Made by a program: the position numbers and the translations under genes
Part shown: piece after piece, positions 1-64,000 of the stretch
How positions within the stretch are numbered: the first letter of the stretch is position 1
Layout of the letters: every line of letters begins with the position of its first letter
Notes under the pieces: model-generated
What the model was told of the DNA's origin: nothing
What the model saw: the letters and a program-made list of their open reading frames with translations, nothing else
Database searches by the model: none
Origin: Leisingera daeponensis
Lineage (GTDB): Bacteria > Pseudomonadota > Alphaproteobacteria > Rhodobacterales > Rhodobacteraceae
Length of the DNA stretch: 64,000 bases
Assembly (NCBI RefSeq): GCF_019801465.1
Contig: NZ_JAHVJA010000007.1
Span: 124,001-188,000 of the forward strand
Reading direction: 5' to 3'

Positions 1-486
1 CTTGCCGCCGGCGCCCCGTATTGCGTTGAGCATCTCTTCGGTCGATCCGTAGATCATTGAAGCGTCGATATAGGCCGTGATCTCGTTGTGATACCCGTCG
101 TGGTGGTGCTCCACCCGGGTAAAGGGAATGATCGCCTGGCCGGTGCCGAAGGGATCGAAGAACGGATCGCCTGCGGGCACTTTGATATGTGCGGTGATTT
201 CGCTTTCTGCGCCGGATAGTGACAGATCGTGGTCCAGAAACTGCCCCCAGATCCATAGGAAGTCGGAGGCGCCTCCGGCTGTCTGCGTGCTGCCGTGCTG
301 CTGTGACAGGATATTCGAAATCTCGCGCGGGTTGGGCCGGTCGCCACCGGCCATTTCTCCATTCGGGCCCAGGCCGCTGGGCGCCATCAGCATCAGCGCT
401 GTGTTTGTTGCGCCCCAGTCCGGATGGTCGGGATTTGCGGAAGTGCCATCAGCGGGGCGCGCGGCCCCGATCTCTAAATTGGACAT
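1..486 (-). CDS. Animal-type heme peroxidase, N-terminal part (runs off the left edge)
   Basis: The start codon is at 484-486 and the frame stays open for 162 codons to the window edge, so the C-terminal part is missing. Residues about 73-84 read as the peroxidase signature WGQFLDHDLS, with the His and Asp of the distal heme pocket and Ca site. Further on are DPFFDPFG, IPFTR and AYIDASMIYGS, the standard succession in the animal peroxidase superfamily. No signal peptide is visible, which suits the large peroxidases of marine Rhodobacteraceae that leave by type I secretion, often with RTX repeats at the C-terminus; those lie outside the window, so that part is inference. The expected role is oxidation of halides or organic substrates with hydrogen peroxide. 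A run of phased decamers (631-660) sits upstream and may be its regulatory site. Confidence 0.85.
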   Translation of the reverse strand, partial: MSNLEIGAARPADGTSANPDHPDWGATNTALMLMAPSGLGPNGEMAGGDRPNPREISNILSQQHGSTQTAGGASDFLWIWGQFLDHDLSLSGAESEITAHIKVPAGDPFFDPFGTGQAIIPFTRVEHHHDGYHNEITAYIDASMIYGSTEEMLNAIRGAGGK

Positions 487-622
487 GTGATCCCCCAATC
501 ACTCGTTACTTTTACTAAAATGCCGCCGCGCACTGCACGCTCCCCAGCGAACTGCGGCAGGCAGCCACCTGCTGGCCCCAACTAAAAAATACGGCCAGGG
601 ACACAGGATCACCTTTCAGTTT

Positions 623-660
623 ATCATATTTTTGTGAGAAATTGTGAGTTTTCGTGATGT
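623..660 (-). promoter_or_regulatory. Candidate activator-dependent promoter with three phased decamers
   Basis: Three direct repeats with the core TTGTGAG/TCGTGAT lie at 631-640, 641-650 and 651-660, spaced exactly 10 bp. On the minus strand a TATGAT hexamer (623-628) sits just downstream of them, about 140 bp before the peroxidase start, with no good -35 box. Helically phased repeats overlapping a missing -35 are typical of OmpR-family response-regulator sites. The assignment is inference from spacing only. Confidence 0.35.
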
Positions 661-717
661 TTTTTTAGCGCGGAAGTTGTTGGGTATATCTCTTGAGGCC
701 GCCGAAGCGGGTCCTTT

Positions 718-3096
718 TCAGGCCTGGTTGACCTGCGAATCTGCTCCTCCTGCGGACGGGCTGCATGTCCACTCCGCAATATGGTCCAGCAACTCCTTCT
801 TGCGCACAGGCTTGGAAAGGAACCCGTCCATTCCGGCCGCACGGCAGGCAGTTTCATCAGCACTCAGGACATTAGCGGTGAGCGCAAGAACAGGGCAGGG
901 CTTGCGTCCATTAGCCCGTTCCAGCTCACGCAAGCGCCGGGTCGCCTCCAGCCCGTCCATGACAGGCATCGACATATCCATCAGCACCAGGTCGAAATCC
1001 TGAACGGCGAATGTGTCAACGGCCTCCTGGCCGTTACCGCAAATGGTAAGTTGAATGCCGGTCGGGGCAAGCATCTTTTTCAGCACCAGCTGGTTGGTGC
1101 GGTTGTCTTCGGCAGCAAGAACCCGCAGCTCGCCGAACAGGTCTGCCGCGCGCCCGGTATCGGGCGGACGGGGGGCGTCCGAGGGAACTGCCCCGGTGTT
1201 CAGGGCTTCCTGCAGCGTCTGGAGCAGCAGTTTGCCGCGGGCAGGCTTCATCAGCACATGCACCGTGCTGCAGTCCCTGAGCGCCTGATAGCTGGCGATC
1301 ACGGGACTGCCTGCACAGAAAACGATCGGCAGATCGCGGCAGCCCGGCAGGCTGTGAAGCTGCAGGCAGAATGCCCTGGCCTGCTCCAGCGGCAGGCTTG
1401 TTTCGACCAGAACCAGATCCGGCCGGCAACCGTCATGCAGCTGAGCTTCCAGCTGCACCAGCAGCTCTTGAAGGCTGGGAGAAGCGACAGCGGTTGCACC
1501 CCAGAACTCCAGCTGGCGCAGCCTCACATCGCGGGAAAAGGGAAGGTCGGCAATGACTGCCACATGCCTGCCGGCAAACGGCCGCGTGGCGGGCGGAACC
1601 GGCTCTGCCACCGGCAGCGTCAGGCATACGGTGAAGCAGGAGCCATTGCCGACCTCAGATGCCACATCGATCCGTCCGCCCATCGCATGAGCCAGGCGCG
1701 AGGAAATCGCAAGCCCTAGACCTGTGCCCTCGAACCGCCGGGCTGTTGTGCTCTCGACCTGCTCGAAGGCGTGGAAGATCTGGCCAATGCTGTCTTGAGG
1801 GATGCCGACTCCGGTGTCCCGCACATCAATGCACAGCGGAATTTTATGGCTGTCGTCGTAGTTGAGCGTTAGGCTGACTTGTCCCTCCAGCGTGAACTTT
1901 ACCGCATTGCCAACGAGGTTCATCAGGATCTGGCGCACGCGTCCGCCGTCACCCAGGAAAACCGCCGGAGTGCCTTCGGGGATATCAATGCAGATTTCCA
2001 CCCCCTTGGCGGTGGCGCTGGGCGACATCAGCGCCGCCACGTCGTAGATCACGTCGCGCAGGTTGAAAGGCTGCTCAAGCATCTGTGTCTTGCCCGCCTC
2101 CAGCTTGGAGAAGTCAAGAATGTCGTTGACGATGCGCAGCAGTGCCTCGGAAGAGGCGAGGATGGTGCTGGTGCAGGACTTCTGCTCAGGTGTAAGGCTG
2201 GTCTCATTCAGCACCTCTGCCATCCCGAGCACGCCATTGATGGGCGTGCGGATTTCGTGACTCATTGTGGCCAGGAAGCGGGATTTGGTTTCGGTTGCGG
2301 CTTCGGCCCGGGCTTTTTCCTGCAACAGCCGGTCGGCGATCCGTTTCTTTTCCTGCAGGCTGGTTTCCAGCGTGTCGAGCGCGGTGAACACGGCAGCAAT
2401 CTCGTTTCCGCTTGCCGGAACTGCAGGGTGTTCACGGGTGGCGAGTCGCCGCAGCTTTCGGGTTGCCAGCTGCATCGCGGAAGAAAAGCCGCGCGCCCTG
2501 CGCATGGCAAACATCAGCGCCGCTGTCATCAGCAGTGCGGTCCCGGTCAGCCCCAGCACCAGGATTCGAGTCAGCGCCTCGTTTGCCGCCGCAACTGCCC
2601 GACCGGCATACTCAGCAGCCAGGGCGGTCACGGTATCAGCCTGGCGGGTGACGGCCTCGCTGCTCATCGCTAGCGCGCCGAGTGTCGGGACCTCTGGTTC
2701 AGCCTTGATGCCCAGCAGCACAACCGCCTTAACGCACCAGTCCGCCAAGGCATTGTCCAACGCCTTGACCTCGGCCCGCAGCGGGGCCTGAAGCGGCAGG
2801 TCCTGAAGCGCAGTGAGGTCGCTGTTGATTGCATTCAAATGCCTTTGGAATTGCCGGGCCACCTCTGCCTGCGGGATGAGCCGTGTCATAGACAGCACCT
2901 CCAGCGCGTAGACCTCAGCGGTGGTGATGCCGGCGGTGACGCGGCTGGTGCGGCGGGTGACTTCCAGCGAGGATTCCAGCACCGCATCCTTCCGGGCCGA
3001 AGCAAAAACCGCCATGCCGCCAACCAGAATTGCAGCAAACAATGCCGCCGCCGCAATCACCAGAACCGGCAGGACAATCGATCTTTTTATATTCAT
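718..3096 (-). CDS. Hybrid sensor histidine kinase with pseudo-receiver and receiver
   Basis: The 792-residue membrane sensor kinase has TM segments at about 7-30 and 178-197 enclosing a periplasmic sensor region of about 145 residues. A linker follows, then HisKA with the phospho-acceptor H280 in SHEIRTPING, then HATPase with the N-box around N393-N397, DTGVGIP (427-433) and GTGLGL (457-462). Two receiver-like domains follow. The first (about 508-630) has Glu565 where the phospho-acceptor Asp should be, though K617 is kept. The second (about 656-775) is canonical, with E663/D664, D707 and K762. No HPt or output domain is seen, so a separate HPt or regulator must act downstream. It lies 25 bp after the MauG-like gene on the same strand, suggesting co-transcription and a redox or respiratory input. 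Confidence 0.9.
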   Translation of the reverse strand: MNIKRSIVLPVLVIAAAALFAAILVGGMAVFASARKDAVLESSLEVTRRTSRVTAGITTAEVYALEVLSMTRLIPQAEVARQFQRHLNAINSDLTALQDLPLQAPLRAEVKALDNALADWCVKAVVLLGIKAEPEVPTLGALAMSSEAVTRQADTVTALAAEYAGRAVAAANEALTRILVLGLTGTALLMTAALMFAMRRARGFSSAMQLATRKLRRLATREHPAVPASGNEIAAVFTALDTLETSLQEKKRIADRLLQEKARAEAATETKSRFLATMSHEIRTPINGVLGMAEVLNETSLTPEQKSCTSTILASSEALLRIVNDILDFSKLEAGKTQMLEQPFNLRDVIYDVAALMSPSATAKGVEICIDIPEGTPAVFLGDGGRVRQILMNLVGNAVKFTLEGQVSLTLNYDDSHKIPLCIDVRDTGVGIPQDSIGQIFHAFEQVESTTARRFEGTGLGLAISSRLAHAMGGRIDVASEVGNGSCFTVCLTLPVAEPVPPATRPFAGRHVAVIADLPFSRDVRLRQLEFWGATAVASPSLQELLVQLEAQLHDGCRPDLVLVETSLPLEQARAFCLQLHSLPGCRDLPIVFCAGSPVIASYQALRDCSTVHVLMKPARGKLLLQTLQEALNTGAVPSDAPRPPDTGRAADLFGELRVLAAEDNRTNQLVLKKMLAPTGIQLTICGNGQEAVDTFAVQDFDLVLMDMSMPVMDGLEATRRLRELERANGRKPCPVLALTANVLSADETACRAAGMDGFLSKPVRKKELLDHIAEWTCSPSAGGADSQVNQA

Positions 3097-3121
3097 GTCC
3101 GGGAGCCCTCAGCCGCGTGCA

Positions 3122-4123
3122 TCAGTTGGCCGGCAGGATTGGGGACGGCACATTGGTTCCGGTGTCCGTCAGCGTTTCCAGAAAGGCAATGAGGTCTGCA
3201 ATTTCATCGCCAGTAATGGCAAAGCCTTCAATGTCGGGGGTGCGGCCTGGAGCCGCGGCCCCGCCGGCGGCATAGTGCCGGATCACCTCCTCAAGTGATG
3301 CCAGCGACCCATCGTGCATGTAGGGTGCCCGCAGCGAGATATTGCGCAGGCCCGGGGTTTTGAAGCGGTGGATCTGGCCCTTGCCGGGCGGCTCCAGTTC
3401 GCCGCTGCCCGGATCGCTAGCCTGCAAGCCGATGTCATACAGCCGGTTGTCTGTAAACATCCACCCAGCGTGGCAGGACACGCAATTTGCCCGTCCGGTG
3501 AACAGCGCAAAGCCCCGTTTGGCGGCATTGGAAACGGCCGTTTCATCCCCTTCCACCCAGCGGTCGAAGCTGGCGACACCGCTGACAATGGTGCGCTGGT
3601 AGGTGGCCAGCGCGGTCAGCACGGTTTCCTTGCGGATGCCTTTGCCAGGAAACAGTCGCTCAAACCACAGCCGGTAATCGCGCACCGCCGACAGCCGTTC
3701 TGTGATGCCGCTGAAGGTGGCGTTCATCTTGTCCCCCGCAGTGATCGGTCCGATGGCCTGCTCTTCCAGGCTGGCGGCACGCCCATCCCATAACAGCGGT
3801 GTGATCCAGGCGGCATTTAGGAGGGTCGGCGCATGCCGTCGGACTGGCGTGCCTGCTGCGCCCATGGCTTTGGGGACCGGCACTTCCCAGCCGAAGGAAG
3901 GATTGTGGCAGCTGGAGCAGCTTATGTTCTGACCGCTGGAAAGGCGCGGGTCGAAAAACAGCATTTTACCGAGGGTGGCGACCTCGCGGCTATAGGGGGC
4001 AGAAGCGGGAAAGGGCACCCTTTCGGGGCGCTGAAACGCTTCGAGCCCGGCCGTTTGGGCCAGGCTCTGGACTGTCCACACCAGCAGCGACAACGCCGCC
4101 GCGGCAGCAGTATTCCACCGCAT
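3122..4123 (-). CDS. MauG/CcpA-family diheme cytochrome c peroxidase
   Basis: The 333-residue periplasmic protein has a signal peptide (about 1-23, cleavage after SLAQ) and two c-type heme motifs, C69SSCH and C214VSCH, the spacing of the bacterial diheme cytochrome c peroxidase/MauG family. Family features include GKMLFFDPRLS (52-62), NPSFGWE, a HAPTLLN stretch, and TPGLRNISLRAPYMHDG (256-272) near the C-terminus. Members reduce hydrogen peroxide or oxidise a protein or small-molecule partner using a high-valent heme. The ATG is preceded by GGAGG. The histidine kinase begins 25 bp downstream, so the two are probably one transcript. Peroxidase and MauG-type activities cannot be separated from sequence alone. 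Confidence 0.88.
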   Translation of the reverse strand: MRWNTAAAAALSLLVWTVQSLAQTAGLEAFQRPERVPFPASAPYSREVATLGKMLFFDPRLSSGQNISCSSCHNPSFGWEVPVPKAMGAAGTPVRRHAPTLLNAAWITPLLWDGRAASLEEQAIGPITAGDKMNATFSGITERLSAVRDYRLWFERLFPGKGIRKETVLTALATYQRTIVSGVASFDRWVEGDETAVSNAAKRGFALFTGRANCVSCHAGWMFTDNRLYDIGLQASDPGSGELEPPGKGQIHRFKTPGLRNISLRAPYMHDGSLASLEEVIRHYAAGGAAAPGRTPDIEGFAITGDEIADLIAFLETLTDTGTNVPSPILPAN

Positions 4124-4229
4124 TCAGGCCTCCTCGTCCTCTGTCAGCCCTAGTTAACCGGATTGGCAACATCTGAGAAGGCCGTAAAAATAAGGTGAGC
4201 TAAACCTGCTTCGCGGCTGTTGAAGCAGG

Positions 4230-5438
4230 CTATGACGGGGTCCGGGCCGGTTTGCCGGAGACCTGTTTGCGGCCAATGCGCCGGGTGACCAGCCATGGGC
4301 CGATCTTCAGAAGCAGCAGCGCAAAGCCGGCAGTCCACAGGCCGGAAGAGACGGTGAATCCATCCAGGCCAGCGGCCAGTTCCGCGCCGCCTGCAATGCG
4401 CGCGGCTGCTGCGCCGAGCAAGAGCATGAAGGCAATGGTCAGGGCAGGGCCTGCAACCAGGGGCCGGCCGGTATGGCCCATGGCCGCGCGCATCATCACA
4501 GCCAGGGTCATGCCGCCAATGGCGCCGATGCCCAGAATGTGGGCTGGGGCTGCGGGTTCCAGCATCCCGAAGGGCACGCCGCCTGCTGCGACCAGCCCGG
4601 CAGGCACCAGCGCATAGGCCAGGTGCAGCATCAGCAGCAGCGGATCCGGCAATGCGGCAAGACCGCGCCAGCGTGCCAGCCTCATTATGTGCAGCAGACC
4701 GGCGGCTAGCAGCAGCGCGCCGCTGACGGCGGCCCAGGGCGCTGCGGTCCATGCCAGCAGCGCGGCGGCACCAAAAACCAGCGTCACCGCATCGAAGGTT
4801 CCAAACGGAACCGGCATCCGAGCGGCCCCCCGTTGAGCCAGCCAATTGCGGGTGAAGCTGGGAATGATGCGGCCGCCGATCAGCATGATCAGGAAGATCA
4901 GCACCGCTATGCCCAGACGGCGCGAAACATCCGCCGCGCCCGTTGTCATAGCTTCGATATGAAAACAGGCATTGGCGGCACCAAGAAGGGTGACCGGAAC
5001 CAGGACCTTGAGGTTGCGCCAGTTCTCCCCCGCGATGATTTCACGTGCGATCATGGCAATGACGGCGGCCAGGAAAGCGCAGTCCACAGCCATCACACCT
5101 AGCGCGGTCAGTCCCAGCCACCCGGCCGCCGCAAGCCGCCCCAAGAGCCAAAGGCCAAAAATCAGCGCCAGCGGCCAGCCGCGTGCAGGCATCCGGCCGG
5201 TCCAGTTCGGCACCGCTGTGAACAGGAACCCCGCCACCACCGCGGCACCGTAACCGAAGATCATTTCGTGTATGTGCCAATCGGTGGCCGGAAAAGGGCC
5301 GCTGTAGTCCAGGCCGCCTTGCCAGATCAGCAGCCAGACGGGAATGGCCAGCAGGGCAAACAGGCAGGCGCCCAGAAAGAACGGCCGGAAGCCGTAAGAA
5401 AACAGAACAGGCTCAGTGTTGTTTGTCCGCGCAGCCAT
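4230..5438 (-). CDS. nnrS: NnrS family heme/copper membrane protein
   Basis: The 402-residue protein has about 12 hydrophobic helices. It opens with the NnrS hallmark FSYGFRPFFLGA (13-24), followed by WHIHEMIFGYGAAVVAGFL, whose His residues are typical metal-ligand candidates, and later GGRIIPSFTRNWL and HILGIGAIGGMTLAVMMRA. NnrS proteins are linked to nitrosative-stress protection and are usually under NnrR/DNR-type regulators. Here a Crp/Fnr regulator lies divergently 242 bp away, which supports that reading. The start is preceded by GGAGG. No nitrite or NO reductase gene lies in this window, so any denitrification genes are elsewhere or absent. Confidence 0.93.
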   Translation of the reverse strand: MAARTNNTEPVLFSYGFRPFFLGACLFALLAIPVWLLIWQGGLDYSGPFPATDWHIHEMIFGYGAAVVAGFLFTAVPNWTGRMPARGWPLALIFGLWLLGRLAAAGWLGLTALGVMAVDCAFLAAVIAMIAREIIAGENWRNLKVLVPVTLLGAANACFHIEAMTTGAADVSRRLGIAVLIFLIMLIGGRIIPSFTRNWLAQRGAARMPVPFGTFDAVTLVFGAAALLAWTAAPWAAVSGALLLAAGLLHIMRLARWRGLAALPDPLLLMLHLAYALVPAGLVAAGGVPFGMLEPAAPAHILGIGAIGGMTLAVMMRAAMGHTGRPLVAGPALTIAFMLLLGAAAARIAGGAELAAGLDGFTVSSGLWTAGFALLLLKIGPWLVTRRIGRKQVSGKPARTPS

Positions 5439-5468
5439 GATGGCCTCCGTCGCGTCCGGTCAACGAAG

Positions 5469-5534
5469 GGCGGGCGGCGCTGGTCAGGTGCCGCCCGCCG
5501 GTTTGGCGCAAGGGACGCAATCTTTCGCCAAACC
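5469..5534. repeat. Two adjacent inverted repeats in the nnrS/regulator intergenic region
   Basis: A 10-bp perfect inverted repeat (GGCGGGCGGC at 5469-5478, GCCGCCCGCC at 5490-5499) is followed at once by a 9-bp one (GGTTTGGCG at 5500-5508, CGCCAAACC at 5526-5534). Both lie upstream of nnrS, within its probable leader. They could fold as tandem stem-loops in the mRNA or act as operators. Confidence 0.5.
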
Positions 5535-5651
5535 CCGCGGTCAGAGCCAGCGGGCAGGGATGAGCAAAACTTACTCCGGAGCGGATTACCCCGCGTTCCC
5601 GCATGGTTGTTTCCTCAGCCGCCACTATGCGATAACGGCGGCGGGACCACT

Positions 5652-5665
5652 TTGTTCTGCAGCAA
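5652..5665. promoter_or_regulatory. Candidate NnrR/DNR-type binding site (TTG-N8-CAA)
   Basis: TTG and CAA half-sites separated by 8 bases match the general layout of FNR/NnrR/DNR dimer sites. The flanking T and A extend the symmetry to TTTG/CAAA. The site lies 16 bp before the regulator start and upstream of nnrS, so it could serve autoregulation and nnrS control. It is a short motif and may be chance. Confidence 0.4.
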
Positions 5666-5680
5666 ACTCTCGGTGCATTC

Positions 5681-6376
5681 TTGTCAAAGCTCGACGAAAG
5701 CCTTCTGACCGGGCTGCCGCCCTTCAGCCTCCTGAAGCGCGGCCAGATCCGCGACATCCTCGATCAGGCGCTGCCCAGGCGCTATGACGAAGGCGCCGAA
5801 ATCTTCCGCGAAGGGCACGATGCCGAGCGCTTCCACCTGTTGCTGGATGGCTATGTCCGGGTGGTGAAGACCACGGAGGGCGGAGAGCAGATCATTGCGC
5901 TGCATATTTCGCCGGGTCAGCTGTTCGGCATTGCGCCCGCGCTGAACCGCGATACCTACCCGGCAACCGCAGTGGCCGCCTCGGAAACGCTGGCGCTGTC
6001 CTGGCCGGTGCGCCTGTGGGCGAAGTTTACTGCCGAATACCAGGGCTTTGCCACTGAAAGCTACGAAACCCTGGGGCGGCGGCTAGGCGAGATGCAGACG
6101 CGGATCACTGAATTGGCGACGCAAGCAGTGGAGCAGCGCGTTGCGGCGGCGCTGCATCGGATGGCAACCCAGTCGGGTCGCGTGGTGGAGGAGGGGATCG
6201 AGATCGCCTTTCCCGTGACCCGACGGAATATCTCCGAGATGACCGGCACCACGCTGCACACGGTGAGCCGCCTTTTGTCGGCCTGGCAAAGGGACGGTAT
6301 CGTTCAATCCTCCCGCAAGCATATCGTAGTGACCGCTCCGCAACGGCTGGCAGCGCTGAGCAAGCCGCAGCGGTAG
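5681..6376 (+). CDS. Crp/Fnr family transcriptional regulator (NnrR/DNR-like)
   Basis: The 231-residue protein has an N-terminal cyclic-nucleotide-binding-like sensor (about 15-125, with EGAEIFREGHDAE and LLLDGYVRV), a dimer helix (about 130-160) and a C-terminal winged helix with VTRRNISEMTGTTLHTVSR as recognition helix-turn-helix. It has no N-terminal Cys cluster, so it is not an oxygen-sensing Fe-S FNR; this fits DNR/NnrR-type heme or NO sensing. The only plausible start is TTG at 5681, because the sensor fold begins within a few residues and no ATG or GTG lies in frame nearby. It is divergent from nnrS, its likely target. Confidence 0.85.
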   Translation: MSKLDESLLTGLPPFSLLKRGQIRDILDQALPRRYDEGAEIFREGHDAERFHLLLDGYVRVVKTTEGGEQIIALHISPGQLFGIAPALNRDTYPATAVAASETLALSWPVRLWAKFTAEYQGFATESYETLGRRLGEMQTRITELATQAVEQRVAAALHRMATQSGRVVEEGIEIAFPVTRRNISEMTGTTLHTVSRLLSAWQRDGIVQSSRKHIVVTAPQRLAALSKPQR

Positions 6377-6420
6377 CGGGCGGACAGGCGCAACTGCGGC
6401 AGCTTCGCAAGTGGCCGCGT

Positions 6421-6448
6421 GAAAAAAGGCCCTGCAGAGCAGGGCCTT
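6421..6448 (-). terminator. Rho-independent terminator for the EF-hand gene
   Basis: A perfect 10-bp stem (AAGGCCCTGC / GCAGGGCCTT, loop AGA) at 6426-6448 is followed on the minus strand by a run of six T (6422-6427). It lies about 75 bp past the EF-hand stop codon. Confidence 0.8.
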
Positions 6449-6480
6449 GCACCATTTAACTTTTGGGACGAGGTAAGTGG

Positions 6481-6513
6481 CAAGGCGGCTGGGGGTTAGG
6501 GGGAGCCGCCTTG
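6481..6513. repeat. Stem-loop between convergent genes
   Basis: CAAGGCGGCT (6481-6490) and AGCCGCCTTG (6504-6513) form a perfect 10-bp inverted repeat with a 13-base loop, 8 bp past the EF-hand stop codon. It has no U-tract, so it is more likely an mRNA 3' stabiliser or part of a double terminator with 6421-6448. Confidence 0.6.
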
Positions 6514-6521
6514 CCGCGGGA

Positions 6522-6770
6522 TCAGCCGGCCGTTGCCAGCAGGTCGGCTTCCTCCGCTGCCTTCACCTCAGCCAGATCCGCCTCGCCGTCGGCATTGGCG
6601 TCGATGGTCGCAAAGGTTTCCTCTGTCAGATCGGGAAAGGCCGCCTGCAGCTCTTCCAGGGAATAGGTGCCATTACCGTCGGTATCGGCTTCGGTGATGG
6701 ATTCCATCGCCGCCAGAGGCGAAGCGGCCAGAGCCGTGAGGGCGGCGGCGGTCAGCGCGAATTTTTTCAT
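6522..6770 (-). CDS. Small secreted EF-hand protein
   Basis: The 82-residue protein has a signal peptide (MKKFALTAAALTALAASPLA) and two EF-hand calcium loops, DTDGNGTYSLEE (29-40) and DANADGEADLAE (57-68). The start at 6770 is favoured over the longer reading frame because the signal peptide begins there and GGAG lies about 8 bp upstream. It probably binds calcium in the periplasm or outside the cell. It stands alone, convergent with the Crp/Fnr gene and with its own terminator. The target is unknown. Confidence 0.9.
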   Translation of the reverse strand: MKKFALTAAALTALAASPLAAMESITEADTDGNGTYSLEELQAAFPDLTEETFATIDANADGEADLAEVKAAEEADLLATAG

Positions 6771-7091
6771 GTGAGACACTCCATTCGTTTGATTTGATCT
6801 TCCAGCGGCCGCGGTGTTCCGCGTGCCATGGCACATTGCTAGGCTGATGCTGCGCCGGCTGCTATCCTCTTGAGCCGGCCCGGCGGTTTCCGGCGCCCGC
6901 GTGCCGGAACTGCCCGGTCTGCCCGGCGCTTTGCCGCTCCGGAAAAACACTGGTCCTTTATCCGCCGACGGTTTGGCCCCGGTCTTGCGGTAATCTGCCT
7001 GTCCAGATGGCGGCGGAATATTCAGCCGCCCGCGTGGACAAGGCCTGAAGGCCCTCTAGGTTGCATAGATGTGTGCTGGCTGGCGGGTATT
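6771..7091. other. Intergenic region, 321 bp, divergent
   Basis: This holds the promoter zone of the EF-hand gene and the leader of the first polysaccharide locus. It is GC-rich, and the frame of the downstream gene stays open through it. No convincing -35/-10 pair, operator or small gene was seen. Confidence 0.5.
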
Positions 7092-8222
7092 GTGGGTGTA
7101 AGAACGGAAATCATAACGGATCTTGGCACGCTGGAAGCGTTGAAGCCTGCCTGGACGGAACTGCATGGCGCCTCCGGCGGAGGACCGTTTTCGTCAATGG
7201 ACTGGATTCTGTCCTGGTCCTCGGCCTTCGGGGAAGGGGCCGCACCGAGGATCGGCTGTGCCTGGCGGGATGGCCAGCTGACGGCGGCGCTGCCGCTGGG
7301 CGTGAAGCGGGAACCGCTGTGGCGGGGCGGGCCGCAGATGCGCAAACTGTCGATGCTGTGCAGCGACCGGGCGGGGTTTCACGATGTGCTGGCCGTACCG
7401 GGGCAAGAGACGGATGCTGCCGCGCTTTTGGAGGAAATGCTGGCGGCCCGGGACTGCGACATCGCGGATCTGACGCCGATGCGGGCGGCGGCGGCATTTG
7501 CCCGGATCAGCGGGACGGAGGGCGGAAGCCGGTTCCGCACCCGGCAGCGCCAGGAAATCCGGGCAGTGGTCTGCCGCCATGATGATGGTCTGGAGGCTTG
7601 CCTGGCGCGGCGCAGCAGGAAGTTCCGAAGTTCGCTGCGCGCCGGCCGCCGGGCACTGCAGCAGCGGGAGCATGAAATGCTGACCGCAGACAGTCCTGGT
7701 GCCGCAGCCGACCGCATCCTGGAGGCTGCGCTGGCGCTTTCGGCCCGGACCTGGAAAGCCCGGCTGGGCACTGACATCGGCACCGGCAAACGCACGCGGC
7801 TTTTCTTTCAGGAGCTTTGGCGGCGGATGTCAGCCAGCGGCACGATGGCGGTGCATTTGCTGACCATTGACGGACGCCCGGCGGCCAGCAGCCTGTGCGT
7901 CGAGGCAGGCGGCACCTCTTACGGGCTGGTTCTGGATTTCGACGAGACATACGGCAAAATTTCTCCGGGACGGATCATGGCCTGGCGGGGGATCGAGGCT
8001 GCCATTGAGCGTGGTCTCAAGACCTCGAACACATTGCGCTCAACACCGTTCCTGGATCGTCTGGGAGATGAATTCGAAACTTTTCACCGGCTGCGTGTCT
8101 GCCGCCGTTACGGCTGGGGCGACCTGTTGCTGACCACCCAGGACCTGCTGCGCCCGGTGGGTAAAAGAGCACGCAAGCTGAAACAATTGCGCACCAGAAA
8201 GCGGTCCGCCTTCGTCGGCTGA
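7092..8222 (+). CDS. GNAT-fold acyl/aminoacyl transferase (CelD/BioF2-like)
   Basis: The protein is about 376 residues from the GTG at 7092. That start is chosen because the conserved fold begins with VRTEIITDLGTLEALKPAW and a GGCGGG stretch precedes it; the frame itself is open from 6870, so the N-terminus is uncertain. The C-terminal half carries the GNAT-6 pattern: an RRSRKFRSSLRAGRRAL basic helix, TWKARLGTDIG, HLLTIDGRPAASSL, and KISPGRIMAWRGIEAAIERG. The family includes CelD of cellulose synthesis and FemAB-like transferases, so acylation of a polysaccharide or its lipid-linked precursor is likely. It precedes the exporter gene by 27 bp. Three related proteins are encoded at 22.4-26.7 kb. 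Confidence 0.75.
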   Translation: MGVRTEIITDLGTLEALKPAWTELHGASGGGPFSSMDWILSWSSAFGEGAAPRIGCAWRDGQLTAALPLGVKREPLWRGGPQMRKLSMLCSDRAGFHDVLAVPGQETDAAALLEEMLAARDCDIADLTPMRAAAAFARISGTEGGSRFRTRQRQEIRAVVCRHDDGLEACLARRSRKFRSSLRAGRRALQQREHEMLTADSPGAAADRILEAALALSARTWKARLGTDIGTGKRTRLFFQELWRRMSASGTMAVHLLTIDGRPAASSLCVEAGGTSYGLVLDFDETYGKISPGRIMAWRGIEAAIERGLKTSNTLRSTPFLDRLGDEFETFHRLRVCRRYGWGDLLLTTQDLLRPVGKRARKLKQLRTRKRSAFVG

Positions 8223-8249
8223 CCCAATTGGCATAAGGAGGGACCGCGG

Positions 8250-9479
8250 ATGGCCCGCCGCACTTTCAATACCAAGCTGCAGGCCCGGTTCGCCGGAGTG
8301 GCCGTGTTTGTCTGCCTGGCTGCTGCCACGGCAGTCGCGGGATCGCCAGCTTTGGGGCCGGGAGACGACGTCAGCATCTCGGTGCTGAACCGCGAAGACC
8401 TGTCGCGGGACTACAGGATCCGGCCCGATGGCAAGCTTTCCTTGCATGTCGTTGGCGAAGTGCCGGCGGCAGGGCAGACCCCGGCGGAACTGGAGGCGAA
8501 GCTTGAAGCCTTGCTGAGCGATCGCACGGGCCTGCCGGCATCAGTTGCAGTGAGCATAGCGCGCTGGCGTCCGGTATACGCGCTGGGCGATGTTGTCTCG
8601 CCCGGTGAAATCGCGTTTCGCGAGGGGCTGACGGTCGGGCGCATCCTGGCAGTGTCCGGCGGGCTGTACCCGCGCGAAAGCGAGACAGCCTCCAGCCAGC
8701 TGGACATACGGATCGCGGACGAACGCTCCAAGATTGCGGTGCGCCGGTCCGCAATGGTGGATCTGCATGCGCAACGGCTGCGGCTGCTGGCAGAAAGTTC
8801 CGGTGCGGTCGAATTGCAGCCAGATGCGGAATTTTCGGCTCTGGCCGGGCCGGAGGCGGACCAGCTGATAGCCGAGCAACTGGCGATCCTGCGCTCCCGG
8901 GTGGAACGCGACCGGGTGCGGGCGGCCTCTGCGCAGACCCAGGCGGATCTGGCCGCCAGGGAAGCCAGTGCCTTGGCCAATCAGCAGGCCATTCTGCGTG
9001 AGCAAATTGAAACCAGCGCTAAAGCGTTGAAGGATCTCGAAAGCCTTCTTGACCGCGGTTTGACCAGCACTGAGCGGGTGCGCCAGCTGCGCAGCATTTA
9101 CAACGACGAGAATATCGAACTGATGCTGTCGGCCAGCTATGAAGCCCGTGCGCGTCAGGCGGAAGTCAACCTGCTGGCCTCGGTCGAGGATGCCCGCCGG
9201 ATGCGAGCGGAAGACATCACCGCGGAGCTGGCCAGGGTGATGGCCGCCATCCGCACCGAAGAAGCCGAAATCGCCGCCTCGCGCGAACTGATAAGGGCGC
9301 TGTCCGCGGCGTTGGGCCAAGTGCCTGCCACAGGTCCGCTGCTGCCGCCGGAGTACCGCATCCGCCGCAATGCCGGTCAGGGAGAGCAGGTGCTGCCGGC
9401 TGCGCTGGACACAGAGGTTCTGCCCGGGGATCTTGTGGAAGTCCGCCGCGGCGGGTTTGCAGTGGCGGAACCGGGGTAG
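8250..9479 (+). CDS. exoF: Polysaccharide export protein, ExoF-like (Wza/OPX relative)
   Basis: The 409-residue protein has a signal peptide (cleavage near residue 30, TAVAG). A polysaccharide-export domain begins at LGPGDDVSISVLNREDLS (35-52) and includes YRIRPDGKLSLHVVGEVPA. An SLBB-like segment follows (about 108-140, PVYALGDVVSPGEIAF), then a long, charged, Glu/Ala/Arg-rich coiled coil at about 200-355. This arrangement matches ExoF of succinoglycan export rather than the short Wza lipoproteins. It should act in the periplasm or outer membrane to couple polymer synthesis to export. An AAGGAGG ribosome site precedes ATG 8250. Confidence 0.85.
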   Translation: MARRTFNTKLQARFAGVAVFVCLAAATAVAGSPALGPGDDVSISVLNREDLSRDYRIRPDGKLSLHVVGEVPAAGQTPAELEAKLEALLSDRTGLPASVAVSIARWRPVYALGDVVSPGEIAFREGLTVGRILAVSGGLYPRESETASSQLDIRIADERSKIAVRRSAMVDLHAQRLRLLAESSGAVELQPDAEFSALAGPEADQLIAEQLAILRSRVERDRVRAASAQTQADLAAREASALANQQAILREQIETSAKALKDLESLLDRGLTSTERVRQLRSIYNDENIELMLSASYEARARQAEVNLLASVEDARRMRAEDITAELARVMAAIRTEEAEIAASRELIRALSAALGQVPATGPLLPPEYRIRRNAGQGEQVLPAALDTEVLPGDLVEVRRGGFAVAEPG

Positions 9480-9519
9480 CGGCTGCTGGCCGCCCAGGCT
9501 TCGCAGCAGGGACCCCGCC

Positions 9520-10674
9520 CTACCGGATGCCTGCTGCTTTGCGGCCTGCCGTGGAGTGCGGAGGACTATCCGCGGACAACAATCCGCTTGCGAACCTGTC
9601 AAACGCCAAAGCGGCGCGTTCTTCCAAGTAGGCGGCGGCCGCCTCCTGTCCGCAAGCCAGCAAATTTTGCTCCGGAGGCGAGCGCAGCGCCTCAAGGATT
9701 GCACCGGCCAGGGCATTGGCGTCTCCGGGGGGAACAAGCACCCCGAGCTTGCCGCCTTGCAGGATCGCTTCAGGCCCCGGGCAGCGGCTGGCGATCAGCG
9801 GCGTGCCTGCTGCCAGGGCCTCCACCGCGACATTGCCGAACCCCTCGCGCAGAGACGGCAGAACCGCCAGCTCTGCCCGCGCGAATTCGCGCAACAGGTC
9901 CGGGGAATACCCCATCAGCCGAACATGATCCGACAGGCCGAGGCTGCGTGCCAATGCTTCCAGCGCAGAGCGTTGCGGACCGGTGCCGTAGATCAGCAGC
10001 CGGGTGCCCGGCCAGGCCTGCCGCACTTGCGCAAAAGCACGGATCAGCACGTCATGCCCCTTGTCCGGGATCAGCCGCCCGGCGGCCACTATTCTCCCTT
10101 GCCGCCGGTTTGGCGGGTCGCGGTGCAGACGGTCCAGCTCGGACGCGTTCAGAACTGGGTTCGGCAGGCATGCCAGCGGCGGGCCAGGCAGAGCCAGCGC
10201 CTCAATCCAGCCTTCGCCGATCTCTTGCAACGGCACCGCCAGCCGGTCCGCCCTTGGATAAAGCATGCGGATCAGGGTTTTCCGCAGCCGCGGATGGCGC
10301 GCACCGGCCAGATAGTTTTCCGCCGTAGTGTGTTCGGAGATAATCAGCCGCGGCCGGATCCGGAGCGGCAGCAGGCAGACTGCCAGGACAGCGGAGAGGT
10401 TCATGGCATTTGTGCCGGCGTAGAGAACCGCAGGGGGGTGCTTGCGCAGCATTCGCGCCATTGCCGAGGCCCGAAGCAGCAGCCCTTTGCCTCCGCATGC
10501 CAGCATTGGCAAATCGGAGGGCAGCTGCGCCAGCAGCTCGCCCTCGGCGCGGTTCAGGATCAGCAGCGGCGCCCAGCGGCTGCGGTCGAGGCTGCATAGC
10601 AGTGACTTCACCACCATCTCGATCCCGCCCGCCTTCAGATGCGGCAGGGCAAAGGCGATGCGCTGCGGTTGCAT
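9520..10674 (-). CDS. Glycosyltransferase family 4
   Basis: The 384-residue GT-B enzyme has an N-terminal acceptor domain with the glycine-rich loop HLKAGGIEMVV (12-22). The C-terminal nucleotide-sugar domain carries GRLIPDKGHDVLIRAF (about 198-213), YGTGPQRSALE and the EX7E region SLREGFGNVAVEALAAGTP (about 274-292). It transfers a sugar from a nucleotide donor to a lipid-linked glycan on the cytoplasmic face. It is convergent with exoF (40-bp gap) and divergent from the lyase-like gene. Donor sugar and linkage cannot be read from sequence. Confidence 0.9.
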   Translation of the reverse strand: MQPQRIAFALPHLKAGGIEMVVKSLLCSLDRSRWAPLLILNRAEGELLAQLPSDLPMLACGGKGLLLRASAMARMLRKHPPAVLYAGTNAMNLSAVLAVCLLPLRIRPRLIISEHTTAENYLAGARHPRLRKTLIRMLYPRADRLAVPLQEIGEGWIEALALPGPPLACLPNPVLNASELDRLHRDPPNRRQGRIVAAGRLIPDKGHDVLIRAFAQVRQAWPGTRLLIYGTGPQRSALEALARSLGLSDHVRLMGYSPDLLREFARAELAVLPSLREGFGNVAVEALAAGTPLIASRCPGPEAILQGGKLGVLVPPGDANALAGAILEALRSPPEQNLLACGQEAAAAYLEERAALAFDRFASGLLSADSPPHSTAGRKAAGIR

Positions 10675-10768
10675 GGTGCTCCTGCTCCGTCCTTCAGGGC
10701 AATTCCCGGGTCAAACCGGAAATGGGCTCTATATACTTTGCTTGTGTTCAACTGAGAGTAGCTCCGCA

Positions 10769-11536
10769 ATGGCATTGCTCAAGTGCCGTCCGCGCAGGCG
10801 GGCGGGTTTCATTCTGGCAGTCGCAGCCGGTCTGGCGGTTGGCAGCACCGCTGCTGCAAGCCAATGCTCCGCGGACAGCCGGCACTGGCGTTTTGACGAT
10901 GCCGGCGAAGGGCGCGGTTTCGCGCATGTGCAATTGCAGCGCGGCGCGGCGGTTCCCGCCGAGGACCCGCTGCATCCGGGAAATCAGGTGGCGCGCCTGA
11001 CAGCAGGTCCCAAACAAAAGGGTAAGGTCGGTAAGGCGGACTATGTTCACCGTTTCCAGCCGCTGCAGGCCGGCAGCGTGGTCCTGATGCAGGCCCGGTT
11101 CTATTTTCCGCCCGGCACACCGCTCAACAGCCTGATCCTGATGGACCTTGAGTGCGCCTCATGCGGGTTGGACACCAATCCAGGTGTGCGGCTCTACCTG
11201 CGCCGCGGAATGCTGCGGGTGGACCGTTCCAAGATCGGCATCAAACAGGCGTTTCTTCCATCGGTTCCGCACATGATGGCGGCGGGTGTCTGGCATGAGC
11301 TGTCCTGGCAGGTGACGCTGGGCGCCGGGGAACAGGGCCGTTCGGTTGTGAGGCTGGATGGCGAAGTGGTCAGCGACGCCCGCGGCACCACGGTTCTGAC
11401 GCAGGAAGTCGTGTCCCGCCACATGGATGTTGCCGTGCAGGAACAGGCTGACCGTTTCCAGGTCGGGGTGACCGCAAATTCAAACCCTCAGACGGTGGAA
11501 CTGCTGCTGGATGATGTCCGCTTCTGCCAGCTTTGA
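10769..11536 (+). CDS. Secreted polysaccharide-lyase-like protein (concanavalin-like fold)
   Basis: The 255-residue protein has a signal peptide (about 1-31, ending GSTAAASQ). The mature part resembles the heparin-lyase I-like family: HWRFDDAGEG, YVHRFQPLQAGSVVLMQARF, then the beta-sandwich strand pairs GVRLYLRRGMLRVDR and WHELSWQVTLGAGEQG, ending LLLDDVRFCQL. Such enzymes cut or bind acidic polysaccharide, and polysaccharide operons often carry one to trim the chain. Three of its Cys residues form C-x-x-C plus a C-terminal Cys. The start is ATG 10769, where the signal peptide begins. The catalytic residues were not identified, so a carbohydrate-binding role is possible. Confidence 0.6.
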   Translation: MALLKCRPRRRAGFILAVAAGLAVGSTAAASQCSADSRHWRFDDAGEGRGFAHVQLQRGAAVPAEDPLHPGNQVARLTAGPKQKGKVGKADYVHRFQPLQAGSVVLMQARFYFPPGTPLNSLILMDLECASCGLDTNPGVRLYLRRGMLRVDRSKIGIKQAFLPSVPHMMAAGVWHELSWQVTLGAGEQGRSVVRLDGEVVSDARGTTVLTQEVVSRHMDVAVQEQADRFQVGVTANSNPQTVELLLDDVRFCQL

Positions 11537-11542
11537 AGGGGG

Positions 11543-12631
11543 TCAGATGATCTGGTGCAGCACTGCGCAGATCCGTTGCAGATCCTGCGGCCGGAGGCCC
11601 GGATGCACAGGCAGCCGCAGCACTGAGCGTTTGAGCGCCTCAGCTTCGGGATGGCTGGCTAGGTCCACCGCGTGGTGGAACTGCCGCCAGAAGCGCACGG
11701 ACTGGATGTTTTCCGCGTGCAGGGCAGCATGCACCCGGTCCGCGTTCCGGGTGAACAGCGGAAAAAATGCCGGACAGGCGCCGGCTGGCAGGTCCGGCAT
11801 CAGGGAGTGCATTCCGGCGTGCCGCGGCACGTTGTCCTGCAGGGTTTTGAAATTTGCCCGGTGGGCGGCACGCACTTTGCCGCTGTCAGCCATACGCAGC
11901 AGAATCCGGCTGAATGGAGATATTCGCCCGCCCATGTCCGTTTCGGATATTCCGGCGCGAGGGTGCCAGGCTTCAAGCAGATGCGCGGGCGCATCTGCTA
12001 CTGGCCGGGGAGCCGCAATCCCGCGCCGCAGGACGCCTTTCAGGCCAGCCAGCGCGGGCCGCAACGGCATTGCTGTCAGCCGGTCCGTCGCTTTGCAGCA
12101 GGGCCGCCGCAGCCAGAGCGCACCACCATCCGGCAACGGCAGTGTTTTCACCAGGCTGAACACAGACATGTCCCCCTGTCCGCCCAGTGAGGCGCCGTCA
12201 GGGGTGCAGGAAAACAGACCGAGCGCGACATCTTCGATCACCGCTGCTCCGTGTTCCCGCGCCAGGGCCTGCAGTTCCCTGAGGGGTTGCGGATAGCCGA
12301 AGTAATGGATGGCATAGACCGCCGCGACAGCGCCGCCCTGCAATTGGCGCCGTATGTCATCAAGATCCGCGGACAGGTCCTGCTGCAGCCGGTAAAGGGA
12401 AATCTTCATGCCGGCCGCCAGAACCGCGTCTGCCTCGGACCCGCAATGCCAGGCGGGGAGCAGCACTTTCGCACCCTTGGGCAGTCCCAGAGCGCGCAGC
12501 CCTTCGCGAATTGCAAACCGCCCGTTGCGGGTCAGGGAGGTGTGCGGGCTGCCGAAGGGGAATGGCAGCGCATTGCGGCGCAGATGCAGCCGCAGCGGCG
12601 GCGATTTTGGGATGACCCGTGAGCGGTTCAC
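11543..12631 (-). CDS. DegT/DnrJ/EryC1/StrS family aminotransferase-like protein
   Basis: The 362-residue protein starts from a GTG whose first bases overlap the flippase stop (GTGA), with GGGGGG just upstream; a longer frame exists but would run about 100 bp into the flippase gene. PLP-fold type I features are PAWHCGSEADAVLAAG (59-74), YAIHYFGYPQP, IEDVALGLFS (132-141, cofactor-binding D134) and SLVKTLPLPDGGAL (159-172), where K162 is the likely PLP Schiff-base lysine. Family members aminate keto-sugar nucleotides, giving amino sugars for surface glycans. It is translationally coupled to the MurJ-like flippase. Confidence 0.8.
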   Translation of the reverse strand: MNRSRVIPKSPPLRLHLRRNALPFPFGSPHTSLTRNGRFAIREGLRALGLPKGAKVLLPAWHCGSEADAVLAAGMKISLYRLQQDLSADLDDIRRQLQGGAVAAVYAIHYFGYPQPLRELQALAREHGAAVIEDVALGLFSCTPDGASLGGQGDMSVFSLVKTLPLPDGGALWLRRPCCKATDRLTAMPLRPALAGLKGVLRRGIAAPRPVADAPAHLLEAWHPRAGISETDMGGRISPFSRILLRMADSGKVRAAHRANFKTLQDNVPRHAGMHSLMPDLPAGACPAFFPLFTRNADRVHAALHAENIQSVRFWRQFHHAVDLASHPEAEALKRSVLRLPVHPGLRPQDLQRICAVLHQII

Positions 12632-14202
12632 GCAGCCCCCCGGCGCACAGCCTTGTGCAGCAAGAGACGGATCCGCGCGGTTTCCGGGACTTTCAGAAGC
12701 GTTGCAGCGGCCACATAGACCAGCCCGCCGCAAAGGGTGCAGAGGGCGATCAACAGGATCATTTCAACCCGGCCGGCAGTGCCGGATCCGGCCGCTGTTT
12801 GAGCTAGCCGGATCGCGATGGCGGCAGCCGCAGAGGCAATCGCCATTGCGGCAAAAGGCCATGTTTCCTGAAGCTTAATTAGCGGCCCGTGGGAGCGGAT
12901 CAGCCAGAAGTACAAAAGCCCCATCAGCAGGGTCATTGAAACAAGCGAAGCTGCGGGCACTGCCAGAATGCCGAATTCGGGCAGAAGCAACCAGTTAAGA
13001 GCAACCCTGACAGCCAGGGCAGCGCTGATCGAAGTGGCAATGATCCTGACATGCGGCAGCCGAGGGTCTGCGAACAGTGCTGATGCCAAGGCTCCCAGCA
13101 CTGCATTGACCAGGAGAAGCGGAGCCAGCCAGGCGACAATGCCGGCTGTCTGTGCCACCGCCCAGGGGGCAAACGCGCCATGCCCCAGCAGCGCCGAGAC
13201 CAGCGGCCTGTTCAGCATGAAAAGCGCAACGGCGGCGGGCATTACAAAAAACAGCGTGGCCCGCAGGGCCTCCTGCACGCTGGTCCGGAATGCATCCCGG
13301 TTGTCCTGAGCCAGATGGCTCGCAAATTCAGTATAGTAAACAACCACCACACTGCTGGTGACCACGCCGGGCGCCATGTTGGTCATCCTCTGGGCAAACT
13401 CCAGCGTGGCTATCCCGCCTTCTCCGGTCAGCGAAGCCATGGCCATGTCGATCCAGGCTGCACCGATCACGTGAAACTGCGACAGCAGCATCGCCCAGAT
13501 GCGCCGCTGCGAATAGGGGACCTGCGGGGAAGGCGTTTTGACAGGCGTCCAGCTGCGGGCCAAGGCCTGGCGGAGGCAGAATGCAAAAAGTCCTGCCATC
13601 AAAACCGTGCCTGCTGCAATTGCAAGCGCAACGGCGCCAATGCCGAAGGCGAATACGGGCACCAGAGCCAAGGCGGCGACCGCGCAAAGACGCGGTATCA
13701 GCCGGGCAATCACGGGCATCCGGAACAGCCGAAGCGCGTTCAGTGTCGCTCCCGCCAGCGCTGTTGCGGCGGACAGCGGCAGAACCGCCAGCAGAACCCG
13801 GAAATAGGTTTCTGCGGCCTGCCGCTGTGCGCCGGAAAAACCAGGGGCGAGAAGCGCCACGATCTGCTCGGAAAAAACAAAGGCTGCAGCGCATATCACT
13901 GCAGCTGCAAGAAACACCTGCCAGAGCCGCTTGCGCAAATGCACGGACAATGCGTCCGGTCCCCGGGTCTCCGCGAGCCGTACCAGCGGCGGAACCTGCA
14001 GCAGATGAAAGGCGCGTTCCAGCCCGGCGGCAGCATTCGAGACCAGCCGGCGGGCAAAGAAAAAGGCATCCGTTGCAAGCCCCGCGCCAAACAGGTTTGC
14101 AATGGCCAATGCAATTATCAGGCTCAGCCCCATCCCGGCGGTTTTCCAGAAAGTGACCGAGATAATATTTTGCAGTGTTCCCCGCTGCTTCATACGCGGC
14201 AC
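12628..14202 (-). CDS. MurJ/MviN-like lipid-linked oligosaccharide flippase
   Basis: The 524-residue multipass protein has about 14 predicted helices, the MOP/MVF length. The MurJ-type N-terminus has TFWKTAGMGLSLIIALAIANLFGAG then TDAFFFARRLVSNAAAGLERAFH, followed by the paired-helix repeats of the family. As it sits in a polysaccharide locus beside an aminotransferase and far from peptidoglycan genes, it more likely flips an undecaprenyl-linked oligosaccharide than lipid II. The second locus carries a flippase of a different family (41792-43162). Confidence 0.85.
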   Translation of the reverse strand: MPRMKQRGTLQNIISVTFWKTAGMGLSLIIALAIANLFGAGLATDAFFFARRLVSNAAAGLERAFHLLQVPPLVRLAETRGPDALSVHLRKRLWQVFLAAAVICAAAFVFSEQIVALLAPGFSGAQRQAAETYFRVLLAVLPLSAATALAGATLNALRLFRMPVIARLIPRLCAVAALALVPVFAFGIGAVALAIAAGTVLMAGLFAFCLRQALARSWTPVKTPSPQVPYSQRRIWAMLLSQFHVIGAAWIDMAMASLTGEGGIATLEFAQRMTNMAPGVVTSSVVVVYYTEFASHLAQDNRDAFRTSVQEALRATLFFVMPAAVALFMLNRPLVSALLGHGAFAPWAVAQTAGIVAWLAPLLLVNAVLGALASALFADPRLPHVRIIATSISAALAVRVALNWLLLPEFGILAVPAASLVSMTLLMGLLYFWLIRSHGPLIKLQETWPFAAMAIASAAAAIAIRLAQTAAGSGTAGRVEMILLIALCTLCGGLVYVAAATLLKVPETARIRLLLHKAVRRGAA

Positions 14203-14539
14203 TTTCCTGAAACCAAGGAATTCTTTACCAGCTAATCACCTTAGCTCCGTTCCTGAATACGGCCATTGGTTTGAGGGAAATTGTTGTTCTGCCGCGGCGG
14301 AACGCACGGCCGATCGGCCAAAGGGTGTGGGCATCAATTTTTAATTTATTACTTTAAACAATGAGTTATGGTTCTGTACGCCCTTTGGCGTATGCCGGTT
14401 GGTCAATTGACACGAATCGTCTCCTTCCATTGCAATGGGGGCAGGGGACATCGCAGATTTCACCGTTTCCTATTTTTAAGGGACGGTGAACGGGCCTGCG
14501 GAACTATCTCAAATACTGGGAATTGTATGGGGGTATACA
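14203..14539. promoter_or_regulatory. Divergent intergenic region, 337 bp, with three palindromes
   Basis: This lies between the leftward flippase operon and the rightward sugar-transferase operon. It holds an AT-rich stretch (about 14333-14372), a 12-bp palindrome GGCCGATCGGCC (14308-14319), an inverted repeat TACGCC-CTTT-GGCGTA (14377-14392) and a 10-bp palindrome GTCAATTGAC (14402-14411). It probably contains the promoters of both operons. No regulator can be named and no small gene was seen. Confidence 0.5.
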
Positions 14540-15766
14540 ATGAACCGGGTTTTCTTTCGCGGCCCGTCCGGGGGGGGCGGCGCTTCAACTCGTATTGAGG
14601 ATCAGATTACTGTTTCTCCGCGGAGACCGGGGGCGGTAAGCCGCAGGGCCAAACCAAAAATGCAGCGTTCAGGCGCTGCGGAGGCGACAGAGGGTATCGG
14701 GGCGGAAGAAATTGTTCCGGGTCCGGCTTCTGATCCCTTTTCAGGCGTAAAGGCCAAGGGGCTGCTCAGCGGCGCTGAGCTGCGCACCGGTTACGCGCCT
14801 TCCAGGCCGCTTCTGGATGCCGTGATCAACCGTGGCTTGGCGTTGCTGCTGCTGCCGCTTGCCAGCCCGCTTATGCTGCTGATCATTATCATGCAAAAAC
14901 TGCTGGTTCGCGGCCCCGTGTTTTATGCAGGGCGCCGTCTTGGCAAGGACCGGAAAGAATTCAATATCCTGAAGTTCCGCACGCTCAGCCACAGCGCCGA
15001 AACCGTGACCAGTGACCGGACACTGCCGCGCCGCTCTATGACGGAAACCCGCATCGGCCTTTATCTGCGCCGTTCGCGGCTGGACGAACTGCCGCAGCTT
15101 ATCAACATCCTGCGCGGCGACATGGTGTTTGTCGGCCCGCGCCCGATCCGGCCGGAAATCGAAGACCTCTACCGCGAGGAGGCGCCCGGTTACGAGGAGC
15201 GCTTCCGTATCCGACCGGGGCTTGTCGGTTTCGCACAGGCGCTGATGACCCACGAAACACCCAAGAACCTGCGTGCAAGATTCAACCGGATGTGCTGCCG
15301 CACTCCGATCCGCTACCGTGCTGCTTTTGGCTTTCTGGCCTATGTCGGCTTCTGCGTGCTGACGAAATCCGCCCGGCTTGCGCTGTCCGGAGTTGCGGAC
15401 CAATTCCGTCCGCTGGCGCAGCATAAATGGCTGCGGACCGGCTTCAATTGCCCCCCTGACAGTAAAGTTGAACTGTCCGCCGGCAACAGCACCCACGTCG
15501 GAGCGATCTGCGGCATTTCGGACGAGATTGTGCAGTTTGTCTCCACCCGCCCTTTTCCGGAAGGCGAGCATTTTCTGATGCTGGTGCGGAAACGCAAGTC
15601 CGGCCGTATTTGCCGCCTCAGAGTTCGGGCCAGAATTGAACATTGCGAACCGGTCGGCATCGGCCGCAGCGGATTTGCCAACTATGCGACCTATTCCACC
15701 ACATCGAGGGGGGCCCGGCATTTCGTCGAGCGCTACTTGCTGCAATCGTCGGTAATTTCATCATGA
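14540..15766 (+). CDS. Priming sugar transferase with C-terminal PilZ-like domain
   Basis: The 408-residue protein starts at ATG 14540, with GGGGG about 8 bp upstream; an earlier in-frame ATG at 14486 has no better site. Residues 1-85 are a low-complexity tail. A membrane helix (about 97-120) is followed by the bacterial sugar transferase domain (about 88-275): FYAGRRLGKDRKEFNILKFRTL, LRRSRLDELPQLINILRGDM and FVGPRPIRPE. The enzyme moves a sugar-1-phosphate onto undecaprenyl phosphate. Residues about 295-388 do not belong to that family and read like a PilZ domain (VGAICGISDEIVQFVSTRPF, then an RKRKSGRICRLRVRARIEH strand), though the canonical RxxxR and D/NxSxxG are degenerate. A c-di-GMP link is inference. 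Confidence 0.82.
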   Translation: MNRVFFRGPSGGGGASTRIEDQITVSPRRPGAVSRRAKPKMQRSGAAEATEGIGAEEIVPGPASDPFSGVKAKGLLSGAELRTGYAPSRPLLDAVINRGLALLLLPLASPLMLLIIIMQKLLVRGPVFYAGRRLGKDRKEFNILKFRTLSHSAETVTSDRTLPRRSMTETRIGLYLRRSRLDELPQLINILRGDMVFVGPRPIRPEIEDLYREEAPGYEERFRIRPGLVGFAQALMTHETPKNLRARFNRMCCRTPIRYRAAFGFLAYVGFCVLTKSARLALSGVADQFRPLAQHKWLRTGFNCPPDSKVELSAGNSTHVGAICGISDEIVQFVSTRPFPEGEHFLMLVRKRKSGRICRLRVRARIEHCEPVGIGRSGFANYATYSTTSRGARHFVERYLLQSSVISS

Positions 15767-15851
15767 CCAGGAGCTGGCGGCGGCAGGCGATTGCAGCACG
15801 TTTGACGGGACTTTGCTGCGGAGTAGCACGCAACCGTCCGGGAGGACGGCC

Positions 15852-17309
15852 ATGATTGCTCATTACCGCCAGTTGCTGCGCTACTACTGGGGACTGGTGG
15901 CCTTCACCTTTGTAGTGCTGGTCGGCGGTACCGCCGCAATCAGCACCTTTCTCCTGTACCTCTCGCCAGTGTACACCGCGTCGGCCAAGGTTTCGCTGCT
16001 GCCGACCCAGACAGAACTGGCCTTCAGCCAGAACTTTGTCCGCTCAACCACAATCAACCCGGCAAATCTGCTGACGCAAACGCATATCGAATATCTCCTG
16101 AGCCGGGAAATCGCCGCCAAGACCGTTGACCGGATGATAGCGGAGCAGGCTGAAGGACTGCCGCGGCCGGCGGCTGCGGCTTCAGCCCCATCAGAAGCTG
16201 ACCGCCGGCTTACGGGTCTCAAGAACCAGATTGCGGAGCGCTTCACCAGTTTCCGGCGCAGTGCCCGCCGGGTCTACAACATCGTGAACTCTGGACGCCA
16301 CGTGCAGATCGATCCCTACACTGACGCAGTGCTGACACTGCAGGATTCCATTGATGTGGATATGATTGAAGGCACTTACATCCTTAAGATCAAAGTCTAT
16401 TGGGGCAAGCCCGAGGCGGCCGCGGCGGCAGCCAATTTCGTGGCCGAGGAGTATGTTTCCTATGCCCGCGCCCAGGCTGACGCCGCCTCGCGCCGGATGG
16501 AAGAAGTGCTGAGCCAGGAAATAGCCAAGGGCAATGGCAATTTCTCTGAGCTGGAAGATCAAATCAACGCGCTGCGGTTGGCCAGGGCCAACAATTTTGC
16601 TGCTTTACGGGTCATCGATCCTGCAATCGTGCCGGTTTACCCCGCCTTTCCGAGGGTAATCGTCAATACCGTCTTTGCCATCGCCGGCTGGATCATGGCG
16701 TCGGCCTTTCTTGTGATATGCGCGGATACGTTTTCCAGCACGGTCAAAACGGACGCCGACCTGCGGCGGCTGTTCGGCCCGCGTGTCCTGGGCATTATGC
16801 CGCTGCGCCGTCCTAACCGGGCCAAGCTGGCGGAACTCGCCAAACAAATGAACCTGCAATGCAATGCCATTCCCTGGCAGGGGGCGGTGACGGCTGTCGG
16901 AAGCGACAAGGAAAGCCGCCGTTTAACCGCGGTGATCGAAGTTGCGCTGCGCCGCCTCAAGGGGCGCCAGAAGCAGTATGCGCAGTATCAGCAGGGAAAC
17001 GCCAGAACCGCAGAGGCGCAAGGAGGTTCAACTGCGCTTCAGGCTGTGCCCGGCGGTCCCAGTGAGACGGTAGTACAGCTTGGGCGGCTGCTGGACGGGC
17101 GTGCCGAGGCGGCACCTGTTAACGGGGTCAAGGTGACTGATCTGGGCGGTGCGGATGAGAGTTTTTCCATGAACCAAGCCAGGGGGTTCAACTGGGTTGT
17201 GATCGGGATACGCCCAGGCACCGTGGCCGAGGAAACGCTCCAAGGCTTGACTGCCCGCCTTCAGGCGCAGGGTGTGGAGAATGTTTTCGGGGTCTACCTG
17301 AAAGGCTGA
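15852..17309 (+). CDS. Wzz/PCP chain-length determinant protein
   Basis: The 485-residue protein has an N-terminal membrane helix (about 14-37), a periplasmic helical region with LYLSPVYTASAKVSLLPTQTELAF just after it, and a second helix at about 280-300 preceded by IVPVYPAFPRVIVN, the Pro-rich PCP signature. A cytoplasmic tail of about 180 residues follows, containing no Walker motif, so it is a PCP without a fused kinase. It controls polymer length or export together with the ExoF-like protein. ATG 15852 has GGGAGGA 5 bp upstream. It begins the dense plus-strand run that ends at 26742. Confidence 0.85.
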   Translation: MIAHYRQLLRYYWGLVAFTFVVLVGGTAAISTFLLYLSPVYTASAKVSLLPTQTELAFSQNFVRSTTINPANLLTQTHIEYLLSREIAAKTVDRMIAEQAEGLPRPAAAASAPSEADRRLTGLKNQIAERFTSFRRSARRVYNIVNSGRHVQIDPYTDAVLTLQDSIDVDMIEGTYILKIKVYWGKPEAAAAAANFVAEEYVSYARAQADAASRRMEEVLSQEIAKGNGNFSELEDQINALRLARANNFAALRVIDPAIVPVYPAFPRVIVNTVFAIAGWIMASAFLVICADTFSSTVKTDADLRRLFGPRVLGIMPLRRPNRAKLAELAKQMNLQCNAIPWQGAVTAVGSDKESRRLTAVIEVALRRLKGRQKQYAQYQQGNARTAEAQGGSTALQAVPGGPSETVVQLGRLLDGRAEAAPVNGVKVTDLGGADESFSMNQARGFNWVVIGIRPGTVAEETLQGLTARLQAQGVENVFGVYLKG

Positions 17310-17327
17310 CAAAGGAGGTGACCGGGG

Positions 17328-18614
17328 GTGCGCAGGCACAACACATCCTTGGCCGGAGGCTGCCGCAAGGCGCAGCGGCGCCGGGCGCTTGTGATTTGGG
17401 GGGCTGGCATTGCCGCTATTCTGATTGCCTGGCTTCTGCCGGCTTTGGGGGCGCTGCCGGCAGAAAACGTGCCGGCCTGGACTGGCCTGCCAGCCTTGGC
17501 TGGCTGGCTGTGGATCGCGGATGGCTGGATGCGCCGCCGCGGCGGCGTGCCATGCCTCACCTGGCACAGTGTCAGTGCCGATGCTTCCTGGCTGCCCTGG
17601 GCGGCTGAAACCTCGGTTCGACCGGAAACTCTGGACCGTCAGCTGTCGCAGCTGCAGCGGATGGGCTGCACGGCGATGGATACCGCAGAATTCATCCGCC
17701 GCCGCCGTGCCTGCCTGCCCGTCCCTGCGGAAACCGTGCTGCTGCATTTCGATGACGGTTATCTGGACAACTGGGTTGCGGCGGCCCCGATCCTGCGCCG
17801 GCACCGCATGCGGGCGACGCTGTTTGTTTCTCTGGAATTTGCCGCTCCGGACCGGCCCGCGCCGCTGACCCTGGAGGACACCAGCTGGCCGGATTTCTGG
17901 GACGGTTACCTCAGCTGGGGTGAGATACGGGCGCTGGACCGGGACAGCCCGGACAAGGTTTTCGACGTGCAGCCGCACGGGGTGGACCACACCCGGGTGC
18001 CGGTCGGCCCCCGTGCCGTGGGGCGTCTCACCCGGGAGAACTGGAAGCAGCACGCCTGGATGCAATGGGCCGCCATGCGCGGAAGCAAGCATAGCTGGTA
18101 TCTGCCGGAAGCCCCTCCGGCCGTTCCTGAAGGAACCGCAATCCCGGAAAGCGACGCAGCCCTGGCAGCGCCCGCCTTTGCAGACGGCCAACTGGAGACC
18201 AGAGCGGAGTATACCGCCAGGGTCCGCGCCGAACTGGCCCGTTGCCGAACCGAGTTCAAGGCCCGCCTTGGCAAAGCGCCCGTGCTGTTTTGCTGGCCGC
18301 AGAACCGCACCTCCAGCCTGGCGCGCCGGATCGCAGCCGAAGAAGGCTACTTGGCCACCACTGCGGGTCAGGGCTGCAACCGGGCAGGGGAGGATCCGGC
18401 GGTGATCAGCAGGGTGCATGTCGGCGAAAATACAGCTGGCTTTGCAAGTGCCTGGGTCGATGCCTGGCACTTCCATGCTACGGTGCGTTGCTTTCAGGGC
18501 AACGCATACTGGTATCTGGTGATCCTGGCGGCCGGCTTCAGCAAGGCAGTTCACAAACGCCTGAGAGCACGCAGGCATCGCAGCCGGCAGCGCCAGGAGG
18601 CGCACCGGGCATGA
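17328..18614 (+). CDS. Polysaccharide deacetylase (NodB fold)
   Basis: The 428-residue protein starts at GTG behind AAAGGAGG. Two hydrophobic helices (about 20-42 and 53-67) anchor it to the membrane. The NodB motif 1 HFDDGY is at 140-145 (D142 base, D143 metal ligand), and the metal-binding pair is H217-x3-H221 in QPHGVDH. CWPQNRTSS and HFHAT near the C-terminus resemble the later motifs. It probably removes acetyl groups from the nascent or finished polymer. It overlaps the following O-antigen ligase gene by 4 bp (ATGA). The loop between motifs is unusually long (about 200-330). Confidence 0.82.
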   Translation: MRRHNTSLAGGCRKAQRRRALVIWGAGIAAILIAWLLPALGALPAENVPAWTGLPALAGWLWIADGWMRRRGGVPCLTWHSVSADASWLPWAAETSVRPETLDRQLSQLQRMGCTAMDTAEFIRRRRACLPVPAETVLLHFDDGYLDNWVAAAPILRRHRMRATLFVSLEFAAPDRPAPLTLEDTSWPDFWDGYLSWGEIRALDRDSPDKVFDVQPHGVDHTRVPVGPRAVGRLTRENWKQHAWMQWAAMRGSKHSWYLPEAPPAVPEGTAIPESDAALAAPAFADGQLETRAEYTARVRAELARCRTEFKARLGKAPVLFCWPQNRTSSLARRIAAEEGYLATTAGQGCNRAGEDPAVISRVHVGENTAGFASAWVDAWHFHATVRCFQGNAYWYLVILAAGFSKAVHKRLRARRHRSRQRQEAHRA

Positions 18615-20032
18615 TCTGGCGGCTGACCGGATATATGCTGCTGGCGGGCGGCCTTGGCTTCTTGGCGCTGCTGCTGGTCTCCTATTCTGCACTGTCTCCA
18701 AAAGCAGGCCTGCTGCTGGTGCCTGGTTTGGCCGCTGGCGGGATACTTGCCCTAAACCCATATGCGGCGGCGCTGCTGCTGGTCGTGTTTTCCCACCTCG
18801 ACGCGCTGGCGGGTATTTTTTCCAAGGCCTTGCCGCTGTCGGCATTTAAGCTGCTCAGTGCAGCGGCCTTGGGCGGGCTGCTGCTGCAGAGCTACAGCAA
18901 ACCGCGGCATCTGCGGCTGGGGCCGGCCAGCCGGACTAAGTCACTGGTTATATTGTTCATGATCTGGCTCTGCATATCTTATCTAACCTGCGAATTTCGC
19001 GCGGCAGGCAAGGAGCATGTGATCGGTTTCGCCAGCGTGATAGTTCTGTTCTTTCTGATTGTTGCTTTGGCGGATACCCCGGGGCGGCTACGCGCAATGG
19101 TCTGGGTGCTGGTGGGAACCGGGTTAGTATCCGGTCTGTTTGTCCTTGCCGAAACTGTGCTCGGTGTGCGGCTGGTGGCAACTGAAGCCGCCGCCACCAC
19201 CGCCCAATTCGAGGGTCAGGCGCGCAGTGCGGGGGCCTCGAATTACAACCCCACGACGGCGGCGCATATGCTGCTTTGCACAGTGGTGACCGCAGCAGTT
19301 CTGTTCTTCGAGCACAAACCATTGAGATGGTTCAGCGGCGCCGTGGTGCTGGTGGGCATGGCCGCGCTGGTGCTGACGCTGGCGCGATCCGCCGCAATCG
19401 CCCTGGTGCTCATTGCGCTGGTCTACATGTGGCAGAAGCGCAGCCATCGCCTGTTTCCGCTGATGCTGATGTGCCTTGCCGCGGCGGGGGCGGTGTCGCT
19501 GCCATTCGTTCCCGACGTCTACTGGGACCGGATGGGCACAATCTTTGAGCAGGGATCGGACCGCACATTGCTGCGCCGGTTCTCCTATAACCTAATCGGA
19601 TTGCAGCTGCTTTGGGAAAACCCGGTCTTTGGCGTTGGCCCCGGCAACTATCCGCATTTCTACGCTGGTGAGGATTTCCGCTGGTATCCGGGACGGGAAC
19701 CGGTGCCGCGGCAGCTGCACAACAGTTATTTGGAAGTTGCCGCTGAACTCGGGCTGATCGGGCTGGCCCTGTTCCTGGGGGTAATGCTGACCGCATTGAA
19801 GGCAGCTGCACAGACCGCGCGTGCCGGGGTGCCAGGCCTGTCGGTTTTTGCCAAGGCAGTGGCCTACGGTTTTGCCGCGTTTTTGATCGCGTCGCTGTTC
19901 ATGCCCAACGAGGACACTAAGTTTATGTGGATCCTGCCAGCACTTTGCGTGGCGGCCCGGACGTTAAGCCTTGGGGGAGACGCCGGGGAAGCTGGCACAG
20001 GCCAAGCAGGCAGCGGGGGGAAGGGTAACTGA
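18611..20032 (+). CDS. O-antigen ligase / polymerase family protein (Wzy_C)
   Basis: The 473-residue membrane protein has about 11-12 helices. It contains the Wzy_C region FGVGPGNYPHFYAG (about 348-361) in a periplasmic loop, followed by QLHNSYLEVAAELGLIGL, whose His is typical of the family. It polymerises or ligates undecaprenyl-linked repeat units on the periplasmic side. The start is the ATG overlapping the deacetylase stop; a longer frame reaches back into the deacetylase gene and is rejected. The next gene begins 1 bp after its stop, so coupling is tight. Confidence 0.87.
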   Translation: MIWRLTGYMLLAGGLGFLALLLVSYSALSPKAGLLLVPGLAAGGILALNPYAAALLLVVFSHLDALAGIFSKALPLSAFKLLSAAALGGLLLQSYSKPRHLRLGPASRTKSLVILFMIWLCISYLTCEFRAAGKEHVIGFASVIVLFFLIVALADTPGRLRAMVWVLVGTGLVSGLFVLAETVLGVRLVATEAAATTAQFEGQARSAGASNYNPTTAAHMLLCTVVTAAVLFFEHKPLRWFSGAVVLVGMAALVLTLARSAAIALVLIALVYMWQKRSHRLFPLMLMCLAAAGAVSLPFVPDVYWDRMGTIFEQGSDRTLLRRFSYNLIGLQLLWENPVFGVGPGNYPHFYAGEDFRWYPGREPVPRQLHNSYLEVAAELGLIGLALFLGVMLTALKAAAQTARAGVPGLSVFAKAVAYGFAAFLIASLFMPNEDTKFMWILPALCVAARTLSLGGDAGEAGTGQAGSGGKGN

Positions 20033-20033
20033 C

Positions 20034-21257
20034 ATGCGGCTGGCAGTCATCGTCACGGAATATCCGAAGTTCACTGAAACCTTCATTCTGCGGGATGTGA
20101 TGAAGTTCCTGGAATCGGGAGCCGACGTCCGGCTGTACCACCTGGCGCCTTATAACTCCTCCGAAGTGCTGCATGAGTTTGCCAGACCGACCCGTGCCAT
20201 TGCCCGCCATGTCGGTCTGGTAAGCCCGCGCACACTCGCCAGTTTCACGGCCGGCCTGGGCCGCCTGGCCGGTCCGCTGACGGTGATCGGCGCGCAGCAG
20301 GGCGGCAAGCCGGTTCTGGCCGGCAAGTCCGCGGTTGTGTCCGTTGCGGCCTCTGCGATTGCCCGCGAACTGGCAGATTGGGGCGCCGATCATGTCCATG
20401 CAGAATTTGCAGGTCATCCCGCAACTGCCGCTTGGGTGATTCACCGGCTGACCGGCATCCCCTATTCGGTCAGCTGCCGTGCCCATGATATTTTCCGGAC
20501 CCAGCGCCTGCTTGCGGAAAAGCTGGGTGAAGCCGCCTTTGTCCGCACCATCAGCAATTTCGGGCGCGCGTTCCTGGCCAGTCACGTCCGCGGCCTGCGC
20601 GCAGAGGACATTCAGGTTATCCACTCAAGCGTCGATGTGGAGAGCATCCCGCAGCTTGGCCCGCCGTCGCAGGACGGGCCGTTCCACGTGGTCTATGTCG
20701 GCTCGCTGCAGGTGCGAAAGGGTGTTGACGTGCTGCTCCGGGCGCTTGCCGCAACAGATATTCCGGACTGGCGCTGCTCGCTGGCAGGGGACGGACCGGA
20801 GCGCGCAGAGCTGGAAGCGCTGGCAGCAGACCTGGGCCTGAGAGAGCGGGTGAGGTTCCTGGGCAAGCAGGATTTTGCTGCGGTCAGCACACTTTATGAA
20901 AGCGCCAATGTTATAGCTGTGCCTTCGGTGATCGGCCCGGCCGGGCGAACGGAGGGCATTCCCAATGTTGCGATTGAGGGGCTTGCGTTCCAGCGGCCGG
21001 TCATTTCCACCAATGTGTCCGGTATTCCCGAGCTGATCCGCCCGGGCGAGACCGGTTTCCTGATTGAGCCGGGATCAGTTGCAGACCTGCTTAGGGCGCT
21101 GGAAGACGTGCAGGCAAACCCGGCGGCGGCCTATGCCATCGCCCGCCAAGGGCGCAGGCTGGTGGAGGAGGAATTTTCACTGGCAGCCAATGCACGCCGC
21201 CAGCTTGATCTGTTCCGCACCCATTCCGCGGCAGCGCTGGGGAGGGCAGCAGAATGA
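20034..21257 (+). CDS. Glycosyltransferase family 4
   Basis: The 407-residue GT-B enzyme begins RLAVIVTEYPKFTETFILRDV, typical of the WcaL/colanic-acid-type GT4 subgroup. HVHAEFAGHPATAA lies in the acceptor domain. The donor domain has YVGSLQVRKGVDVLLRAL and PAGRTEGIPNVAIEGLAFQ, with the conserved Glu pair. The protein starts at ATG 20034, just 1 bp past the previous stop, and its stop overlaps the following GT2 gene by 4 bp. The GT4 at 43398-44606 belongs to the same subgroup. Confidence 0.9.
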   Translation: MRLAVIVTEYPKFTETFILRDVMKFLESGADVRLYHLAPYNSSEVLHEFARPTRAIARHVGLVSPRTLASFTAGLGRLAGPLTVIGAQQGGKPVLAGKSAVVSVAASAIARELADWGADHVHAEFAGHPATAAWVIHRLTGIPYSVSCRAHDIFRTQRLLAEKLGEAAFVRTISNFGRAFLASHVRGLRAEDIQVIHSSVDVESIPQLGPPSQDGPFHVVYVGSLQVRKGVDVLLRALAATDIPDWRCSLAGDGPERAELEALAADLGLRERVRFLGKQDFAAVSTLYESANVIAVPSVIGPAGRTEGIPNVAIEGLAFQRPVISTNVSGIPELIRPGETGFLIEPGSVADLLRALEDVQANPAAAYAIARQGRRLVEEEFSLAANARRQLDLFRTHSAAALGRAAE

Positions 21258-22417
21258 TCTTGCTGTTTTGGGTATGCGCCGGGCTGGTTGCCTTCTCTTT
21301 GGCGGGGTACGGGCTGCTATGGTGCATTCTGGCCGGAATTTTTGGTCGCCGGACGCCGCTGCCCCCGGAAACGCCGCTGCATGCCACGGTGCTGATAGCA
21401 GCCCGCAATGAAGAAGCCGCGATCCGGGACAAGCTGAAGACCGTCCTGAAACAGGACTGCGGTCCGCACCGGGTAGACGTTCTGGTGGTCTCCGATGGCT
21501 CAGAGGACGCGACACTGCAGCAGGCGCTGTCGCTGAACAGCCCGCGCATACGTGCCTTTCAGACGCCGGAGCATGGCGGCAAGGCGCAGGCGCTGACTGC
21601 CGGGCTGGCCCGGATCCATGCAGATGTGGTGGTCTTCTCCGACGCCAACAGCATGCTGGCGCCAGGTGCCTTGCGGCATCTGCTGGCACCCTTCGCAAGG
21701 CAGGGAACCGGTGGTGTCTGCGGCCGCTTGCAACCGCAGCACGGCAAGGGACGTGGTGGCTGGCTGGCGCGGGCTGAGCGATTGTTCTGGGCGTATGATG
21801 CGGCCTTGAAAGCAGCTGAGAGCCGCCTGGGGGGAGCCGTTTCGGCCCAAGGAACACTATACGCCATGCGCCGCGAACTTGTGCCTGAGCGGGTCCCCGG
21901 AGATGTTGCCGACGACTTTTACATCTCGGTGCAAGCCCCGGCAAAGCACCGCCGTCTGGTGTTTGAACCCAGGGCCTTGGCGCAGGAAGTTGTCACCAGT
22001 CATACCGGGGACGAGTTCATGCGCAGGGTCCGCTCTACAGAACGGGGCTGGCGGGCCCTGATGCGCATGCGCAGGCTGATGAACCCCGGTAAACACGGGC
22101 TCTACGCGCTGCAACTGCTGCTGCACAAAGGGCTGCGCCGGCTGGTGGCATTTCTCCTGCCTGTGCTGCTGGCGCTGAGCCTCGCCGCGGCGGCTTCGCA
22201 AGGTGGTATCTATTCCGCCGCCCTGCTGGGGCAGCTGGCTGTTTACGGGGTGGCGGTTGGAGCGCTGGTCTGGCCGCCTGCCGCACGGTTGCCCGGCTCC
22301 GGCCCGGCCCGGTTCTTTGTGCTGGGTCATGCGGCAATGGGGTTTGGAATTCTTCGGTCCATGGCTGGGGTGCACAGCGTGCGCTGGGCGCCGGCGCGGA
22401 GGATGGCCGATGAATGA
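21254..22417 (+). CDS. Membrane glycosyltransferase family 2
   Basis: The 387-residue protein has an N-terminal TM helix (about 2-28). A GT-A domain follows with VLIAARNEEAAIRDKL, VVSDGSEDAT, the DxD-like FSDANSM (about 128-134), and the later acceptor segment PGDVADDFYISVQ. Three C-terminal membrane helices (about 295-370) follow. The architecture is that of processive or membrane-anchored GT2 enzymes such as cellulose-synthase relatives, but the QxxRW motif was not found (RSTERGW stands in the place), so processivity is doubtful. It overlaps the neighbours on both sides. Confidence 0.87.
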   Translation: MILLFWVCAGLVAFSLAGYGLLWCILAGIFGRRTPLPPETPLHATVLIAARNEEAAIRDKLKTVLKQDCGPHRVDVLVVSDGSEDATLQQALSLNSPRIRAFQTPEHGGKAQALTAGLARIHADVVVFSDANSMLAPGALRHLLAPFARQGTGGVCGRLQPQHGKGRGGWLARAERLFWAYDAALKAAESRLGGAVSAQGTLYAMRRELVPERVPGDVADDFYISVQAPAKHRRLVFEPRALAQEVVTSHTGDEFMRRVRSTERGWRALMRMRRLMNPGKHGLYALQLLLHKGLRRLVAFLLPVLLALSLAAAASQGGIYSAALLGQLAVYGVAVGALVWPPAARLPGSGPARFFVLGHAAMGFGILRSMAGVHSVRWAPARRMADE

Positions 22418-23585
22418 CGGCGCGGCCCTGAAAGCAGCAGCGCCAGAACAGCTGCAGACCCGGATCCTGCGCCGCTGGAAAGACGTCGCGCAGCTGGAAA
22501 CGGAGTGGCGCAGCATGCATGAACGCTGCCGCGGGCGTCTGTATTCCTCCTTTGACTGGCTTGCGGCACAGCATGCGGGATTTGGCCCGGCCGGTGATCT
22601 GCGGATCATCACCATTTTTCAGGCAGGGAGAATGGTCGCTGCCGCGCCGATGTGCCTGGTCCGCAAGCGGTTCAGCAAGCTGCTGCCCTTCTACCGGCCG
22701 CGGGTGCTGACCGGCTGGATGTGCAACTATGCCGGATTTTTCGAGTTCCTCGCCACCAGCCGTGAAGCCTTAAGGGCGCTGCTCGGAGCCGTTTGCAGGG
22801 CGGCGCCGCGGGCGGGCATCGAACTGGCCCTGTTCCGGGTCTGCACCCGCGATGTGCTGGCTACCCGTTGCCTGCGGCTTGGCGGGCTGGAGCTGTGGCA
22901 GGACCGCGCTCAGGGCAGCTCTATCGCAGAAAACCTCAGGGATTGGGAAAGCTACCTTCAAACCCGCAGCCGTTCCTTTCGCAAGAAAGTCCGCGTCAGC
23001 AACAGGCAGTTGCAAGAGGCCAAGGCGGAGCTGGACGTGTTTCAGTCGCAGGACAATGCGCCGGTTCAAAGAATGCTCAAGCTTTCGCAGCGCAGCTGGA
23101 AGCAGAAGTCGGGAACCGGATTGGCGGCCTTGCTGGGCGGCGGTGCTTTTCTTCAGGAGTTGTGGCGGCGCCTCGCAGCGCGGGGCTGCGGCAGCCTGGT
23201 TCTGTTGCGGGCGGGTGAACAGGACATCGCGTCTTTCTGTGCGGTCCGCTGCCAAAGCACATGGTACGGCTTGTTTTCTGAATTTGACGAAGCCTTTTCC
23301 GAATTGTCGCCGGGGCGTTGCGTTATGTACCGCAGTCTTCAGGCGGTGATCGGGCAGGGACAGCCTGTGCGTTTCGAATTCGGGCGCAGGACGCATTACC
23401 TGAGGGATTTCGAAACCGGGTCATATCAGGTCCGGCGCCTGCGGGGCGTGCGGCGGGGCGGCCTTGCCTTTTGGCTGCTGAAGCTTGAGGACGCATTGCG
23501 GGGGCTGACAGGGCAGCGGGGCCTGCTGGCGAACCGCCGGTCGAGGCGGGCAGATATCCTTGCAGATGGCAAGGGGAGGCTGTGA
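22410..23585 (+). CDS. GNAT-fold acyl/aminoacyl transferase (CelD-like)
   Basis: The 391-residue protein starts at the ATG overlapping the GT2 stop by 8 bp. It has the GNAT-6 pattern also seen at 7092-8222: the basic RSRSFRKKVRVSNRQLQ helix, QRSWKQKSGTG, and FDEAFSELSPGRCVMYRSL. A Y-L-R-D-F segment and a basic C-terminus follow. It probably attaches an acyl or aminoacyl group to sugar residues or to a lipid-linked precursor. Its position inside the dense operon supports a role in polymer decoration. The donor is unknown. Confidence 0.75.
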   Translation: MNDGAALKAAAPEQLQTRILRRWKDVAQLETEWRSMHERCRGRLYSSFDWLAAQHAGFGPAGDLRIITIFQAGRMVAAAPMCLVRKRFSKLLPFYRPRVLTGWMCNYAGFFEFLATSREALRALLGAVCRAAPRAGIELALFRVCTRDVLATRCLRLGGLELWQDRAQGSSIAENLRDWESYLQTRSRSFRKKVRVSNRQLQEAKAELDVFQSQDNAPVQRMLKLSQRSWKQKSGTGLAALLGGGAFLQELWRRLAARGCGSLVLLRAGEQDIASFCAVRCQSTWYGLFSEFDEAFSELSPGRCVMYRSLQAVIGQGQPVRFEFGRRTHYLRDFETGSYQVRRLRGVRRGGLAFWLLKLEDALRGLTGQRGLLANRRSRRADILADGKGRL

Positions 23586-24694
23586 CGATGCTGCAGACGC
23601 TTTGTGCCGCAGATGCTGGGATCCGGGTCAGCTTGGATCAGTACTTGCCGCCCGCGGCGTTTGGTGAACTAAGGGCCTTCCTGCAAGGCTGCCCTTCCGC
23701 CACCTGGCTTCAGTCGCCAGACTACACGGCAAATTGCCCGCCGCCGCCGCGCCACCATTACGTGTCAATGACCGCCTATTCCCCGGACGGCAGTCTTGCC
23801 GGTTTCGGTGTCGTTCGGCTGACCCGGATGGCGCCGGGACGCTATCTGGCCAATTTCCGGCGCGGGCCCGTCACAAGAACGCCGGACGACCTGGCCCGTA
23901 TTCTGCCTGCGTTTGCAGAACGGCTGCGCCGGGAAGGATGCTGCTCGATGCAACTGAACCCGCGCTGGAGCGGTGAACAGGATGTGATGAAGATTTGCGC
24001 CCTGCTAGAGGCCGCGGGCGCAGTCCGGCTTCCTGAAAGCGGACAGTCCCAGCACACGGAAACCGGCCTGGTTGCTCTGCATGGGACCGAGGAGCAGTTG
24101 CAATCCAGATTGAAACAGCGCTGCAGACGCCAAATCCGCAAGGCGGAGAAGGCCGGCATCGATGTGCGCCCTGCAGCGAGTCTTCAGGAGGCGTTGCAGT
24201 TCGAGCCCCTGATGAAGAATTTCTTTCGCAGCCGCGGATTGGGTCTTGAATCCGTGCCGCCGGTCGAAGCGCAATGGCGGATGACGCGGGACAAGGGGGC
24301 GTTTCTTCTGGCTTGGCAGCAAGACAGGCTGGTGGCGGGTCATGTAATGGTCGCGGACGGCGGCCGCGCCTTCTGGCTGGTTCTGGCGCGCGCCACGGAC
24401 TGTTCCTGCGCTGCAGCGGGCTATCCGCTGGTCTGGGAGGCCTTGAAAGCCGCACAAGAACAGGGCTTTGCACACTACGATATGGCCGGGGCCGCGGGGT
24501 TGCCCGGGGCTAGCGGCTCCGGCGGCACGCGGGGAGCCGAAAACCGGGCACAGTTCAAATCGGCCTTCCGTCCCGAGGTGATTCCACTGGTGCCAGCCTA
24601 TGTGCTGCCGTTGCGCCAGCCCGCTCATATGCTGCTGTTCAACCTGCGCCGCGCTTACCGCGGGTTGCGAACGCAGGCCACGGGGCGGATATGA
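23582..24694 (+). CDS. FemAB/GNAT-like transferase
   Basis: The 370-residue protein starts at GTG 23582, overlapping the previous stop (GTGA), with an in-frame ATG two codons on. Two GNAT-like halves resemble FemX/FemAB aminoacyltransferases: an N-terminal half with ATWLQSPDY and YSPDGSLAGFGVVRLTR, and a C-terminal half with RLKQRCRRQIRKAEKAGI (about 178-195), GHVMVADGGRAFWLVLAR and HYDMAGAAGLPG. This architecture is used to add amino acids or acyl groups from tRNA or CoA donors. In this operon it would modify sugar subunits. The sequence differs from the neighbouring GNAT-fold proteins, so it is not a recent duplicate. Confidence 0.75.
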   Translation: MTMLQTLCAADAGIRVSLDQYLPPAAFGELRAFLQGCPSATWLQSPDYTANCPPPPRHHYVSMTAYSPDGSLAGFGVVRLTRMAPGRYLANFRRGPVTRTPDDLARILPAFAERLRREGCCSMQLNPRWSGEQDVMKICALLEAAGAVRLPESGQSQHTETGLVALHGTEEQLQSRLKQRCRRQIRKAEKAGIDVRPAASLQEALQFEPLMKNFFRSRGLGLESVPPVEAQWRMTRDKGAFLLAWQQDRLVAGHVMVADGGRAFWLVLARATDCSCAAAGYPLVWEALKAAQEQGFAHYDMAGAAGLPGASGSGGTRGAENRAQFKSAFRPEVIPLVPAYVLPLRQPAHMLLFNLRRAYRGLRTQATGRI

Positions 24695-25626
24695 GCATGC
24701 CGAACGTCACACCTATTTTTGTTCTGGGCCTGCAACGATCCGGCACCACGCTTGCAGCCAACCTGCTGGCAGCACAGCCGGGAATTTCCGCAGTAACGGC
24801 AGAGCGTCACCACGGGGTTCATGAAAGCGTCTTTTTTTCCCATTTTGCTCCCGCCATGGAGCCCTGGCCTGGTCCCGGCTGGCGTGCCGATGCGGCGGGG
24901 GACTTCCTCAGCAGCGAGTACTTCCGGCTTCTGAGCATGCCGCGCCAGCAGGGGGAGCAGGCTGCAGAGGCCAGCGCCAGCCCGGCGGAGCTCTTTTGCC
25001 GGTTGATGGAGGAACTGGTGCAGCGCACAGGGGCGGCAGCATGGGTAGAAAAGTCGCCTCATCATACGCTGCTTGGTCCGGCAATCGCCAAGGCCGTCCC
25101 AACAGCCCTCTTCCTGTGCGTCACCCGGCAGAGTCAGGGCTTCCTGCGCTCCCGCCTGTGGTCTTATGGCCGCCGGCCGCCGCCCTACCCCAAGCGCGCC
25201 TTGTTGATCGGGCGGGGCTGCGCCTCGAACGTGTTTCACAAGCGCTGCATGCGGCGGTTGCAGCGGCAGCTGGGCAAGGGACGTGTCTTCGAGGTTGAGT
25301 TCGAGGCTCTGCGCAGGGAGCCGGACAGGGCACTTGCGCCGGTGCTGGCTGCGGCCGGTCTGGCGAAGAGCGCCATTCTGCCGCCAGAGTTTGCTCCGAA
25401 TTCCAGTTTCTCCACGCATAGTCAGCGCAAGCAGGCGCTATCGGCATTGGATCTGCGTGTGGCGAGGGCAGCGGAGCTGATGGCGCATGCCGTGCCGCAG
25501 GTTCTGTTCGCGGCGATTCAGCATCAGCTGGCCAAGCGGCGGCCGCCAGAGTTTCCTTCTTGGGTCTGGCCGCAAGCAGCGAGCGGGCCTCGGGGCGTAA
25601 TCAGGCCGCAGGATCGGCAGGGATAG
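24691..25626 (+). CDS. Sulfotransferase family protein
   Basis: The 311-residue protein has the 5'-phosphosulfate-binding loop GLQRSGTT at residues 13-20, typical of PAPS-dependent sulfotransferases. WVEKSPHHTLLGPAIAKAVP (about 118-137) and the Arg/Ser stretch TRQSQGFLRSRLWS resemble the 3'-phosphate-binding region. VFEVEFEALRREPDR follows the family's later motif. It would sulfate a sugar hydroxyl of the polymer, giving an anionic sulfated polysaccharide. It overlaps the previous gene by 4 bp. No PAPS synthesis gene is in the window. Confidence 0.82.
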   Translation: MSMPNVTPIFVLGLQRSGTTLAANLLAAQPGISAVTAERHHGVHESVFFSHFAPAMEPWPGPGWRADAAGDFLSSEYFRLLSMPRQQGEQAAEASASPAELFCRLMEELVQRTGAAAWVEKSPHHTLLGPAIAKAVPTALFLCVTRQSQGFLRSRLWSYGRRPPPYPKRALLIGRGCASNVFHKRCMRRLQRQLGKGRVFEVEFEALRREPDRALAPVLAAAGLAKSAILPPEFAPNSSFSTHSQRKQALSALDLRVARAAELMAHAVPQVLFAAIQHQLAKRRPPEFPSWVWPQAASGPRGVIRPQDRQG

Positions 25627-25638
25627 GGAGAGCCACAC

Positions 25639-26742
25639 ATGCAGCCGCTGCGTGTTGAAACAGTTAGCAGCCTGGGTGAACTGCAGGCGATGGAAGAACA
25701 TCTCGGGGCGCTGTCTGCAGGGGCCGGCGCCGGCGCCTATGACAGGCCTGGGTTCTTTCTGCCTTGGGCGCGTGCGGCGGTTGCCGTCGGGCAGCAGCCT
25801 GCTTGCCTATGCCTGTGGCGCGGTCAGGAGCTGGCTGGGTTTGTCCCGCTGTTCCGGCGGCGCGATTGGAAGGCTGCCTTGGCCTGGCGTGGCGGGCCGC
25901 CGGTCTTCGGGTCCTCTCCGGCATTCGATTTCCTGACTGATCCGCAGGAAAATCAGGATGAACTGGCCGGAGCGCTGATACGGGCATTAGAGCGGATGCG
26001 CTGGCTGGACCTCACGTTTGAAAACCTGCCGGAGGGCAACCGGTTGGGCCGCTGGCTGGGCCAGGCTTTCGTGCGGCAGGGGTATAGTGTCGGGCGCAGT
26101 CCCGGACTGGGATACTTTCTGGCGGAAGGCGTGTCGAGCAGCGCCGAATTGGAAGCTCAGCTCAGCAGCAAGAACCGCCGCAATCTGCGCGCTGCCGAGC
26201 GAAAGATGGCTGCCAGTTGCGAGGTCAGCCTGTTTACCCAAGATGATGATCCAGAGGCCGCGGTGCAGGTTCTTCACGCGGTGGTGGCCGCCAGCTGGAA
26301 GGACTGCCCGCGCATGCGCCGTATTGGCCTGAAACTGTATGCAGACCAGATCCGCGGCTGCGCGCGGGACGGAACGCTTCGGTTCTGGTCAGTGTCTTGT
26401 CAGGGAGAGCCTGCCGCTTTTGTCTTTAATCTGGCGGAGTATGGCGGAACGCATCACGGCTATTTCACCGCCATCACCCCCAAGGGTTGCGAGCTGGGGG
26501 CCGGAACGGCGTTGATGTACCGGTCTCTCAAGCACAGCCTGGATGGGGGGGCAACATCGTTCAACTTGTGGTCTGCCCGCCACAACATCAAGCGGATGAC
26601 AAACAGCCGGATGCAAACCGTCAGCCTGCGTATCAGCCGTGCCAGCCTGGGAGCGCGGCTGCGACTGGAGGCCGCCAGCCGGCTGCAGCTGCTGCGTCAG
26701 GCCTTCAGAACGGGAAATTCCCGTTCGCGGACACAGGAGTAA
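25639..26742 (+). CDS. GNAT-fold acyl/aminoacyl transferase
   Basis: The 367-residue protein ends the plus-strand run, starting 12 bp after the sulfotransferase with a GGGAG site. It shares the GNAT-6 layout: LSSKNRRNLRAAERKMAAS (basic helix, about 175-193), ASWKDCPRMRR, GEPAAFVFNLAEYGGTHHGY and CELGAGTALMYRSLKHSL, the last closely resembling the motif in the 22410 gene. Likely a third acyl/aminoacyl transferase working on the same polymer. Another possibility is that these proteins form a set acting on different positions. The donor is unknown. Confidence 0.75.
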   Translation: MQPLRVETVSSLGELQAMEEHLGALSAGAGAGAYDRPGFFLPWARAAVAVGQQPACLCLWRGQELAGFVPLFRRRDWKAALAWRGGPPVFGSSPAFDFLTDPQENQDELAGALIRALERMRWLDLTFENLPEGNRLGRWLGQAFVRQGYSVGRSPGLGYFLAEGVSSSAELEAQLSSKNRRNLRAAERKMAASCEVSLFTQDDDPEAAVQVLHAVVAASWKDCPRMRRIGLKLYADQIRGCARDGTLRFWSVSCQGEPAAFVFNLAEYGGTHHGYFTAITPKGCELGAGTALMYRSLKHSLDGGATSFNLWSARHNIKRMTNSRMQTVSLRISRASLGARLRLEAASRLQLLRQAFRTGNSRSRTQE

Positions 26743-26826
26743 ACCTGAACCGGAAAAAGCCTTTGCCCCGATTATCAGGTTGCAGCCGCTTTTCGCAGGG
26801 AACACTCCGGGACCGTCTTGAAGTGG

Positions 26827-27969
26827 TTACTTGCTGGGAACGGCAAAACCGCCGTTGAGCGCACTGACGGCAAGGTCTGGGGCGCTGTTGCGGGTTGCCA
26901 TGCGCTCCAGGTTGACGATGGTCGACAGCATGATGCGGTCATGGCTCCAGTCACTTGGTCGCTGCAGCAGCATTGCCGTTGCCAGCACTGCGCCGGCCAT
27001 TGCCAGGGAAACCACTCCCCAGCCAAGCGTGTTCAGCCCCTGCGGCTGAATTGCCGTGACCGCAATGATCCGCCGTTGCAGCGACGCGCCGCGGCGCGTT
27101 TCACGGCGGTCGACGAGCGCTACCGCCGGGCTGCGGCGGATGAACAATGCCGGGCCGCGTGCAGCATTGGCGCAAGCGCGGATCAGGCATTCGCAATAGG
27201 CGCGCACATCGAAAGAGGGCCGCGCCATCAGGGCCTGATCGCAGGCAAATTCGCGCAGCAGCCGCACCTCGCGCCGCCACAGGTAAAACGCGGGGTTCCA
27301 GAACAACAGGGGGCGGAGAATCTCCAGCAGGAACTCGCACTCGATGTCGCGCTGGCGGAAGTGCTGCAGTTCATGCGCGATGGTCAGGCGCAGGTCGCGC
27401 GGGTCATTCAGCAGCTGTGTGGGCAGCACCACATAGCGGCAAAACGGCCCGCGTGTTGAATAGGCCACACGGATCTCATCGGACACCATCAGCTGCATCC
27501 GGCCGATGCGTTTCCAAATAAAGGCATTTGACAGATTCTGGCGCAGCCGGAAAACAGATACAGCGACATGCGCCAGGCAGATCAGCATCCCGGCGGCAAA
27601 GGCGGCCGCTACCGCCTGCGCCCAGGCCGGCTGCAGGCTGGTGAGGCCGCGCACCGCATCCTCGCGCAGGCCCAAGGTGGTCTCGAAGGTGCCTGCGCTC
27701 ATGCTGACATTGCCTTGCAGATACTGCGATACCAGCATGTCGGAAAAATTCGGCGGATGGGCGATGACGAAGCGGGTGAAAGCGAGGATCAGCAGCGGTG
27801 AAGCCGCCAGAAGCACTGTCATTCCGTTCAACAGCCGCAATTGCGGCCGGTAGGCACGTCCCAGAGGGCTGCGCGCGAGCCCCTTGCGGGCAGCGAACCA
27901 CAACAGCGTGCCCGCCAGCAGCAGTATGTTCAGATCGATATAGGCATTCAGCAGAACATCAGCGTTCAT
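26827..27969 (-). CDS. M56 family membrane metallopeptidase (BlaR1/MecR1-like, no sensor domain)
   Basis: The 380-residue protein starts at ATG 27969, with GGGG at -4, inside the last codons of blaI (11-bp overlap); an upstream in-frame start at 27987 lies further into blaI. TM segments are at about 8-28, 48-68, 118-138 and 315-335. The zinc motif HELQH is at 199-203, with the downstream REFACDQ supplying the third ligand. In BlaR1 this peptidase cleaves BlaI after ligand sensing. Here the penicillin-binding extracellular domain is absent, so beta-lactam sensing as in Staphylococcus cannot be assumed. It forms an operon with blaI. Confidence 0.88.
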   Translation of the reverse strand: MNADVLLNAYIDLNILLLAGTLLWFAARKGLARSPLGRAYRPQLRLLNGMTVLLAASPLLILAFTRFVIAHPPNFSDMLVSQYLQGNVSMSAGTFETTLGLREDAVRGLTSLQPAWAQAVAAAFAAGMLICLAHVAVSVFRLRQNLSNAFIWKRIGRMQLMVSDEIRVAYSTRGPFCRYVVLPTQLLNDPRDLRLTIAHELQHFRQRDIECEFLLEILRPLLFWNPAFYLWRREVRLLREFACDQALMARPSFDVRAYCECLIRACANAARGPALFIRRSPAVALVDRRETRRGASLQRRIIAVTAIQPQGLNTLGWGVVSLAMAGAVLATAMLLQRPSDWSHDRIMLSTIVNLERMATRNSAPDLAVSALNGGFAVPSK

Positions 27970-28375
27970 TATCCCCCAGCCTTTCATCCAAGAGCGCCCG
28001 CATCTCCTCGAGCATCTCGTCGGTCACATCCTCATCATCGACCAGCCGCGCCACCAATGCGGCGGGCGCGCCGTTGAAAAGCTTGCTCGAAAGGTTCTTC
28101 AGAGATGTTTTCTGATACTCTGCCTTGGGAACGGCGGGGCGGTACACCAGGGAGCGGTCCTTGCGCTCGCTGGTGAGAAAGCCCTTCTGTTCCATGATCT
28201 TGAGAACCGTGGCCACCGAGGTATAGGCGCGTTCCTGCATCTTGTTCAGTTCGGCCAGGATGTCGCGCACGGTGCCGCCGCCCATGTCCCAGACCACGGT
28301 CATGAATTCCAGCTCAACCTCGGTCAGCAGGGAAGTGTCGTGTTTCTTGCGCATCGCCTCGGCAGTCCGGCTCAT
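27959..28375 (-). CDS. blaI: BlaI/MecI/CopY family repressor
   Basis: The 138-residue winged-helix protein matches the family: LTEVELEFMTVVWDMGGGTVRDIL, then the recognition helix region YTSVATVLKIMEQKGFL and the wing SLVYRPAV, followed by a C-terminal dimerisation helix set. It should repress itself and the downstream M56 gene, and be inactivated by proteolysis. The 11-bp overlap with the peptidase gene fits a stoichiometric sensor-repressor pair. The regulated target, if other than itself, is not evident: no beta-lactamase gene lies nearby. Confidence 0.92.
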   Translation of the reverse strand: MSRTAEAMRKKHDTSLLTEVELEFMTVVWDMGGGTVRDILAELNKMQERAYTSVATVLKIMEQKGFLTSERKDRSLVYRPAVPKAEYQKTSLKNLSSKLFNGAPAALVARLVDDEDVTDEMLEEMRALLDERLGDNER

Positions 28376-28398
28376 GTGATCGTTCCAGTCATGCTAGG

Positions 28399-28412
28399 GG
28401 AAGCAGGCTTCC
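28399..28412. promoter_or_regulatory. Palindrome upstream of blaI, candidate operator
   Basis: GGAAGC-AG-GCTTCC is a perfect 6-bp inverted repeat 24 bp before the blaI start, the position expected for an autoregulatory operator. It does not match the TACA/TGTA core known from Gram-positive BlaI sites, so this is inference from position and symmetry. The rest of 28376-28619 shows nothing else. Confidence 0.35.
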
Positions 28413-28619
28413 GTGAAAACTATTTTTTTAGAAGATGCGCGGCGGCTGGGCTTTGTTGTCAATATGTGCGCCGTCACGCGAGGCTTCTCAGCAGGTTGCG
28501 GGGCCAGGGGCCGGTCTTTGCGGTGGTCCCTGGCGCATTGGTTCAGGGTTTGGCCGGGAAGGCTTTGCAGGGCAGGTTTGCCTTCAAGGCCTGTCCCGAT
28601 TGTGTATGGGCTCAGCTCA

Positions 28620-28898
28620 TTAGACCTTCCAGAAGCAGAAGATACCCCAGGCGATTGACAGGCCCAGCGGCCACCACAGCGGCATCCCCACCAGGCCCAG
28701 CCAGGCCAGGAAGATGTAGGAGGTGCCGAGCAGGCTGATGAACAGCCGGTCGCCGCGGGTGGTGGTGAGGCCCAGCACGCCTTTGCGGGCCGCGCCGCCG
28801 GGGTGGCGGATTTCGGCGATGATCAGCACGCCGATGGCACTGAAGATACCGATGAACAACAGGGCAGTGGGCCAGGTCCAGGCCATCCATGAAAGCAT
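28620..28898 (-). CDS. glpU: Small membrane subunit of glycerol ABC transporter (DUF2160)
   Basis: The 92-residue protein has three hydrophobic helices (about 8-28, 50-67 and 72-88) with the loop GVLGLTTTRGDRLFISLLGTS typical of DUF2160. This small protein occurs almost only beside the GlpSTPQ glycerol transporter of rhizobia and relatives and is thought to assist the permease. ATG 28898 is preferred over GTG one codon earlier because GGAGG lies 5 bp upstream of it; it overlaps the glpQ stop by 1 bp. Last gene of the operon. Confidence 0.85.
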   Translation of the reverse strand: MLSWMAWTWPTALLFIGIFSAIGVLIIAEIRHPGGAARKGVLGLTTTRGDRLFISLLGTSYIFLAWLGLVGMPLWWPLGLSIAWGIFCFWKV

Positions 28899-29695
28899 CA
28901 CACCCTCCCCATCGCGAAGCCCTTCGCGATGTAGTTGCGGACGAACCAGATCACGATGGCGCCCGGAATGATTGTCAGAGTTCCCGCCGCCGCCAGCAGC
29001 CCCAGTTCATAGCCCGCGGAGGACGCGGTCTTGGTCATGGTGGCGGCAATCGGCTTTGCGGCGACGGCGGTCAGGGTCTTGGCGAGCAGCAGTTCCACCC
29101 AGGAGAACATGAAGCAGAAGAAAGCTGCCACACCCACGCCCGCCTTGATCGACGGAATGAAGATCGTCGCAAAGAAGCGCGGGAACGAATAGCCGTCGAC
29201 GAATGCGGTCTCGTCCAGCTCCTTGGGCACGCCCCCCATGAAGCCTTCCAGGATCCACACCGCCAGCGGGATGTTGAACAGGCAATGCGCCAGGGCGACG
29301 GCCAGGTGGGTGTCGAACAGCTCCACCGCGGAATAGAGCTGGAAGAACGGAAGGGCGAACACCGCTGCAGGCGCCATCCGGTTGGTCAGCAGCCAGAAGA
29401 ACAGCTGCTTGTCGCCCAAAAACCGGTAGCGGCTGAAGGCATAAGCCGCCGGCAGCGCCACCGCGATGGAGATCACCGTGTTGATCGACACATAGGCGAT
29501 CGAGTTGATGTAGCCCCAGTACCAGCTGGGATCGGTGAAGATGGTCTTGTAGTTGTCCAGCGTGAAAGTCTGCGGGAACAGCGAGAAGCCCGCGAGAATT
29601 TCATTGGTCGTCTTGAAGCTCATCGCCACCAGCCAGTAGATCGGCAGCATGAGGAACAGGATATAGACGATGGGGACGATGGATCGTTTCTGCAT
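28898..29695 (-). CDS. glpQ: Glycerol ABC transporter permease
   Basis: The 265-residue permease of the MalG-type family has six predicted helices and the EAA-like cytoplasmic loop DETAFVDGYSFPRFFATIFIP (about 169-189), which contacts the ATPase. It carries substrate across the inner membrane as a heterodimer with GlpP. ATG 29695 is preceded by GGGAGGG. The gene sits between glpP (13 bp gap) and glpU (1-bp overlap). Confidence 0.9.
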   Translation of the reverse strand: MQKRSIVPIVYILFLMLPIYWLVAMSFKTTNEILAGFSLFPQTFTLDNYKTIFTDPSWYWGYINSIAYVSINTVISIAVALPAAYAFSRYRFLGDKQLFFWLLTNRMAPAAVFALPFFQLYSAVELFDTHLAVALAHCLFNIPLAVWILEGFMGGVPKELDETAFVDGYSFPRFFATIFIPSIKAGVGVAAFFCFMFSWVELLLAKTLTAVAAKPIAATMTKTASSAGYELGLLAAAGTLTIIPGAIVIWFVRNYIAKGFAMGRV

Positions 29696-29708
29696 TGTGG
29701 TCCCTCCC

Positions 29709-30571
29709 TTAGTTCAGGTCGTCTTTGGTCATCAGCGTGTAGAACAGCCAGCTGACCAACAGAGTGATTGCGAAATAGATGAGCGACATGGCAGCGGCTG
29801 GGCCGAGGTCGAACTGGCCAAGCGCGATTTTCACCAGGTCGATCGACAACAGCGTGGTGGAGTTGCCGGGACCGCCGCCGGTGAGCACGAACGGCTCAGT
29901 GTAGATGTTGAAGCTGTCCATGAAGCGCAGCAGGATGGCGATGGTCAGCACCGTTTTCATCTTCGGCAGCTGGATAAACCGGAACACCGCCCAGTTGGAG
30001 GCGCCGTCAATCTTGGCCGCCTGGTAATAGGCGTCGGGGATCGACACCAGGCCCGCGTAGGACAGCAGCACCACGAGCGAGGTCCAGTGCCACACGTCCA
30101 TGGTGACAATGGTCACCCAAGCCGCAACCGGATCCTGGGTCATGTCATAGGAGATACCCAGCACATGGTTCAGGAAGTAGCCCAACAGGCCGATGTCGGG
30201 CAGGGTGAAGATGTTCCACATCGCGCCGACCACGTTCCACGGAATCAGCATCGGCAGCGCCATCAGCACCAGGCACACCGGCACCCAGAAGCCCTTGCGC
30301 GGCATCGACAGCGCAATCGCGATGCCCAGCGGCACCTCGATGATCAGGATCAGGAAGGTGAACATGAACTGGCGGCCAAGCGCCGCGTGAAAGCGGTCGG
30401 AGCGCAGGATCTGCTGGAACCAGTCCAGCCCCTGCCAGAAGAACACGTTGTCGCCGAAGGTCTCCTGCACCGAGTAGTTGACCACCGTCATCATCGGAAT
30501 GAGCGCGTTGAAGGCGACCAGCGCCAGCACCGGCAGGACAAAGAACCAGGCTTTCTGGTTTTCGGTTTTCA

Positions 30572-30572
<1 letters not shown>
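29709..30572 (-). CDS. glpP: Glycerol ABC transporter permease
   Basis: The 287-residue MalF-type permease begins MKTENQKAWFFVLPVLALV, with six helices and the EAA-like loop YYQAAKIDGASNWAVFRFIQ (about 183-202) facing the ATPase pair. The start at 30572 overlaps the glpT stop by 1 bp (TGATG); the longer frame to 30737 would run through glpT and is rejected. It pairs with GlpQ. Confidence 0.9.
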
Positions 30573-31672
<1,100 letters not shown>

Positions 31673-31679
31673 TGATGCC

Positions 31680-32744
<1,065 letters not shown>

Positions 32745-32810
32745 CTTGCTTTGACTTTCTGGCAGGCGGCCTGTTTGCGCGCGGGGCAGGGGCGCGCTGG
32801 AATCTTAGGG

Positions 32811-32849
32811 AAAAAGGCCCCGGATGACGGAAAGGGGTCCTCCGGGGCC
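32811..32849 (-). terminator. Terminator/attenuator between glpV and glpS
   Basis: A perfect 9-bp stem (TCCGGGGCC 32841-32849 with GGCCCCGGA 32816-32824) is followed on the minus strand by five T (32811-32815). It sits just upstream of glpS and downstream of glpV, where partial termination would leave more of the binding protein than of the other subunits. Confidence 0.7.
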
Positions 32850-32856
32850 TGATGCA

Positions 32857-32889
32857 GCCCGGCCAGATGATGGGGATCGCTGGCCGGGC
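32857..32889 (-). repeat. Stem-loop after glpV
   Basis: GCCCGGCCAG (32857-32866) and CTGGCCGGGC (32880-32889) form a perfect 10-bp inverted repeat with a 13-base loop, 12 bp past the glpV stop and 8 bp before the terminator stem. It probably protects the 3' end of glpV mRNA. Confidence 0.6.
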
Positions 32890-32901
32890 CGGGAGGAGGC
32901 C

Positions 32902-34635
32902 TTAGTTGGTTGCCCAGCGGGCCACCAGCTCGTCATAGTTGACGGTCTGGCCCTGCGGCTTCTCGTTCTCCAGCGGCGGCTTGGCGCCGCCATTGGCGTA
33001 CCACCACTCCGCGTCTTTCTCTTCGTTCAGGCGCGGGCCGCAGCCGCCATAGACATTCGCCTGCTCGTCTGCGCGCTGCATACGGGCCATGGTGATGTCC
33101 ATTTCCTCGGCCAGACGGTCCATCGCTTCCTGCGGTGTGAAGGCGCCGGAGTTCACGTCACCGATTTGCTGCCACCAGATCTGGGCCAGCTTCGGATAGT
33201 CCGGCACGTTGATGCCGGTCGGTGACCATGCCACTCGGTCAGGCGAGCGGTAGAACTCGACCAGGCCGCCCAGCTTGGGTGCGCGCTCGGTGAAGCTTTC
33301 GTGGTTCACGGAAGAGTCGCGGATGAAGGTCAGGCCAACGTGCGATTTCTTCACGTCCACGGTTTTGGAGACGACGAACTGGGCATAGAGCCAGGCAGCC
33401 TGAGCACGGTCCAGCGGGGTGGACTTGAGGAAGGTCCAGGAGCCCACGTCCTGATAGCCAACCTTCTGGCCTTCTTCCCAGTAGGGGCCGTGCGGGCTGG
33501 GCGCCATCCGCCACAGCGGGCTGCCCTCGGCGTCGACGGTGTTGTTGCCTTCGGACTGCGGCTTCACCATGTCGGCGGTGAAGGCGGTGTACCAGAAGAT
33601 TTGCTGTGCCACGTTGCCCTGTGCCAGTGCCGGCAGCGACTGGTAGAAGTCATAGGACGCCGCACCCGGAGGTGCGTACTTGCGCAGCCATTCGTCCCAC
33701 TTGCGGATCGCATAGACCGCTGCCGGGCCGTTGGCGGCGCCGCCGCGGGTCACGCTGGCACCTGCCGGGTTGCAGGAGCCTTCTTCCATGCGGATGCCCC
33801 ATTCGTCGATCGGCACGCCGTTCGGCTCACCTTTGGAGCCAGCACCGGCCATCGACAGCCAGGCATCGGTCATCCGCCAGCCAAGGTCCGGCGCACGCTT
33901 GCCGTAATCCATGTGGCCATAGATCGCGGTGCCGTCGATTTCCTTGACGTGCTCGCTGAAGAACTCGGCAATGTCCTCATACGCGGACCAGTTGACCGGA
34001 ACGCCCAGGTCATAGCCGTATTTTTCCTTGAATGCGGCCTGCAGGTCTTCGCGGTCGAACCAGTCCTTGCGGAACCAGTAGAGGTTTGCGAACTGCTGGT
34101 CGGGCAGCTGGTACAGGTCGCCGTCCGGGCCGGTGGTGAACTGGGTGCCCATGAAGTCATCCAGGTCGAGGCCGGGGTTGGTCACGTCCTTGAACTCGCC
34201 TGCCATCATGTCAGTCAGGTTGTAGGCCAGCTGCAGGCGCGAGTGGGTGCCGATCAGGTCGGAGTCATTGACGTAGGCGTCATAGAGATTCCGCTTGGTC
34301 TGCATCTGAGTCTGCACCGCCTGAACGACCTCGCCTTCACCCAGGATCTGGTGGTTCACCTTGATGCCGGTGATTTCCTCGAAGGCCTTGGTCAGCACCT
34401 CGGATTCATAGCTGTGCGTCGGAATGCCTTCGGACAGCACGTTGATTTCCATGCCCTTGTAGGGCTCGGCCGCCTTGATGAACCATTGCAGCTCCGACAG
34501 CTGTTCATCTTTGGTCAAAACCGACGGCTGGAATTCTTCATCAATCCATTTCTTGGCGGCCGTTTCATCGGCATGCGCCATTGTTCCCGCAACCACCGCA
34601 CAAACGGCCGCTGCGGACAAAAGATACCTGCGCAT
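32902..34635 (-). CDS. glpV: Glycerol ABC transporter substrate-binding protein
   Basis: The 577-residue periplasmic protein, long for a class-D solute-binding protein but usual for the GlpV/DUF-type family, has a signal peptide (MRRYLLSAAAVCAVVAGTMAHA, cleavage about residue 22). IPTHSYESEVLTKAFEEITGI lies near the N-terminus, and TTGPDGDLYQLPDQQFANLYWFRKDW follows. It captures glycerol and hands it to GlpPQ. The start has GGGAGGAAAAG upstream. It is the first gene of the operon, in contrast to the glpSTPQUV order of rhizobia, and no glpD/glpK/glpR lies next to it. Confidence 0.9.
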   Translation of the reverse strand: MRRYLLSAAAVCAVVAGTMAHADETAAKKWIDEEFQPSVLTKDEQLSELQWFIKAAEPYKGMEINVLSEGIPTHSYESEVLTKAFEEITGIKVNHQILGEGEVVQAVQTQMQTKRNLYDAYVNDSDLIGTHSRLQLAYNLTDMMAGEFKDVTNPGLDLDDFMGTQFTTGPDGDLYQLPDQQFANLYWFRKDWFDREDLQAAFKEKYGYDLGVPVNWSAYEDIAEFFSEHVKEIDGTAIYGHMDYGKRAPDLGWRMTDAWLSMAGAGSKGEPNGVPIDEWGIRMEEGSCNPAGASVTRGGAANGPAAVYAIRKWDEWLRKYAPPGAASYDFYQSLPALAQGNVAQQIFWYTAFTADMVKPQSEGNNTVDAEGSPLWRMAPSPHGPYWEEGQKVGYQDVGSWTFLKSTPLDRAQAAWLYAQFVVSKTVDVKKSHVGLTFIRDSSVNHESFTERAPKLGGLVEFYRSPDRVAWSPTGINVPDYPKLAQIWWQQIGDVNSGAFTPQEAMDRLAEEMDITMARMQRADEQANVYGGCGPRLNEEKDAEWWYANGGAKPPLENEKPQGQTVNYDELVARWATN

Positions 34636-34696
34636 CTTTTCCTCCCTGAAAAGTCTGTAAGGTCAGTAATGCACTCCAGGCACCTGACTGTTACAG

Positions 34697-34725
34697 AGTT
34701 TTCATATCTTGGATTATGTTGTCAA
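34697..34725 (-). promoter_or_regulatory. Candidate glpV promoter
   Basis: On the minus strand a perfect TTGACA (34720-34725) is followed after 17 bp by AAAACT (34697-34702), giving a start of transcription about 55 bp before glpV. The -35 is strong and the -10 weak, which suits a regulated promoter. Confidence 0.45.
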
Positions 34726-34734
34726 ACTAATTTT

Positions 34735-34751
34735 TTAGTAATGCATACTAA
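34735..34751. promoter_or_regulatory. Inverted repeat just upstream of the glpV -35 box
   Basis: TTAGTA-N5-TACTAA forms perfect 6-bp arms. It lies 9 bp upstream of the proposed -35, a typical activator or repressor position. The regulator is unknown. Confidence 0.45.
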
Positions 34752-34913
34752 TTTGTTTTTAAAGGAAAAAGTAATTTTCTGAAGAGCGTGTTTTGCAAGT
34801 TCGGGCATGCCGCATTGCAGCATTGCGGGTTGTGACGCTACGCAACTTCTCGCCCGGCTTGCGTTGAAAAAAAAGCAGTCGCCGTGCCAGGGCATTCCCG
34901 CTACAGAGACGGC

Positions 34914-36032
34914 ATGACGCAAGAAAGCACATTCGAGATTTTCCTGACCGCGCCGCCGGGACTGGAACAGGCGCTGCTGGCTGAGGCCAAAGAGCTGGGT
35001 TTTGCCGCACCCAAGGCTGTGCCGGGCGGGGTAACGGTGCAGGGCGGCTGGACGGAGGTCTGGCGTGCCAACCTGTCAGTGCGCGGTGCCGCGCGGGTGC
35101 TGGCGCGCATCGGCGAATTCCGCGCCTTCCATCTTGCTCAGCTCGACAAACGCGCGCGCAAGTTCCCCTGGGGCGATGTGCTGCGCCCGGACGTGCCGGT
35201 AAAGGTCGAGGTTGCCACCAACAAGAAATCCAAGATCTACCACGCAGGCGCAGCCGCCCAGCGGGTGGAAAAGGCCATTGCCGAAACGCTCGGCGCCCCC
35301 GTCACCAAGGATGCCGAGCTGACGGTGAAGCTGCGCATCGAGGACAACCTCTGCGTCTTCAGCGTCGACACCTCGGGCGAGGGGCTGCACAAGCGCGGCC
35401 ATAAATCGGCGGTCGGCAAGGCACCGATGCGGGAGAACCTCGCTGCCCTGTTCCTGCGCGAATGCGGCTTTGACGGAACGGAACCGGTTATTGACCCGAT
35501 GTGCGGCTCCGGCACCTTTGTGATCGAAGCGGCGGAGATCGCCAAGGGCCTGCTGCCCGGCCGCAGCCGCAGCTATGCCTTTGAACAGCTAGCGACCTTT
35601 GATGCGGGCGCTTGGGCAGAACTGAAGCAGCAGGCCGAGACGCGCGAAACGGACATGCTGTTCCACGGCTCCGACCGCAACGCGGGCGCCGTTGAGATGG
35701 CAGCAGCAAACGCGGACCGGGCGGGCGTGCACGAATGCACCCGTTTTGCCCAAGCCGCGGTCAGCGACCTGCAGCGCCCGGATGGCCCGCCGGGCCTGGT
35801 CATCGTCAATCCGCCCTATGGCGCCAGGATCGGCAATAAGAAACTGCTCTATGCCCTCTACGGCGCGTTGGGGCAGGTACTGACGGAGCGGTTCTCCGGC
35901 TGGCGCGTGGGTATTGTGACCTCGGAAACCAGTCTGGCCAAGGCCACCAATCTTCCGTTTCTCCCGTTCGGCGCGCCGGTCGCACATGGCGGGTTGAAAA
36001 TACGCCTGTTCAAGACCGGTCCGCTGCCCTGA
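34914..36032 (+). CDS. THUMP-domain class I SAM-dependent RNA methyltransferase (RlmL-N/YcbY-like)
   Basis: The 372-residue protein has an N-terminal THUMP-type region (about 40-155, EVATNKKSKIYHAGAAAQRVEKAI) and a C-terminal Rossmann methyltransferase with motif I VIDPMCGSGT (192-201) and the N6-adenine/N2-guanine catalytic motif NPPYG (299-303). The family methylates guanines in 23S rRNA (RlmL N-terminal type) or tRNA. The start at 34914 is preferred over 34884 because the conserved sequence begins FEIFLTAPPGLEQALLAEA. It is divergent from glpV. Confidence 0.88.
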   Translation: MTQESTFEIFLTAPPGLEQALLAEAKELGFAAPKAVPGGVTVQGGWTEVWRANLSVRGAARVLARIGEFRAFHLAQLDKRARKFPWGDVLRPDVPVKVEVATNKKSKIYHAGAAAQRVEKAIAETLGAPVTKDAELTVKLRIEDNLCVFSVDTSGEGLHKRGHKSAVGKAPMRENLAALFLRECGFDGTEPVIDPMCGSGTFVIEAAEIAKGLLPGRSRSYAFEQLATFDAGAWAELKQQAETRETDMLFHGSDRNAGAVEMAAANADRAGVHECTRFAQAAVSDLQRPDGPPGLVIVNPPYGARIGNKKLLYALYGALGQVLTERFSGWRVGIVTSETSLAKATNLPFLPFGAPVAHGGLKIRLFKTGPLP

Positions 36033-36131
36033 GGCACTGTTCCCGGCGATGTCTTCGTGACGCATCGTCCGGGTTTCCAGCCTGCACCCGGAACGGCTAA
36101 CCTGCCGGTCGGAGCAGACGGTGGAGGAACC

Positions 36132-36932
36132 ATGCAGCAGGCCGAAGATTTCCGCGCGGAAAGCCACGTCCTGGCGGCCATTCTGGAGGACCTGCCAGAG
36201 GCGGAGTTTCACCGCGAAACCCAGTTCAAGGGCTGGACCATCGACCATGTGCTGGGGCATCTGCACCTGTTCAATGCTGCGGCAGAGGCGTCGCTACAGG
36301 GGGAAGACGCTTTTGCAGCTTTCATCGCGCCGGTCCTGCGGGACATGCAGACCGGCCGTTCCATTCTGGCATGCCAGTTCCCCTGGCTGGACGGCCTCAG
36401 CGGCCGGGCTTTGTTCGAGGCGTGGCGGGAGGGGGCAGAGCGCTGTGCTGATGCTTTCACAGCGGCGGAGCCAAAATCGCGGCTGAAATGGATCGGGCCG
36501 GACATGAGCGCGCTCAGCTCGGTCACAGCCCGGCAGATGGAAACCTGGGCACACGGGCAAGAGGTGTTCGACCTGCTGGGACAAGAGCGGCAGGAGCACG
36601 ACCGTATCCGCAACATCGCGCATCTCGGAGTGGCGACTTTCGGCTGGAGCTTCCGAAACCGTGCGCTGGAGGTGCCGGAGCCTGCGCCCTTTGTGCAGCT
36701 GACCGGGCCATCGGGGGCGGTCTGGGATTGGAACGCACCCCAGGATTCCAATTTTGTCAAAGGCTCCGCGGTGGAATTCGCACGGGTTGTCACACAGGTG
36801 CGCAGCATCGATGACACCCGCCTGCTGGTCCGAGGGCCGGCAGCGGCTGACTGGATGCGGATCGGCCAGTGCTTTGCCGGCCCGCCGGAAACGCCGTCAG
36901 GCAGGGGAACACGCTTCAGGGCAGGTGCCTGA
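36132..36932 (+). CDS. TIGR03084-like protein (mycothiol-dependent maleylpyruvate isomerase fold)
   Basis: The 266-residue protein begins at ATG 36132, with GGTGGAGGAACC just upstream. A DinB-like helical bundle has a metal-type pattern: H44-type GWTIDHVLGHLHLFNAA (His pair) and METWAHGQEVFDLLG (His). An additional C-terminal domain (about 175-260) has GWSFRNRALEVPEP and GPAAADWMRIGQCF, the latter like an SCP-type domain. The function of this subfamily is not established. It follows the RNA methyltransferase by 99 bp and is convergent with the DgoK-like gene. Confidence 0.75.
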   Translation: MQQAEDFRAESHVLAAILEDLPEAEFHRETQFKGWTIDHVLGHLHLFNAAAEASLQGEDAFAAFIAPVLRDMQTGRSILACQFPWLDGLSGRALFEAWREGAERCADAFTAAEPKSRLKWIGPDMSALSSVTARQMETWAHGQEVFDLLGQERQEHDRIRNIAHLGVATFGWSFRNRALEVPEPAPFVQLTGPSGAVWDWNAPQDSNFVKGSAVEFARVVTQVRSIDDTRLLVRGPAAADWMRIGQCFAGPPETPSGRGTRFRAGA

Positions 36933-36962
36933 AGGAGCCGGGAAATCAGGCTGACGCTGGGG

Positions 36963-37814
36963 TTAGCTGGCGGACCAGGCTCTGGTAAGCCCCTCCAGCG
37001 TCATGCGGCGGGAATCCGCCAGCGTGACTGGCAGCGCCTGCGCTTCCAGCGTGGCGGCATAGAGCGGCTCCAGCGGCGCTTCGGCAAGCAGGGCTACATT
37101 CTGGCCGAGCCAATAGGGGCGGGCAGCGGCCAGCTCAGCTCCCAGCAGCAGTCCCCATAGCCGCCCGCGCGCAGCTTCTGAGGTCAGCTGCCCCAGGGCC
37201 GCTGCCGCCTGCACCGATGCCAGCCGCGCCGCCAGCAGTTCCGGCTTGGAAATCCCGTCGGCCGCCGCCTCTGTCAGCGCCGCTTTATCCCATTCGCCAG
37301 TTGCCTCCATTACCATCTGCCGGGCAACTGCTGCCGCCAGTCGCCCGCTCAGCGCGCTTTGAAAACTGACCGCTTCCCTGGCGCTGACCTGGACCCAATG
37401 CGTCACGAACGTGCCCGGCAGGCAGACCACCCCGTCCCATTCAGGGTTCAGCCGCAGGAAGCCGGTCAGTCTGGCTGCCGCCGCCTGTATCAGCCCCGCA
37501 GGCGCAGATTGGCTCAGACCCGGCAGAGCATGGACGGTTAGCTCTTCCAGTCGCGCTCGGGTCAGCGGCAGCTTGGCGGGTTCTGCGGGTACCGCCTGCG
37601 GCGCCGCAAGGCCGCTGCCGCCCAGCACCACCGGCAGCGTTGAGCCTGCCAGCGCCTGACGCAAGCCCGCGGCCACAGCTGTTTTGCTATGGTCCTGCAG
37701 ATGCAGCACCTGCGCCGGGCCTGCCGTGCCTCCGGTCACGGCCCAGGCCGTCAGTGTCTTCCCGTCGAGATTGGCGGCCAGCCAGCTGGCGCCGCTGCCG
37801 GTAGACTGCATCAT
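36963..37814 (-). CDS. 2-dehydro-3-deoxygalactonokinase-like protein
   Basis: The 283-residue protein resembles DgoK: the N-terminal strand GASWLAANLDGKTLTAW, and WDGVVCLPGTFVTHWVQVS (about 126-144) where typical DgoK has an LPGTHSKWV motif, then SFQSALSGRLAAAVA. The phosphate-binding Asp of the sugar-kinase N-terminus is not obvious, and several motifs are divergent, so activity is uncertain. Two ATGs stand in tandem at 37814 and 37811; GAGGG upstream favours the second. It lies outside any sugar-acid operon here. Confidence 0.6.
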   Translation of the reverse strand: MMQSTGSGASWLAANLDGKTLTAWAVTGGTAGPAQVLHLQDHSKTAVAAGLRQALAGSTLPVVLGGSGLAAPQAVPAEPAKLPLTRARLEELTVHALPGLSQSAPAGLIQAAAARLTGFLRLNPEWDGVVCLPGTFVTHWVQVSAREAVSFQSALSGRLAAAVARQMVMEATGEWDKAALTEAAADGISKPELLAARLASVQAAAALGQLTSEAARGRLWGLLLGAELAAARPYWLGQNVALLAEAPLEPLYAATLEAQALPVTLADSRRMTLEGLTRAWSAS

Positions 37815-38508
37815 GCCCTCACTTTCTCTGCCATCGCTTGACCGTGGCTTATGGCGGTGTTTTAGGAACCGGGCAAGTGGGCGGCCTGCGGGCTAGCCCC
37901 GGCGCTGGGCTTGAGAACGGTTGCTGCTGTTTGCTTCGCACCAATTCCGGGGAGTTGCGCGAATCACAGGCCTCCGGCTATCCGCAGGCGATTGCGCACA
38001 CCTGTCCTGGCGCTCCGGTTCTGAGTTCAGCTGCTGCAACCAGCACTGCAGAGGGGGGAGGATGGAGGCCTTTGGGCTCCGTAAAGGGAAAGCCCAGGGG
38101 GCGAAGCAAAGGCCAGCCGCGCTGCCTAATGCGCTTTCTCGCCGCTGCTTCGATTCCACCACTGCCTTGCGTCCTGGCGAAACAATCTTCTGCCTCTTCA
38201 CCCACTGTTTCCGCCGGTTCATTGCACTTTGCGTGATTTACGGAATTTTGGCGTGAAAATGAAAATTTTGCGCGCAATTGCCTAAATTTGTCTTAATTAG
38301 GTCAAGGTGTTGGAAATCACCGCCGCCAAGGTATTGGGCGGCAGCTGAAAACGGCGCGGGCGCGTGGGGGCGTGCCCCGTTTCAAACCTGAATATCGGTA
38401 GCGGCAATCCGCGGCCTTTGGCCTGCGGACTGTCAGGTTGAGTTGTCAAAGTCCGCTGTTTTTGCGGCGGCCCAGCCGTGGGGATTGGCTGGAACGAGGG
38501 GATGTGGA
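37815..38508. promoter_or_regulatory. Intergenic region, 694 bp, with AT-rich promoter zone for ExoY
   Basis: Divergent between the DgoK-like gene and exoY. The first 400 bp are GC-rich without a supportable gene; short open frames there lack ribosome sites. Positions about 38225-38310 are strongly AT-rich and contain a 10-bp palindrome TTGCGCGCAA (38268-38277) and a CCTAA/TTAGG inverted repeat just after it. The exoY leader follows. This is the probable control region of the second polysaccharide locus. Confidence 0.5.
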
Positions 38509-39294
38509 ATGAGAAATGCGGTTTCCGGTGGTCCGGGGCTGTCTTTTGTGCGGGTGGATGTGGAAGGCAGGCAAACTGCCGAGGCCGCTCCTTTTCTCGG
38601 CGCTTTGCCTGTGCAGCCGGCCAATTTGAATGCTGCTCTGAACAGTCTTGCGCCGGTGCGTCAGGCAGCACGGCGCACGCGTATCGGACCCTATGCGGCC
38701 CTGGGCAAGCGGGGGCTGGACCTGCTGTTTGTGCTGCTGAGCCTGCCGGTGGTTTTACCGCTGATCGCGTTATGTGCCGCCGCGTTGTGGCTGGAGGGCG
38801 GCAGGCCCTTTTACACCCAGGCGCGACTGGGCCGCGGCGGGCAGTTGTTCCGTATTCTGAAATTGCGCACCATGGTGCGGGACGCGGATCAGCTTCTTCA
38901 GCACTATCTGAAAACCGACCCCGAATTGCGCCGGGAGTGGGACGAGACCCAGAAGCTCAAGAACGATCCGAGGATCACCCGCGTAGGGCGCTTCCTGCGT
39001 GCAACCTCGCTGGACGAACTGCCGCAACTGTGGAATGTGGCCTGCGGCGAGATGAGCCTGGTCGGGCCGCGCCCGATGATGCCGGAACAGTTGCCGCTTT
39101 ATGGTGATGCGCGGGCCTATTTCGCCTTGCGGCCGGGAATTACCGGCGTCTGGCAAGTGTCTGTGCGGAACGAGGGCAGCTTTGCCAGCCGCGCGCAGGC
39201 GGATGCGGAGTACCGGCAGGGGCTGTCGCTGGGCAGCGATCTGGCGCTCATCTGGCGGACGGCCGGGGTGGTGCTGAAGGGGACGGGATATTAA
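38509..39294 (+). CDS. exoY: ExoY-type undecaprenyl-phosphate sugar-1-phosphate transferase
   Basis: The 261-residue protein starts at ATG 38509, with AGGGGATG upstream; the longer frame to 38443 lacks a site. It has a short tail, one membrane helix (about 70-95) and the sugar transferase catalytic region: [19 protein letters not shown] (105-123), [16 protein letters not shown] (162-177) and [12 protein letters not shown] (183-194), ending with [16 protein letters not shown]. It puts the first sugar (galactose in succinoglycan) on undecaprenyl phosphate at the cytoplasmic face. It begins the second locus, and unlike the 14540 enzyme it has no extra C-terminal domain. Confidence 0.92.
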
Positions 39295-39369
39295 CGCCTT
39301 TCTGATCTGCTGCTCCTGCGCCCAGGGAGAAAGGCAGCGGATCGGCCGGCCATTGCAGGGAGCACGGTT

Positions 39370-40296
39370 GTGAAGCATTTTGCACCATCAAAGGCCATCG
39401 GTGCCGGACCGCTGCGCGGCCCGCGCGAGACACGGAAGGACGACAAGGACGGTATGACCGAGCAAGGCTTCAAGCGGTTCCGCCGCCGCCGTGCCCCGGC
39501 GGCAGCCACTCCCTTTACCGCTGATACGGAGGGGGGCAGCCGGTTGGCTGTGCCTGCGTCCGCTGCTCCGTCTCTGCTCCCGGCCACCCTGCCGGAACCT
39601 TGGGACCGTATCCGCCAGGTTCCTTTTGACGGCGCCGGGCACCAAGAGGCGCGCCTGCCCCTGGTCAGCCGGTTCCGCACCGCGCCTGCGGCCAAGTCCT
39701 TTGACCTCCTGCGCACCCGCCTCCTCCACACCCTGAAGGCACGGGGCTGGAAACGGGTTGCCGTGACGGCCCCGGCAGCGGGTTGCGGCACTACGTTTTC
39801 GGCGGTCAACCTGGCGCTCAGCCTGGCCCGGGTTCCAGGCAGCCGTACAGTGCTGATGGACATGAATTTCCGCCGCCCGGGAGTGGCCTGTGCCTTAGGG
39901 CTGCAGGCACCGGCCAACATGACCGGCGTCCTGTCCGGCACCGTGCTGATGGAGGAGCACCTGCTAAGGCCGCTGCCATCGCTGGCGGTTGGATTGAACA
40001 ACGCGGCAGACCAGAATGCGGCTGAAATCCTGCACAGCGGCACATGCATCGAAACCCTGGACGGCCTGATGCTGCGCAGCGGGGCCGATGTCGCGCTGTT
40101 CGACCTGCCGCCGGTGCTGGAACATGACGACACCGCCGCCTTTCTGCCGCAGGTTGACGGGGTGCTGATTATCTCGGACGGCACCAGCACCACTGCCGCG
40201 CAGCTGGCGGCTTGCGAAAAAATGCTGGCGGGCCACACTCAGCTTCTGGGCGTGGTGCTGAACCGGGCACGCAAGTCGGACAGTTCGCTTCTCTGA
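39370..40296 (+). CDS. CpsD/ExoP-C-like P-loop protein with altered Walker A
   Basis: The 308-residue protein (GTG start, GGAG upstream) has an extended basic N-terminus (1-100) and a BY-kinase-like P-loop domain. Walker A reads PAAGCGTT (135-142) and lacks the invariant lysine of GK[ST]. Walker A' is VLMDMNFRRP (161-170) and Walker B is VALFDLPPV (241-249). The tail ends ARKSDSSLL, with no tyrosine cluster. It is probably the cytoplasmic partner of the PCP encoded next door, but ATP-dependent tyrosine kinase activity is doubtful. It follows ExoY by 75 bp and precedes the PCP gene by 114 bp. Confidence 0.8.
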   Translation: MKHFAPSKAIGAGPLRGPRETRKDDKDGMTEQGFKRFRRRRAPAAATPFTADTEGGSRLAVPASAAPSLLPATLPEPWDRIRQVPFDGAGHQEARLPLVSRFRTAPAAKSFDLLRTRLLHTLKARGWKRVAVTAPAAGCGTTFSAVNLALSLARVPGSRTVLMDMNFRRPGVACALGLQAPANMTGVLSGTVLMEEHLLRPLPSLAVGLNNAADQNAAEILHSGTCIETLDGLMLRSGADVALFDLPPVLEHDDTAAFLPQVDGVLIISDGTSTTAAQLAACEKMLAGHTQLLGVVLNRARKSDSSLL

Positions 40297-40410
40297 TGTA
40301 TAACCGCCATAGTTTAGCCCGGTTGCTATGGTTAATAGCCGGGCGGCGGCGTATGCGAGGCCGGCAGAAATGGGACGGGCCGGACACCCCGGCAGCATGA
40401 GAGCAGACAA

Positions 40411-41661
40411 ATGGGGCCGATTTATTCTCTGGGTGATTTTCTCGACATGGTGCGGCGCAGGCTGTTCACCATAGCCTGCGTATTTGTTCTTGGCTGTCTC
40501 GTGTCCCTTTGGTTGGCCGCGAGCCAGCAGCATGAATACGAAACCGCCGAGGTGCTGCAAATCACGCAGCCGCAGATTGCGGGTGAGCTGGCCAAGTCCA
40601 CTGTCGAAGGCTCCTCTGCCAGGCGCATGCAGCTGATAGAGCAGCGCCTGATGGCGCGGGGCACCTTGCTGGAAATCATCGAGAAATTCGGCCTTTATGC
40701 TGATCAAGAGGCCCTGACTGACTTGCAAAAGGTGGTGCAGCTGCGCACTGCGGTGCAGATCACCGGCGTTGCTGCCGCCCGCGAGGGCTTTGCCGACGAC
40801 GGCACAATCTCGGTGCTGACAATCACCGCGCGGATGCCCACGGCTGATCAGGCGCAGCAGGTCGCAAGCGAGTTTGGCCGCCGTACGATCGAACTCAGCA
40901 TCGCCAACCGCATAGACCAGGCCCGCGAAACGCTCAGCTTTTTTGCCGAAAAGGAAGCTGCTCTGGCGGATCAGGTTGCGGCGCTGGAGGCCGAGGTCGC
41001 CGCCTACCGCATTGAAAACGATGTGACCCTGCCCGGCACCATCGAATTCCGCAGGGCCGAGATCGCAGCGATGAACGAGGGCCTGCTGGAGATCGCCCGC
41101 GAGCGGATTGAAATCCGCCGTGCCGCCGATCAGGCTCAGGCGACCGAACGTCCTGCCACCGCGCGGCGCCTTCAGGAAGAGGCGGAGCAGCGGCTGGCCA
41201 CGCTGGATGCGCAGGAGGCACTTCTGAGCCAGCGCAAGACCGCGCTCGAGGCCTCTCTGCAGACCACTCCGGAAGTGGAGCGCAGGCTGGGGGCCTACGA
41301 ACGCCGCATGGAGCAGCTGCAGGGGGAGCTGGCGCAAATGACCGCCCGCCGCAACGAGGCCGAGGTCGGGTTCCGGCTGGAAACCAGCCATCAGGCCGAG
41401 CGCCTGACGGTGATCGAGCCAGCGCCGCTGCCGGATTATCCTGTGACCGGCGCCCGCAAAACCAAGGCACTGATGGGGGCGGCGGCCAGCCTGGTCATTG
41501 CTCTGCTGGCCGCCTTCCTGATGGAGCTGCGCCACCCGGTGCTGCGTACTGCTGCCCAGATGGAGCGGGAAACCGGCCTTGTGCCTGTGGTCTCGATCCC
41601 GGAAATGGACACGCGCCCGCCGCGCCGCGGACTATTCGGATTGCTCCGGCGCCGGGCTTGA
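40411..41661 (+). CDS. ExoP-N/GumC-type chain-length determinant
   Basis: The 416-residue polysaccharide co-polymerase has TM helices at about 17-36 and 350-371. The Wzz N-terminal motif comes first, then SSARRMQLIEQRLMARGTLLEIIEKFGLY, then a long coiled coil (about 175-340, Ala/Glu/Arg-rich). The TM2-proximal LPDYPVTGARK is the Pro-rich PCP motif. Only about 45 residues follow TM2, so the kinase part is separate, here the P-loop gene just upstream. It sets chain length and export of the second polymer. Confidence 0.87.
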   Translation: MGPIYSLGDFLDMVRRRLFTIACVFVLGCLVSLWLAASQQHEYETAEVLQITQPQIAGELAKSTVEGSSARRMQLIEQRLMARGTLLEIIEKFGLYADQEALTDLQKVVQLRTAVQITGVAAAREGFADDGTISVLTITARMPTADQAQQVASEFGRRTIELSIANRIDQARETLSFFAEKEAALADQVAALEAEVAAYRIENDVTLPGTIEFRRAEIAAMNEGLLEIARERIEIRRAADQAQATERPATARRLQEEAEQRLATLDAQEALLSQRKTALEASLQTTPEVERRLGAYERRMEQLQGELAQMTARRNEAEVGFRLETSHQAERLTVIEPAPLPDYPVTGARKTKALMGAAASLVIALLAAFLMELRHPVLRTAAQMERETGLVPVVSIPEMDTRPPRRGLFGLLRRRA

Positions 41662-41791
41662 GTTCCTCTTTTTAAAGGCTCGCATCAGCCGGGCTGCCGT
41701 TTGGCAGGCAGGCTGTGCACTTCGCTTTCGCGCTGGCGGGACGGAGCTGCCGCGGCTATACAGATCCTGTGTGTCCTGCGTATTTTGCAGG

Positions 41792-43162
41792 TCAGGGTGC
41801 CCCTAGTGCAGCTGCCATTGCGGATACCTCTACCCAATGCCAGTGCAGCGCAGCTCCACCAATGGACAGGGTCAGCAGCGCAAAGCCCGCATCATGCAGC
41901 GGGTCCCACACGTGATGCCGGCGTGCCAGCCGCACCAGGACCGGATAGGCTGCAAGCATCGCCAGCCCCAGCGCCGCTATCCCGCCAGCCAGTCCGAACC
42001 AGGCCACTCCGCACAGAAACAATGCAGTTTGCGCGCAGGCCCGGGCGGCAGAGAACAAAAAGAAGCCCCGGCTATCGCCCGCTGCCAGAGCGGCCTGGTC
42101 ATAGGTCATGGTGATCACCGCAGGTGACAGCGCAAGTGCGATCAAAACGACCATCGGTCCGGCCTGCACATAGCGGTCGTCATATAGGAATTGCACCAGC
42201 CACGGCCCGGTCCAGGCCATTCCCAGCAGCAATCCCAGAATCCCCGCTGTCAGCGCGCTCCGAAGCTGCCGCTGCCGCCGCAGGTTTCCGGGCGCGTCCC
42301 GTGCGGGCTTGTCCCGGTAGACCGGGATCATCAGCCGCTGGTTCACCGCATGGCCCAGCAGCATCGGAAAGCTCGCCAGGAAATAGCCGATGTTATATAT
42401 GCCCAGCACATCAAGGGAGACGAATTTTCCCAGAATTGCCCGGTCGCCTTGCGAGGTCAGGAACCAGAAGGCAGTGGACAGAAAGATCCACTTGCCGAAG
42501 CGGATCAGCTCGTCGGCGGCGGCCTTTTCCCAGCGCAAGCGGTTGGCAGGCCCTGGCAGCCCGTAATGGCAAAGTGCCAGCTTGGCGGCGGCCTGGATCA
42601 CCCCGCCCAGCACGAGTGCGATCACCGACTGGGTGGCAAGCGCCAGCGCGACCATCACTGCCAGTCCGGCCAATTGGCCGCCCAGGTCCAGCACTGTGAC
42701 GCGCCCCGCCAGCAGATGCCGGTGCGCGGTCTCGATCCGGGTCGGGTTGAAACCGGCGATTGCCAGACCGGCGCCGGCAATCGGCAAGTAGGCCAGCAGC
42801 TCAGGCGCGCCGTAGAATACAGCCGCAGGCCAGGCCAGTAATGCGGTCAGGAACCACAGGCCAAAGCCGCGGATGACCTGGATGGTCCAGGCGGTGTTCA
42901 GGAAATCCGGGTCGTCGCCGCGCCTGTTCTGGGCAATCGATGGCCCGATGCCGACATCTGAAAACAGCGACAGCCCCACCGTCACGACTGTGACCAGCGC
43001 CATCAGGCCGAAAGCTTCAGGAAACAGGATACGGGTCAGGATCAGGTTGGACGCCAGTCGCAGGGCCTGGCTGCCGCCATAGCCGAGCATCAGCCAGGAA
43101 GCCGAGCGCAGCACCCGCGCCGCCATTCCCTGGCCAGTGAAAAACGTCACCACCCGTTGCAT
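41792..43162 (-). CDS. Wzx-type oligosaccharide flippase (PST family)
   Basis: The 456-residue protein has about 12-14 helices. The N-terminus WLMLGYGGSQALRLASNLILTRILFPEAFGLMALV is typical of the Polysacc_synt/PST family. A FGKWIFLSTAFWFLTSQGDRAILGKF stretch marks the middle repeat. It moves undecaprenyl-linked repeat units to the periplasm. It is convergent with the PCP gene (130-bp gap) and divergent from the GT4 at 43398. It differs in family from the MurJ-like flippase of the first locus. Confidence 0.88.
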   Translation of the reverse strand: MQRVVTFFTGQGMAARVLRSASWLMLGYGGSQALRLASNLILTRILFPEAFGLMALVTVVTVGLSLFSDVGIGPSIAQNRRGDDPDFLNTAWTIQVIRGFGLWFLTALLAWPAAVFYGAPELLAYLPIAGAGLAIAGFNPTRIETAHRHLLAGRVTVLDLGGQLAGLAVMVALALATQSVIALVLGGVIQAAAKLALCHYGLPGPANRLRWEKAAADELIRFGKWIFLSTAFWFLTSQGDRAILGKFVSLDVLGIYNIGYFLASFPMLLGHAVNQRLMIPVYRDKPARDAPGNLRRQRQLRSALTAGILGLLLGMAWTGPWLVQFLYDDRYVQAGPMVVLIALALSPAVITMTYDQAALAAGDSRGFFLFSAARACAQTALFLCGVAWFGLAGGIAALGLAMLAAYPVLVRLARRHHVWDPLHDAGFALLTLSIGGAALHWHWVEVSAMAAALGAP

Positions 43163-43397
43163 GTCCTTGTCGCACTCCCGTTGTCCGGATCCGCAGGCTA
43201 GGGGGGGAGGACAAGGGCGTCAATTGAGCCCGTGCCGGAGCCGCGCCCGGGCCGTGCAGCGGACCGGAATCTTGGAACAGTTCTGTTGCCTGTGCTGCAT
43301 TGCCCACGGCCGGGCAACAAGCGGCCAGAGGTGCTGGGCAAGGCGCGGCAGGGCGGCTAACCTGCCGCTGAAATCGTTTCTGCTGGAATTGTCCGCG

Positions 43398-44606
43398 TTG
43401 AAAATAGCTTACGTCCTCAATACTTACCCGCAGCCGTCGCACAGTTTCATCCGCCGTGAGCTGCAGGCGCTGGAACGGCAGGATTTCATCATCCACCGCT
43501 TTGCGATGCGGCCGTCCTGTGCTGCCTTGCCTGACCCAGGCGACCAGGCGGAGGCCGCGCGCACCGAATACGTGCTGCAGGCCGGTCCCGTGCGCCTGCT
43601 GGCCGCTCTCGCGCGGGAGGCCGCGGCGGCGCCGGTCCGGTTCGGGAGCGCGCTGCGGCTGGCACTTAAGCTGGCGGGGGACTCGGACAAAGGCAACCTG
43701 CGTCACCTGATCTATCTGGCAGAGGCGGCCCATGTGAAACAGCGCTGCTCGGCGGAAGGCGTGCAGCACATGCACGCCCATTTCGGCACCAATTCCGCCG
43801 CGGTGGCGATGCTGGCGCAGCAGCTTGGCGGCCCCGGCTACAGCTTCACCGTGCATGGGCCGGAAGAGTTCGATGCGCCGCATGCCTTGTCGCTGGGCGA
43901 GAAGATCAGCCGCGCGGCCTTCACGGTGGCGGTCAGCAGTTTCGGAAAAAGCCAGCTGAGCCGCTGGGCTGCTTTCGGAAAATGGGACAGTCTGAAGGTG
44001 GTGCATTGCAGCATCGAACCGGACCGTTTCGCTGAACCCGCACCGCTGCCGCCGGGGCCGCTGCGGCTGGCGGCAATTGGTCGGTTTGTCGAGCAGAAAG
44101 GCCAGATGGTGCTGCTTCGCGCGATGGCGCAACTGGTAGGGCGCATCCCGGACCTGCACCTTTCATTGATCGGCGACGGAGAAATGCGCCCGGATCTGGA
44201 AACGGCAATTGCAGAGCACGGGCTGCAACGGAATATCACGCTCACCGGGTGGCTGGCAGAGGATGGGGTGCGGCAGGAACTGGCCCGCGCGCACGCGCTG
44301 GTGATGCCCTCCTTTGCCGAGGGTCTGCCGATGGTGGTGATGGAGGCGATGGCAGCCGCCCGTCCGGTGATCGCGACGTACATTGCCGGAACGCCGGAAC
44401 TGGTGGTGCAGGGTCAAACCGGCTGGCTCGTGCCTGCGGGGGATGAAGCCGCGCTGGCAGAGGCCGTGCTGGCGCTGGCGCAAACATCACCGGAGCAGCT
44501 TGCCGCCATGGGGCGGGCCGGGCGCGACCGGGTGCTGGAGCGTCACGACAGTGCCAATGAGGCCGGGAAATTGGCTGCCCATTTCCGCAGTGCCATCGGG
44601 GGATAG
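43398..44606 (+). CDS. Glycosyltransferase family 4 (WcaL-like)
   Basis: The 402-residue GT-B enzyme shows the subgroup N-terminus KIAYVLNTYPQPSHSFIRREL, MHAHFGTNSAAVAMLA in the acceptor domain, IGRFVEQKGQMVLLRAM, and the conserved PSFAEGLPMVVMEAMAAARP. TTG at 43398 is chosen as start because the fold begins there; the longer frame from 43137 lies over the flippase start. Closely similar in layout to the GT4 at 20034. It stands between two leftward units and is the only rightward gene between 43.2 and 63.5 kb. Confidence 0.87.
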   Translation: MKIAYVLNTYPQPSHSFIRRELQALERQDFIIHRFAMRPSCAALPDPGDQAEAARTEYVLQAGPVRLLAALAREAAAAPVRFGSALRLALKLAGDSDKGNLRHLIYLAEAAHVKQRCSAEGVQHMHAHFGTNSAAVAMLAQQLGGPGYSFTVHGPEEFDAPHALSLGEKISRAAFTVAVSSFGKSQLSRWAAFGKWDSLKVVHCSIEPDRFAEPAPLPPGPLRLAAIGRFVEQKGQMVLLRAMAQLVGRIPDLHLSLIGDGEMRPDLETAIAEHGLQRNITLTGWLAEDGVRQELARAHALVMPSFAEGLPMVVMEAMAAARPVIATYIAGTPELVVQGQTGWLVPAGDEAALAEAVLALAQTSPEQLAAMGRAGRDRVLERHDSANEAGKLAAHFRSAIGG

Positions 44607-44732
44607 CGGCCGGGGCCTCGCGCCTTCAAGCCGGCGCGTCGGAAACTGCCCTTCTACCAAGGCTGGCAAGCGTGACCTGGCGCCGCCTGCGCATATTGCG
44701 GATGCGGGAGCGCCTCTCAGTGGCCATCAGGG

Positions 44733-45569
44733 TTAACGGCCGCGGGTCCAGCGGGTACGCGAGGCAAACATCGGGGTTTTCACCGCCAGTGCCACCCCGG
44801 CGTAGGTCAGGAACCCCGCCGGATCGTTCAGCAGCAGGCGCAGCACGGTTCCCGTGCCCGGCTGCCCCTTGTCCTCGTTCCGCTCAAGCTCAGGATAGCG
44901 GGCAGTAATTTCGGCCACCCCGGCATTCTGCCGCCGCCTGACCCGGACTAGGTTCCGGAAGCCCTCCACCATCGGCCAGGTGTAGCCAGCCGGTACCTGA
45001 ACCCGCTCCTCCGGGGCGAAATTGAGGCGGGCAAAAATGTCGTCGGCGATGATGTCCGGCCAATGCCTCCAACGCTGCCGCCCGGCGCGTGTCATGGCAA
45101 AGACGCCAAACCCCGGCACCCCGCTGGTAAAGAACGGCAGCCGCGTCCACAACCGCGCATAGGCGCGGGTCAGTGCACTCCGGGCCGGGGCTACCTGAGG
45201 GCGGCCGCTGGCATAGAGAGGGGTATCTTCCGCAAGAGTTTCCGCGATTTGCGGGATCAGCGCGGGCGAAACCAGCACATCCGCATCCAGATAGATCAGG
45301 ATGTTCCCGCGCGCTGCTGCATCACCGGCATTGAGCGCTCCCAGCTTGCCGCCCTCCGGCAGTTCCATAACCTGCAGCTGCCAGCCATCCGGGCATGGGA
45401 CGGCCCGCGCCAGCGCCGCCGTTGCATCGGAACAGCCATTGGCCAGTACCAGCACTTCCCCTGCCAGGCCAGCAGGCAGCGGATCGGAAGCAAACACGGC
45501 CTGCAGGCAGGATTCGATGTACTCCGCCTCGTCATGAGCGGGGATCAGCACCGACACGCGCGGGTTCAT
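44733..45569 (-). CDS. Glycosyltransferase family 2
   Basis: The 278-residue GT-A enzyme has VSVLIPAHDEAEYIESCL (4-21), VLANGCSDATAAL and the DxD motif LDADVLV (about 95-101), with HWPDIIADDIFARLNF later. It starts at the ATG that overlaps the stop of the preceding 834-residue gene by 4 bp. It is the last gene of the seven-gene PKS/NRPS operon. The C-terminus has a hydrophobic stretch about 250-270 that may associate with the membrane. Donor and acceptor are unknown. Confidence 0.87.
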   Translation of the reverse strand: MNPRVSVLIPAHDEAEYIESCLQAVFASDPLPAGLAGEVLVLANGCSDATAALARAVPCPDGWQLQVMELPEGGKLGALNAGDAAARGNILIYLDADVLVSPALIPQIAETLAEDTPLYASGRPQVAPARSALTRAYARLWTRLPFFTSGVPGFGVFAMTRAGRQRWRHWPDIIADDIFARLNFAPEERVQVPAGYTWPMVEGFRNLVRVRRRQNAGVAEITARYPELERNEDKGQPGTGTVLRLLLNDPAGFLTYAGVALAVKTPMFASRTRWTRGR

Positions 45570-48070
45570 TTCACCATCTCCAGGGCGTCCCAGCGCGGGT
45601 TCTGATCGGTCAAGGTGCGCAAGGCGCCCCAGCTGCCCCATTTCCCGGGCGCTCCGACATCCGCATAAGCGGTGAACAGCCTTCCGCCTAGCGCCTGCCA
45701 GCCTGCCAGCAGCTCCTGATACAACGCCCCCATTTCGGGGGTATAGTTGAAATGGATGAAGAAGCCGGTCAGCGCTTCATCCTCCACCATCGGGCCGATG
45801 CCGACAACATGGCTGCCGCCTTCATACATAATCAGCTCCAGCCCGTGCTTCTGCGCGACCTTTGCGTGATAGGGCAGCACCCTTCCCAGAAGGTCGGTCA
45901 GCGTGTCAGCGGCATCGCCAGAGATCAGCCCGTCCCGCAGTTCCGCCCCGGCCTGGGCGCTGGCCGCATCGTACTGGTGCCGCGCCAGAAATTCTGATGC
46001 ATCGGGGCCAGACAGGCCGCGCTCTGCCGCCACCGCCTGCGCCTGCTCTCGGCTGGCGGCGATCCAGGCGCGCAGCTGACCGGCGCGATCTCTCAGCCCC
46101 AGCACACCGCCGAAATAGCCGGTTACAGCGTAGGCGTCGAAGTAGGCAGCAGGCGCCCGGCGCTCCGGCTTCTCGGCCTTCCAAAGCGGAGCCTCAAGCA
46201 CCTGCTCCTCCAACCCCAGCCAGCCGGTCTGCGAAGAAATGACCCGCACCAGCCGCTCGCTGCCATCGCCGAACACGTCGGTCCAGATTTGCGCGACTTC
46301 CGCCGCGCGGCCGCCGTAGAACTGCATCCATAGATTCTCGCTGCCCCAGCGGGCCTGTGCCTGCGCCTCGGCCCAGGCGGCCTGCCGGAACTGCCAATTC
46401 CAGACCTCGTTGGAATACTCGATATAAGCGCGCAGATCCTCATCCAGCCGGCTGTTTACCAGTTGCGCGAATTGCCGGACATAACTGTCATCCGCCATAT
46501 GCGGCATGCTGAACCAGGGATCGGCACCGAGCCTGTTGGCGAGCGCCAGCATCACCTCCGCAGGCACGCCCTTTTGCGCCCAAGTGTAATCGGAGGGCAG
46601 CGGCCGGTCCTCCCACCCGGTTTGTTCCGAGTCGTTGGTGGCCATCCAGTCCATGAACCGCAAGGCGGCGAAACCGTCCAGGCGCTCCAGCCAAAGCGGG
46701 TTGAACAAACCGCCGCCGTTAAAGGCCGCCAGATGCTCTTCCTTGACGACGGTTATATTGCGAACGTAGTTGCCGCCGCGGCCCATCCTCTGAATGCGGA
46801 TCTCCACCGGGCCGGGGCCGGGGGTGAAGTCAAACCGCACCTCGCCCTGGCCATAGCGGACATTTTCCGCCCGGCCCAGAACCTCGACAATGCCTTCCCC
46901 CTCGAACCGCAGCACGTAGCGGCCCGCCAGCGACACCGCCTCCTCTGGGAGGTCGGTGAGGATCACTGTGCCGATCGAGCTCAGCTCGGGCGGGATCGCA
47001 GTAGGCCAGCCTGCCGGGTCCAGGTAACCGGCTCCCAGCAAATCGTTGTGATCCGCGCCGCCCCAGCGCTTCGGCAGATGGCCGATCCAGGGCCGCGCGG
47101 TCTTGAAGTGATCCAGAAACGGCGCCTGGGTGCTCCAATCGGCAATGCCTGCCAGATTTATGGCGACAGGCTGGCGCATGGCCTTGCCCGGTAAGGCCGG
47201 AGCGTCGTCCAGCATCGCTGCATTCAGTACGGGCAGAGGCGGTTCCTGCGGTGGTGGCACGGGATCCTTGGGCAGCGCAGCCGTGCGCGCACTTTCCCCT
47301 TGTGCTGCAGCCCAGGCAATGTCCTGCAGGCGCGCGGCCAGTTCCGGCGAGGGCGCGGAATAGCGCTTGCCCCAGCGGTCCGTCAGCCGGTGCGGCAGGC
47401 CCTTCGGGACTTCTCCGGTCAGAACCGCAAACTGCAGCAGAGCCAGGAAGTAGAAGCCGGTGGAATTGGGGTGGATATCATCGGCAAAGACATCGCGGAT
47501 GCTGCTCAGCCCCGGCATTGTGCCGGCTTGAATAGCATCATCCAGCCGCGCCATCGCCTGGCCTGCAGGCAGCAGCTTGACATTGCCGCCTGTAGCAGCA
47601 CTGACTTCTGCCACGACTGCCTGCCAGCGCGGCAGATCCTGTTCCAGCCGCTGCCGCCAAGGCACATCCGCGCCGTCGTCAAAGGGCACCGCGGTGCCGG
47701 TGCCGCTGTCCAGACTGTGCCAGGTTTCCTGCAGGTAGAAGTCCACGTCAGGGTTTGAAGCCCGTGCGAGCTCATAAAACCGGGTGACGGCGCCTTCGGT
47801 ATCGCTCCACTTCAGGTGATTGGCCAGCGGGATCGCCTCGGTCACGATCACCGCATCGGCGTGCCGCGTCAGCCTTTCACGTGAATCAACGCCTTCCGCA
47901 CTGCCGCTGTGCTGCCAGTTATAGCTGAGCGGGGCGCCATTTATGATCTGCGCTTCGACTGTGGCCTCTGCCTGTGTGTCCAGAAGCTGATCCAGCATCT
48001 GCGGGTTGTCCTGGCCGAACAGCGAATGGCCGATCATCACGACAGAAGTGATCAGCGCCTCCACCTTCAT
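45566..48070 (-). CDS. Two-domain SGNH-like and glycosidase-like protein
   Basis: The 834-residue protein has residues 1-260 as an SGNH-type fold with GHSLFG (S16) and DIHPN (D198-x-H200). A Pro-rich linker (268-282) leads to a C-terminal region (about 300-834) resembling a clan-A glycoside hydrolase: FMDWMATNDSEQTGWEDRP, then YIEYSNEVWNW (candidate acid/base E555 in SNE) and LIMYEGGSHVVG (candidate nucleophile E750), 195 residues apart. No signal peptide is apparent, which is odd for a glycan enzyme. The SGNH part is paralogous to the next upstream gene product. Roles in ester removal and chain cutting, or in product release, are inference. Confidence 0.72.
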   Translation of the reverse strand: MKVEALITSVVMIGHSLFGQDNPQMLDQLLDTQAEATVEAQIINGAPLSYNWQHSGSAEGVDSRERLTRHADAVIVTEAIPLANHLKWSDTEGAVTRFYELARASNPDVDFYLQETWHSLDSGTGTAVPFDDGADVPWRQRLEQDLPRWQAVVAEVSAATGGNVKLLPAGQAMARLDDAIQAGTMPGLSSIRDVFADDIHPNSTGFYFLALLQFAVLTGEVPKGLPHRLTDRWGKRYSAPSPELAARLQDIAWAAAQGESARTAALPKDPVPPPQEPPLPVLNAAMLDDAPALPGKAMRQPVAINLAGIADWSTQAPFLDHFKTARPWIGHLPKRWGGADHNDLLGAGYLDPAGWPTAIPPELSSIGTVILTDLPEEAVSLAGRYVLRFEGEGIVEVLGRAENVRYGQGEVRFDFTPGPGPVEIRIQRMGRGGNYVRNITVVKEEHLAAFNGGGLFNPLWLERLDGFAALRFMDWMATNDSEQTGWEDRPLPSDYTWAQKGVPAEVMLALANRLGADPWFSMPHMADDSYVRQFAQLVNSRLDEDLRAYIEYSNEVWNWQFRQAAWAEAQAQARWGSENLWMQFYGGRAAEVAQIWTDVFGDGSERLVRVISSQTGWLGLEEQVLEAPLWKAEKPERRAPAAYFDAYAVTGYFGGVLGLRDRAGQLRAWIAASREQAQAVAAERGLSGPDASEFLARHQYDAASAQAGAELRDGLISGDAADTLTDLLGRVLPYHAKVAQKHGLELIMYEGGSHVVGIGPMVEDEALTGFFIHFNYTPEMGALYQELLAGWQALGGRLFTAYADVGAPGKWGSWGALRTLTDQNPRWDALEMVK

Positions 48071-49005
48071 GCCTGCGTCTCCCCTCCGCTGATGCCGGTT
48101 CGGGGACAGCTGCGCACGGCGTCCCAGACGATTTTCTGCACATTTGCGGCTGTTTCCGCACTGAACGATTGCGCTGGGGTGCCATCCGCACGGTGCAACT
48201 GATGCGGCAAGCCCACGGGAGCGCGCTGGTACAGAACCGCGTAATGGGTCAGGGCAACAATATAGGCACCCAGATCATTGAAATGGATCGTGTCCAACTC
48301 GCCGGCAGGCGCGCGCGCAAACAGCGATTCACGTGAAGCCAGTCCAGGAATATCTCCGGCTTCAGCCGCCCGGGCAACCGCTGCCATCACCTGCCCCCCG
48401 GGGATCAGGTAAACCGGGTGCCGGGGATTGCGGCGGCTGTCCGGTCCAAGCAGTTTGCCGATCCATAGCGCCTCCAGATCGCCATCTATCCGCGCCAGCC
48501 AGCCGCCGGGGTCATCCAGGCGGTGCCAGGTTTCATAAAGGTACAGGCGCGGCGGCGGTGCAGCCTCCCGGGCCAGATTCGCCCATTTCCCCAGATACTT
48601 GGACGCGTCGAAATACCTGACCGCGTCGCGCAGCTCGACCATTTCAGTCAGCACCACCGCACCGTATTCCCCCGAACCGATGGCCTCTTTTGCATCCCGG
48701 AAGGCCGGTGCGCGGTTGGTCGTTTCAAAATCGAGGATATCCTCCCCCGGCTCCCAATGCGCCCTCAGCGGTGTGCCGGACCCCAGCTGGCTGTTGTAGC
48801 CATGCCCTTCCGGCGCCAATTGCGCCAGCATGTGCGGCATGTCCGGCCCGACCAGCGAATGGCCCAGGTGGAAAACCTTCAGCGGCCCGCCCGGTGGGCT
48901 CAGCGGCGGCGGCACAGGAACAGACCGGCCGCGGGTCGCAAACACTATCAGACCCAGCGTTCCGGCGGCAGCGCTTAGGGCCAGAAAACCGCGCCGTCCC
49001 ATCAT
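48067..49005 (-). CDS. SGNH-like exported protein (possible Tat substrate)
   Basis: The 312-residue protein has an N-terminal twin-arginine-like signal (GRRGFLALSAAAG) and an SGNH-like core: FHLGHSLVG (S50), LYLYETWHRLDD, and DTIHFNDLGAYI (D-x-x-H near the C-terminus). It shares the same succession of motifs with the first 260 residues of the downstream gene: GHS, ETWH-L-D and GLPH-L. Usual members hydrolyse or transfer esters, but the typical GDSL block is GHS here and the block III Asn is unclear. It overlaps the PPTase gene by 4 bp. Confidence 0.72.
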   Translation of the reverse strand: MMGRRGFLALSAAAGTLGLIVFATRGRSVPVPPPLSPPGGPLKVFHLGHSLVGPDMPHMLAQLAPEGHGYNSQLGSGTPLRAHWEPGEDILDFETTNRAPAFRDAKEAIGSGEYGAVVLTEMVELRDAVRYFDASKYLGKWANLAREAAPPPRLYLYETWHRLDDPGGWLARIDGDLEALWIGKLLGPDSRRNPRHPVYLIPGGQVMAAVARAAEAGDIPGLASRESLFARAPAGELDTIHFNDLGAYIVALTHYAVLYQRAPVGLPHQLHRADGTPAQSFSAETAANVQKIVWDAVRSCPRTGISGGETQA

Positions 49006-49691
49006 CCGCGCCCCCGGATTTCCGCCGTGGTCATGATCAGCCCCGCGCCAACGGCAAAGCGCCCGCCAACCGCTTCGCCACGCAAAAACGGCGGCCGGTC
49101 CGCGGTGAAAAACGCCTGATAGGCACTCGCTGCCAGATCTAGTTCCAGCTCCATCCCGTCAAAGCCGTAGAACGCACGGCTCAGCGTGTACTGGGCTTTG
49201 TAGGCGGCCTCCTTGGCAGAAAAGATCACCTTGGCCATTTGCCCCGGATTGTCCTGTCGGCGCAGCCAGGCCTGCTCGCGTTCAGAGCAGATCGCGGGCA
49301 GCAGTTCGGCCTTCAGCGGGGTGTCTTCCTCCACGTCGACCCCCAAGGCCTGCACCTCCCCCTCCCGGGCGAGCACTGCCATGGCACAGCTTTTGGTGTG
49401 AGTGATCGAGCCGACGAGCCCCGCAGGCCAGACCGGCGCCCGATCGCTGCCGACCTGCACCGGGGCAGGCGAAACACCAAGCTGCCGCATCGCCTGATGC
49501 ACGGCGTCGCGGCCCGCGGCAAACTCGTTGCGCCGCTTTTTCACCGCATTGGGCGACAGCCCTGCCGCTTCCTCCGCCAGCGGTTCTGCGGGCGTGCCCA
49601 GCGGGTCCGCACCTGCAAGCGCGACATTGGCGGCAAAAAGCGGCCGGACCAGGGCCAGCCGCTCGGTCAATCTGCTGTGTCTGTCTGTCAT
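49002..49691 (-). CDS. 4'-Phosphopantetheinyl transferase (Sfp/EntD type)
   Basis: The 229-residue protein carries GSITHTKSCAMAVLA, the Mg-binding GVDVEED (117-123) and FSAKEAAYKAQY (157-168), the EntD-like subgroup signatures. It transfers phosphopantetheine from CoA to carrier-protein serines, here S1441 of the NRPS and S1806 of the PKS. It sits immediately after the NRPS gene with a 4-bp ATGA overlap, so it is almost certainly dedicated to the two megasynthases. Confidence 0.93.
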   Translation of the reverse strand: MTDRHSRLTERLALVRPLFAANVALAGADPLGTPAEPLAEEAAGLSPNAVKKRRNEFAAGRDAVHQAMRQLGVSPAPVQVGSDRAPVWPAGLVGSITHTKSCAMAVLAREGEVQALGVDVEEDTPLKAELLPAICSEREQAWLRRQDNPGQMAKVIFSAKEAAYKAQYTLSRAFYGFDGMELELDLAASAYQAFFTADRPPFLRGEAVGGRFAVGAGLIMTTAEIRGRG

Positions 49692-52600
49692 CCGGTCCGA
49701 GCCCTGCGGTTTGCCCGCATTGCCCGCCGTTTCGACATCATATCGTTCCGGTCAGGGGCTGCGGTTGCCTCGGGCTGTTGTTCCGCATTCGCCGGGGTGC
49801 CTGCAAGCCCCTCTATATGGGCCGCCAGTCCGGAAAGAGTCGGGAAGCGGAAGATATCGGTGATCGACAGGGCGGTTGTGCCGAGTTCCTCACGTAGTTC
49901 CCGGTGTGCCTGCACTGCCAGCAGTGAATGCCCGCCAAGGGCAAAGAAATTGTCCTGTGCGCCTATGCCGCTTACGCCCAGAATACGGCTCCAGACCGTC
50001 GCGATTCTGGACTGCGCGCCTGCGTCAGGCGGTACAGCCGGTGCAGCATTAGCCTGCGCGGGCTGCGGATCGGGCAGCGCCTTGCGGTCGATTTTCTTGT
50101 TCGGCGTCAGCGGGAAAGCTTCCAGCGTGATGATACGCGACGGCACCATCACCTCTGCGAGACGGGCTGCCAGCGCCTGTTTCAGCGCGTCCTCCTGCAC
50201 CGGCCCAGAGGCGGTGATGTATCCAAACAGCTGCTCGCTGCCGGCCGCGCCGCGCGGCACCACAACCGCGCCGGTAACACCCGGCTGCGCCGCAAGTGCG
50301 GCCTCGATTTCGCCCAGTTCAATCCGCTGGCCGCGGATCTTCACCTGATGGTCGGTGCGGCCCAGGAACATCAGCGTGCCACCCGCCGTCCAGCGTACCA
50401 GATCACCGGTGCGGTAAAGACGACCCGCAGCGAACGGAGCGTTGACGAACCGTTCAGAGGTCAGTTCCTCCCGCTGCCAATACCCCTCGGTGACACCCGC
50501 GCCGCCGATGTACAGCTCGCCCGGTGTCCCGGCTGGAACAGGTATTTGTCTTTCGTCCAGCACGTAAACCTGCGTATTGGCAATCGGCGTCCCGATCCCC
50601 GATGTCCCCGCGGCGGCGGAGACTTTCTCCACCGTCGACCAGATCGTCGTCTCGGTCGGGCCGTACATGTTGTGGATTTCTGCCTGCGTCGCTTCCAGCA
50701 AAGCCTGCACCAGATTGCCGGGCAGCGCCTCGCCGCCCACCAGCAGATGCTGAAGATGGCCCAGACAAGTGCTCGCGTCCGCATCGGCGGCAATCATCCG
50801 CGCCATTGACGGGGTGCACTGCATGTGGCTGACTCCGTGGCGCACGATTTGAGCTGCCAGCGAGAAATCATCCTCCGCCATCTCTTGCGGCGCGTTCGAA
50901 AGCCGCAGCACGTCTGCCAAGGGTCTCAACCCTTCCAGCACCACGTCCGGCGCGATGCCGTAGTCGATCAGGCAGGCGATTTCATCCACCCCGATCCGTT
51001 TCAGCTGCTCCACCCGCTGGCAGGCATCCTGGATGGTGCCGAACAGCCCCGAGTCCTCGAAATAACGCTCGAAGGCAAAATCGAGGATCGCTTCGAGTTC
51101 CTCCTCCGAGAGCATCCCCAGGTCCATCTCGAACGGGTTCTTCACCCCTTCGGGTTTCTTGAACGCGGGGAAGGCCCAAGCGTATTGCTTGATCAGCCCG
51201 GCAGCGGAGCGCAGGTAGTCCTTCATCGGCTCGCGTGCCACCCGCCGGGCTTCCTCGCGGGTGTGTGCAAGATAGCTGTGCAGCATTAGGGTGACCTTGA
51301 AGTCCGCAGGGTCATGCCCGGCCTCGCGCAGGGCCGCGTGATAGATGCGGATCTTGCTCGCAATCTCGTCAATGCTCTGGCCCAGCAGGTGGGTCAGCAC
51401 GTTTGCCCCAATCGCCCCGGCCTCGCGCCAGGTCTCCGGGTTGCCTGCGGTAGTGACCCAGACCGGCAGTTCCTTGGAGACCGGCCGCGGCTGGGTGATG
51501 ACACTGTGTTCGCCGCCCTCCTTTCTGGGAAAGGCAACCTCCTCGCCGCGCCAGAGCTTGCGAACTGTTTCAATGCTTTCGAAGAGGGCAGGCTTGTTCG
51601 CTGGGGGCGTGTTCTCGGGCCGCAGAATAAAATCATCCGGTTGCCAGCCCGAAGCAAAGCCGATGCCTGCACGGCCCGCAGTCAAATTGTCGATCACGGC
51701 CCATTCCTCTGCAATCCGGGCCGGATGATGCAGCGGCGCGACGCATGATCCGCCGCGCACGCCGAGGTTCTGCGTCACCGCAGCGACGGCGGCGCCGGTG
51801 ACCGACGGGTTCGGGTAAGGCCCGCCAAAGGCATGGAAATGCCGTTCCGGCGTCCAGACGGCGTTGAACCCGTGCTGGTCCGCAAACTTGGCGCCCTCCA
51901 GCAGCAGATGGTATTTCTGCGGCCCCGGCCCGTCGTCATTACCCCAGTAGAACAAGTTGAAGTCCATCTTCCGGCCGCTGAGGGCAACCGGCCCCTTGGA
52001 CAGCTCCAGCCGGCTCTCGTCGCTCGTCAGCACCAGCTTGAAGCCGCGTGTGAGGGTCCAGAACAGTTCCAGCACCGAAATGTCGAAGCTGAGGCTGGTC
52101 ACTGCCAGCCAGGCATCTCCCGCTTGATGCGGGATGCGCTGATCCATTCCGGCAAAGAAGTTCGAGACGTTGGCATGGGTGACCATTACCCCCTTGGGCA
52201 GGCCAGTGGAGCCGGAGGTGTAGATCAGATAGGCCAGATCGCTGCCGGTCGCGCCCCCCGCGAAATTCTCCCTCGTCCCCGCGGGGACTGTTTCGATGTC
52301 CAGCACTTGCGCGTCCGAAGCAGGCAGGCTGCCCGCCAGCGCCCCCTGCGTCACGATCACCTGGACCTGGCTGTCTGCGATATAATGCGCAATACGGTCG
52401 GCAGGGTAGGCGGGGTCCAATGGCACATAGGCGGCCCCGGCTTTCATCACCCCAAGCGCTGCGAACACCAGCTCCGGCCCGCGGCGGATGTGGATGCCCG
52501 CATGGCTCCCCGGTTTTACACCCAGTTCACGCAGGCGCCCGGCCACCGCATTGGCGCGGCCGTTGACTTCGGCGTAGGTGAAGCTCTGGTCTTCGAACAC

Positions 52601-54247
52601 CAGCGCAGTGGCGTCCGGTGTCCTGGCCGCCTGCGCCTCAAACGCGGCGTGGATAGTCAGGTTTGCGGGGTAGTCCGCGGCAGTCTGATTCCAGTCTTCC
52701 AGCAGCAGCTTGCGCTCAGCTTCGGGCAGGACCGGCAGTTCTGCAACCGCACGGTTTGAGTCCTTGGCGATGGCGGACAGCACCAGTTCGAACCGAGCGG
52801 TCAGCAGGCTTGCAGCGTCGGGTGTCAGGGCAGCCGCGTCGCAGTGCAGTGCTAAGGCGTCAGCGGTAAATGCTACAGTGGCGGCGCAGCCTTCGATTGA
52901 TGCTTCACGGCCGAGCATCAGGCCAATGCCAGGCTTCGCCTGAGCCGAAATCTCCGGATCGCGGGCTGCAAGGTCTTCGGCAAAGCCGCCGAATTTCCGC
53001 GCCTTGCCAATCTCTTGTGCGGTGCGTTCCACAAGGGCCCCAACGCTGTCCTGCCGTCGGACCTGCAAGGGGACCCAAGATGAGATCAGGCCGGGCAGGC
53101 CTTCCATTCCTTCCATGGAAAGCGCTACATCCACGGTTTCGCCGCCGTCGCTGAGCAGGGCAAAGGCAAGCGCGGCCGCAGCTACATGTTCTTCGCTGAG
53201 ACCGGCGGGCATCTGAATTTCCCGGCGAATGGAGCCGCTTCCACCCGCATCCGAGGCCAGCGGCACCTGCACCGGCTGCATTGCTGCAAGCCGCTGGCGC
53301 CAATGGCTTTCGCCGCCTCTAACCGCTGCAAAGCGCGCGGTGATGGCTTCGGCTTCTGATGCGCTCAGGGAGGGAATCAGGTCTCCGGCTTTGACCAGTG
53401 TGGAAACGTCCAGCGGCTGGCCGCCAGGTGTTGTTAGGCGGGAGAGTGTGAGGGTGCCGTCCCCGGTGGCAATTTTCACGCTGCCCGTGGCAGTCTCCAG
53501 CACGGTGCCGGGAGCGCCGCTGCCGTCCGTTACCGCAGCAGACCCGGCCAGAACCACTGTTTCCCCGATCCGCATTTTGGCAGTACAGAGTGGGTTCCAG
53601 TATCCACCGGTATCCAGTGCCCGCACCAGCCGGGCCAAATCCGCCGCAGGGCGGGCAAAGTCAAGCATTCCACCTGCCGCCGGGCAGTCGGACTGCTTGA
53701 ACAGGCGGCGCTGGCTCAGGTCCTGCTTCCGGCGGTTCAGGTCGCCGGTTTGCAGCTGGGTGACGACCTCGCCAAAGCTGTCCATCGCTGCGGCGTAGCA
53801 TTTGGAGTTGAGACTGAAGGCGGTCTCATCCTCTGCCATATCGAAGATCCGCTGGGCGATGATATCGCCTTCGTCGATGCCGCCTTCGATCAGGTGCCAG
53901 GTGATGCCGTGCTGCGCCTCGCCGTTGATCAGCGCCCAGTTAGGCGCGTTGAGGCCCGCGTAGCGCGGCAGCGGACCGTCGTGGAAGTTCACAGCGCCTT
54001 TGGCGGCCAGGGCCAGGACCTCATCGGGGATCACTGTGAGGTTGGCAATCGACAGCAGCCAGTCGAACCCGCCGGAAAGGGCGGCGGGTTTATCCAGCAG
54101 CTCCAGTCCCTTGTCTACGGTCCAGGCACGGATGTCCGCGTCCTGCGAAACCACCGCCCGGATCAGGTGGCCGCGGGCCAGCAGCGCATCCGCACAGCCG
54201 ATCAGAAGGGATTCATTGCCGATCAGGGCACAGGTGAATGCGGTCAT
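49688..54247 (-). CDS. NRPS: formyltransferase-like / truncated C / A domain split by luciferase-like monooxygenase / PCP
   Basis: The 1519-residue megasynthase has a formyltransferase-like region (1-290) with NFHDGPLPRYAGLNAP (87-102) and GGIDEGDII. Residues 310-500 resemble a condensation domain's second half and have no HHxxxDG. The adenylation domain has A3 YTSGSTGLPKG (676-686), A4 FDISVLELF (721-729), then A5 NMYGPTETT (1193-1201), A7 YRTGDLVRW, A8 GRTDHQVKIRGQRIELGE and A10 NKKIDRKAL. An inserted flavin-type luciferase-like monooxygenase (about 762-1115, starting MDFNLFYWGN) separates A4 from A5. The PCP attachment serine is S1441 in LGGHSL. No TE is present, so release depends on the PKS or another enzyme. 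This combination resembles the MupA/Atu3671-type NRPS family; the activated amino acid is unknown. Confidence 0.9.
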   Translation of the reverse strand: MTAFTCALIGNESLLIGCADALLARGHLIRAVVSQDADIRAWTVDKGLELLDKPAALSGGFDWLLSIANLTVIPDEVLALAAKGAVNFHDGPLPRYAGLNAPNWALINGEAQHGITWHLIEGGIDEGDIIAQRIFDMAEDETAFSLNSKCYAAAMDSFGEVVTQLQTGDLNRRKQDLSQRRLFKQSDCPAAGGMLDFARPAADLARLVRALDTGGYWNPLCTAKMRIGETVVLAGSAAVTDGSGAPGTVLETATGSVKIATGDGTLTLSRLTTPGGQPLDVSTLVKAGDLIPSLSASEAEAITARFAAVRGGESHWRQRLAAMQPVQVPLASDAGGSGSIRREIQMPAGLSEEHVAAAALAFALLSDGGETVDVALSMEGMEGLPGLISSWVPLQVRRQDSVGALVERTAQEIGKARKFGGFAEDLAARDPEISAQAKPGIGLMLGREASIEGCAATVAFTADALALHCDAAALTPDAASLLTARFELVLSAIAKDSNRAVAELPVLPEAERKLLLEDWNQTAADYPANLTIHAAFEAQAARTPDATALVFEDQSFTYAEVNGRANAVAGRLRELGVKPGSHAGIHIRRGPELVFAALGVMKAGAAYVPLDPAYPADRIAHYIADSQVQVIVTQGALAGSLPASDAQVLDIETVPAGTRENFAGGATGSDLAYLIYTSGSTGLPKGVMVTHANVSNFFAGMDQRIPHQAGDAWLAVTSLSFDISVLELFWTLTRGFKLVLTSDESRLELSKGPVALSGRKMDFNLFYWGNDDGPGPQKYHLLLEGAKFADQHGFNAVWTPERHFHAFGGPYPNPSVTGAAVAAVTQNLGVRGGSCVAPLHHPARIAEEWAVIDNLTAGRAGIGFASGWQPDDFILRPENTPPANKPALFESIETVRKLWRGEEVAFPRKEGGEHSVITQPRPVSKELPVWVTTAGNPETWREAGAIGANVLTHLLGQSIDEIASKIRIYHAALREAGHDPADFKVTLMLHSYLAHTREEARRVAREPMKDYLRSAAGLIKQYAWAFPAFKKPEGVKNPFEMDLGMLSEEELEAILDFAFERYFEDSGLFGTIQDACQRVEQLKRIGVDEIACLIDYGIAPDVVLEGLRPLADVLRLSNAPQEMAEDDFSLAAQIVRHGVSHMQCTPSMARMIAADADASTCLGHLQHLLVGGEALPGNLVQALLEATQAEIHNMYGPTETTIWSTVEKVSAAAGTSGIGTPIANTQVYVLDERQIPVPAGTPGELYIGGAGVTEGYWQREELTSERFVNAPFAAGRLYRTGDLVRWTAGGTLMFLGRTDHQVKIRGQRIELGEIEAALAAQPGVTGAVVVPRGAAGSEQLFGYITASGPVQEDALKQALAARLAEVMVPSRIITLEAFPLTPNKKIDRKALPDPQPAQANAAPAVPPDAGAQSRIATVWSRILGVSGIGAQDNFFALGGHSLLAVQAHRELREELGTTALSITDIFRFPTLSGLAAHIEGLAGTPANAEQQPEATAAPDRNDMMSKRRAMRANRRARTG

Positions 54248-55269
54248 TTCTGCTCCTTTGCAAGCGGAGAAGGGAGGCGCGTTTCATTTGGTGATGCGCG
54301 GCCCGGCGCAAGGAGCGCGCGCAGACTGTGACGACAAAGGTCACGCAGGAAATACGGCGGATCTGCCTGCGGCTTATTCTGGATCAGGCGGCGCAGGCCA
54401 TAAAGAAGGCTGCCACACATGCGGGCCAGAGTGGCAGCAGCGGCGTAGGCGCGGCCGTGGGTCATGATGAAATAATGCAGGCGCGAGTCGAACCAGTACG
54501 CGGGAGTGCGTTGCCATCCCTTCATGCCGGTGGAGGCGGAGCCGATATGTTCCACTTCGCTGGCGGGCACGTAATGGGTGCGCCAGCCCGCCCGGGCGGC
54601 GCGGCGGCACAGGTCGGTTTCCTCAAAATAGAGAAAGAAGGTTTCGTCAAACCCGCCCACGGCCTCGACCGCCTCGCGGCGGATCATCAGGCTGGCACCG
54701 GCGGTCCAGTCGACCTGCACCTCTGCCTGCGGCATTTCCATGGCGACCACCCAGGGTTTCAGCAGGCGGGTGAAAAGGCCGGTGCGGACGCTGGCCTCGA
54801 ACTCCCCCGCGATGGAAGGGAAGCGGAAGGCGGTACGATGCGGCGCGCCATCGGTGCCGCGCACAAACGACCCGGCCAGCCCGGCACCCGGACGCTCCAG
54901 CAGAAAATCCCTCAGCGTACGGATGGTGCTGCCCTGAACAAAGGCGTCGGAGTTCAAGAGAAAGTAGAACGCCGGTGTGCTGCCGTCCGCGAGGCCGGTT
55001 TTGAAACCGATGTTCATGCCCGCACCAAAGCCGCCGTTCACGGGTGATGCGATTACCCGGACCTTGTTGCCATCGAGCCAGCCGCGGGCCTCGGCCGCCC
55101 TGCGTATCTGCGTGTAAGAGCTGTCACCGGAACCATTGTCGATGATCAGCAGCTCTCCCGGCAGGTCGTCCAGCTCGCGCAGCGCGGCTTCGGCGGATTG
55201 CAGGGTCATCTCCGGGGTGCGGTAATTCAACAGGATGATGAGGACGCGCTGCTGGGCCATATCGGTCAC
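54244..55269 (-). CDS. Glycosyltransferase family 2 (rhamnosyltransferase-like)
   Basis: The 341-residue GT-A enzyme contains VLIILLNYRTPEMTLQSAEAA, IIDNGSGDSSY, the DxD-like FLLNSDAFV (about 106-114), the acceptor-binding GGFDETFFLYFEETDLCRRAARAGW stretch (read in parts) and VEHIGSAST, all typical of WbbL/RfbN-type rhamnosyltransferases. It starts at a GTG overlapping the PKS stop (GTGA) and ends overlapping the NRPS start (ATGA), so it lies between the two megasynthases in one coupled operon. This placement suggests that it glycosylates their product or a shared lipid-linked acceptor. Confidence 0.9.
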   Translation of the reverse strand: MTDMAQQRVLIILLNYRTPEMTLQSAEAALRELDDLPGELLIIDNGSGDSSYTQIRRAAEARGWLDGNKVRVIASPVNGGFGAGMNIGFKTGLADGSTPAFYFLLNSDAFVQGSTIRTLRDFLLERPGAGLAGSFVRGTDGAPHRTAFRFPSIAGEFEASVRTGLFTRLLKPWVVAMEMPQAEVQVDWTAGASLMIRREAVEAVGGFDETFFLYFEETDLCRRAARAGWRTHYVPASEVEHIGSASTGMKGWQRTPAYWFDSRLHYFIMTHGRAYAAAATLARMCGSLLYGLRRLIQNKPQADPPYFLRDLCRHSLRALLAPGRASPNETRLPSPLAKEQK

Positions 55270-58200
55270 TCCGCCGCTTGGATGGTTCGCATAGGGGCGG
55301 AGACCGCCGCGCGGTCGGCGGCGTCCAGCCGCGCCTTGACGCCTGCCGCCAGCACGCTGACGTTCGGGACCAGCACCATGCTGTCGTGATCGCCTGGCAC
55401 CTCGGCGACCTCAACGGCGGGCGCCCAGCGGGTCCAGTCGTTGTCGGGGCATACATACTCGCGTTCGCTGCTGACCCAATTGCCGCCGCTGACTTGCCAT
55501 TTGCGGTCCAGCGGCGGGCGGAACAGGGTAAGCGGACCATGCCAGGGTCTCAGGCCGTAGGATTCGACGGCGGTGCGGAAGGCCAGTTCGATCTTGCGGT
55601 TGTTGAATTTCGGCAAGGCGCCGGTTTCCGGCGGTTTAATGCGGCGTTTCTCGAACTCCCAAGCGATGCGGTTCCGGATCCATTCGCCGAGGTAGCCCAA
55701 TCCCTTACTGCGCAGTTCTGCCAATTTGATCAGCGCCTTGTCCTGACGGCTCAGTGCCGGGCGCACCGGCAGCGGCGTGTCCAGCAGGATCAGCGCTGCG
55801 GTGTCCTGGCCCTGCGCCTTCAGCTGCTGTGCCATCTCATATGCGGTGATGCCGCCGCCGGAGAAGCCGCCGAGCAGATAGGGGCCCTCAGGCTGGATCT
55901 GGCGGATCTCGCTCAGGCAGCTGCGGGCGGCGTCTTCAATCCGGTCGTGCGGGGCATCGCTGCCCACAAGCCCCTTGGCCTGCATGCCGTAGACCGGGCG
56001 GTCCTTGCCGACCAGCAGCGCCAGATGCCGCAGGTTCAGCACGTTGCCGAACATGCCCGCAACCAGGAAAAATGGCCGCCGCCCAGTGCCGTCGCCGGGG
56101 TGCAGCTGCACCAGATGGGTGAATTGCGGTTTCTCTTCTGCGGCCTGCGGTGCGTCCACAGATTCTGCGGCGATGCCGCCGCCGGTGCGTTCGATGATCC
56201 GCGCCGCCAGCGCGGCGACGCTGGGGGCTTCGAACAGCACAGACAGCGGGAATTCCACGTCAAAGGCGCGTTTCACCTGGGCAAACAGCCGGACTGCAAT
56301 CAGCGAGTGGCCGCCGAGGTCAAAGAAGCTGTCCGCGATGCCGACCTGGCTAACCCCCAAAAGGGAGGCAAACAGCTTTGCCAGCTGCTCCTCCACCGGG
56401 TTGCGCGGGGCGATGTAATCGGTGTCGAGTTGCGGGCGGTCGAACGTCTGGGTCTCTGTTTCGGCAGCTGTGCTCCGGTTCGCCTGGGAGATCAGCGCGG
56501 GCAGGTCGAGCGAGGAGACCACCACCTGCGGCAAACCGGTGGCCAGCGCACGGGTCAGAACCTCGCCGCCCTCCTTGGCCTTGATTCCGCTCGCGATGTT
56601 CAGTTGCAGGCGGCGTTCCTCGGGTGACAGAGGCTGCGGGCTGTTGACCGGCTCCAGCCCCAGCTGGGCGGCGGTAGCATCCGCCTCGCGCGGTTCCCCG
56701 GCGGCGATAAAGCCGTCAGCCGGGCGCTGGATCCGGAAGCCCTCGATTTCCACCAGCACGGTGCCGTCGGGGTCCGTCAGGGTCACTTCGAACGCCGCGG
56801 TGGCTTTGTCGGGGCTGCCGGACAGGCGAACATGGCTGAAGATGGTCTGAGTCAGCGGCGCGAATACCCGGACCGTGCCATAAGACACCGGCACCCAAAG
56901 CGCAGTTGCGTCATACCCGGGGATCAGCTTTATTGCCCAGCCCGTGGCAAGATCCAGCAGGCCAGGGTGCAGGAGGCAGCCGTCCGCAGCGGCGGCTGCT
57001 GGCAGCGACAGGGTTGCAATGCCTTCATCATCCCCCAGCGCGGCGCGGTCCAGCACATGCCAGCGCGGGCCGAAATTCAGATGCGCCTCCTGAGGGGAGC
57101 GCAGGCGCCCGCGTTCAGGCGCCTGCTCCTCCGGGCAACGGGTGAAAATCATTTGGAGGTTGAGGGGGGCGGGACGTTCTGCCTCCGCAGCTAAGGCCAG
57201 CACAGCCTGACAATTCAGAAGGTAACCTTTTGTAAACTCCGAGTAAACAAACAGTTCATAACCATTTTCATTAGCTTCTAACTTTACAAGCGCCTCGCGC
57301 GGGCTGTCCAGCTCTGCAATCATAGGGCGCAAGAAGTAAAGGTCGCGAATCTCAAACGGGCCTTTGACGCCAATCGCCGCCAGCGCCTCGGCGGCCATCT
57401 CGACATAGCCGGTGCCGGGCACCAGGGCAGTTCCATCCGCGGTCCGGTGTTCGTCCAGCAGCCAGTGTTCGGTGCTGAAGCGGGGCGAGAAGATCCGGTT
57501 GCCCGCGGTATCAAAAGCCTGCTGTTGCAGCAACGGCTGCGGGCACGGTTCGGGTTCACTGGCGCCCGTGCTTCCGTTGCGGCCAGCCATGGCATCGGCG
57601 GCCATACCGGTGTCCGCCCAGACGCCCCAATCCACGGCGACGACCCGCGTCTTCCCGCCCGTGCGGTGCTTCGCCCAGGCGTTGAGGTATTCGTTCGCGG
57701 CAATGTAATCCACCTGGCCGGCGGGCCGGGTCGCTGTGGAGGTCGACGAAAACAGCACCATCAGTTCCAGGCTGCCGTCCGGGAATACCGTGTCCAGTGC
57801 CCTCAGGCCGCTGACCTTTGGGGCAAGCACTTGGGCGATCTGATCCTCGTCCTTGGCCAGCAGCGGTCCGTCGCTGATGGCACCAGCCCCGTGGAGCACC
57901 CCGGTAACCGGGCCAAAGGCGGCTTCGGCCAGTTCGCGCGCCGTGCGCAGATCGCCGCTATTGCAGACGTCAGCAGCGAGCGGCATCACCTGGCCCATGC
58001 CGCCTGCCTCCAGCGCCATGACAGCACGGATGCGCTTCGCGGTGCGGTTGGCGGGGCTATGGCTGCTGAGAAAGCGGTCCCAGGTGCCGCGCGGCGGCAG
58101 ACCGCCGCGGGAAATCAGAGATACCCTGGCGCCGTATTCACGCATCAAGTGGCTGGCGATGGTTAGACCAATACCGCCGTAACCGCCGGTGATCAGATAG

Positions 58201-61200
58201 TGGCCGCCTTGTTTGAAGGGCGGCGTCTTCGGCTCGGGCAGCGTTTGCGGGCGCCAGCTGAGTTCAAACCGTTTTTCCCCGCGCCAGGCGGCGGAGGCGT
58301 TGACGGGATTTGCCAGCAGTTCTTCGAGCAGGCGCGGAGTGATCTTCGCTTGATCCGGATTGCGCCGGGCAAAAAGGCCCTGCGGCGCCTGAGGCAGTTC
58401 AATGTCCACGGCGGCGCAGGTGAAACCGGGCAGCTCGCGCGGAATCACGCCCAGCGGGCCTGCGATCATTGCCTTCTCCGGATAGGGCAGGGCCTCGTTC
58501 CGGACCTGCGCAGCGCCGGTGGTAAAGACAGTCAGATGCGCCGGGCTGGTCAGATCGGCATTGCCTAGCTCTTGTGCCAGCGCGGTCAGGGAGTGGAAGC
58601 CCGTCTCCAGATTGCGGTCAAAGAAGGAGGAGCCGGGGCGGAAGCGTTCGCCATCCGTCACCAGCCAGAAATGCGCGATCCGGTCCGGCAGCAGGCCGGC
58701 GTCCGTCAGGTCTGCCAGCAGCGCGCCATAGGCGGCGCGGCCCTGTTCCGGCGGCAGAATATAAGAGTGCGGGGAAAGCTGCGCATAGGTGTCCCCGGCG
58801 CGGACGCGGGCAACGCTGTGGCCTGCGGCCTGCAGACATTCCGCGACACGGGCGGCATGGCCGCATTCGTCCTCAAAGATCAGCCAGCTGTGCGGTTCCT
58901 GATCAAGTTCATGTTCCACATCCATAGCGCAATCAGCCAGCCGCGGGCGCCAGACGGGACGGTAGCCCCAATCTTTGATATCGTCCCGGCGGGCGGGGGG
59001 GGCAGCCGCGTCCTCCAGCACCGGTTTGCCGGGTTCTATGAAGTAGCGGCTTCGCTGGAAGGCGTAACCGGGCAAAGGAAGGCGGTTGCGCCTCGCCTCG
59101 CCCCAGATCTGTTCCCAGTCGGCCTCCACCCCGCAGGCCCAAAGCCGGCCGATAACGCCAAAGAAATAGCTGTCGTCCATCACCTCCTGATCCGGATGGC
59201 GCAGCGAGCTGAGAACCTGACCCTGTTTCACCGCAGGCGACATCTGCGCCAGAGCGCTCAGCGCCTTGCCGGGGCCGACTTCCAGGAACAACCGGCCCGG
59301 GGTCCTGGCGAGGGTTTCGATGCAATCGGCATAGCGCACGGTATTGCGCAGCTGGCCGGTCCAGTAATCGGCGCTGGCGGCCTGCTCTGCGGTCAGGGCC
59401 GCGCCGGTGCGGTTGGAGATCACCGGAAGCTTGGGCGCTTTCAGCTCCAAAGAACGGATGAAATCGCCATACTCCCGCAGGATGCCGTCCAGCATCCGTG
59501 AGTGGGCCGCAATGTCGATCTGGATGCGCTGGTGCTCGATCCCGCGCAGGATCAGGTCTGCCGACAGCCTTTCCAGCGCCTCCTGCGGGCCGGACACTGC
59601 AGTGAGCGCGGGAGCGTTGACGCTGGCGATATCCAGATTACCACCGATGAGGGCTTCAACCTCATCAAGCGGCAGCGCGATAGACAGCATGCCTCCCGCG
59701 GGGACGGTATCGAACAGCCGCCCGCGCAGCAGCACCAGGTCGATGCAGTCCTCAAAGCGCATCACACCGGCCAGGCAGGCGGCGGTGTTCTCGCCCATCG
59801 AATGGCCCACCAGCGCGGCGGGCCGCACGCCCCAGCTGATCCAAAGCTGCGCCAGCGCGTATTCGACGATCATGATCAGCGGCAGCTGCACCGAGGGCTT
59901 CTGGAGCTTGGCATTGGCGGTGTCCTCTTCGCCCTCGTCCGGCAGCCAGATAGCGCGGATGTCGTAGTCGAGGCTCTTTTGCAGATGCTCCAGCCCGCGG
60001 TCCATCCACTCGGCAAAGACCGGCTCGGTCTCGTAGAGGTCGCGCGCCATGCCGGCATATTGCGCACCGCCGCCGGGGAACATGAACACCACCTCTGGGG
60101 CGTCGCCGAGACGGTCGTGAGTGAAGACTTTGCGGGGATCGCTTTCCTCAATCAGGTCAACTGCTTCGGCAGCGGTTTCCGCCACCAGCACCCGCCGCTT
60201 GGCAAAGCCGCGGCGGCCTTCCTTGAGGGTATAGGCCACGTCGGCGAGATCGGCCTGGGGATTTGCTTTCAAGTACTCCGCCAGCGCTCGGGTGTTGGCG
60301 TCCAGCGCCGACTTGGACTGGCCTGAAACGCAAAGGATCTGGAACGGGAAGTCGCTTTCTTCCGAGGCCGCGCGCTCCGGCGCTTCCTCTAGGATCAGAT
60401 GCGCATTGGTGCCGCCGACACCCAACGAGTTGACGCCGGCCCGCCGCGGTCCCTTGTGAGGCTGCCAGGGCGTGAGGGCAGCGTTCACGCGGAACGGCGA
60501 GGTCTCGAAATCAATCGCCGGGTTCGGCGCCTCAAACCCCAGCGAGGGCGGGATTTCCTTGTGGTGCAGCGCCAGCGCGGCCTTGGTGAGGCTAGCAACG
60601 CCTGCTGCGGTATCCAGATGGCCGATGTTGGTCTTGACTGAGCCGATAAGGCAATAGCCGGTATCCTGCGTAGTGGCCCGGTAGGCGTCGGTCAGCGCCG
60701 AAACTTCGATCGGGTCGCCCAGGTAGGTGCCGGTGCCGTGGCATTCGACGTAGTCGATGGTTTCCGCCGGGGTGCCTGCCGCGTGCAGTGCCTGTTGCAC
60801 CGCCGCTGACTGGCCGCCGACCGACGGCGCCAAGTAGCCGGCCTTGTCGGCGCCGTCGTTGTTGATGGCCGAGCCCTTAATCACCGCCCAGATGTGGTCG
60901 CCATCGGCAATCGCATCCTCCAGCCGCCTGAGCGCCACAGCGCCGGCGCCGGAGCCGAAAACGGTGCCTTGCGCCCGGTGGTCGAAGGCGTGGCAGCGGC
61001 CGTCAGGCGACAGGATCTCGTTTTCCTTGTAGAGGTAGCCGCGCCCTTGCGGCAGCTCGATGGTGACACCGCCCGCCAGCGCCATATCGCATTCGCCTTC
61101 GCGCAAGGCCTTGCAGGCATAGTGCACTGCCACCAGCGAGGTGGAACAGGCAGTCTGCACGTTGACGGACGGTCCCTTCAGGTCGAGCACATGGCTGACC

Positions 61201-61721
61201 CGGGTCGACAGGAAATCCTTGTCGTTGCCGGTATGGCGCAGCAGGAACATCCCGACGTCATCGACCAGGGCAGGGTTGGAGCAGATGTTGAAATAGAAAT
61301 AGCTGCCCATGCCGCAGCCTGCATAAACGCCGATGGGGCCGTTGATGCTTTCCGGAGGGTGGCCCGCGTTTTCCATCGCGTTCCAGGCAACCTCCAGGAA
61401 TTTGCGGTGCTGCGGGTCAAGGATGGCAGCTTCCTTGGGGCTGAAGCCGAAGAATTCGGCATCAAACTCGTCAAACCCCTGCAGACGGGCTGCGGCCGGG
61501 ACATAGTTCGGGTCAGCTAGGAGCGACGCGCGTTCACCATTTTCCAGCAGGGTTTCACGGTCCAGGACCTCAATCGACTCTATCCCTGCGCGGAGGTTCT
61601 GCCAGAACGCCTCGGCAGAGCCGGCGCCCGGCACAGTGACCGACATCCCGACAATGGCAATATCGCCTGAATAATTACCGGCACCGCCTCGCGCTGCGGT
61701 TATCCCATCCTGCATCGTCAA
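55266..61721 (-). CDS. Type I PKS module: KS-AT-KR-DH-ACP-TE
   Basis: The 2151-residue single-module PKS has KS (about 20-450) with active-site C192 in TACSTS, H328 in ECHGTG and H368 in NIGHLD. AT (about 545-870) has GHSMG (S641) and H740 in IAAHS. A KR structural half (about 920-1120) precedes the NADPH-binding TGGYGGIG (1178-1185) and Y1339/N1343. DH follows the KR, with H1425 and D1590 (HPGLLD). ACP S1806 lies in DLGGHSL, and TE has GFSGGG (S1954) with H2112. The order KR before DH is unusual. TTG 61721 and ATG 61715 are both possible starts. A 10-bp inverted repeat lies in the leader. It probably makes a beta-hydroxy or enoyl acyl chain, with TE release or transfer. Confidence 0.93.
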   Translation of the reverse strand: MTMQDGITAARGGAGNYSGDIAIVGMSVTVPGAGSAEAFWQNLRAGIESIEVLDRETLLENGERASLLADPNYVPAAARLQGFDEFDAEFFGFSPKEAAILDPQHRKFLEVAWNAMENAGHPPESINGPIGVYAGCGMGSYFYFNICSNPALVDDVGMFLLRHTGNDKDFLSTRVSHVLDLKGPSVNVQTACSTSLVAVHYACKALREGECDMALAGGVTIELPQGRGYLYKENEILSPDGRCHAFDHRAQGTVFGSGAGAVALRRLEDAIADGDHIWAVIKGSAINNDGADKAGYLAPSVGGQSAAVQQALHAAGTPAETIDYVECHGTGTYLGDPIEVSALTDAYRATTQDTGYCLIGSVKTNIGHLDTAAGVASLTKAALALHHKEIPPSLGFEAPNPAIDFETSPFRVNAALTPWQPHKGPRRAGVNSLGVGGTNAHLILEEAPERAASEESDFPFQILCVSGQSKSALDANTRALAEYLKANPQADLADVAYTLKEGRRGFAKRRVLVAETAAEAVDLIEESDPRKVFTHDRLGDAPEVVFMFPGGGAQYAGMARDLYETEPVFAEWMDRGLEHLQKSLDYDIRAIWLPDEGEEDTANAKLQKPSVQLPLIMIVEYALAQLWISWGVRPAALVGHSMGENTAACLAGVMRFEDCIDLVLLRGRLFDTVPAGGMLSIALPLDEVEALIGGNLDIASVNAPALTAVSGPQEALERLSADLILRGIEHQRIQIDIAAHSRMLDGILREYGDFIRSLELKAPKLPVISNRTGAALTAEQAASADYWTGQLRNTVRYADCIETLARTPGRLFLEVGPGKALSALAQMSPAVKQGQVLSSLRHPDQEVMDDSYFFGVIGRLWACGVEADWEQIWGEARRNRLPLPGYAFQRSRYFIEPGKPVLEDAAAPPARRDDIKDWGYRPVWRPRLADCAMDVEHELDQEPHSWLIFEDECGHAARVAECLQAAGHSVARVRAGDTYAQLSPHSYILPPEQGRAAYGALLADLTDAGLLPDRIAHFWLVTDGERFRPGSSFFDRNLETGFHSLTALAQELGNADLTSPAHLTVFTTGAAQVRNEALPYPEKAMIAGPLGVIPRELPGFTCAAVDIELPQAPQGLFARRNPDQAKITPRLLEELLANPVNASAAWRGEKRFELSWRPQTLPEPKTPPFKQGGHYLITGGYGGIGLTIASHLMREYGARVSLISRGGLPPRGTWDRFLSSHSPANRTAKRIRAVMALEAGGMGQVMPLAADVCNSGDLRTARELAEAAFGPVTGVLHGAGAISDGPLLAKDEDQIAQVLAPKVSGLRALDTVFPDGSLELMVLFSSTSTATRPAGQVDYIAANEYLNAWAKHRTGGKTRVVAVDWGVWADTGMAADAMAGRNGSTGASEPEPCPQPLLQQQAFDTAGNRIFSPRFSTEHWLLDEHRTADGTALVPGTGYVEMAAEALAAIGVKGPFEIRDLYFLRPMIAELDSPREALVKLEANENGYELFVYSEFTKGYLLNCQAVLALAAEAERPAPLNLQMIFTRCPEEQAPERGRLRSPQEAHLNFGPRWHVLDRAALGDDEGIATLSLPAAAAADGCLLHPGLLDLATGWAIKLIPGYDATALWVPVSYGTVRVFAPLTQTIFSHVRLSGSPDKATAAFEVTLTDPDGTVLVEIEGFRIQRPADGFIAAGEPREADATAAQLGLEPVNSPQPLSPEERRLQLNIASGIKAKEGGEVLTRALATGLPQVVVSSLDLPALISQANRSTAAETETQTFDRPQLDTDYIAPRNPVEEQLAKLFASLLGVSQVGIADSFFDLGGHSLIAVRLFAQVKRAFDVEFPLSVLFEAPSVAALAARIIERTGGGIAAESVDAPQAAEEKPQFTHLVQLHPGDGTGRRPFFLVAGMFGNVLNLRHLALLVGKDRPVYGMQAKGLVGSDAPHDRIEDAARSCLSEIRQIQPEGPYLLGGFSGGGITAYEMAQQLKAQGQDTAALILLDTPLPVRPALSRQDKALIKLAELRSKGLGYLGEWIRNRIAWEFEKRRIKPPETGALPKFNNRKIELAFRTAVESYGLRPWHGPLTLFRPPLDRKWQVSGGNWVSSEREYVCPDNDWTRWAPAVEVAEVPGDHDSMVLVPNVSVLAAGVKARLDAADRAAVSAPMRTIQAAE

Positions 61722-61974
61722 AACCTGACCTCACTGGCCTTTCGCAAACAGCCCGGCACGCCGCAGCCAGTCCGCTTTGCGAAAGTGGCAGGGCCCGCCG
61801 GACGGGTTGGTTGTCTGGTGCCGGGGTTCTCCCCGGCGTTTTCCCGGCCTGGCGGCGCAATCCCCATTTGATTTGCTGGGCCGGCTGAACTCAAATTTAC
61901 TTTCGTCAATCCATGCGGCTGTCCTGTGGACGCATTGTGTCAATTTCGGCCGGAAAAGCGGAAAGATTGCGGCA
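61722..61974 (-). promoter_or_regulatory. PKS leader region with long inverted repeat
   Basis: CTTTCGCAAA (61739-61748) and TTTGCGAAAG (61776-61785) are perfect 10-bp arms 27 bp apart, beginning 18 bp upstream of the PKS start and just before its GAGG ribosome site. This could be a leader hairpin that controls translation, or a dimer operator. The rest of the 253 bp, including an AT-rich stretch at about 61890-61915, probably holds the operon promoter. Confidence 0.5.
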
Positions 61975-63438
61975 TCACAGGACGCTGCGCTCTTTTGCCC
62001 TGGCGGTGTCAGGCATCAGCGCCTGCGCTCCCCCAAATAGCGCCGGTTTTCTCTGGAACAAGTCCGGGTAAAGCAGCCGTTCGGCATAGCCCAGCACTGA
62101 TCCGGCGCACATCCAGGTGATCGGGATCAGCGTGGCGTTCAGCAGCATGTCCACCATGGTGGCTGCCAGGATCAGTGCAATTGGTGCAGCGTAAGGCGAC
62201 ACGCTGCCTTCTGGCGCCCGGCGGGCGGCCTGGGCCAGGAGGGCAAGGGGGGCGGCCAGCAACCCCATTTCGGCGATATATCCCAGCCAGCCGAAGGTGC
62301 CGAAGACTATGATCCAGCGACCGTCCGGGATCGACAGGATCTGTCCTGTTTCCGCATGCCTCACCAGATTGCGGCCCCAGCCGCCCCACCCGAACCAGGT
62401 CTTTTCGGCAGCGCGGGCCAGCAGCTGCGCCTCGTTTTCAAAGCGGTAGTTCAGCGAATGCGCCCGCTCGGCACTGATGGCACTGGCCTGGGCTACCAGT
62501 TCCTCGGTCGGCACAAGGCCTACGTTGCGCAGCATCGGGTAGCCGACCGCGATCAGTCCCAGCAGCAGGGCTGCGCGGAGCTGCCAGCGCAGCGGTGCCA
62601 GCGCCACCACGGGGGTGAAAGCCAGCGCATATGCGAGGGAGGCCAGGCTTTTGCACAGCACCAGCACCGCAAACAGGTATCCCGCCGCCATCACCAGCCG
62701 GACACGCTCGCCACCCGCTGCGGTGCGGGCCAGCGCGGCGGCTGCCAGCAGTGCCGACATCATGAAGAACGCCAGCCACAGCGCATGCGGCAGGAAGACG
62801 ATCGGCCTGAAGCCGCCCTGGCGCATCATCTGGCTGAAATCATGCTGGAAGAAGCCGTAGACCCAAGTGTTGATCTGCGGGCTGAAGCGTATCTCGATCA
62901 AGGAGGGGATCGAATAGGCCAGCGCGGCGATCATCAGCGCCAGCAGCAGTTCCCGCTGGGCCTCAAGGGTGGAAAGGTATCGGCGTGCCAGCAGGAAGGG
63001 GATCAGCACGATCATCTGGTTGATTACGACAGAGCCAAGATCGCGCCAGCGCAGGCCGGGCAGCTGATCGGTCAGAAAAATGATCGGATCGGAGTTGGCG
63101 ATTTTTCGGAACAGGATCGGCTCGCCGTTGGTCAGCACAGTGGGGATGACTCCAAACACGAACAAGAGCACCAGCACCCGCACTGCCGGATGCCGCGGCA
63201 AGAGCGGCGCCGGCCTGCGCAGCAAAAAAGCGCACAGCACAAAGGCCATCACTGAGGGGATGGCGAACTTGTCCATATCCGGCACCAGCGGCAGGTCGAA
63301 TTCGGCCAGCGGCGGCAGCAGCAGGTAGCCCGCGATGATGCACCACAGAATCGCCCGCTCCAGCGGCAGGCGCCGGAACAGGATCAGGCTGGCCAGCGGC
63401 CAGGCCAGCAGCATCAGATAGGCCAAAGCGTTGGGCAA
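61975..63438 (-). CDS. O-antigen ligase/polymerase-like membrane protein
   Basis: The 487-residue protein has about 12 hydrophobic helices. A periplasmic loop carries FGWGGWGRNLVRHAETGQI (about 349-367) followed by DGRWIIVFGTFGWLGYIAEMG, the layout of the Wzy_C region of O-antigen ligases, but the typical LHN motif seen in the 18611 protein is missing. TTG 63438 is taken as start, with GGGAG upstream; the N-terminus is uncertain. It lies 253 bp upstream of the PKS on the same strand and may be the polymerase or ligase of the second locus. Confidence 0.75.
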   Translation of the reverse strand: MPNALAYLMLLAWPLASLILFRRLPLERAILWCIIAGYLLLPPLAEFDLPLVPDMDKFAIPSVMAFVLCAFLLRRPAPLLPRHPAVRVLVLLFVFGVIPTVLTNGEPILFRKIANSDPIIFLTDQLPGLRWRDLGSVVINQMIVLIPFLLARRYLSTLEAQRELLLALMIAALAYSIPSLIEIRFSPQINTWVYGFFQHDFSQMMRQGGFRPIVFLPHALWLAFFMMSALLAAAALARTAAGGERVRLVMAAGYLFAVLVLCKSLASLAYALAFTPVVALAPLRWQLRAALLLGLIAVGYPMLRNVGLVPTEELVAQASAISAERAHSLNYRFENEAQLLARAAEKTWFGWGGWGRNLVRHAETGQILSIPDGRWIIVFGTFGWLGYIAEMGLLAAPLALLAQAARRAPEGSVSPYAAPIALILAATMVDMLLNATLIPITWMCAGSVLGYAERLLYPDLFQRKPALFGGAQALMPDTARAKERSVL

Positions 63439-63567
63439 AGCCCCGTGCTCCCTCAGTTCCCCGGTATTTGCGTCAAAGTTTACCCGTTGCGGGCGGGCCT
63501 GTCGCGCGGATTTGCAAGAACAGGTAAACAGCGTGCAGCTTTGCCACGGACTGGCGCAGGCTGGCCT

Positions 63568-64000
63568 ATGGATGCTGGCCAGCAGGCAGCAGCGGCGGTA
63601 TCAGAAGGCAGAGCAGAACCGGGGGCACCGATGTTTTTTGAATTCCGCGGCCGCCGCATTACGGTGAACATGCCGTCACGCGCGTTGCTGGAGGAAGAGG
63701 TCCGCGCGCGCCTGAAGGCTGGGCATGGTTTCGCATTGGCAACGGTGAACCTGGATCATCTCGTCAAAATGACGAAGTCAGCCGCGTTCCTTTCAGCCTA
63801 TCAGGCGCAGGACCTGGTGGTGGCAGATGGCCGTCCGATTGTCTGGCTGTCTCGCCTTGCCCGCCGCCCGGTGGAGCTGATGCCGGGGTCCGATATGGTG
63901 CTGCCGCTGTGCCGACTGGCTGCCGAGGCCGGGGTGCCGGTGGTGCTGGCAGGCAGCACCGAGGAGGCCCTGCAGGACGCCGAAGCCGCGCTGGCGGCAG
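63568..64000 (+). CDS. WecG/TagA/CpsF family glycosyltransferase, N-terminal part (runs off the right edge)
   Basis: The frame is open to the window edge, so the gene is partial. The family signature reads ATVNLDHLVKMTKSAAFLSAY, then VADGRPIVWLSRLARRP and LMPGSDMVLPLCRLAAE, with VVLAGSTEEALQDAE following. GT26 enzymes of this kind add N-acetylmannosaminuronic acid or a related sugar to the lipid-linked precursor. Two in-frame starts are possible: ATG 63568 and ATG 63631; the conserved part (FFEFRGRRITVN) begins at the second, which has GGGGGC nearby. It is divergent from the ligase-like gene. Confidence 0.9.
   Translation, partial: MDAGQQAAAAVSEGRAEPGAPMFFEFRGRRITVNMPSRALLEEEVRARLKAGHGFALATVNLDHLVKMTKSAAFLSAYQAQDLVVADGRPIVWLSRLARRPVELMPGSDMVLPLCRLAAEAGVPVVLAGSTEEALQDAEAALAA

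Follow-up and report, generated by a model that had tools for sequence, protein, structure and literature searches.

A PKS/NRPS and glycan-enzyme operon in Leisingera daeponensis with a candidate role in a Wzx/Wzy-type exopolysaccharide locus

Gene content of the locus

The window analyzed here is a 64,000-nucleotide stretch of the Leisingera daeponensis genome (contig NZ_JAHVJA010000007.1). Seven ORFs follow one after another on its minus strand, in the order PKS, GT2a, NRPS, PPTase, SGNH, SGNH-glycosidase and GT2b (Table 1). Their coordinates and six exact 4-base overlaps, as given in an initial annotation made from the sequence alone, were borne out by the ORF coordinates and the sequence, and the domain labels of the PKS, both GT2s, the NRPS and the PPTase were confirmed by Pfam and NCBIfam. 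The seven genes appear, from the predicted functions of their neighbors, to form the center of a Wzx/Wzy-type exopolysaccharide (EPS) locus spanning approximately 38.4–65.3 kb (extended coordinates).

Table 1. Genes and domains of the locus, in window coordinates
Feature	Coordinates	Strand	Basis or remark
Initiating sugar phosphotransferase, WbaP-like	38443..39294	+	Bac_transf 7e-56
CpsD-like tyrosine autokinase	39370..40296	+	TIGR03018 1.1e-18, below its cut-off
Chain-length determinant (Wzz-like)	40411..41661	+	TIGR03007 4.6e-22, below its cut-off
Wzx-type flippase	41792..43162	-	Polysacc_synt_3 5.3e-41, over cut-off
GT4 glycosyltransferase, EpsE-like	43137..44606	+	Pfam
GT2b, family 2 glycosyltransferase	44733..45569	-	Pfam
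SGNH domain fused to clan GH-A-like glycosidase (SGNH-glycosidase, GH)	45566..48070	-	AlphaFold model, structure comparison
SGNH-hydrolase-like protein (SGNH)	48067..49005	-	Resemblance to N-terminal domain of SGNH-glycosidase
4'-Phosphopantetheinyl transferase (PPTase, PPT)	49002..49691	-	Pfam 4PPT_N and ACPS
Single-module NRPS	49688..54247	-	Formyltransferase (FT), half C, A (Gly-type code, monooxygenase inside), T
NRPS: MupA/Atu3671-type luciferase-like monooxygenase	50984..51931	-	Splits A domain between motifs A4 and A5
NRPS: half condensation domain, C-terminal lobe	52628..53380	-	Profile alignment; without HHxxxDG
GT2a, family 2 glycosyltransferase	54244..55269	-	Pfam; sits between PKS and NRPS
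Type I PKS	55266..61721	-	KS-AT-KR-DH-ACP-TE; Pfam
PKS: TE	from 55997	-	Pfam
PKS: ACP	56390-56196	-	Pfam
PKS: DH	57536-56724	-	Pfam
PKS: KR	58205-57612	-	Pfam
PKS: AT	60089-59256	-	Pfam
PKS: KS	61664-60534	-	Pfam
Wzy/WaaL-type polymerase or ligase	61975..63438	-	Model fold; Wzy_C in relative
WecG/TagA/CpsF-type glycosyltransferase	63631..64000	+	Exceeds window, to extended coordinate 64383; ORF, homologues

Active-site residues of the PKS are conserved in 75–81 of 81 homologues (81 of 94 ORFs were aligned, those outside 1900–2600 aa or identical being left out), and no ER domain was found in it by Pfam. Its ORF opens with TTG at 61721, and the likely start is the ATG two codons further, at 61715. 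The GT2b ORF opens at 45641, and its overlapping ATG is at 45569. The position of GT2a between the PKS and NRPS genes is constant in the mapped family loci in which these two are adjacent.

The NRPS was compared with homologues in an alignment of 100 out of 113 ORFs, leaving out those outside 1350–1700 aa or identical. Its A-domain code reads D I L Q x G M x W K, the eight stated positions being invariant in 100/100 homologues, and residue 1385 (position 517) is K in all 100. Such codes we take to denote glycine, the position numbering being assumed likewise, and we class the A domain by this predicted specificity as glycine-type. The monooxygenase matches TIGR04020 at 469.7 bits (cut-off 244.45; residues 763–1113) and Bac_luciferase in Pfam at NRPS residues 773–1088; A-domain matches lie on both sides of TIGR04020, with the A4/A5 placement made by eye. 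A class-wide search recovered the monooxygenase segment at E<=1e-90 in only 7/385 genomes, five of them from the same family. No active condensation domain precedes the A domain, where the C-terminal half alone is present: a half-C profile of 28 homologues aligns with McyB 201–482 (E 3.4e-23), and HHxxxD is absent from this part in 100/100 homologues. The best match of the FT domain is Met-tRNA formyltransferase (1.4e-23), followed by ArnA (6.6e-19) and GDP-4-amino-4,6-dideoxymannose formyltransferase (1.1e-18), with a weak match to the FT of gramicidin LgrA (2.7e-6).

Neither the SGNH protein nor the SGNH-glycosidase has a Pfam or NCBIfam match at E 0.001, and a PDB sequence search returned nothing for the former and chance-level matches alone (E 0.43 and up) for the latter. 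The SGNH protein shares 31% identity (1e-29) with the N-terminal domain of the SGNH-glycosidase. By eye, its N-terminus is apparently of Tat type, and the SGNH-glycosidase of the window has no obvious signal peptide. The latter's label is supported by its predicted structure (AlphaFold model, mean pLDDT 83.8), through which residues 5–265 resemble the DUF4886 protein 4i8i (Z 21.6) and residues from ~267–299 to 834 resemble GH51 and bacterial heparanase (Z ~20 over 278–307 residues). The GH51 and bacterial heparanase families belong to clan GH-A, and the glycosidase part is predicted to have the fold of this clan. N554, E555 and E750, candidates for the clan's Asn-preceded acid/base Glu and its nucleophile Glu, are invariant in 31 sequences.

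Among the flanking genes, the model of the Wzy-like protein resembles WaaL 7tpg (Z 18.2; next row 9.5), a fold that fits polymerase or ligase alike, and its relative in locus L136 matches Wzy_C above cut-off. The start and family name of the WecG-type gene were assigned by eye, with Pfam WecG found in a Sphingobium relative and a homologue in L197 annotated WecB/TagA/CpsF; the autokinase homologue in L197 is annotated CpsD/CapB. The GT4 protein matches the EpsE model from residue 90 (2e-69, below its cut-off), and its true start is probably inside the ORF. The flippase scores 88.5 bits against the MOP flippase model, below cut-off, and the Wzz-like protein matches Pfam Wzz weakly (0.0085). No outer-membrane export gene (Wza) was recognized within 38.4–65.3 kb; an export family protein is annotated in the Shinella and Aminobacter loci described below. 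The Poly_export gene at 8250–9479 is part of another block. The left EPS block contains a polysaccharide deacetylase gene (17328–18614), chosen as a control for co-occurrence; its presence in just 5/394 genomes made it too rare for this use and suggests that the block is strain-specific.

Gene overlaps

The overlap sequence is GTGA at PKS/GT2a and ATGA at the other five junctions, with TGA as the stop codon of all six upstream genes. The initial annotation had read this unbroken translational coupling as pointing to a glycan-linked product. Across 109 distinct NRPS-bearing loci, counted over measurable junctions, the 4-bp overlap occurs at GH/GT2b in 25/27 loci, SGNH/GH in 58/65, GT2a/NRPS in 59/70 and NRPS/PPT in 62/86, and at PKS/GT2a in 28/62 and PPT/SGNH in 22/65. 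All six occur together in 7 of the 22 fully measurable loci, these seven being the window and its close relatives. Because their frequency varies between junctions, high at some and lower at others, the overlaps look ordinary and were rejected as evidence for a glycan-linked product, although the operon bond among the seven genes is real. The gene set, unlike the overlaps, is unusual.

Co-occurrence with glycan genes

The sample comprised 394 genomes, with close to one genome for each genus, and a strong NRPS match was present in 138 (matches <476 bits were left out, except for G114, which is in two pieces). The SGNH-glycosidase, counted as a match to any part of its 834 residues, was found in 134 of the 138 (both, 134; GH only, 14; NRPS only, 4; neither, 242; Fisher p 8e-83, genomes treated as independent of phylogeny). 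The Wzy-like protein was also matched in 134 of the 138 (both, 134; NRPS only, 4; Wzy only, 22; neither, 234; Fisher p 1.6e-75, on the same treatment of phylogeny). Six intermediate matches to the NRPS segment were left out (185–414 bits: G144 at 414 bits, G244, G022, G318, G263 and G147); GH was matched in G147 alone and Wzy in G147 and G318 alone, so that their inclusion gives 135/144 for GH and 136/144 for Wzy. The four NRPS genomes without SGNH-glycosidase (G158, G216, G322 and G359; 9/144 with the intermediates) are assemblies of 230–510 contigs, and two of them are 71–77% complete. G217 is 100% complete, yet it is among the four NRPS genomes without Wzy.

Physical linkage was likewise common. 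Wzy or GH lies <=30 kb from the NRPS in at least 110 of the 136 genomes with a placed NRPS (one copy counted per genome; G126 and G132 carry two). Among the matches listed, neither lies within this distance in 26/136 genomes; 22 of these have no Wzy or GH on the NRPS contig, and G072, G153, G243 and G345 have them 53–418 kb away. In G034, G121, G175 and G303, GH is >50 kb from the NRPS, with Wzy still ~11 kb away. Again among the matches listed, GH is directly downstream of the NRPS in 35 places, 13–26 kb upstream on the same strand in 55, and missing from the contig of 40/138 NRPS places, some of these genomes nonetheless matching GH. The association of the PKS/NRPS with glycan genes proposed in the initial annotation is thereby borne out, and it outlasts changes in gene order.

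Such changes are apparent in the type-B loci examined, in which Wzx, Wzz, kinase, GT4, X64 and WecG occur in other orders. Within 44 kb, a Shinella plasmid has homologues of Wzx, PKS, NRPS, PPT, WecG, BacTr, GT4 and X64, together with GT2a and the kinase and with weak or partial GT2b, Wzz and GH, and an Aminobacter plasmid carries PKS, NRPS, PPT, glycosyltransferases, O-antigen ligase, an export protein and a flippase; in both, the order of components differs from that in the window. The assembly line also lies amid glycan genes, in changed order, in Devosia (L151/L169) and Aliihoeflea (L165). Of the gene order suggested earlier as a check in related genomes, the linkage of the gene set was kept and the whole order was not. 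In five distant loci (L161, L164, L167, L172 and L174) the PKS gene comes immediately after the NRPS gene, consistent with the NRPS acting first and the TE last. The opposite order, PKS before NRPS, is found in L168 and the family loci, and in Shinella and Aminobacter the two genes diverge, so the proposed line is not always mirrored by gene order.

A PKS/NRPS pair without the SGNH and glycosidase genes, named in advance as counter-evidence, is rare in the family (4/138) and does occur outside it. In Sphingobium and Rhizorhapis, NRPS-PKS-GT2 adjoin other glycosyltransferases, with no SGNH-glycosidase in the 8-kb flanks. Four MAG loci outside Rhodobacterales and Hyphomicrobiales (L155, L161, L173 and L181) have no visible glycan genes, neither other glycosyltransferases nor SGNH-glycosidase being found in their flanks; a PKS match is absent from the flanks examined in L155, L173 and L181, and L161 has NRPS-PKS with no EPS genes recognized. 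On an Aliiroseovarius plasmid, a 42% identical NRPS adjoins a 9.2-kb NRPS/PKS, an esterase and nos genes, with two GT2 genes ~16–19 kb from the NRPS and no flippase or polymerase in 44 kb.

Relation to known systems

The PKS/GT/NRPS/PPTase part of the operon is already published as a conserved roseobacter cluster for which no product is known; the available portions of PMC4337385 and PMC5014874 give the credit to Martens et al. The cluster has the same four genes as the window (NRPS, PKS, glycosyltransferase and PPTase) and was reported in 28/57 roseobacter genomes (PMC4337385, same portions). Leisingera JC1, ANG-Vp, ANG-M1, ANG-M7 and ANG1, named in these two sources, have orthologues with 81–87% NRPS identity, and loci L108 (JC1), L110, L113, L114 and L147 carry PKS-GT2a-NRPS-PPT, the L108 PKS being partly cut by a contig end. 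As available, the published descriptions (PMC4337385, PMC5014874) present four genes with no polysaccharide link, whereas the cluster here is accompanied by SGNH, SGNH-glycosidase and GT2 genes inside a Wzx/Wzy-type locus. We found no link of the cluster to exopolysaccharide in the accessible portions of the open-access PMC literature, including PMC4337385, PMC5014874, PMC4062626 and PMC8273931, and likewise PMC3910692, PMC3908369, PMC10204066 and PMC10952193; PMC4062626, in its available part, reports PKS and NRPS genes and, separately, polysaccharide genes.

An A4/A5 monooxygenase and a glycine-type A domain are common to the window NRPS and a module of myxothiazol/melithiazol assembly, from which the window NRPS differs by a formyltransferase and half C before A, no TE and a separate PKS after. 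The proteins with these modules are MtaG and MelG. In both lines the monooxygenase sits between A4 and A5 of the glycine module (PMC10204066, available portion). The locus also resembles Wzx/Wzy-dependent loci in its initiating transferase, flippase, several glycosyltransferases and glycosidase and, more tentatively, in its Wzy/WaaL-type protein and its putative chain-length and kinase homologues; it differs from them in having a dedicated NRPS, PKS and PPTase in addition.

Proposed pathway and alternatives

The analysis directly establishes which genes are present, the order of their domains, the conservation of catalytic residues, and the co-occurrence and recurrent physical linkage of the genes. 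Comparative genomics further suggests a glycan link for the assembly line: it travels together with sugar-coat genes despite reordering, which suggests that its product is part of the sugar coat. We consider it reasonably probable that the NRPS/PKS yields a short glycine-primed acyl unit in or on the exopolysaccharide repeat unit of the Wzx/Wzy locus, a reading in which the SGNH enzymes would act on ester groups and the glycosidase would trim chains. The polysaccharide-linked product proposed initially is thus partly supported, by the glycan-gene link (134/138) and not in its appeal to the overlaps or in its lipid modification.

In the proposed pathway, the PPTase would arm the carrier domains of the NRPS and PKS, and glycine would be loaded by the A domain and converted by the formyltransferase and/or monooxygenase to a glycyl thioester that is N-formylated and/or alpha-hydroxylated or, as an alternative oxidation outcome, to a glyoxylyl thioester after carbinolamide collapse. 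The PKS would accept this starter, add malonyl once or a few times, reduce and dehydrate, and the TE would release or transfer a short unsaturated or hydroxylated acyl unit. GT2a and other glycosyltransferases would then combine the acyl unit and sugars into a lipid-linked repeat unit initiated by the WbaP-like transferase, to be flipped by Wzx and polymerized by Wzy. The SGNH proteins may add or remove acyl or ester groups, and the GH-A-like glycosidase may trim or cut chains.

The product could instead be a free diffusible metabolite (a signal, antibiotic or metallophore) to which GT2a adds a sugar, with its genes only housed in the exopolysaccharide region, as might be expected from the listing of the cluster among secondary-metabolite clusters in the available portions of PMC4337385 and PMC5014874, from the TE that ends the PKS, and from non-family NRPS relatives in loci without visible EPS genes; possible exporters are a TolC-family gene adjoining the Aminobacter PKS and, in Shinella, a type I secretion pair at a distance of a few kb. 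However, co-occurrence at 134/138 with both SGNH-glycosidase and Wzy, and the recurrence of flippase and polymerase genes near the assembly line, both in rearranged loci and on Rhizobiales plasmids, are unexpected of a passenger, and we regard a free metabolite as unlikely. A siderophore is not favored, no TonB receptor being among the annotated features of L192, L193, L194 and L197.

RkpA and WcbR have been proposed to make a lipid anchor, and the PKS here might by analogy make a capsule lipid anchor or lipid carrier for which the NRPS gives a polar head group; we judge this improbable. Type I PKS genes wcbR/rkpA do occur in capsule clusters (PMC3908369, available portion), and the likeness to the case here, drawn by description, is that a polysaccharide locus houses a type I PKS in each. 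However, that portion of PMC3908369 mentions no NRPS partner, whereas the window has an NRPS together with flippase and Wzy-like genes, the latter two arguing against an anchor, and a glycine-type module with a KR/DH PKS in which no ER was detected is better suited to a short unsaturated product than to a fatty chain. The lipid-modified product of the initial annotation is unlikely because of the same glycine-type module and the lack of a detected ER domain. Least probable, and very doubtful, is that the FT formylates a sugar amine, as its closest relatives would allow, while A-T gives a glycine substituent (amide or ester) of the repeat unit and the PKS acyl group is separate, since 98/100 aligned homologues have the FT residues on the same polypeptide as the half-C and A domains and the NRPS-PKS gene order in distant relatives suggests one line.

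Implications

If the glycine-primed acyl unit does belong to the repeat unit, the locus may represent a class of exopolysaccharide in which a dedicated NRPS/PKS makes one component of the repeat unit from formylated and/or oxidized glycine and malonate, to be joined to sugars before flipping and polymerization, a proposal that we advance tentatively, at slightly short of even confidence. Genomes with the NRPS make up about a third of the sampled family genera (138/394), and the genes occur in some Rhizobiales as well. If the reading is correct, what has often been listed as an "orphan antibiotic-like" cluster would be a pathway to a cell-surface polymer, in which assembly-line enzymes feed Wzx/Wzy glycan synthesis. 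Were a surface polysaccharide decorated or built in this way, searches for free compounds would miss the product, and purified exopolysaccharide would be the place to look for it. The pathway would then have a bearing on surface attachment and host association in common marine bacteria.

Locus layout

The initial annotation was exact on the seven ORFs and their six 4-base overlaps. The operon forms the centre of a larger glycan locus; its contig, C7, belongs to a genome of 4.89 Mb.

Features of the glycan locus and of a second block, in window coordinates
Feature	Position	Remark
Second polysaccharide block	8250-26742	
Initiating sugar phosphotransferase	38443-39294	
Kinase-like protein	39370-40296	
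Chain-length protein	40411-41661	
Flippase	41792-43162	
GT4 (EpsE-like glycosyltransferase)	43137-44606	
SGNH-glycosidase (GH)	45566-48070	
Wzy/WaaL-type (Wzy-like) protein	61975-63438	
WecG-type glycosyltransferase (GT)	from 63631	
X64, another glycosyltransferase	past window end	homologue in relative L197 annotated as glycosyltransferase

The Wzy-like protein itself had no Pfam match; its predicted structure resembled WaaL ligase (Z 18.2 over 332 residues; next row 9.5), and its relative in locus L136 matches Wzy_C. The closest named relatives found were Leisingera, with NRPS identities of 87% in Leisingera sp. ANG1 (L147) and 85-86% in L. aquaemixtae (L107). The second block, separate from the operon's, encodes an export protein, a Wzz-like protein, a deacetylase, an O-antigen-ligase-type protein, GTs, three Acetyltransf_6-domain proteins and a sulfotransferase; because just 5 of the 394 family genomes have the deacetylase, this block looks strain-specific, unlike the operon's.

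Four of the seven genes correspond to a conserved roseobacter cluster that passages of PMC4337385 report in 28 of 57 genomes, with a product that "has not yet been characterized" (also the relevant part of PMC5014874). The main text of PMC4337385 contains no word starting with "polysaccharide", and searches of the open-access PMC literature turned up no paper tying the four-gene cluster to exopolysaccharide.

NRPS and PKS assembly line

The NRPS is a single module comprising a formyltransferase (most similar to Met-tRNA formyltransferase and ArnA, with residues N, H and D conserved in 98 of 100 homologues), the C-terminal half of a condensation domain, where HHxxxD was not found in 100 homologues, a split A domain and a carrier. 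The A-domain specificity residues (D I L Q L G M I W K; eight of ten invariant in 100/100 homologues) form a glycine-type code. A MupA/Atu3671 monooxygenase interrupts this domain between motifs A4 and A5 (placed by eye), as in the myxothiazol and melithiazol glycine modules, for which sections of PMC10204066 report the same insertion site and hydroxylation leading to carbinolamide cleavage; MupA, as described in part of PMC10952193, alpha-hydroxylates a carrier-bound beta-keto thioester. Some relatives have the A-monooxygenase-T part only (e.g., L170, L175, L179).

The PKS has the order KS-AT-KR-DH-ACP-TE, with DH placed after KR; active-site residues of KS, AT, KR (Tyr), DH and ACP are conserved in 79-81 of 81 homologues, and the TE serine in 75. 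The PKS match of Pseudophaeobacter leonis (L162, 0.3-6.9 kb) is split into five pieces, perhaps because of damage to the gene or a poor assembly.

Co-occurrence and gene order

Across the family sample (394 genomes, nearly one per genus; the counts that follow are not phylogenetically independent), the NRPS segment had a strong match in 138, GH (E<=1e-10, any part of the protein counted) in 148 and the Wzy-like protein in 156. NRPS and GH were both found in 134 genomes (GH only, 14), as were NRPS and Wzy (Wzy only, 22; NRPS only, four, including the complete genome G217). These counts exclude six NRPS matches of intermediate strength (185-414 bits); with them, GH was present in 135/144 and Wzy in 136/144. 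In genomes G126 and G132 the NRPS matched strongly on two separate contigs; of the two copies in G132, one is in the window-type arrangement and the other in the type-B arrangement.

A total of 138 NRPS places were mapped in 136 genomes. GH lay just downstream (window type) at 35, on the same strand but 13-26 kb upstream (type B) at 55 and otherwise at eight; 40 had no GH place on the same contig among the matches listed. In five genomes GH shared a contig with NRPS but lay >50 kb from it; Wzy was still 11 kb from NRPS in four of them (G034, G121, G175, G303) and 84 kb away in the fifth (G243).

All seven genes were present in 22 of the 40 loci around the best GH matches; the type-B loci examined contain the same parts in differing orders. 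Five loci lacked one gene, namely the PPTase in L057 and GT2b in L048, L064, L068 and L069, where its position is close to the end of the stretch examined. Twelve had only GH and GT2b (a separate SGNH gene in eight), with NRPS elsewhere in the genome, and one had only GH and PPTase. A window-type locus (NRPS identity 75%) also occurs in JAHVJD010000005.1 (L115), a record whose title, "Nocardioides marinus strain DP1N28-1", probably misnames the organism; its counterpart contig, G238:C5, was placed in the window's own genus.

SGNH proteins

The SGNH protein is 31% identical to the N-terminal domain of the SGNH-glycosidase, whose model (mean pLDDT 83.8) combines an SGNH domain resembling DUF4886 with a clan GH-A-like domain that is closest to GH51 and bacterial heparanase; N554, E555 and E750 are invariant across a 31-sequence alignment. 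By eye, the window's protein seemingly has no signal peptide, and signal-like N-termini are seen in some relatives that lack the SGNH domain (L070, L072) and in type-B relatives (L094, L103).

Loci outside the family and counter-cases

By the initial annotation's reasoning, an NRPS/PKS pair without the glycan enzymes would count against a glycan link; NRPS without GH is rare in the family (4/138), but outside it Sphingobium and Rhizorhapis keep NRPS-PKS-GT2a adjoining other GTs, with no SGNH-glycosidase in the 8-kb flanks examined. Devosia (L151, L169) and Aliihoeflea (L165) have NRPS, PPTase and many shared glycan genes in a different order. Within 44 kb, a Shinella zoogloeoides plasmid carries a flippase, PKS, NRPS, PPTase, WecG-type GT, further GTs, an initiating transferase, an export protein and an O-antigen ligase; an Aminobacter locus is similar, with a GH9 protein. 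PKS, NRPS, PPTase and several of the window's glycan genes were found by tblastn on an unannotated Neorhizobium plasmid. In a MAG labelled Planctomicrobium, NRPS-PKS adjoins a UDP-GlcNAc 2-epimerase, a nucleotide-sugar epimerase and a GT.

Counting against the link, L155, L173 and L181 had no PKS match, and L161 no recognised EPS gene, in the flanks examined. The Aliiroseovarius sp. M344 plasmid (L195) also counts against it: its NRPS, 42% identical to the window's, lies beside a large NRPS/PKS with neither flippase nor polymerase in 44 kb; this is possibly a different use of the same module. There (19989-33728), the NRPS, diverged but alike in domain type, adjoins a 9.2-kb NRPS/PKS gene, with nos genes on one side of the pair and an exosortase gene on the other.

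Proposed link to a glycan product

The overlaps, from which the initial annotation argued for a glycosylated or polysaccharide-linked product, look ordinary. What does look unusual is that an NRPS and a PKS of one module each are inherited together with a Wzx/Wzy-type locus. The predicted link of the NRPS/PKS to a glycan is well supported by comparative genomics. Judging from the domains, the product would be formed through formylation, hydroxylation, malonate extension and transfer to a sugar.
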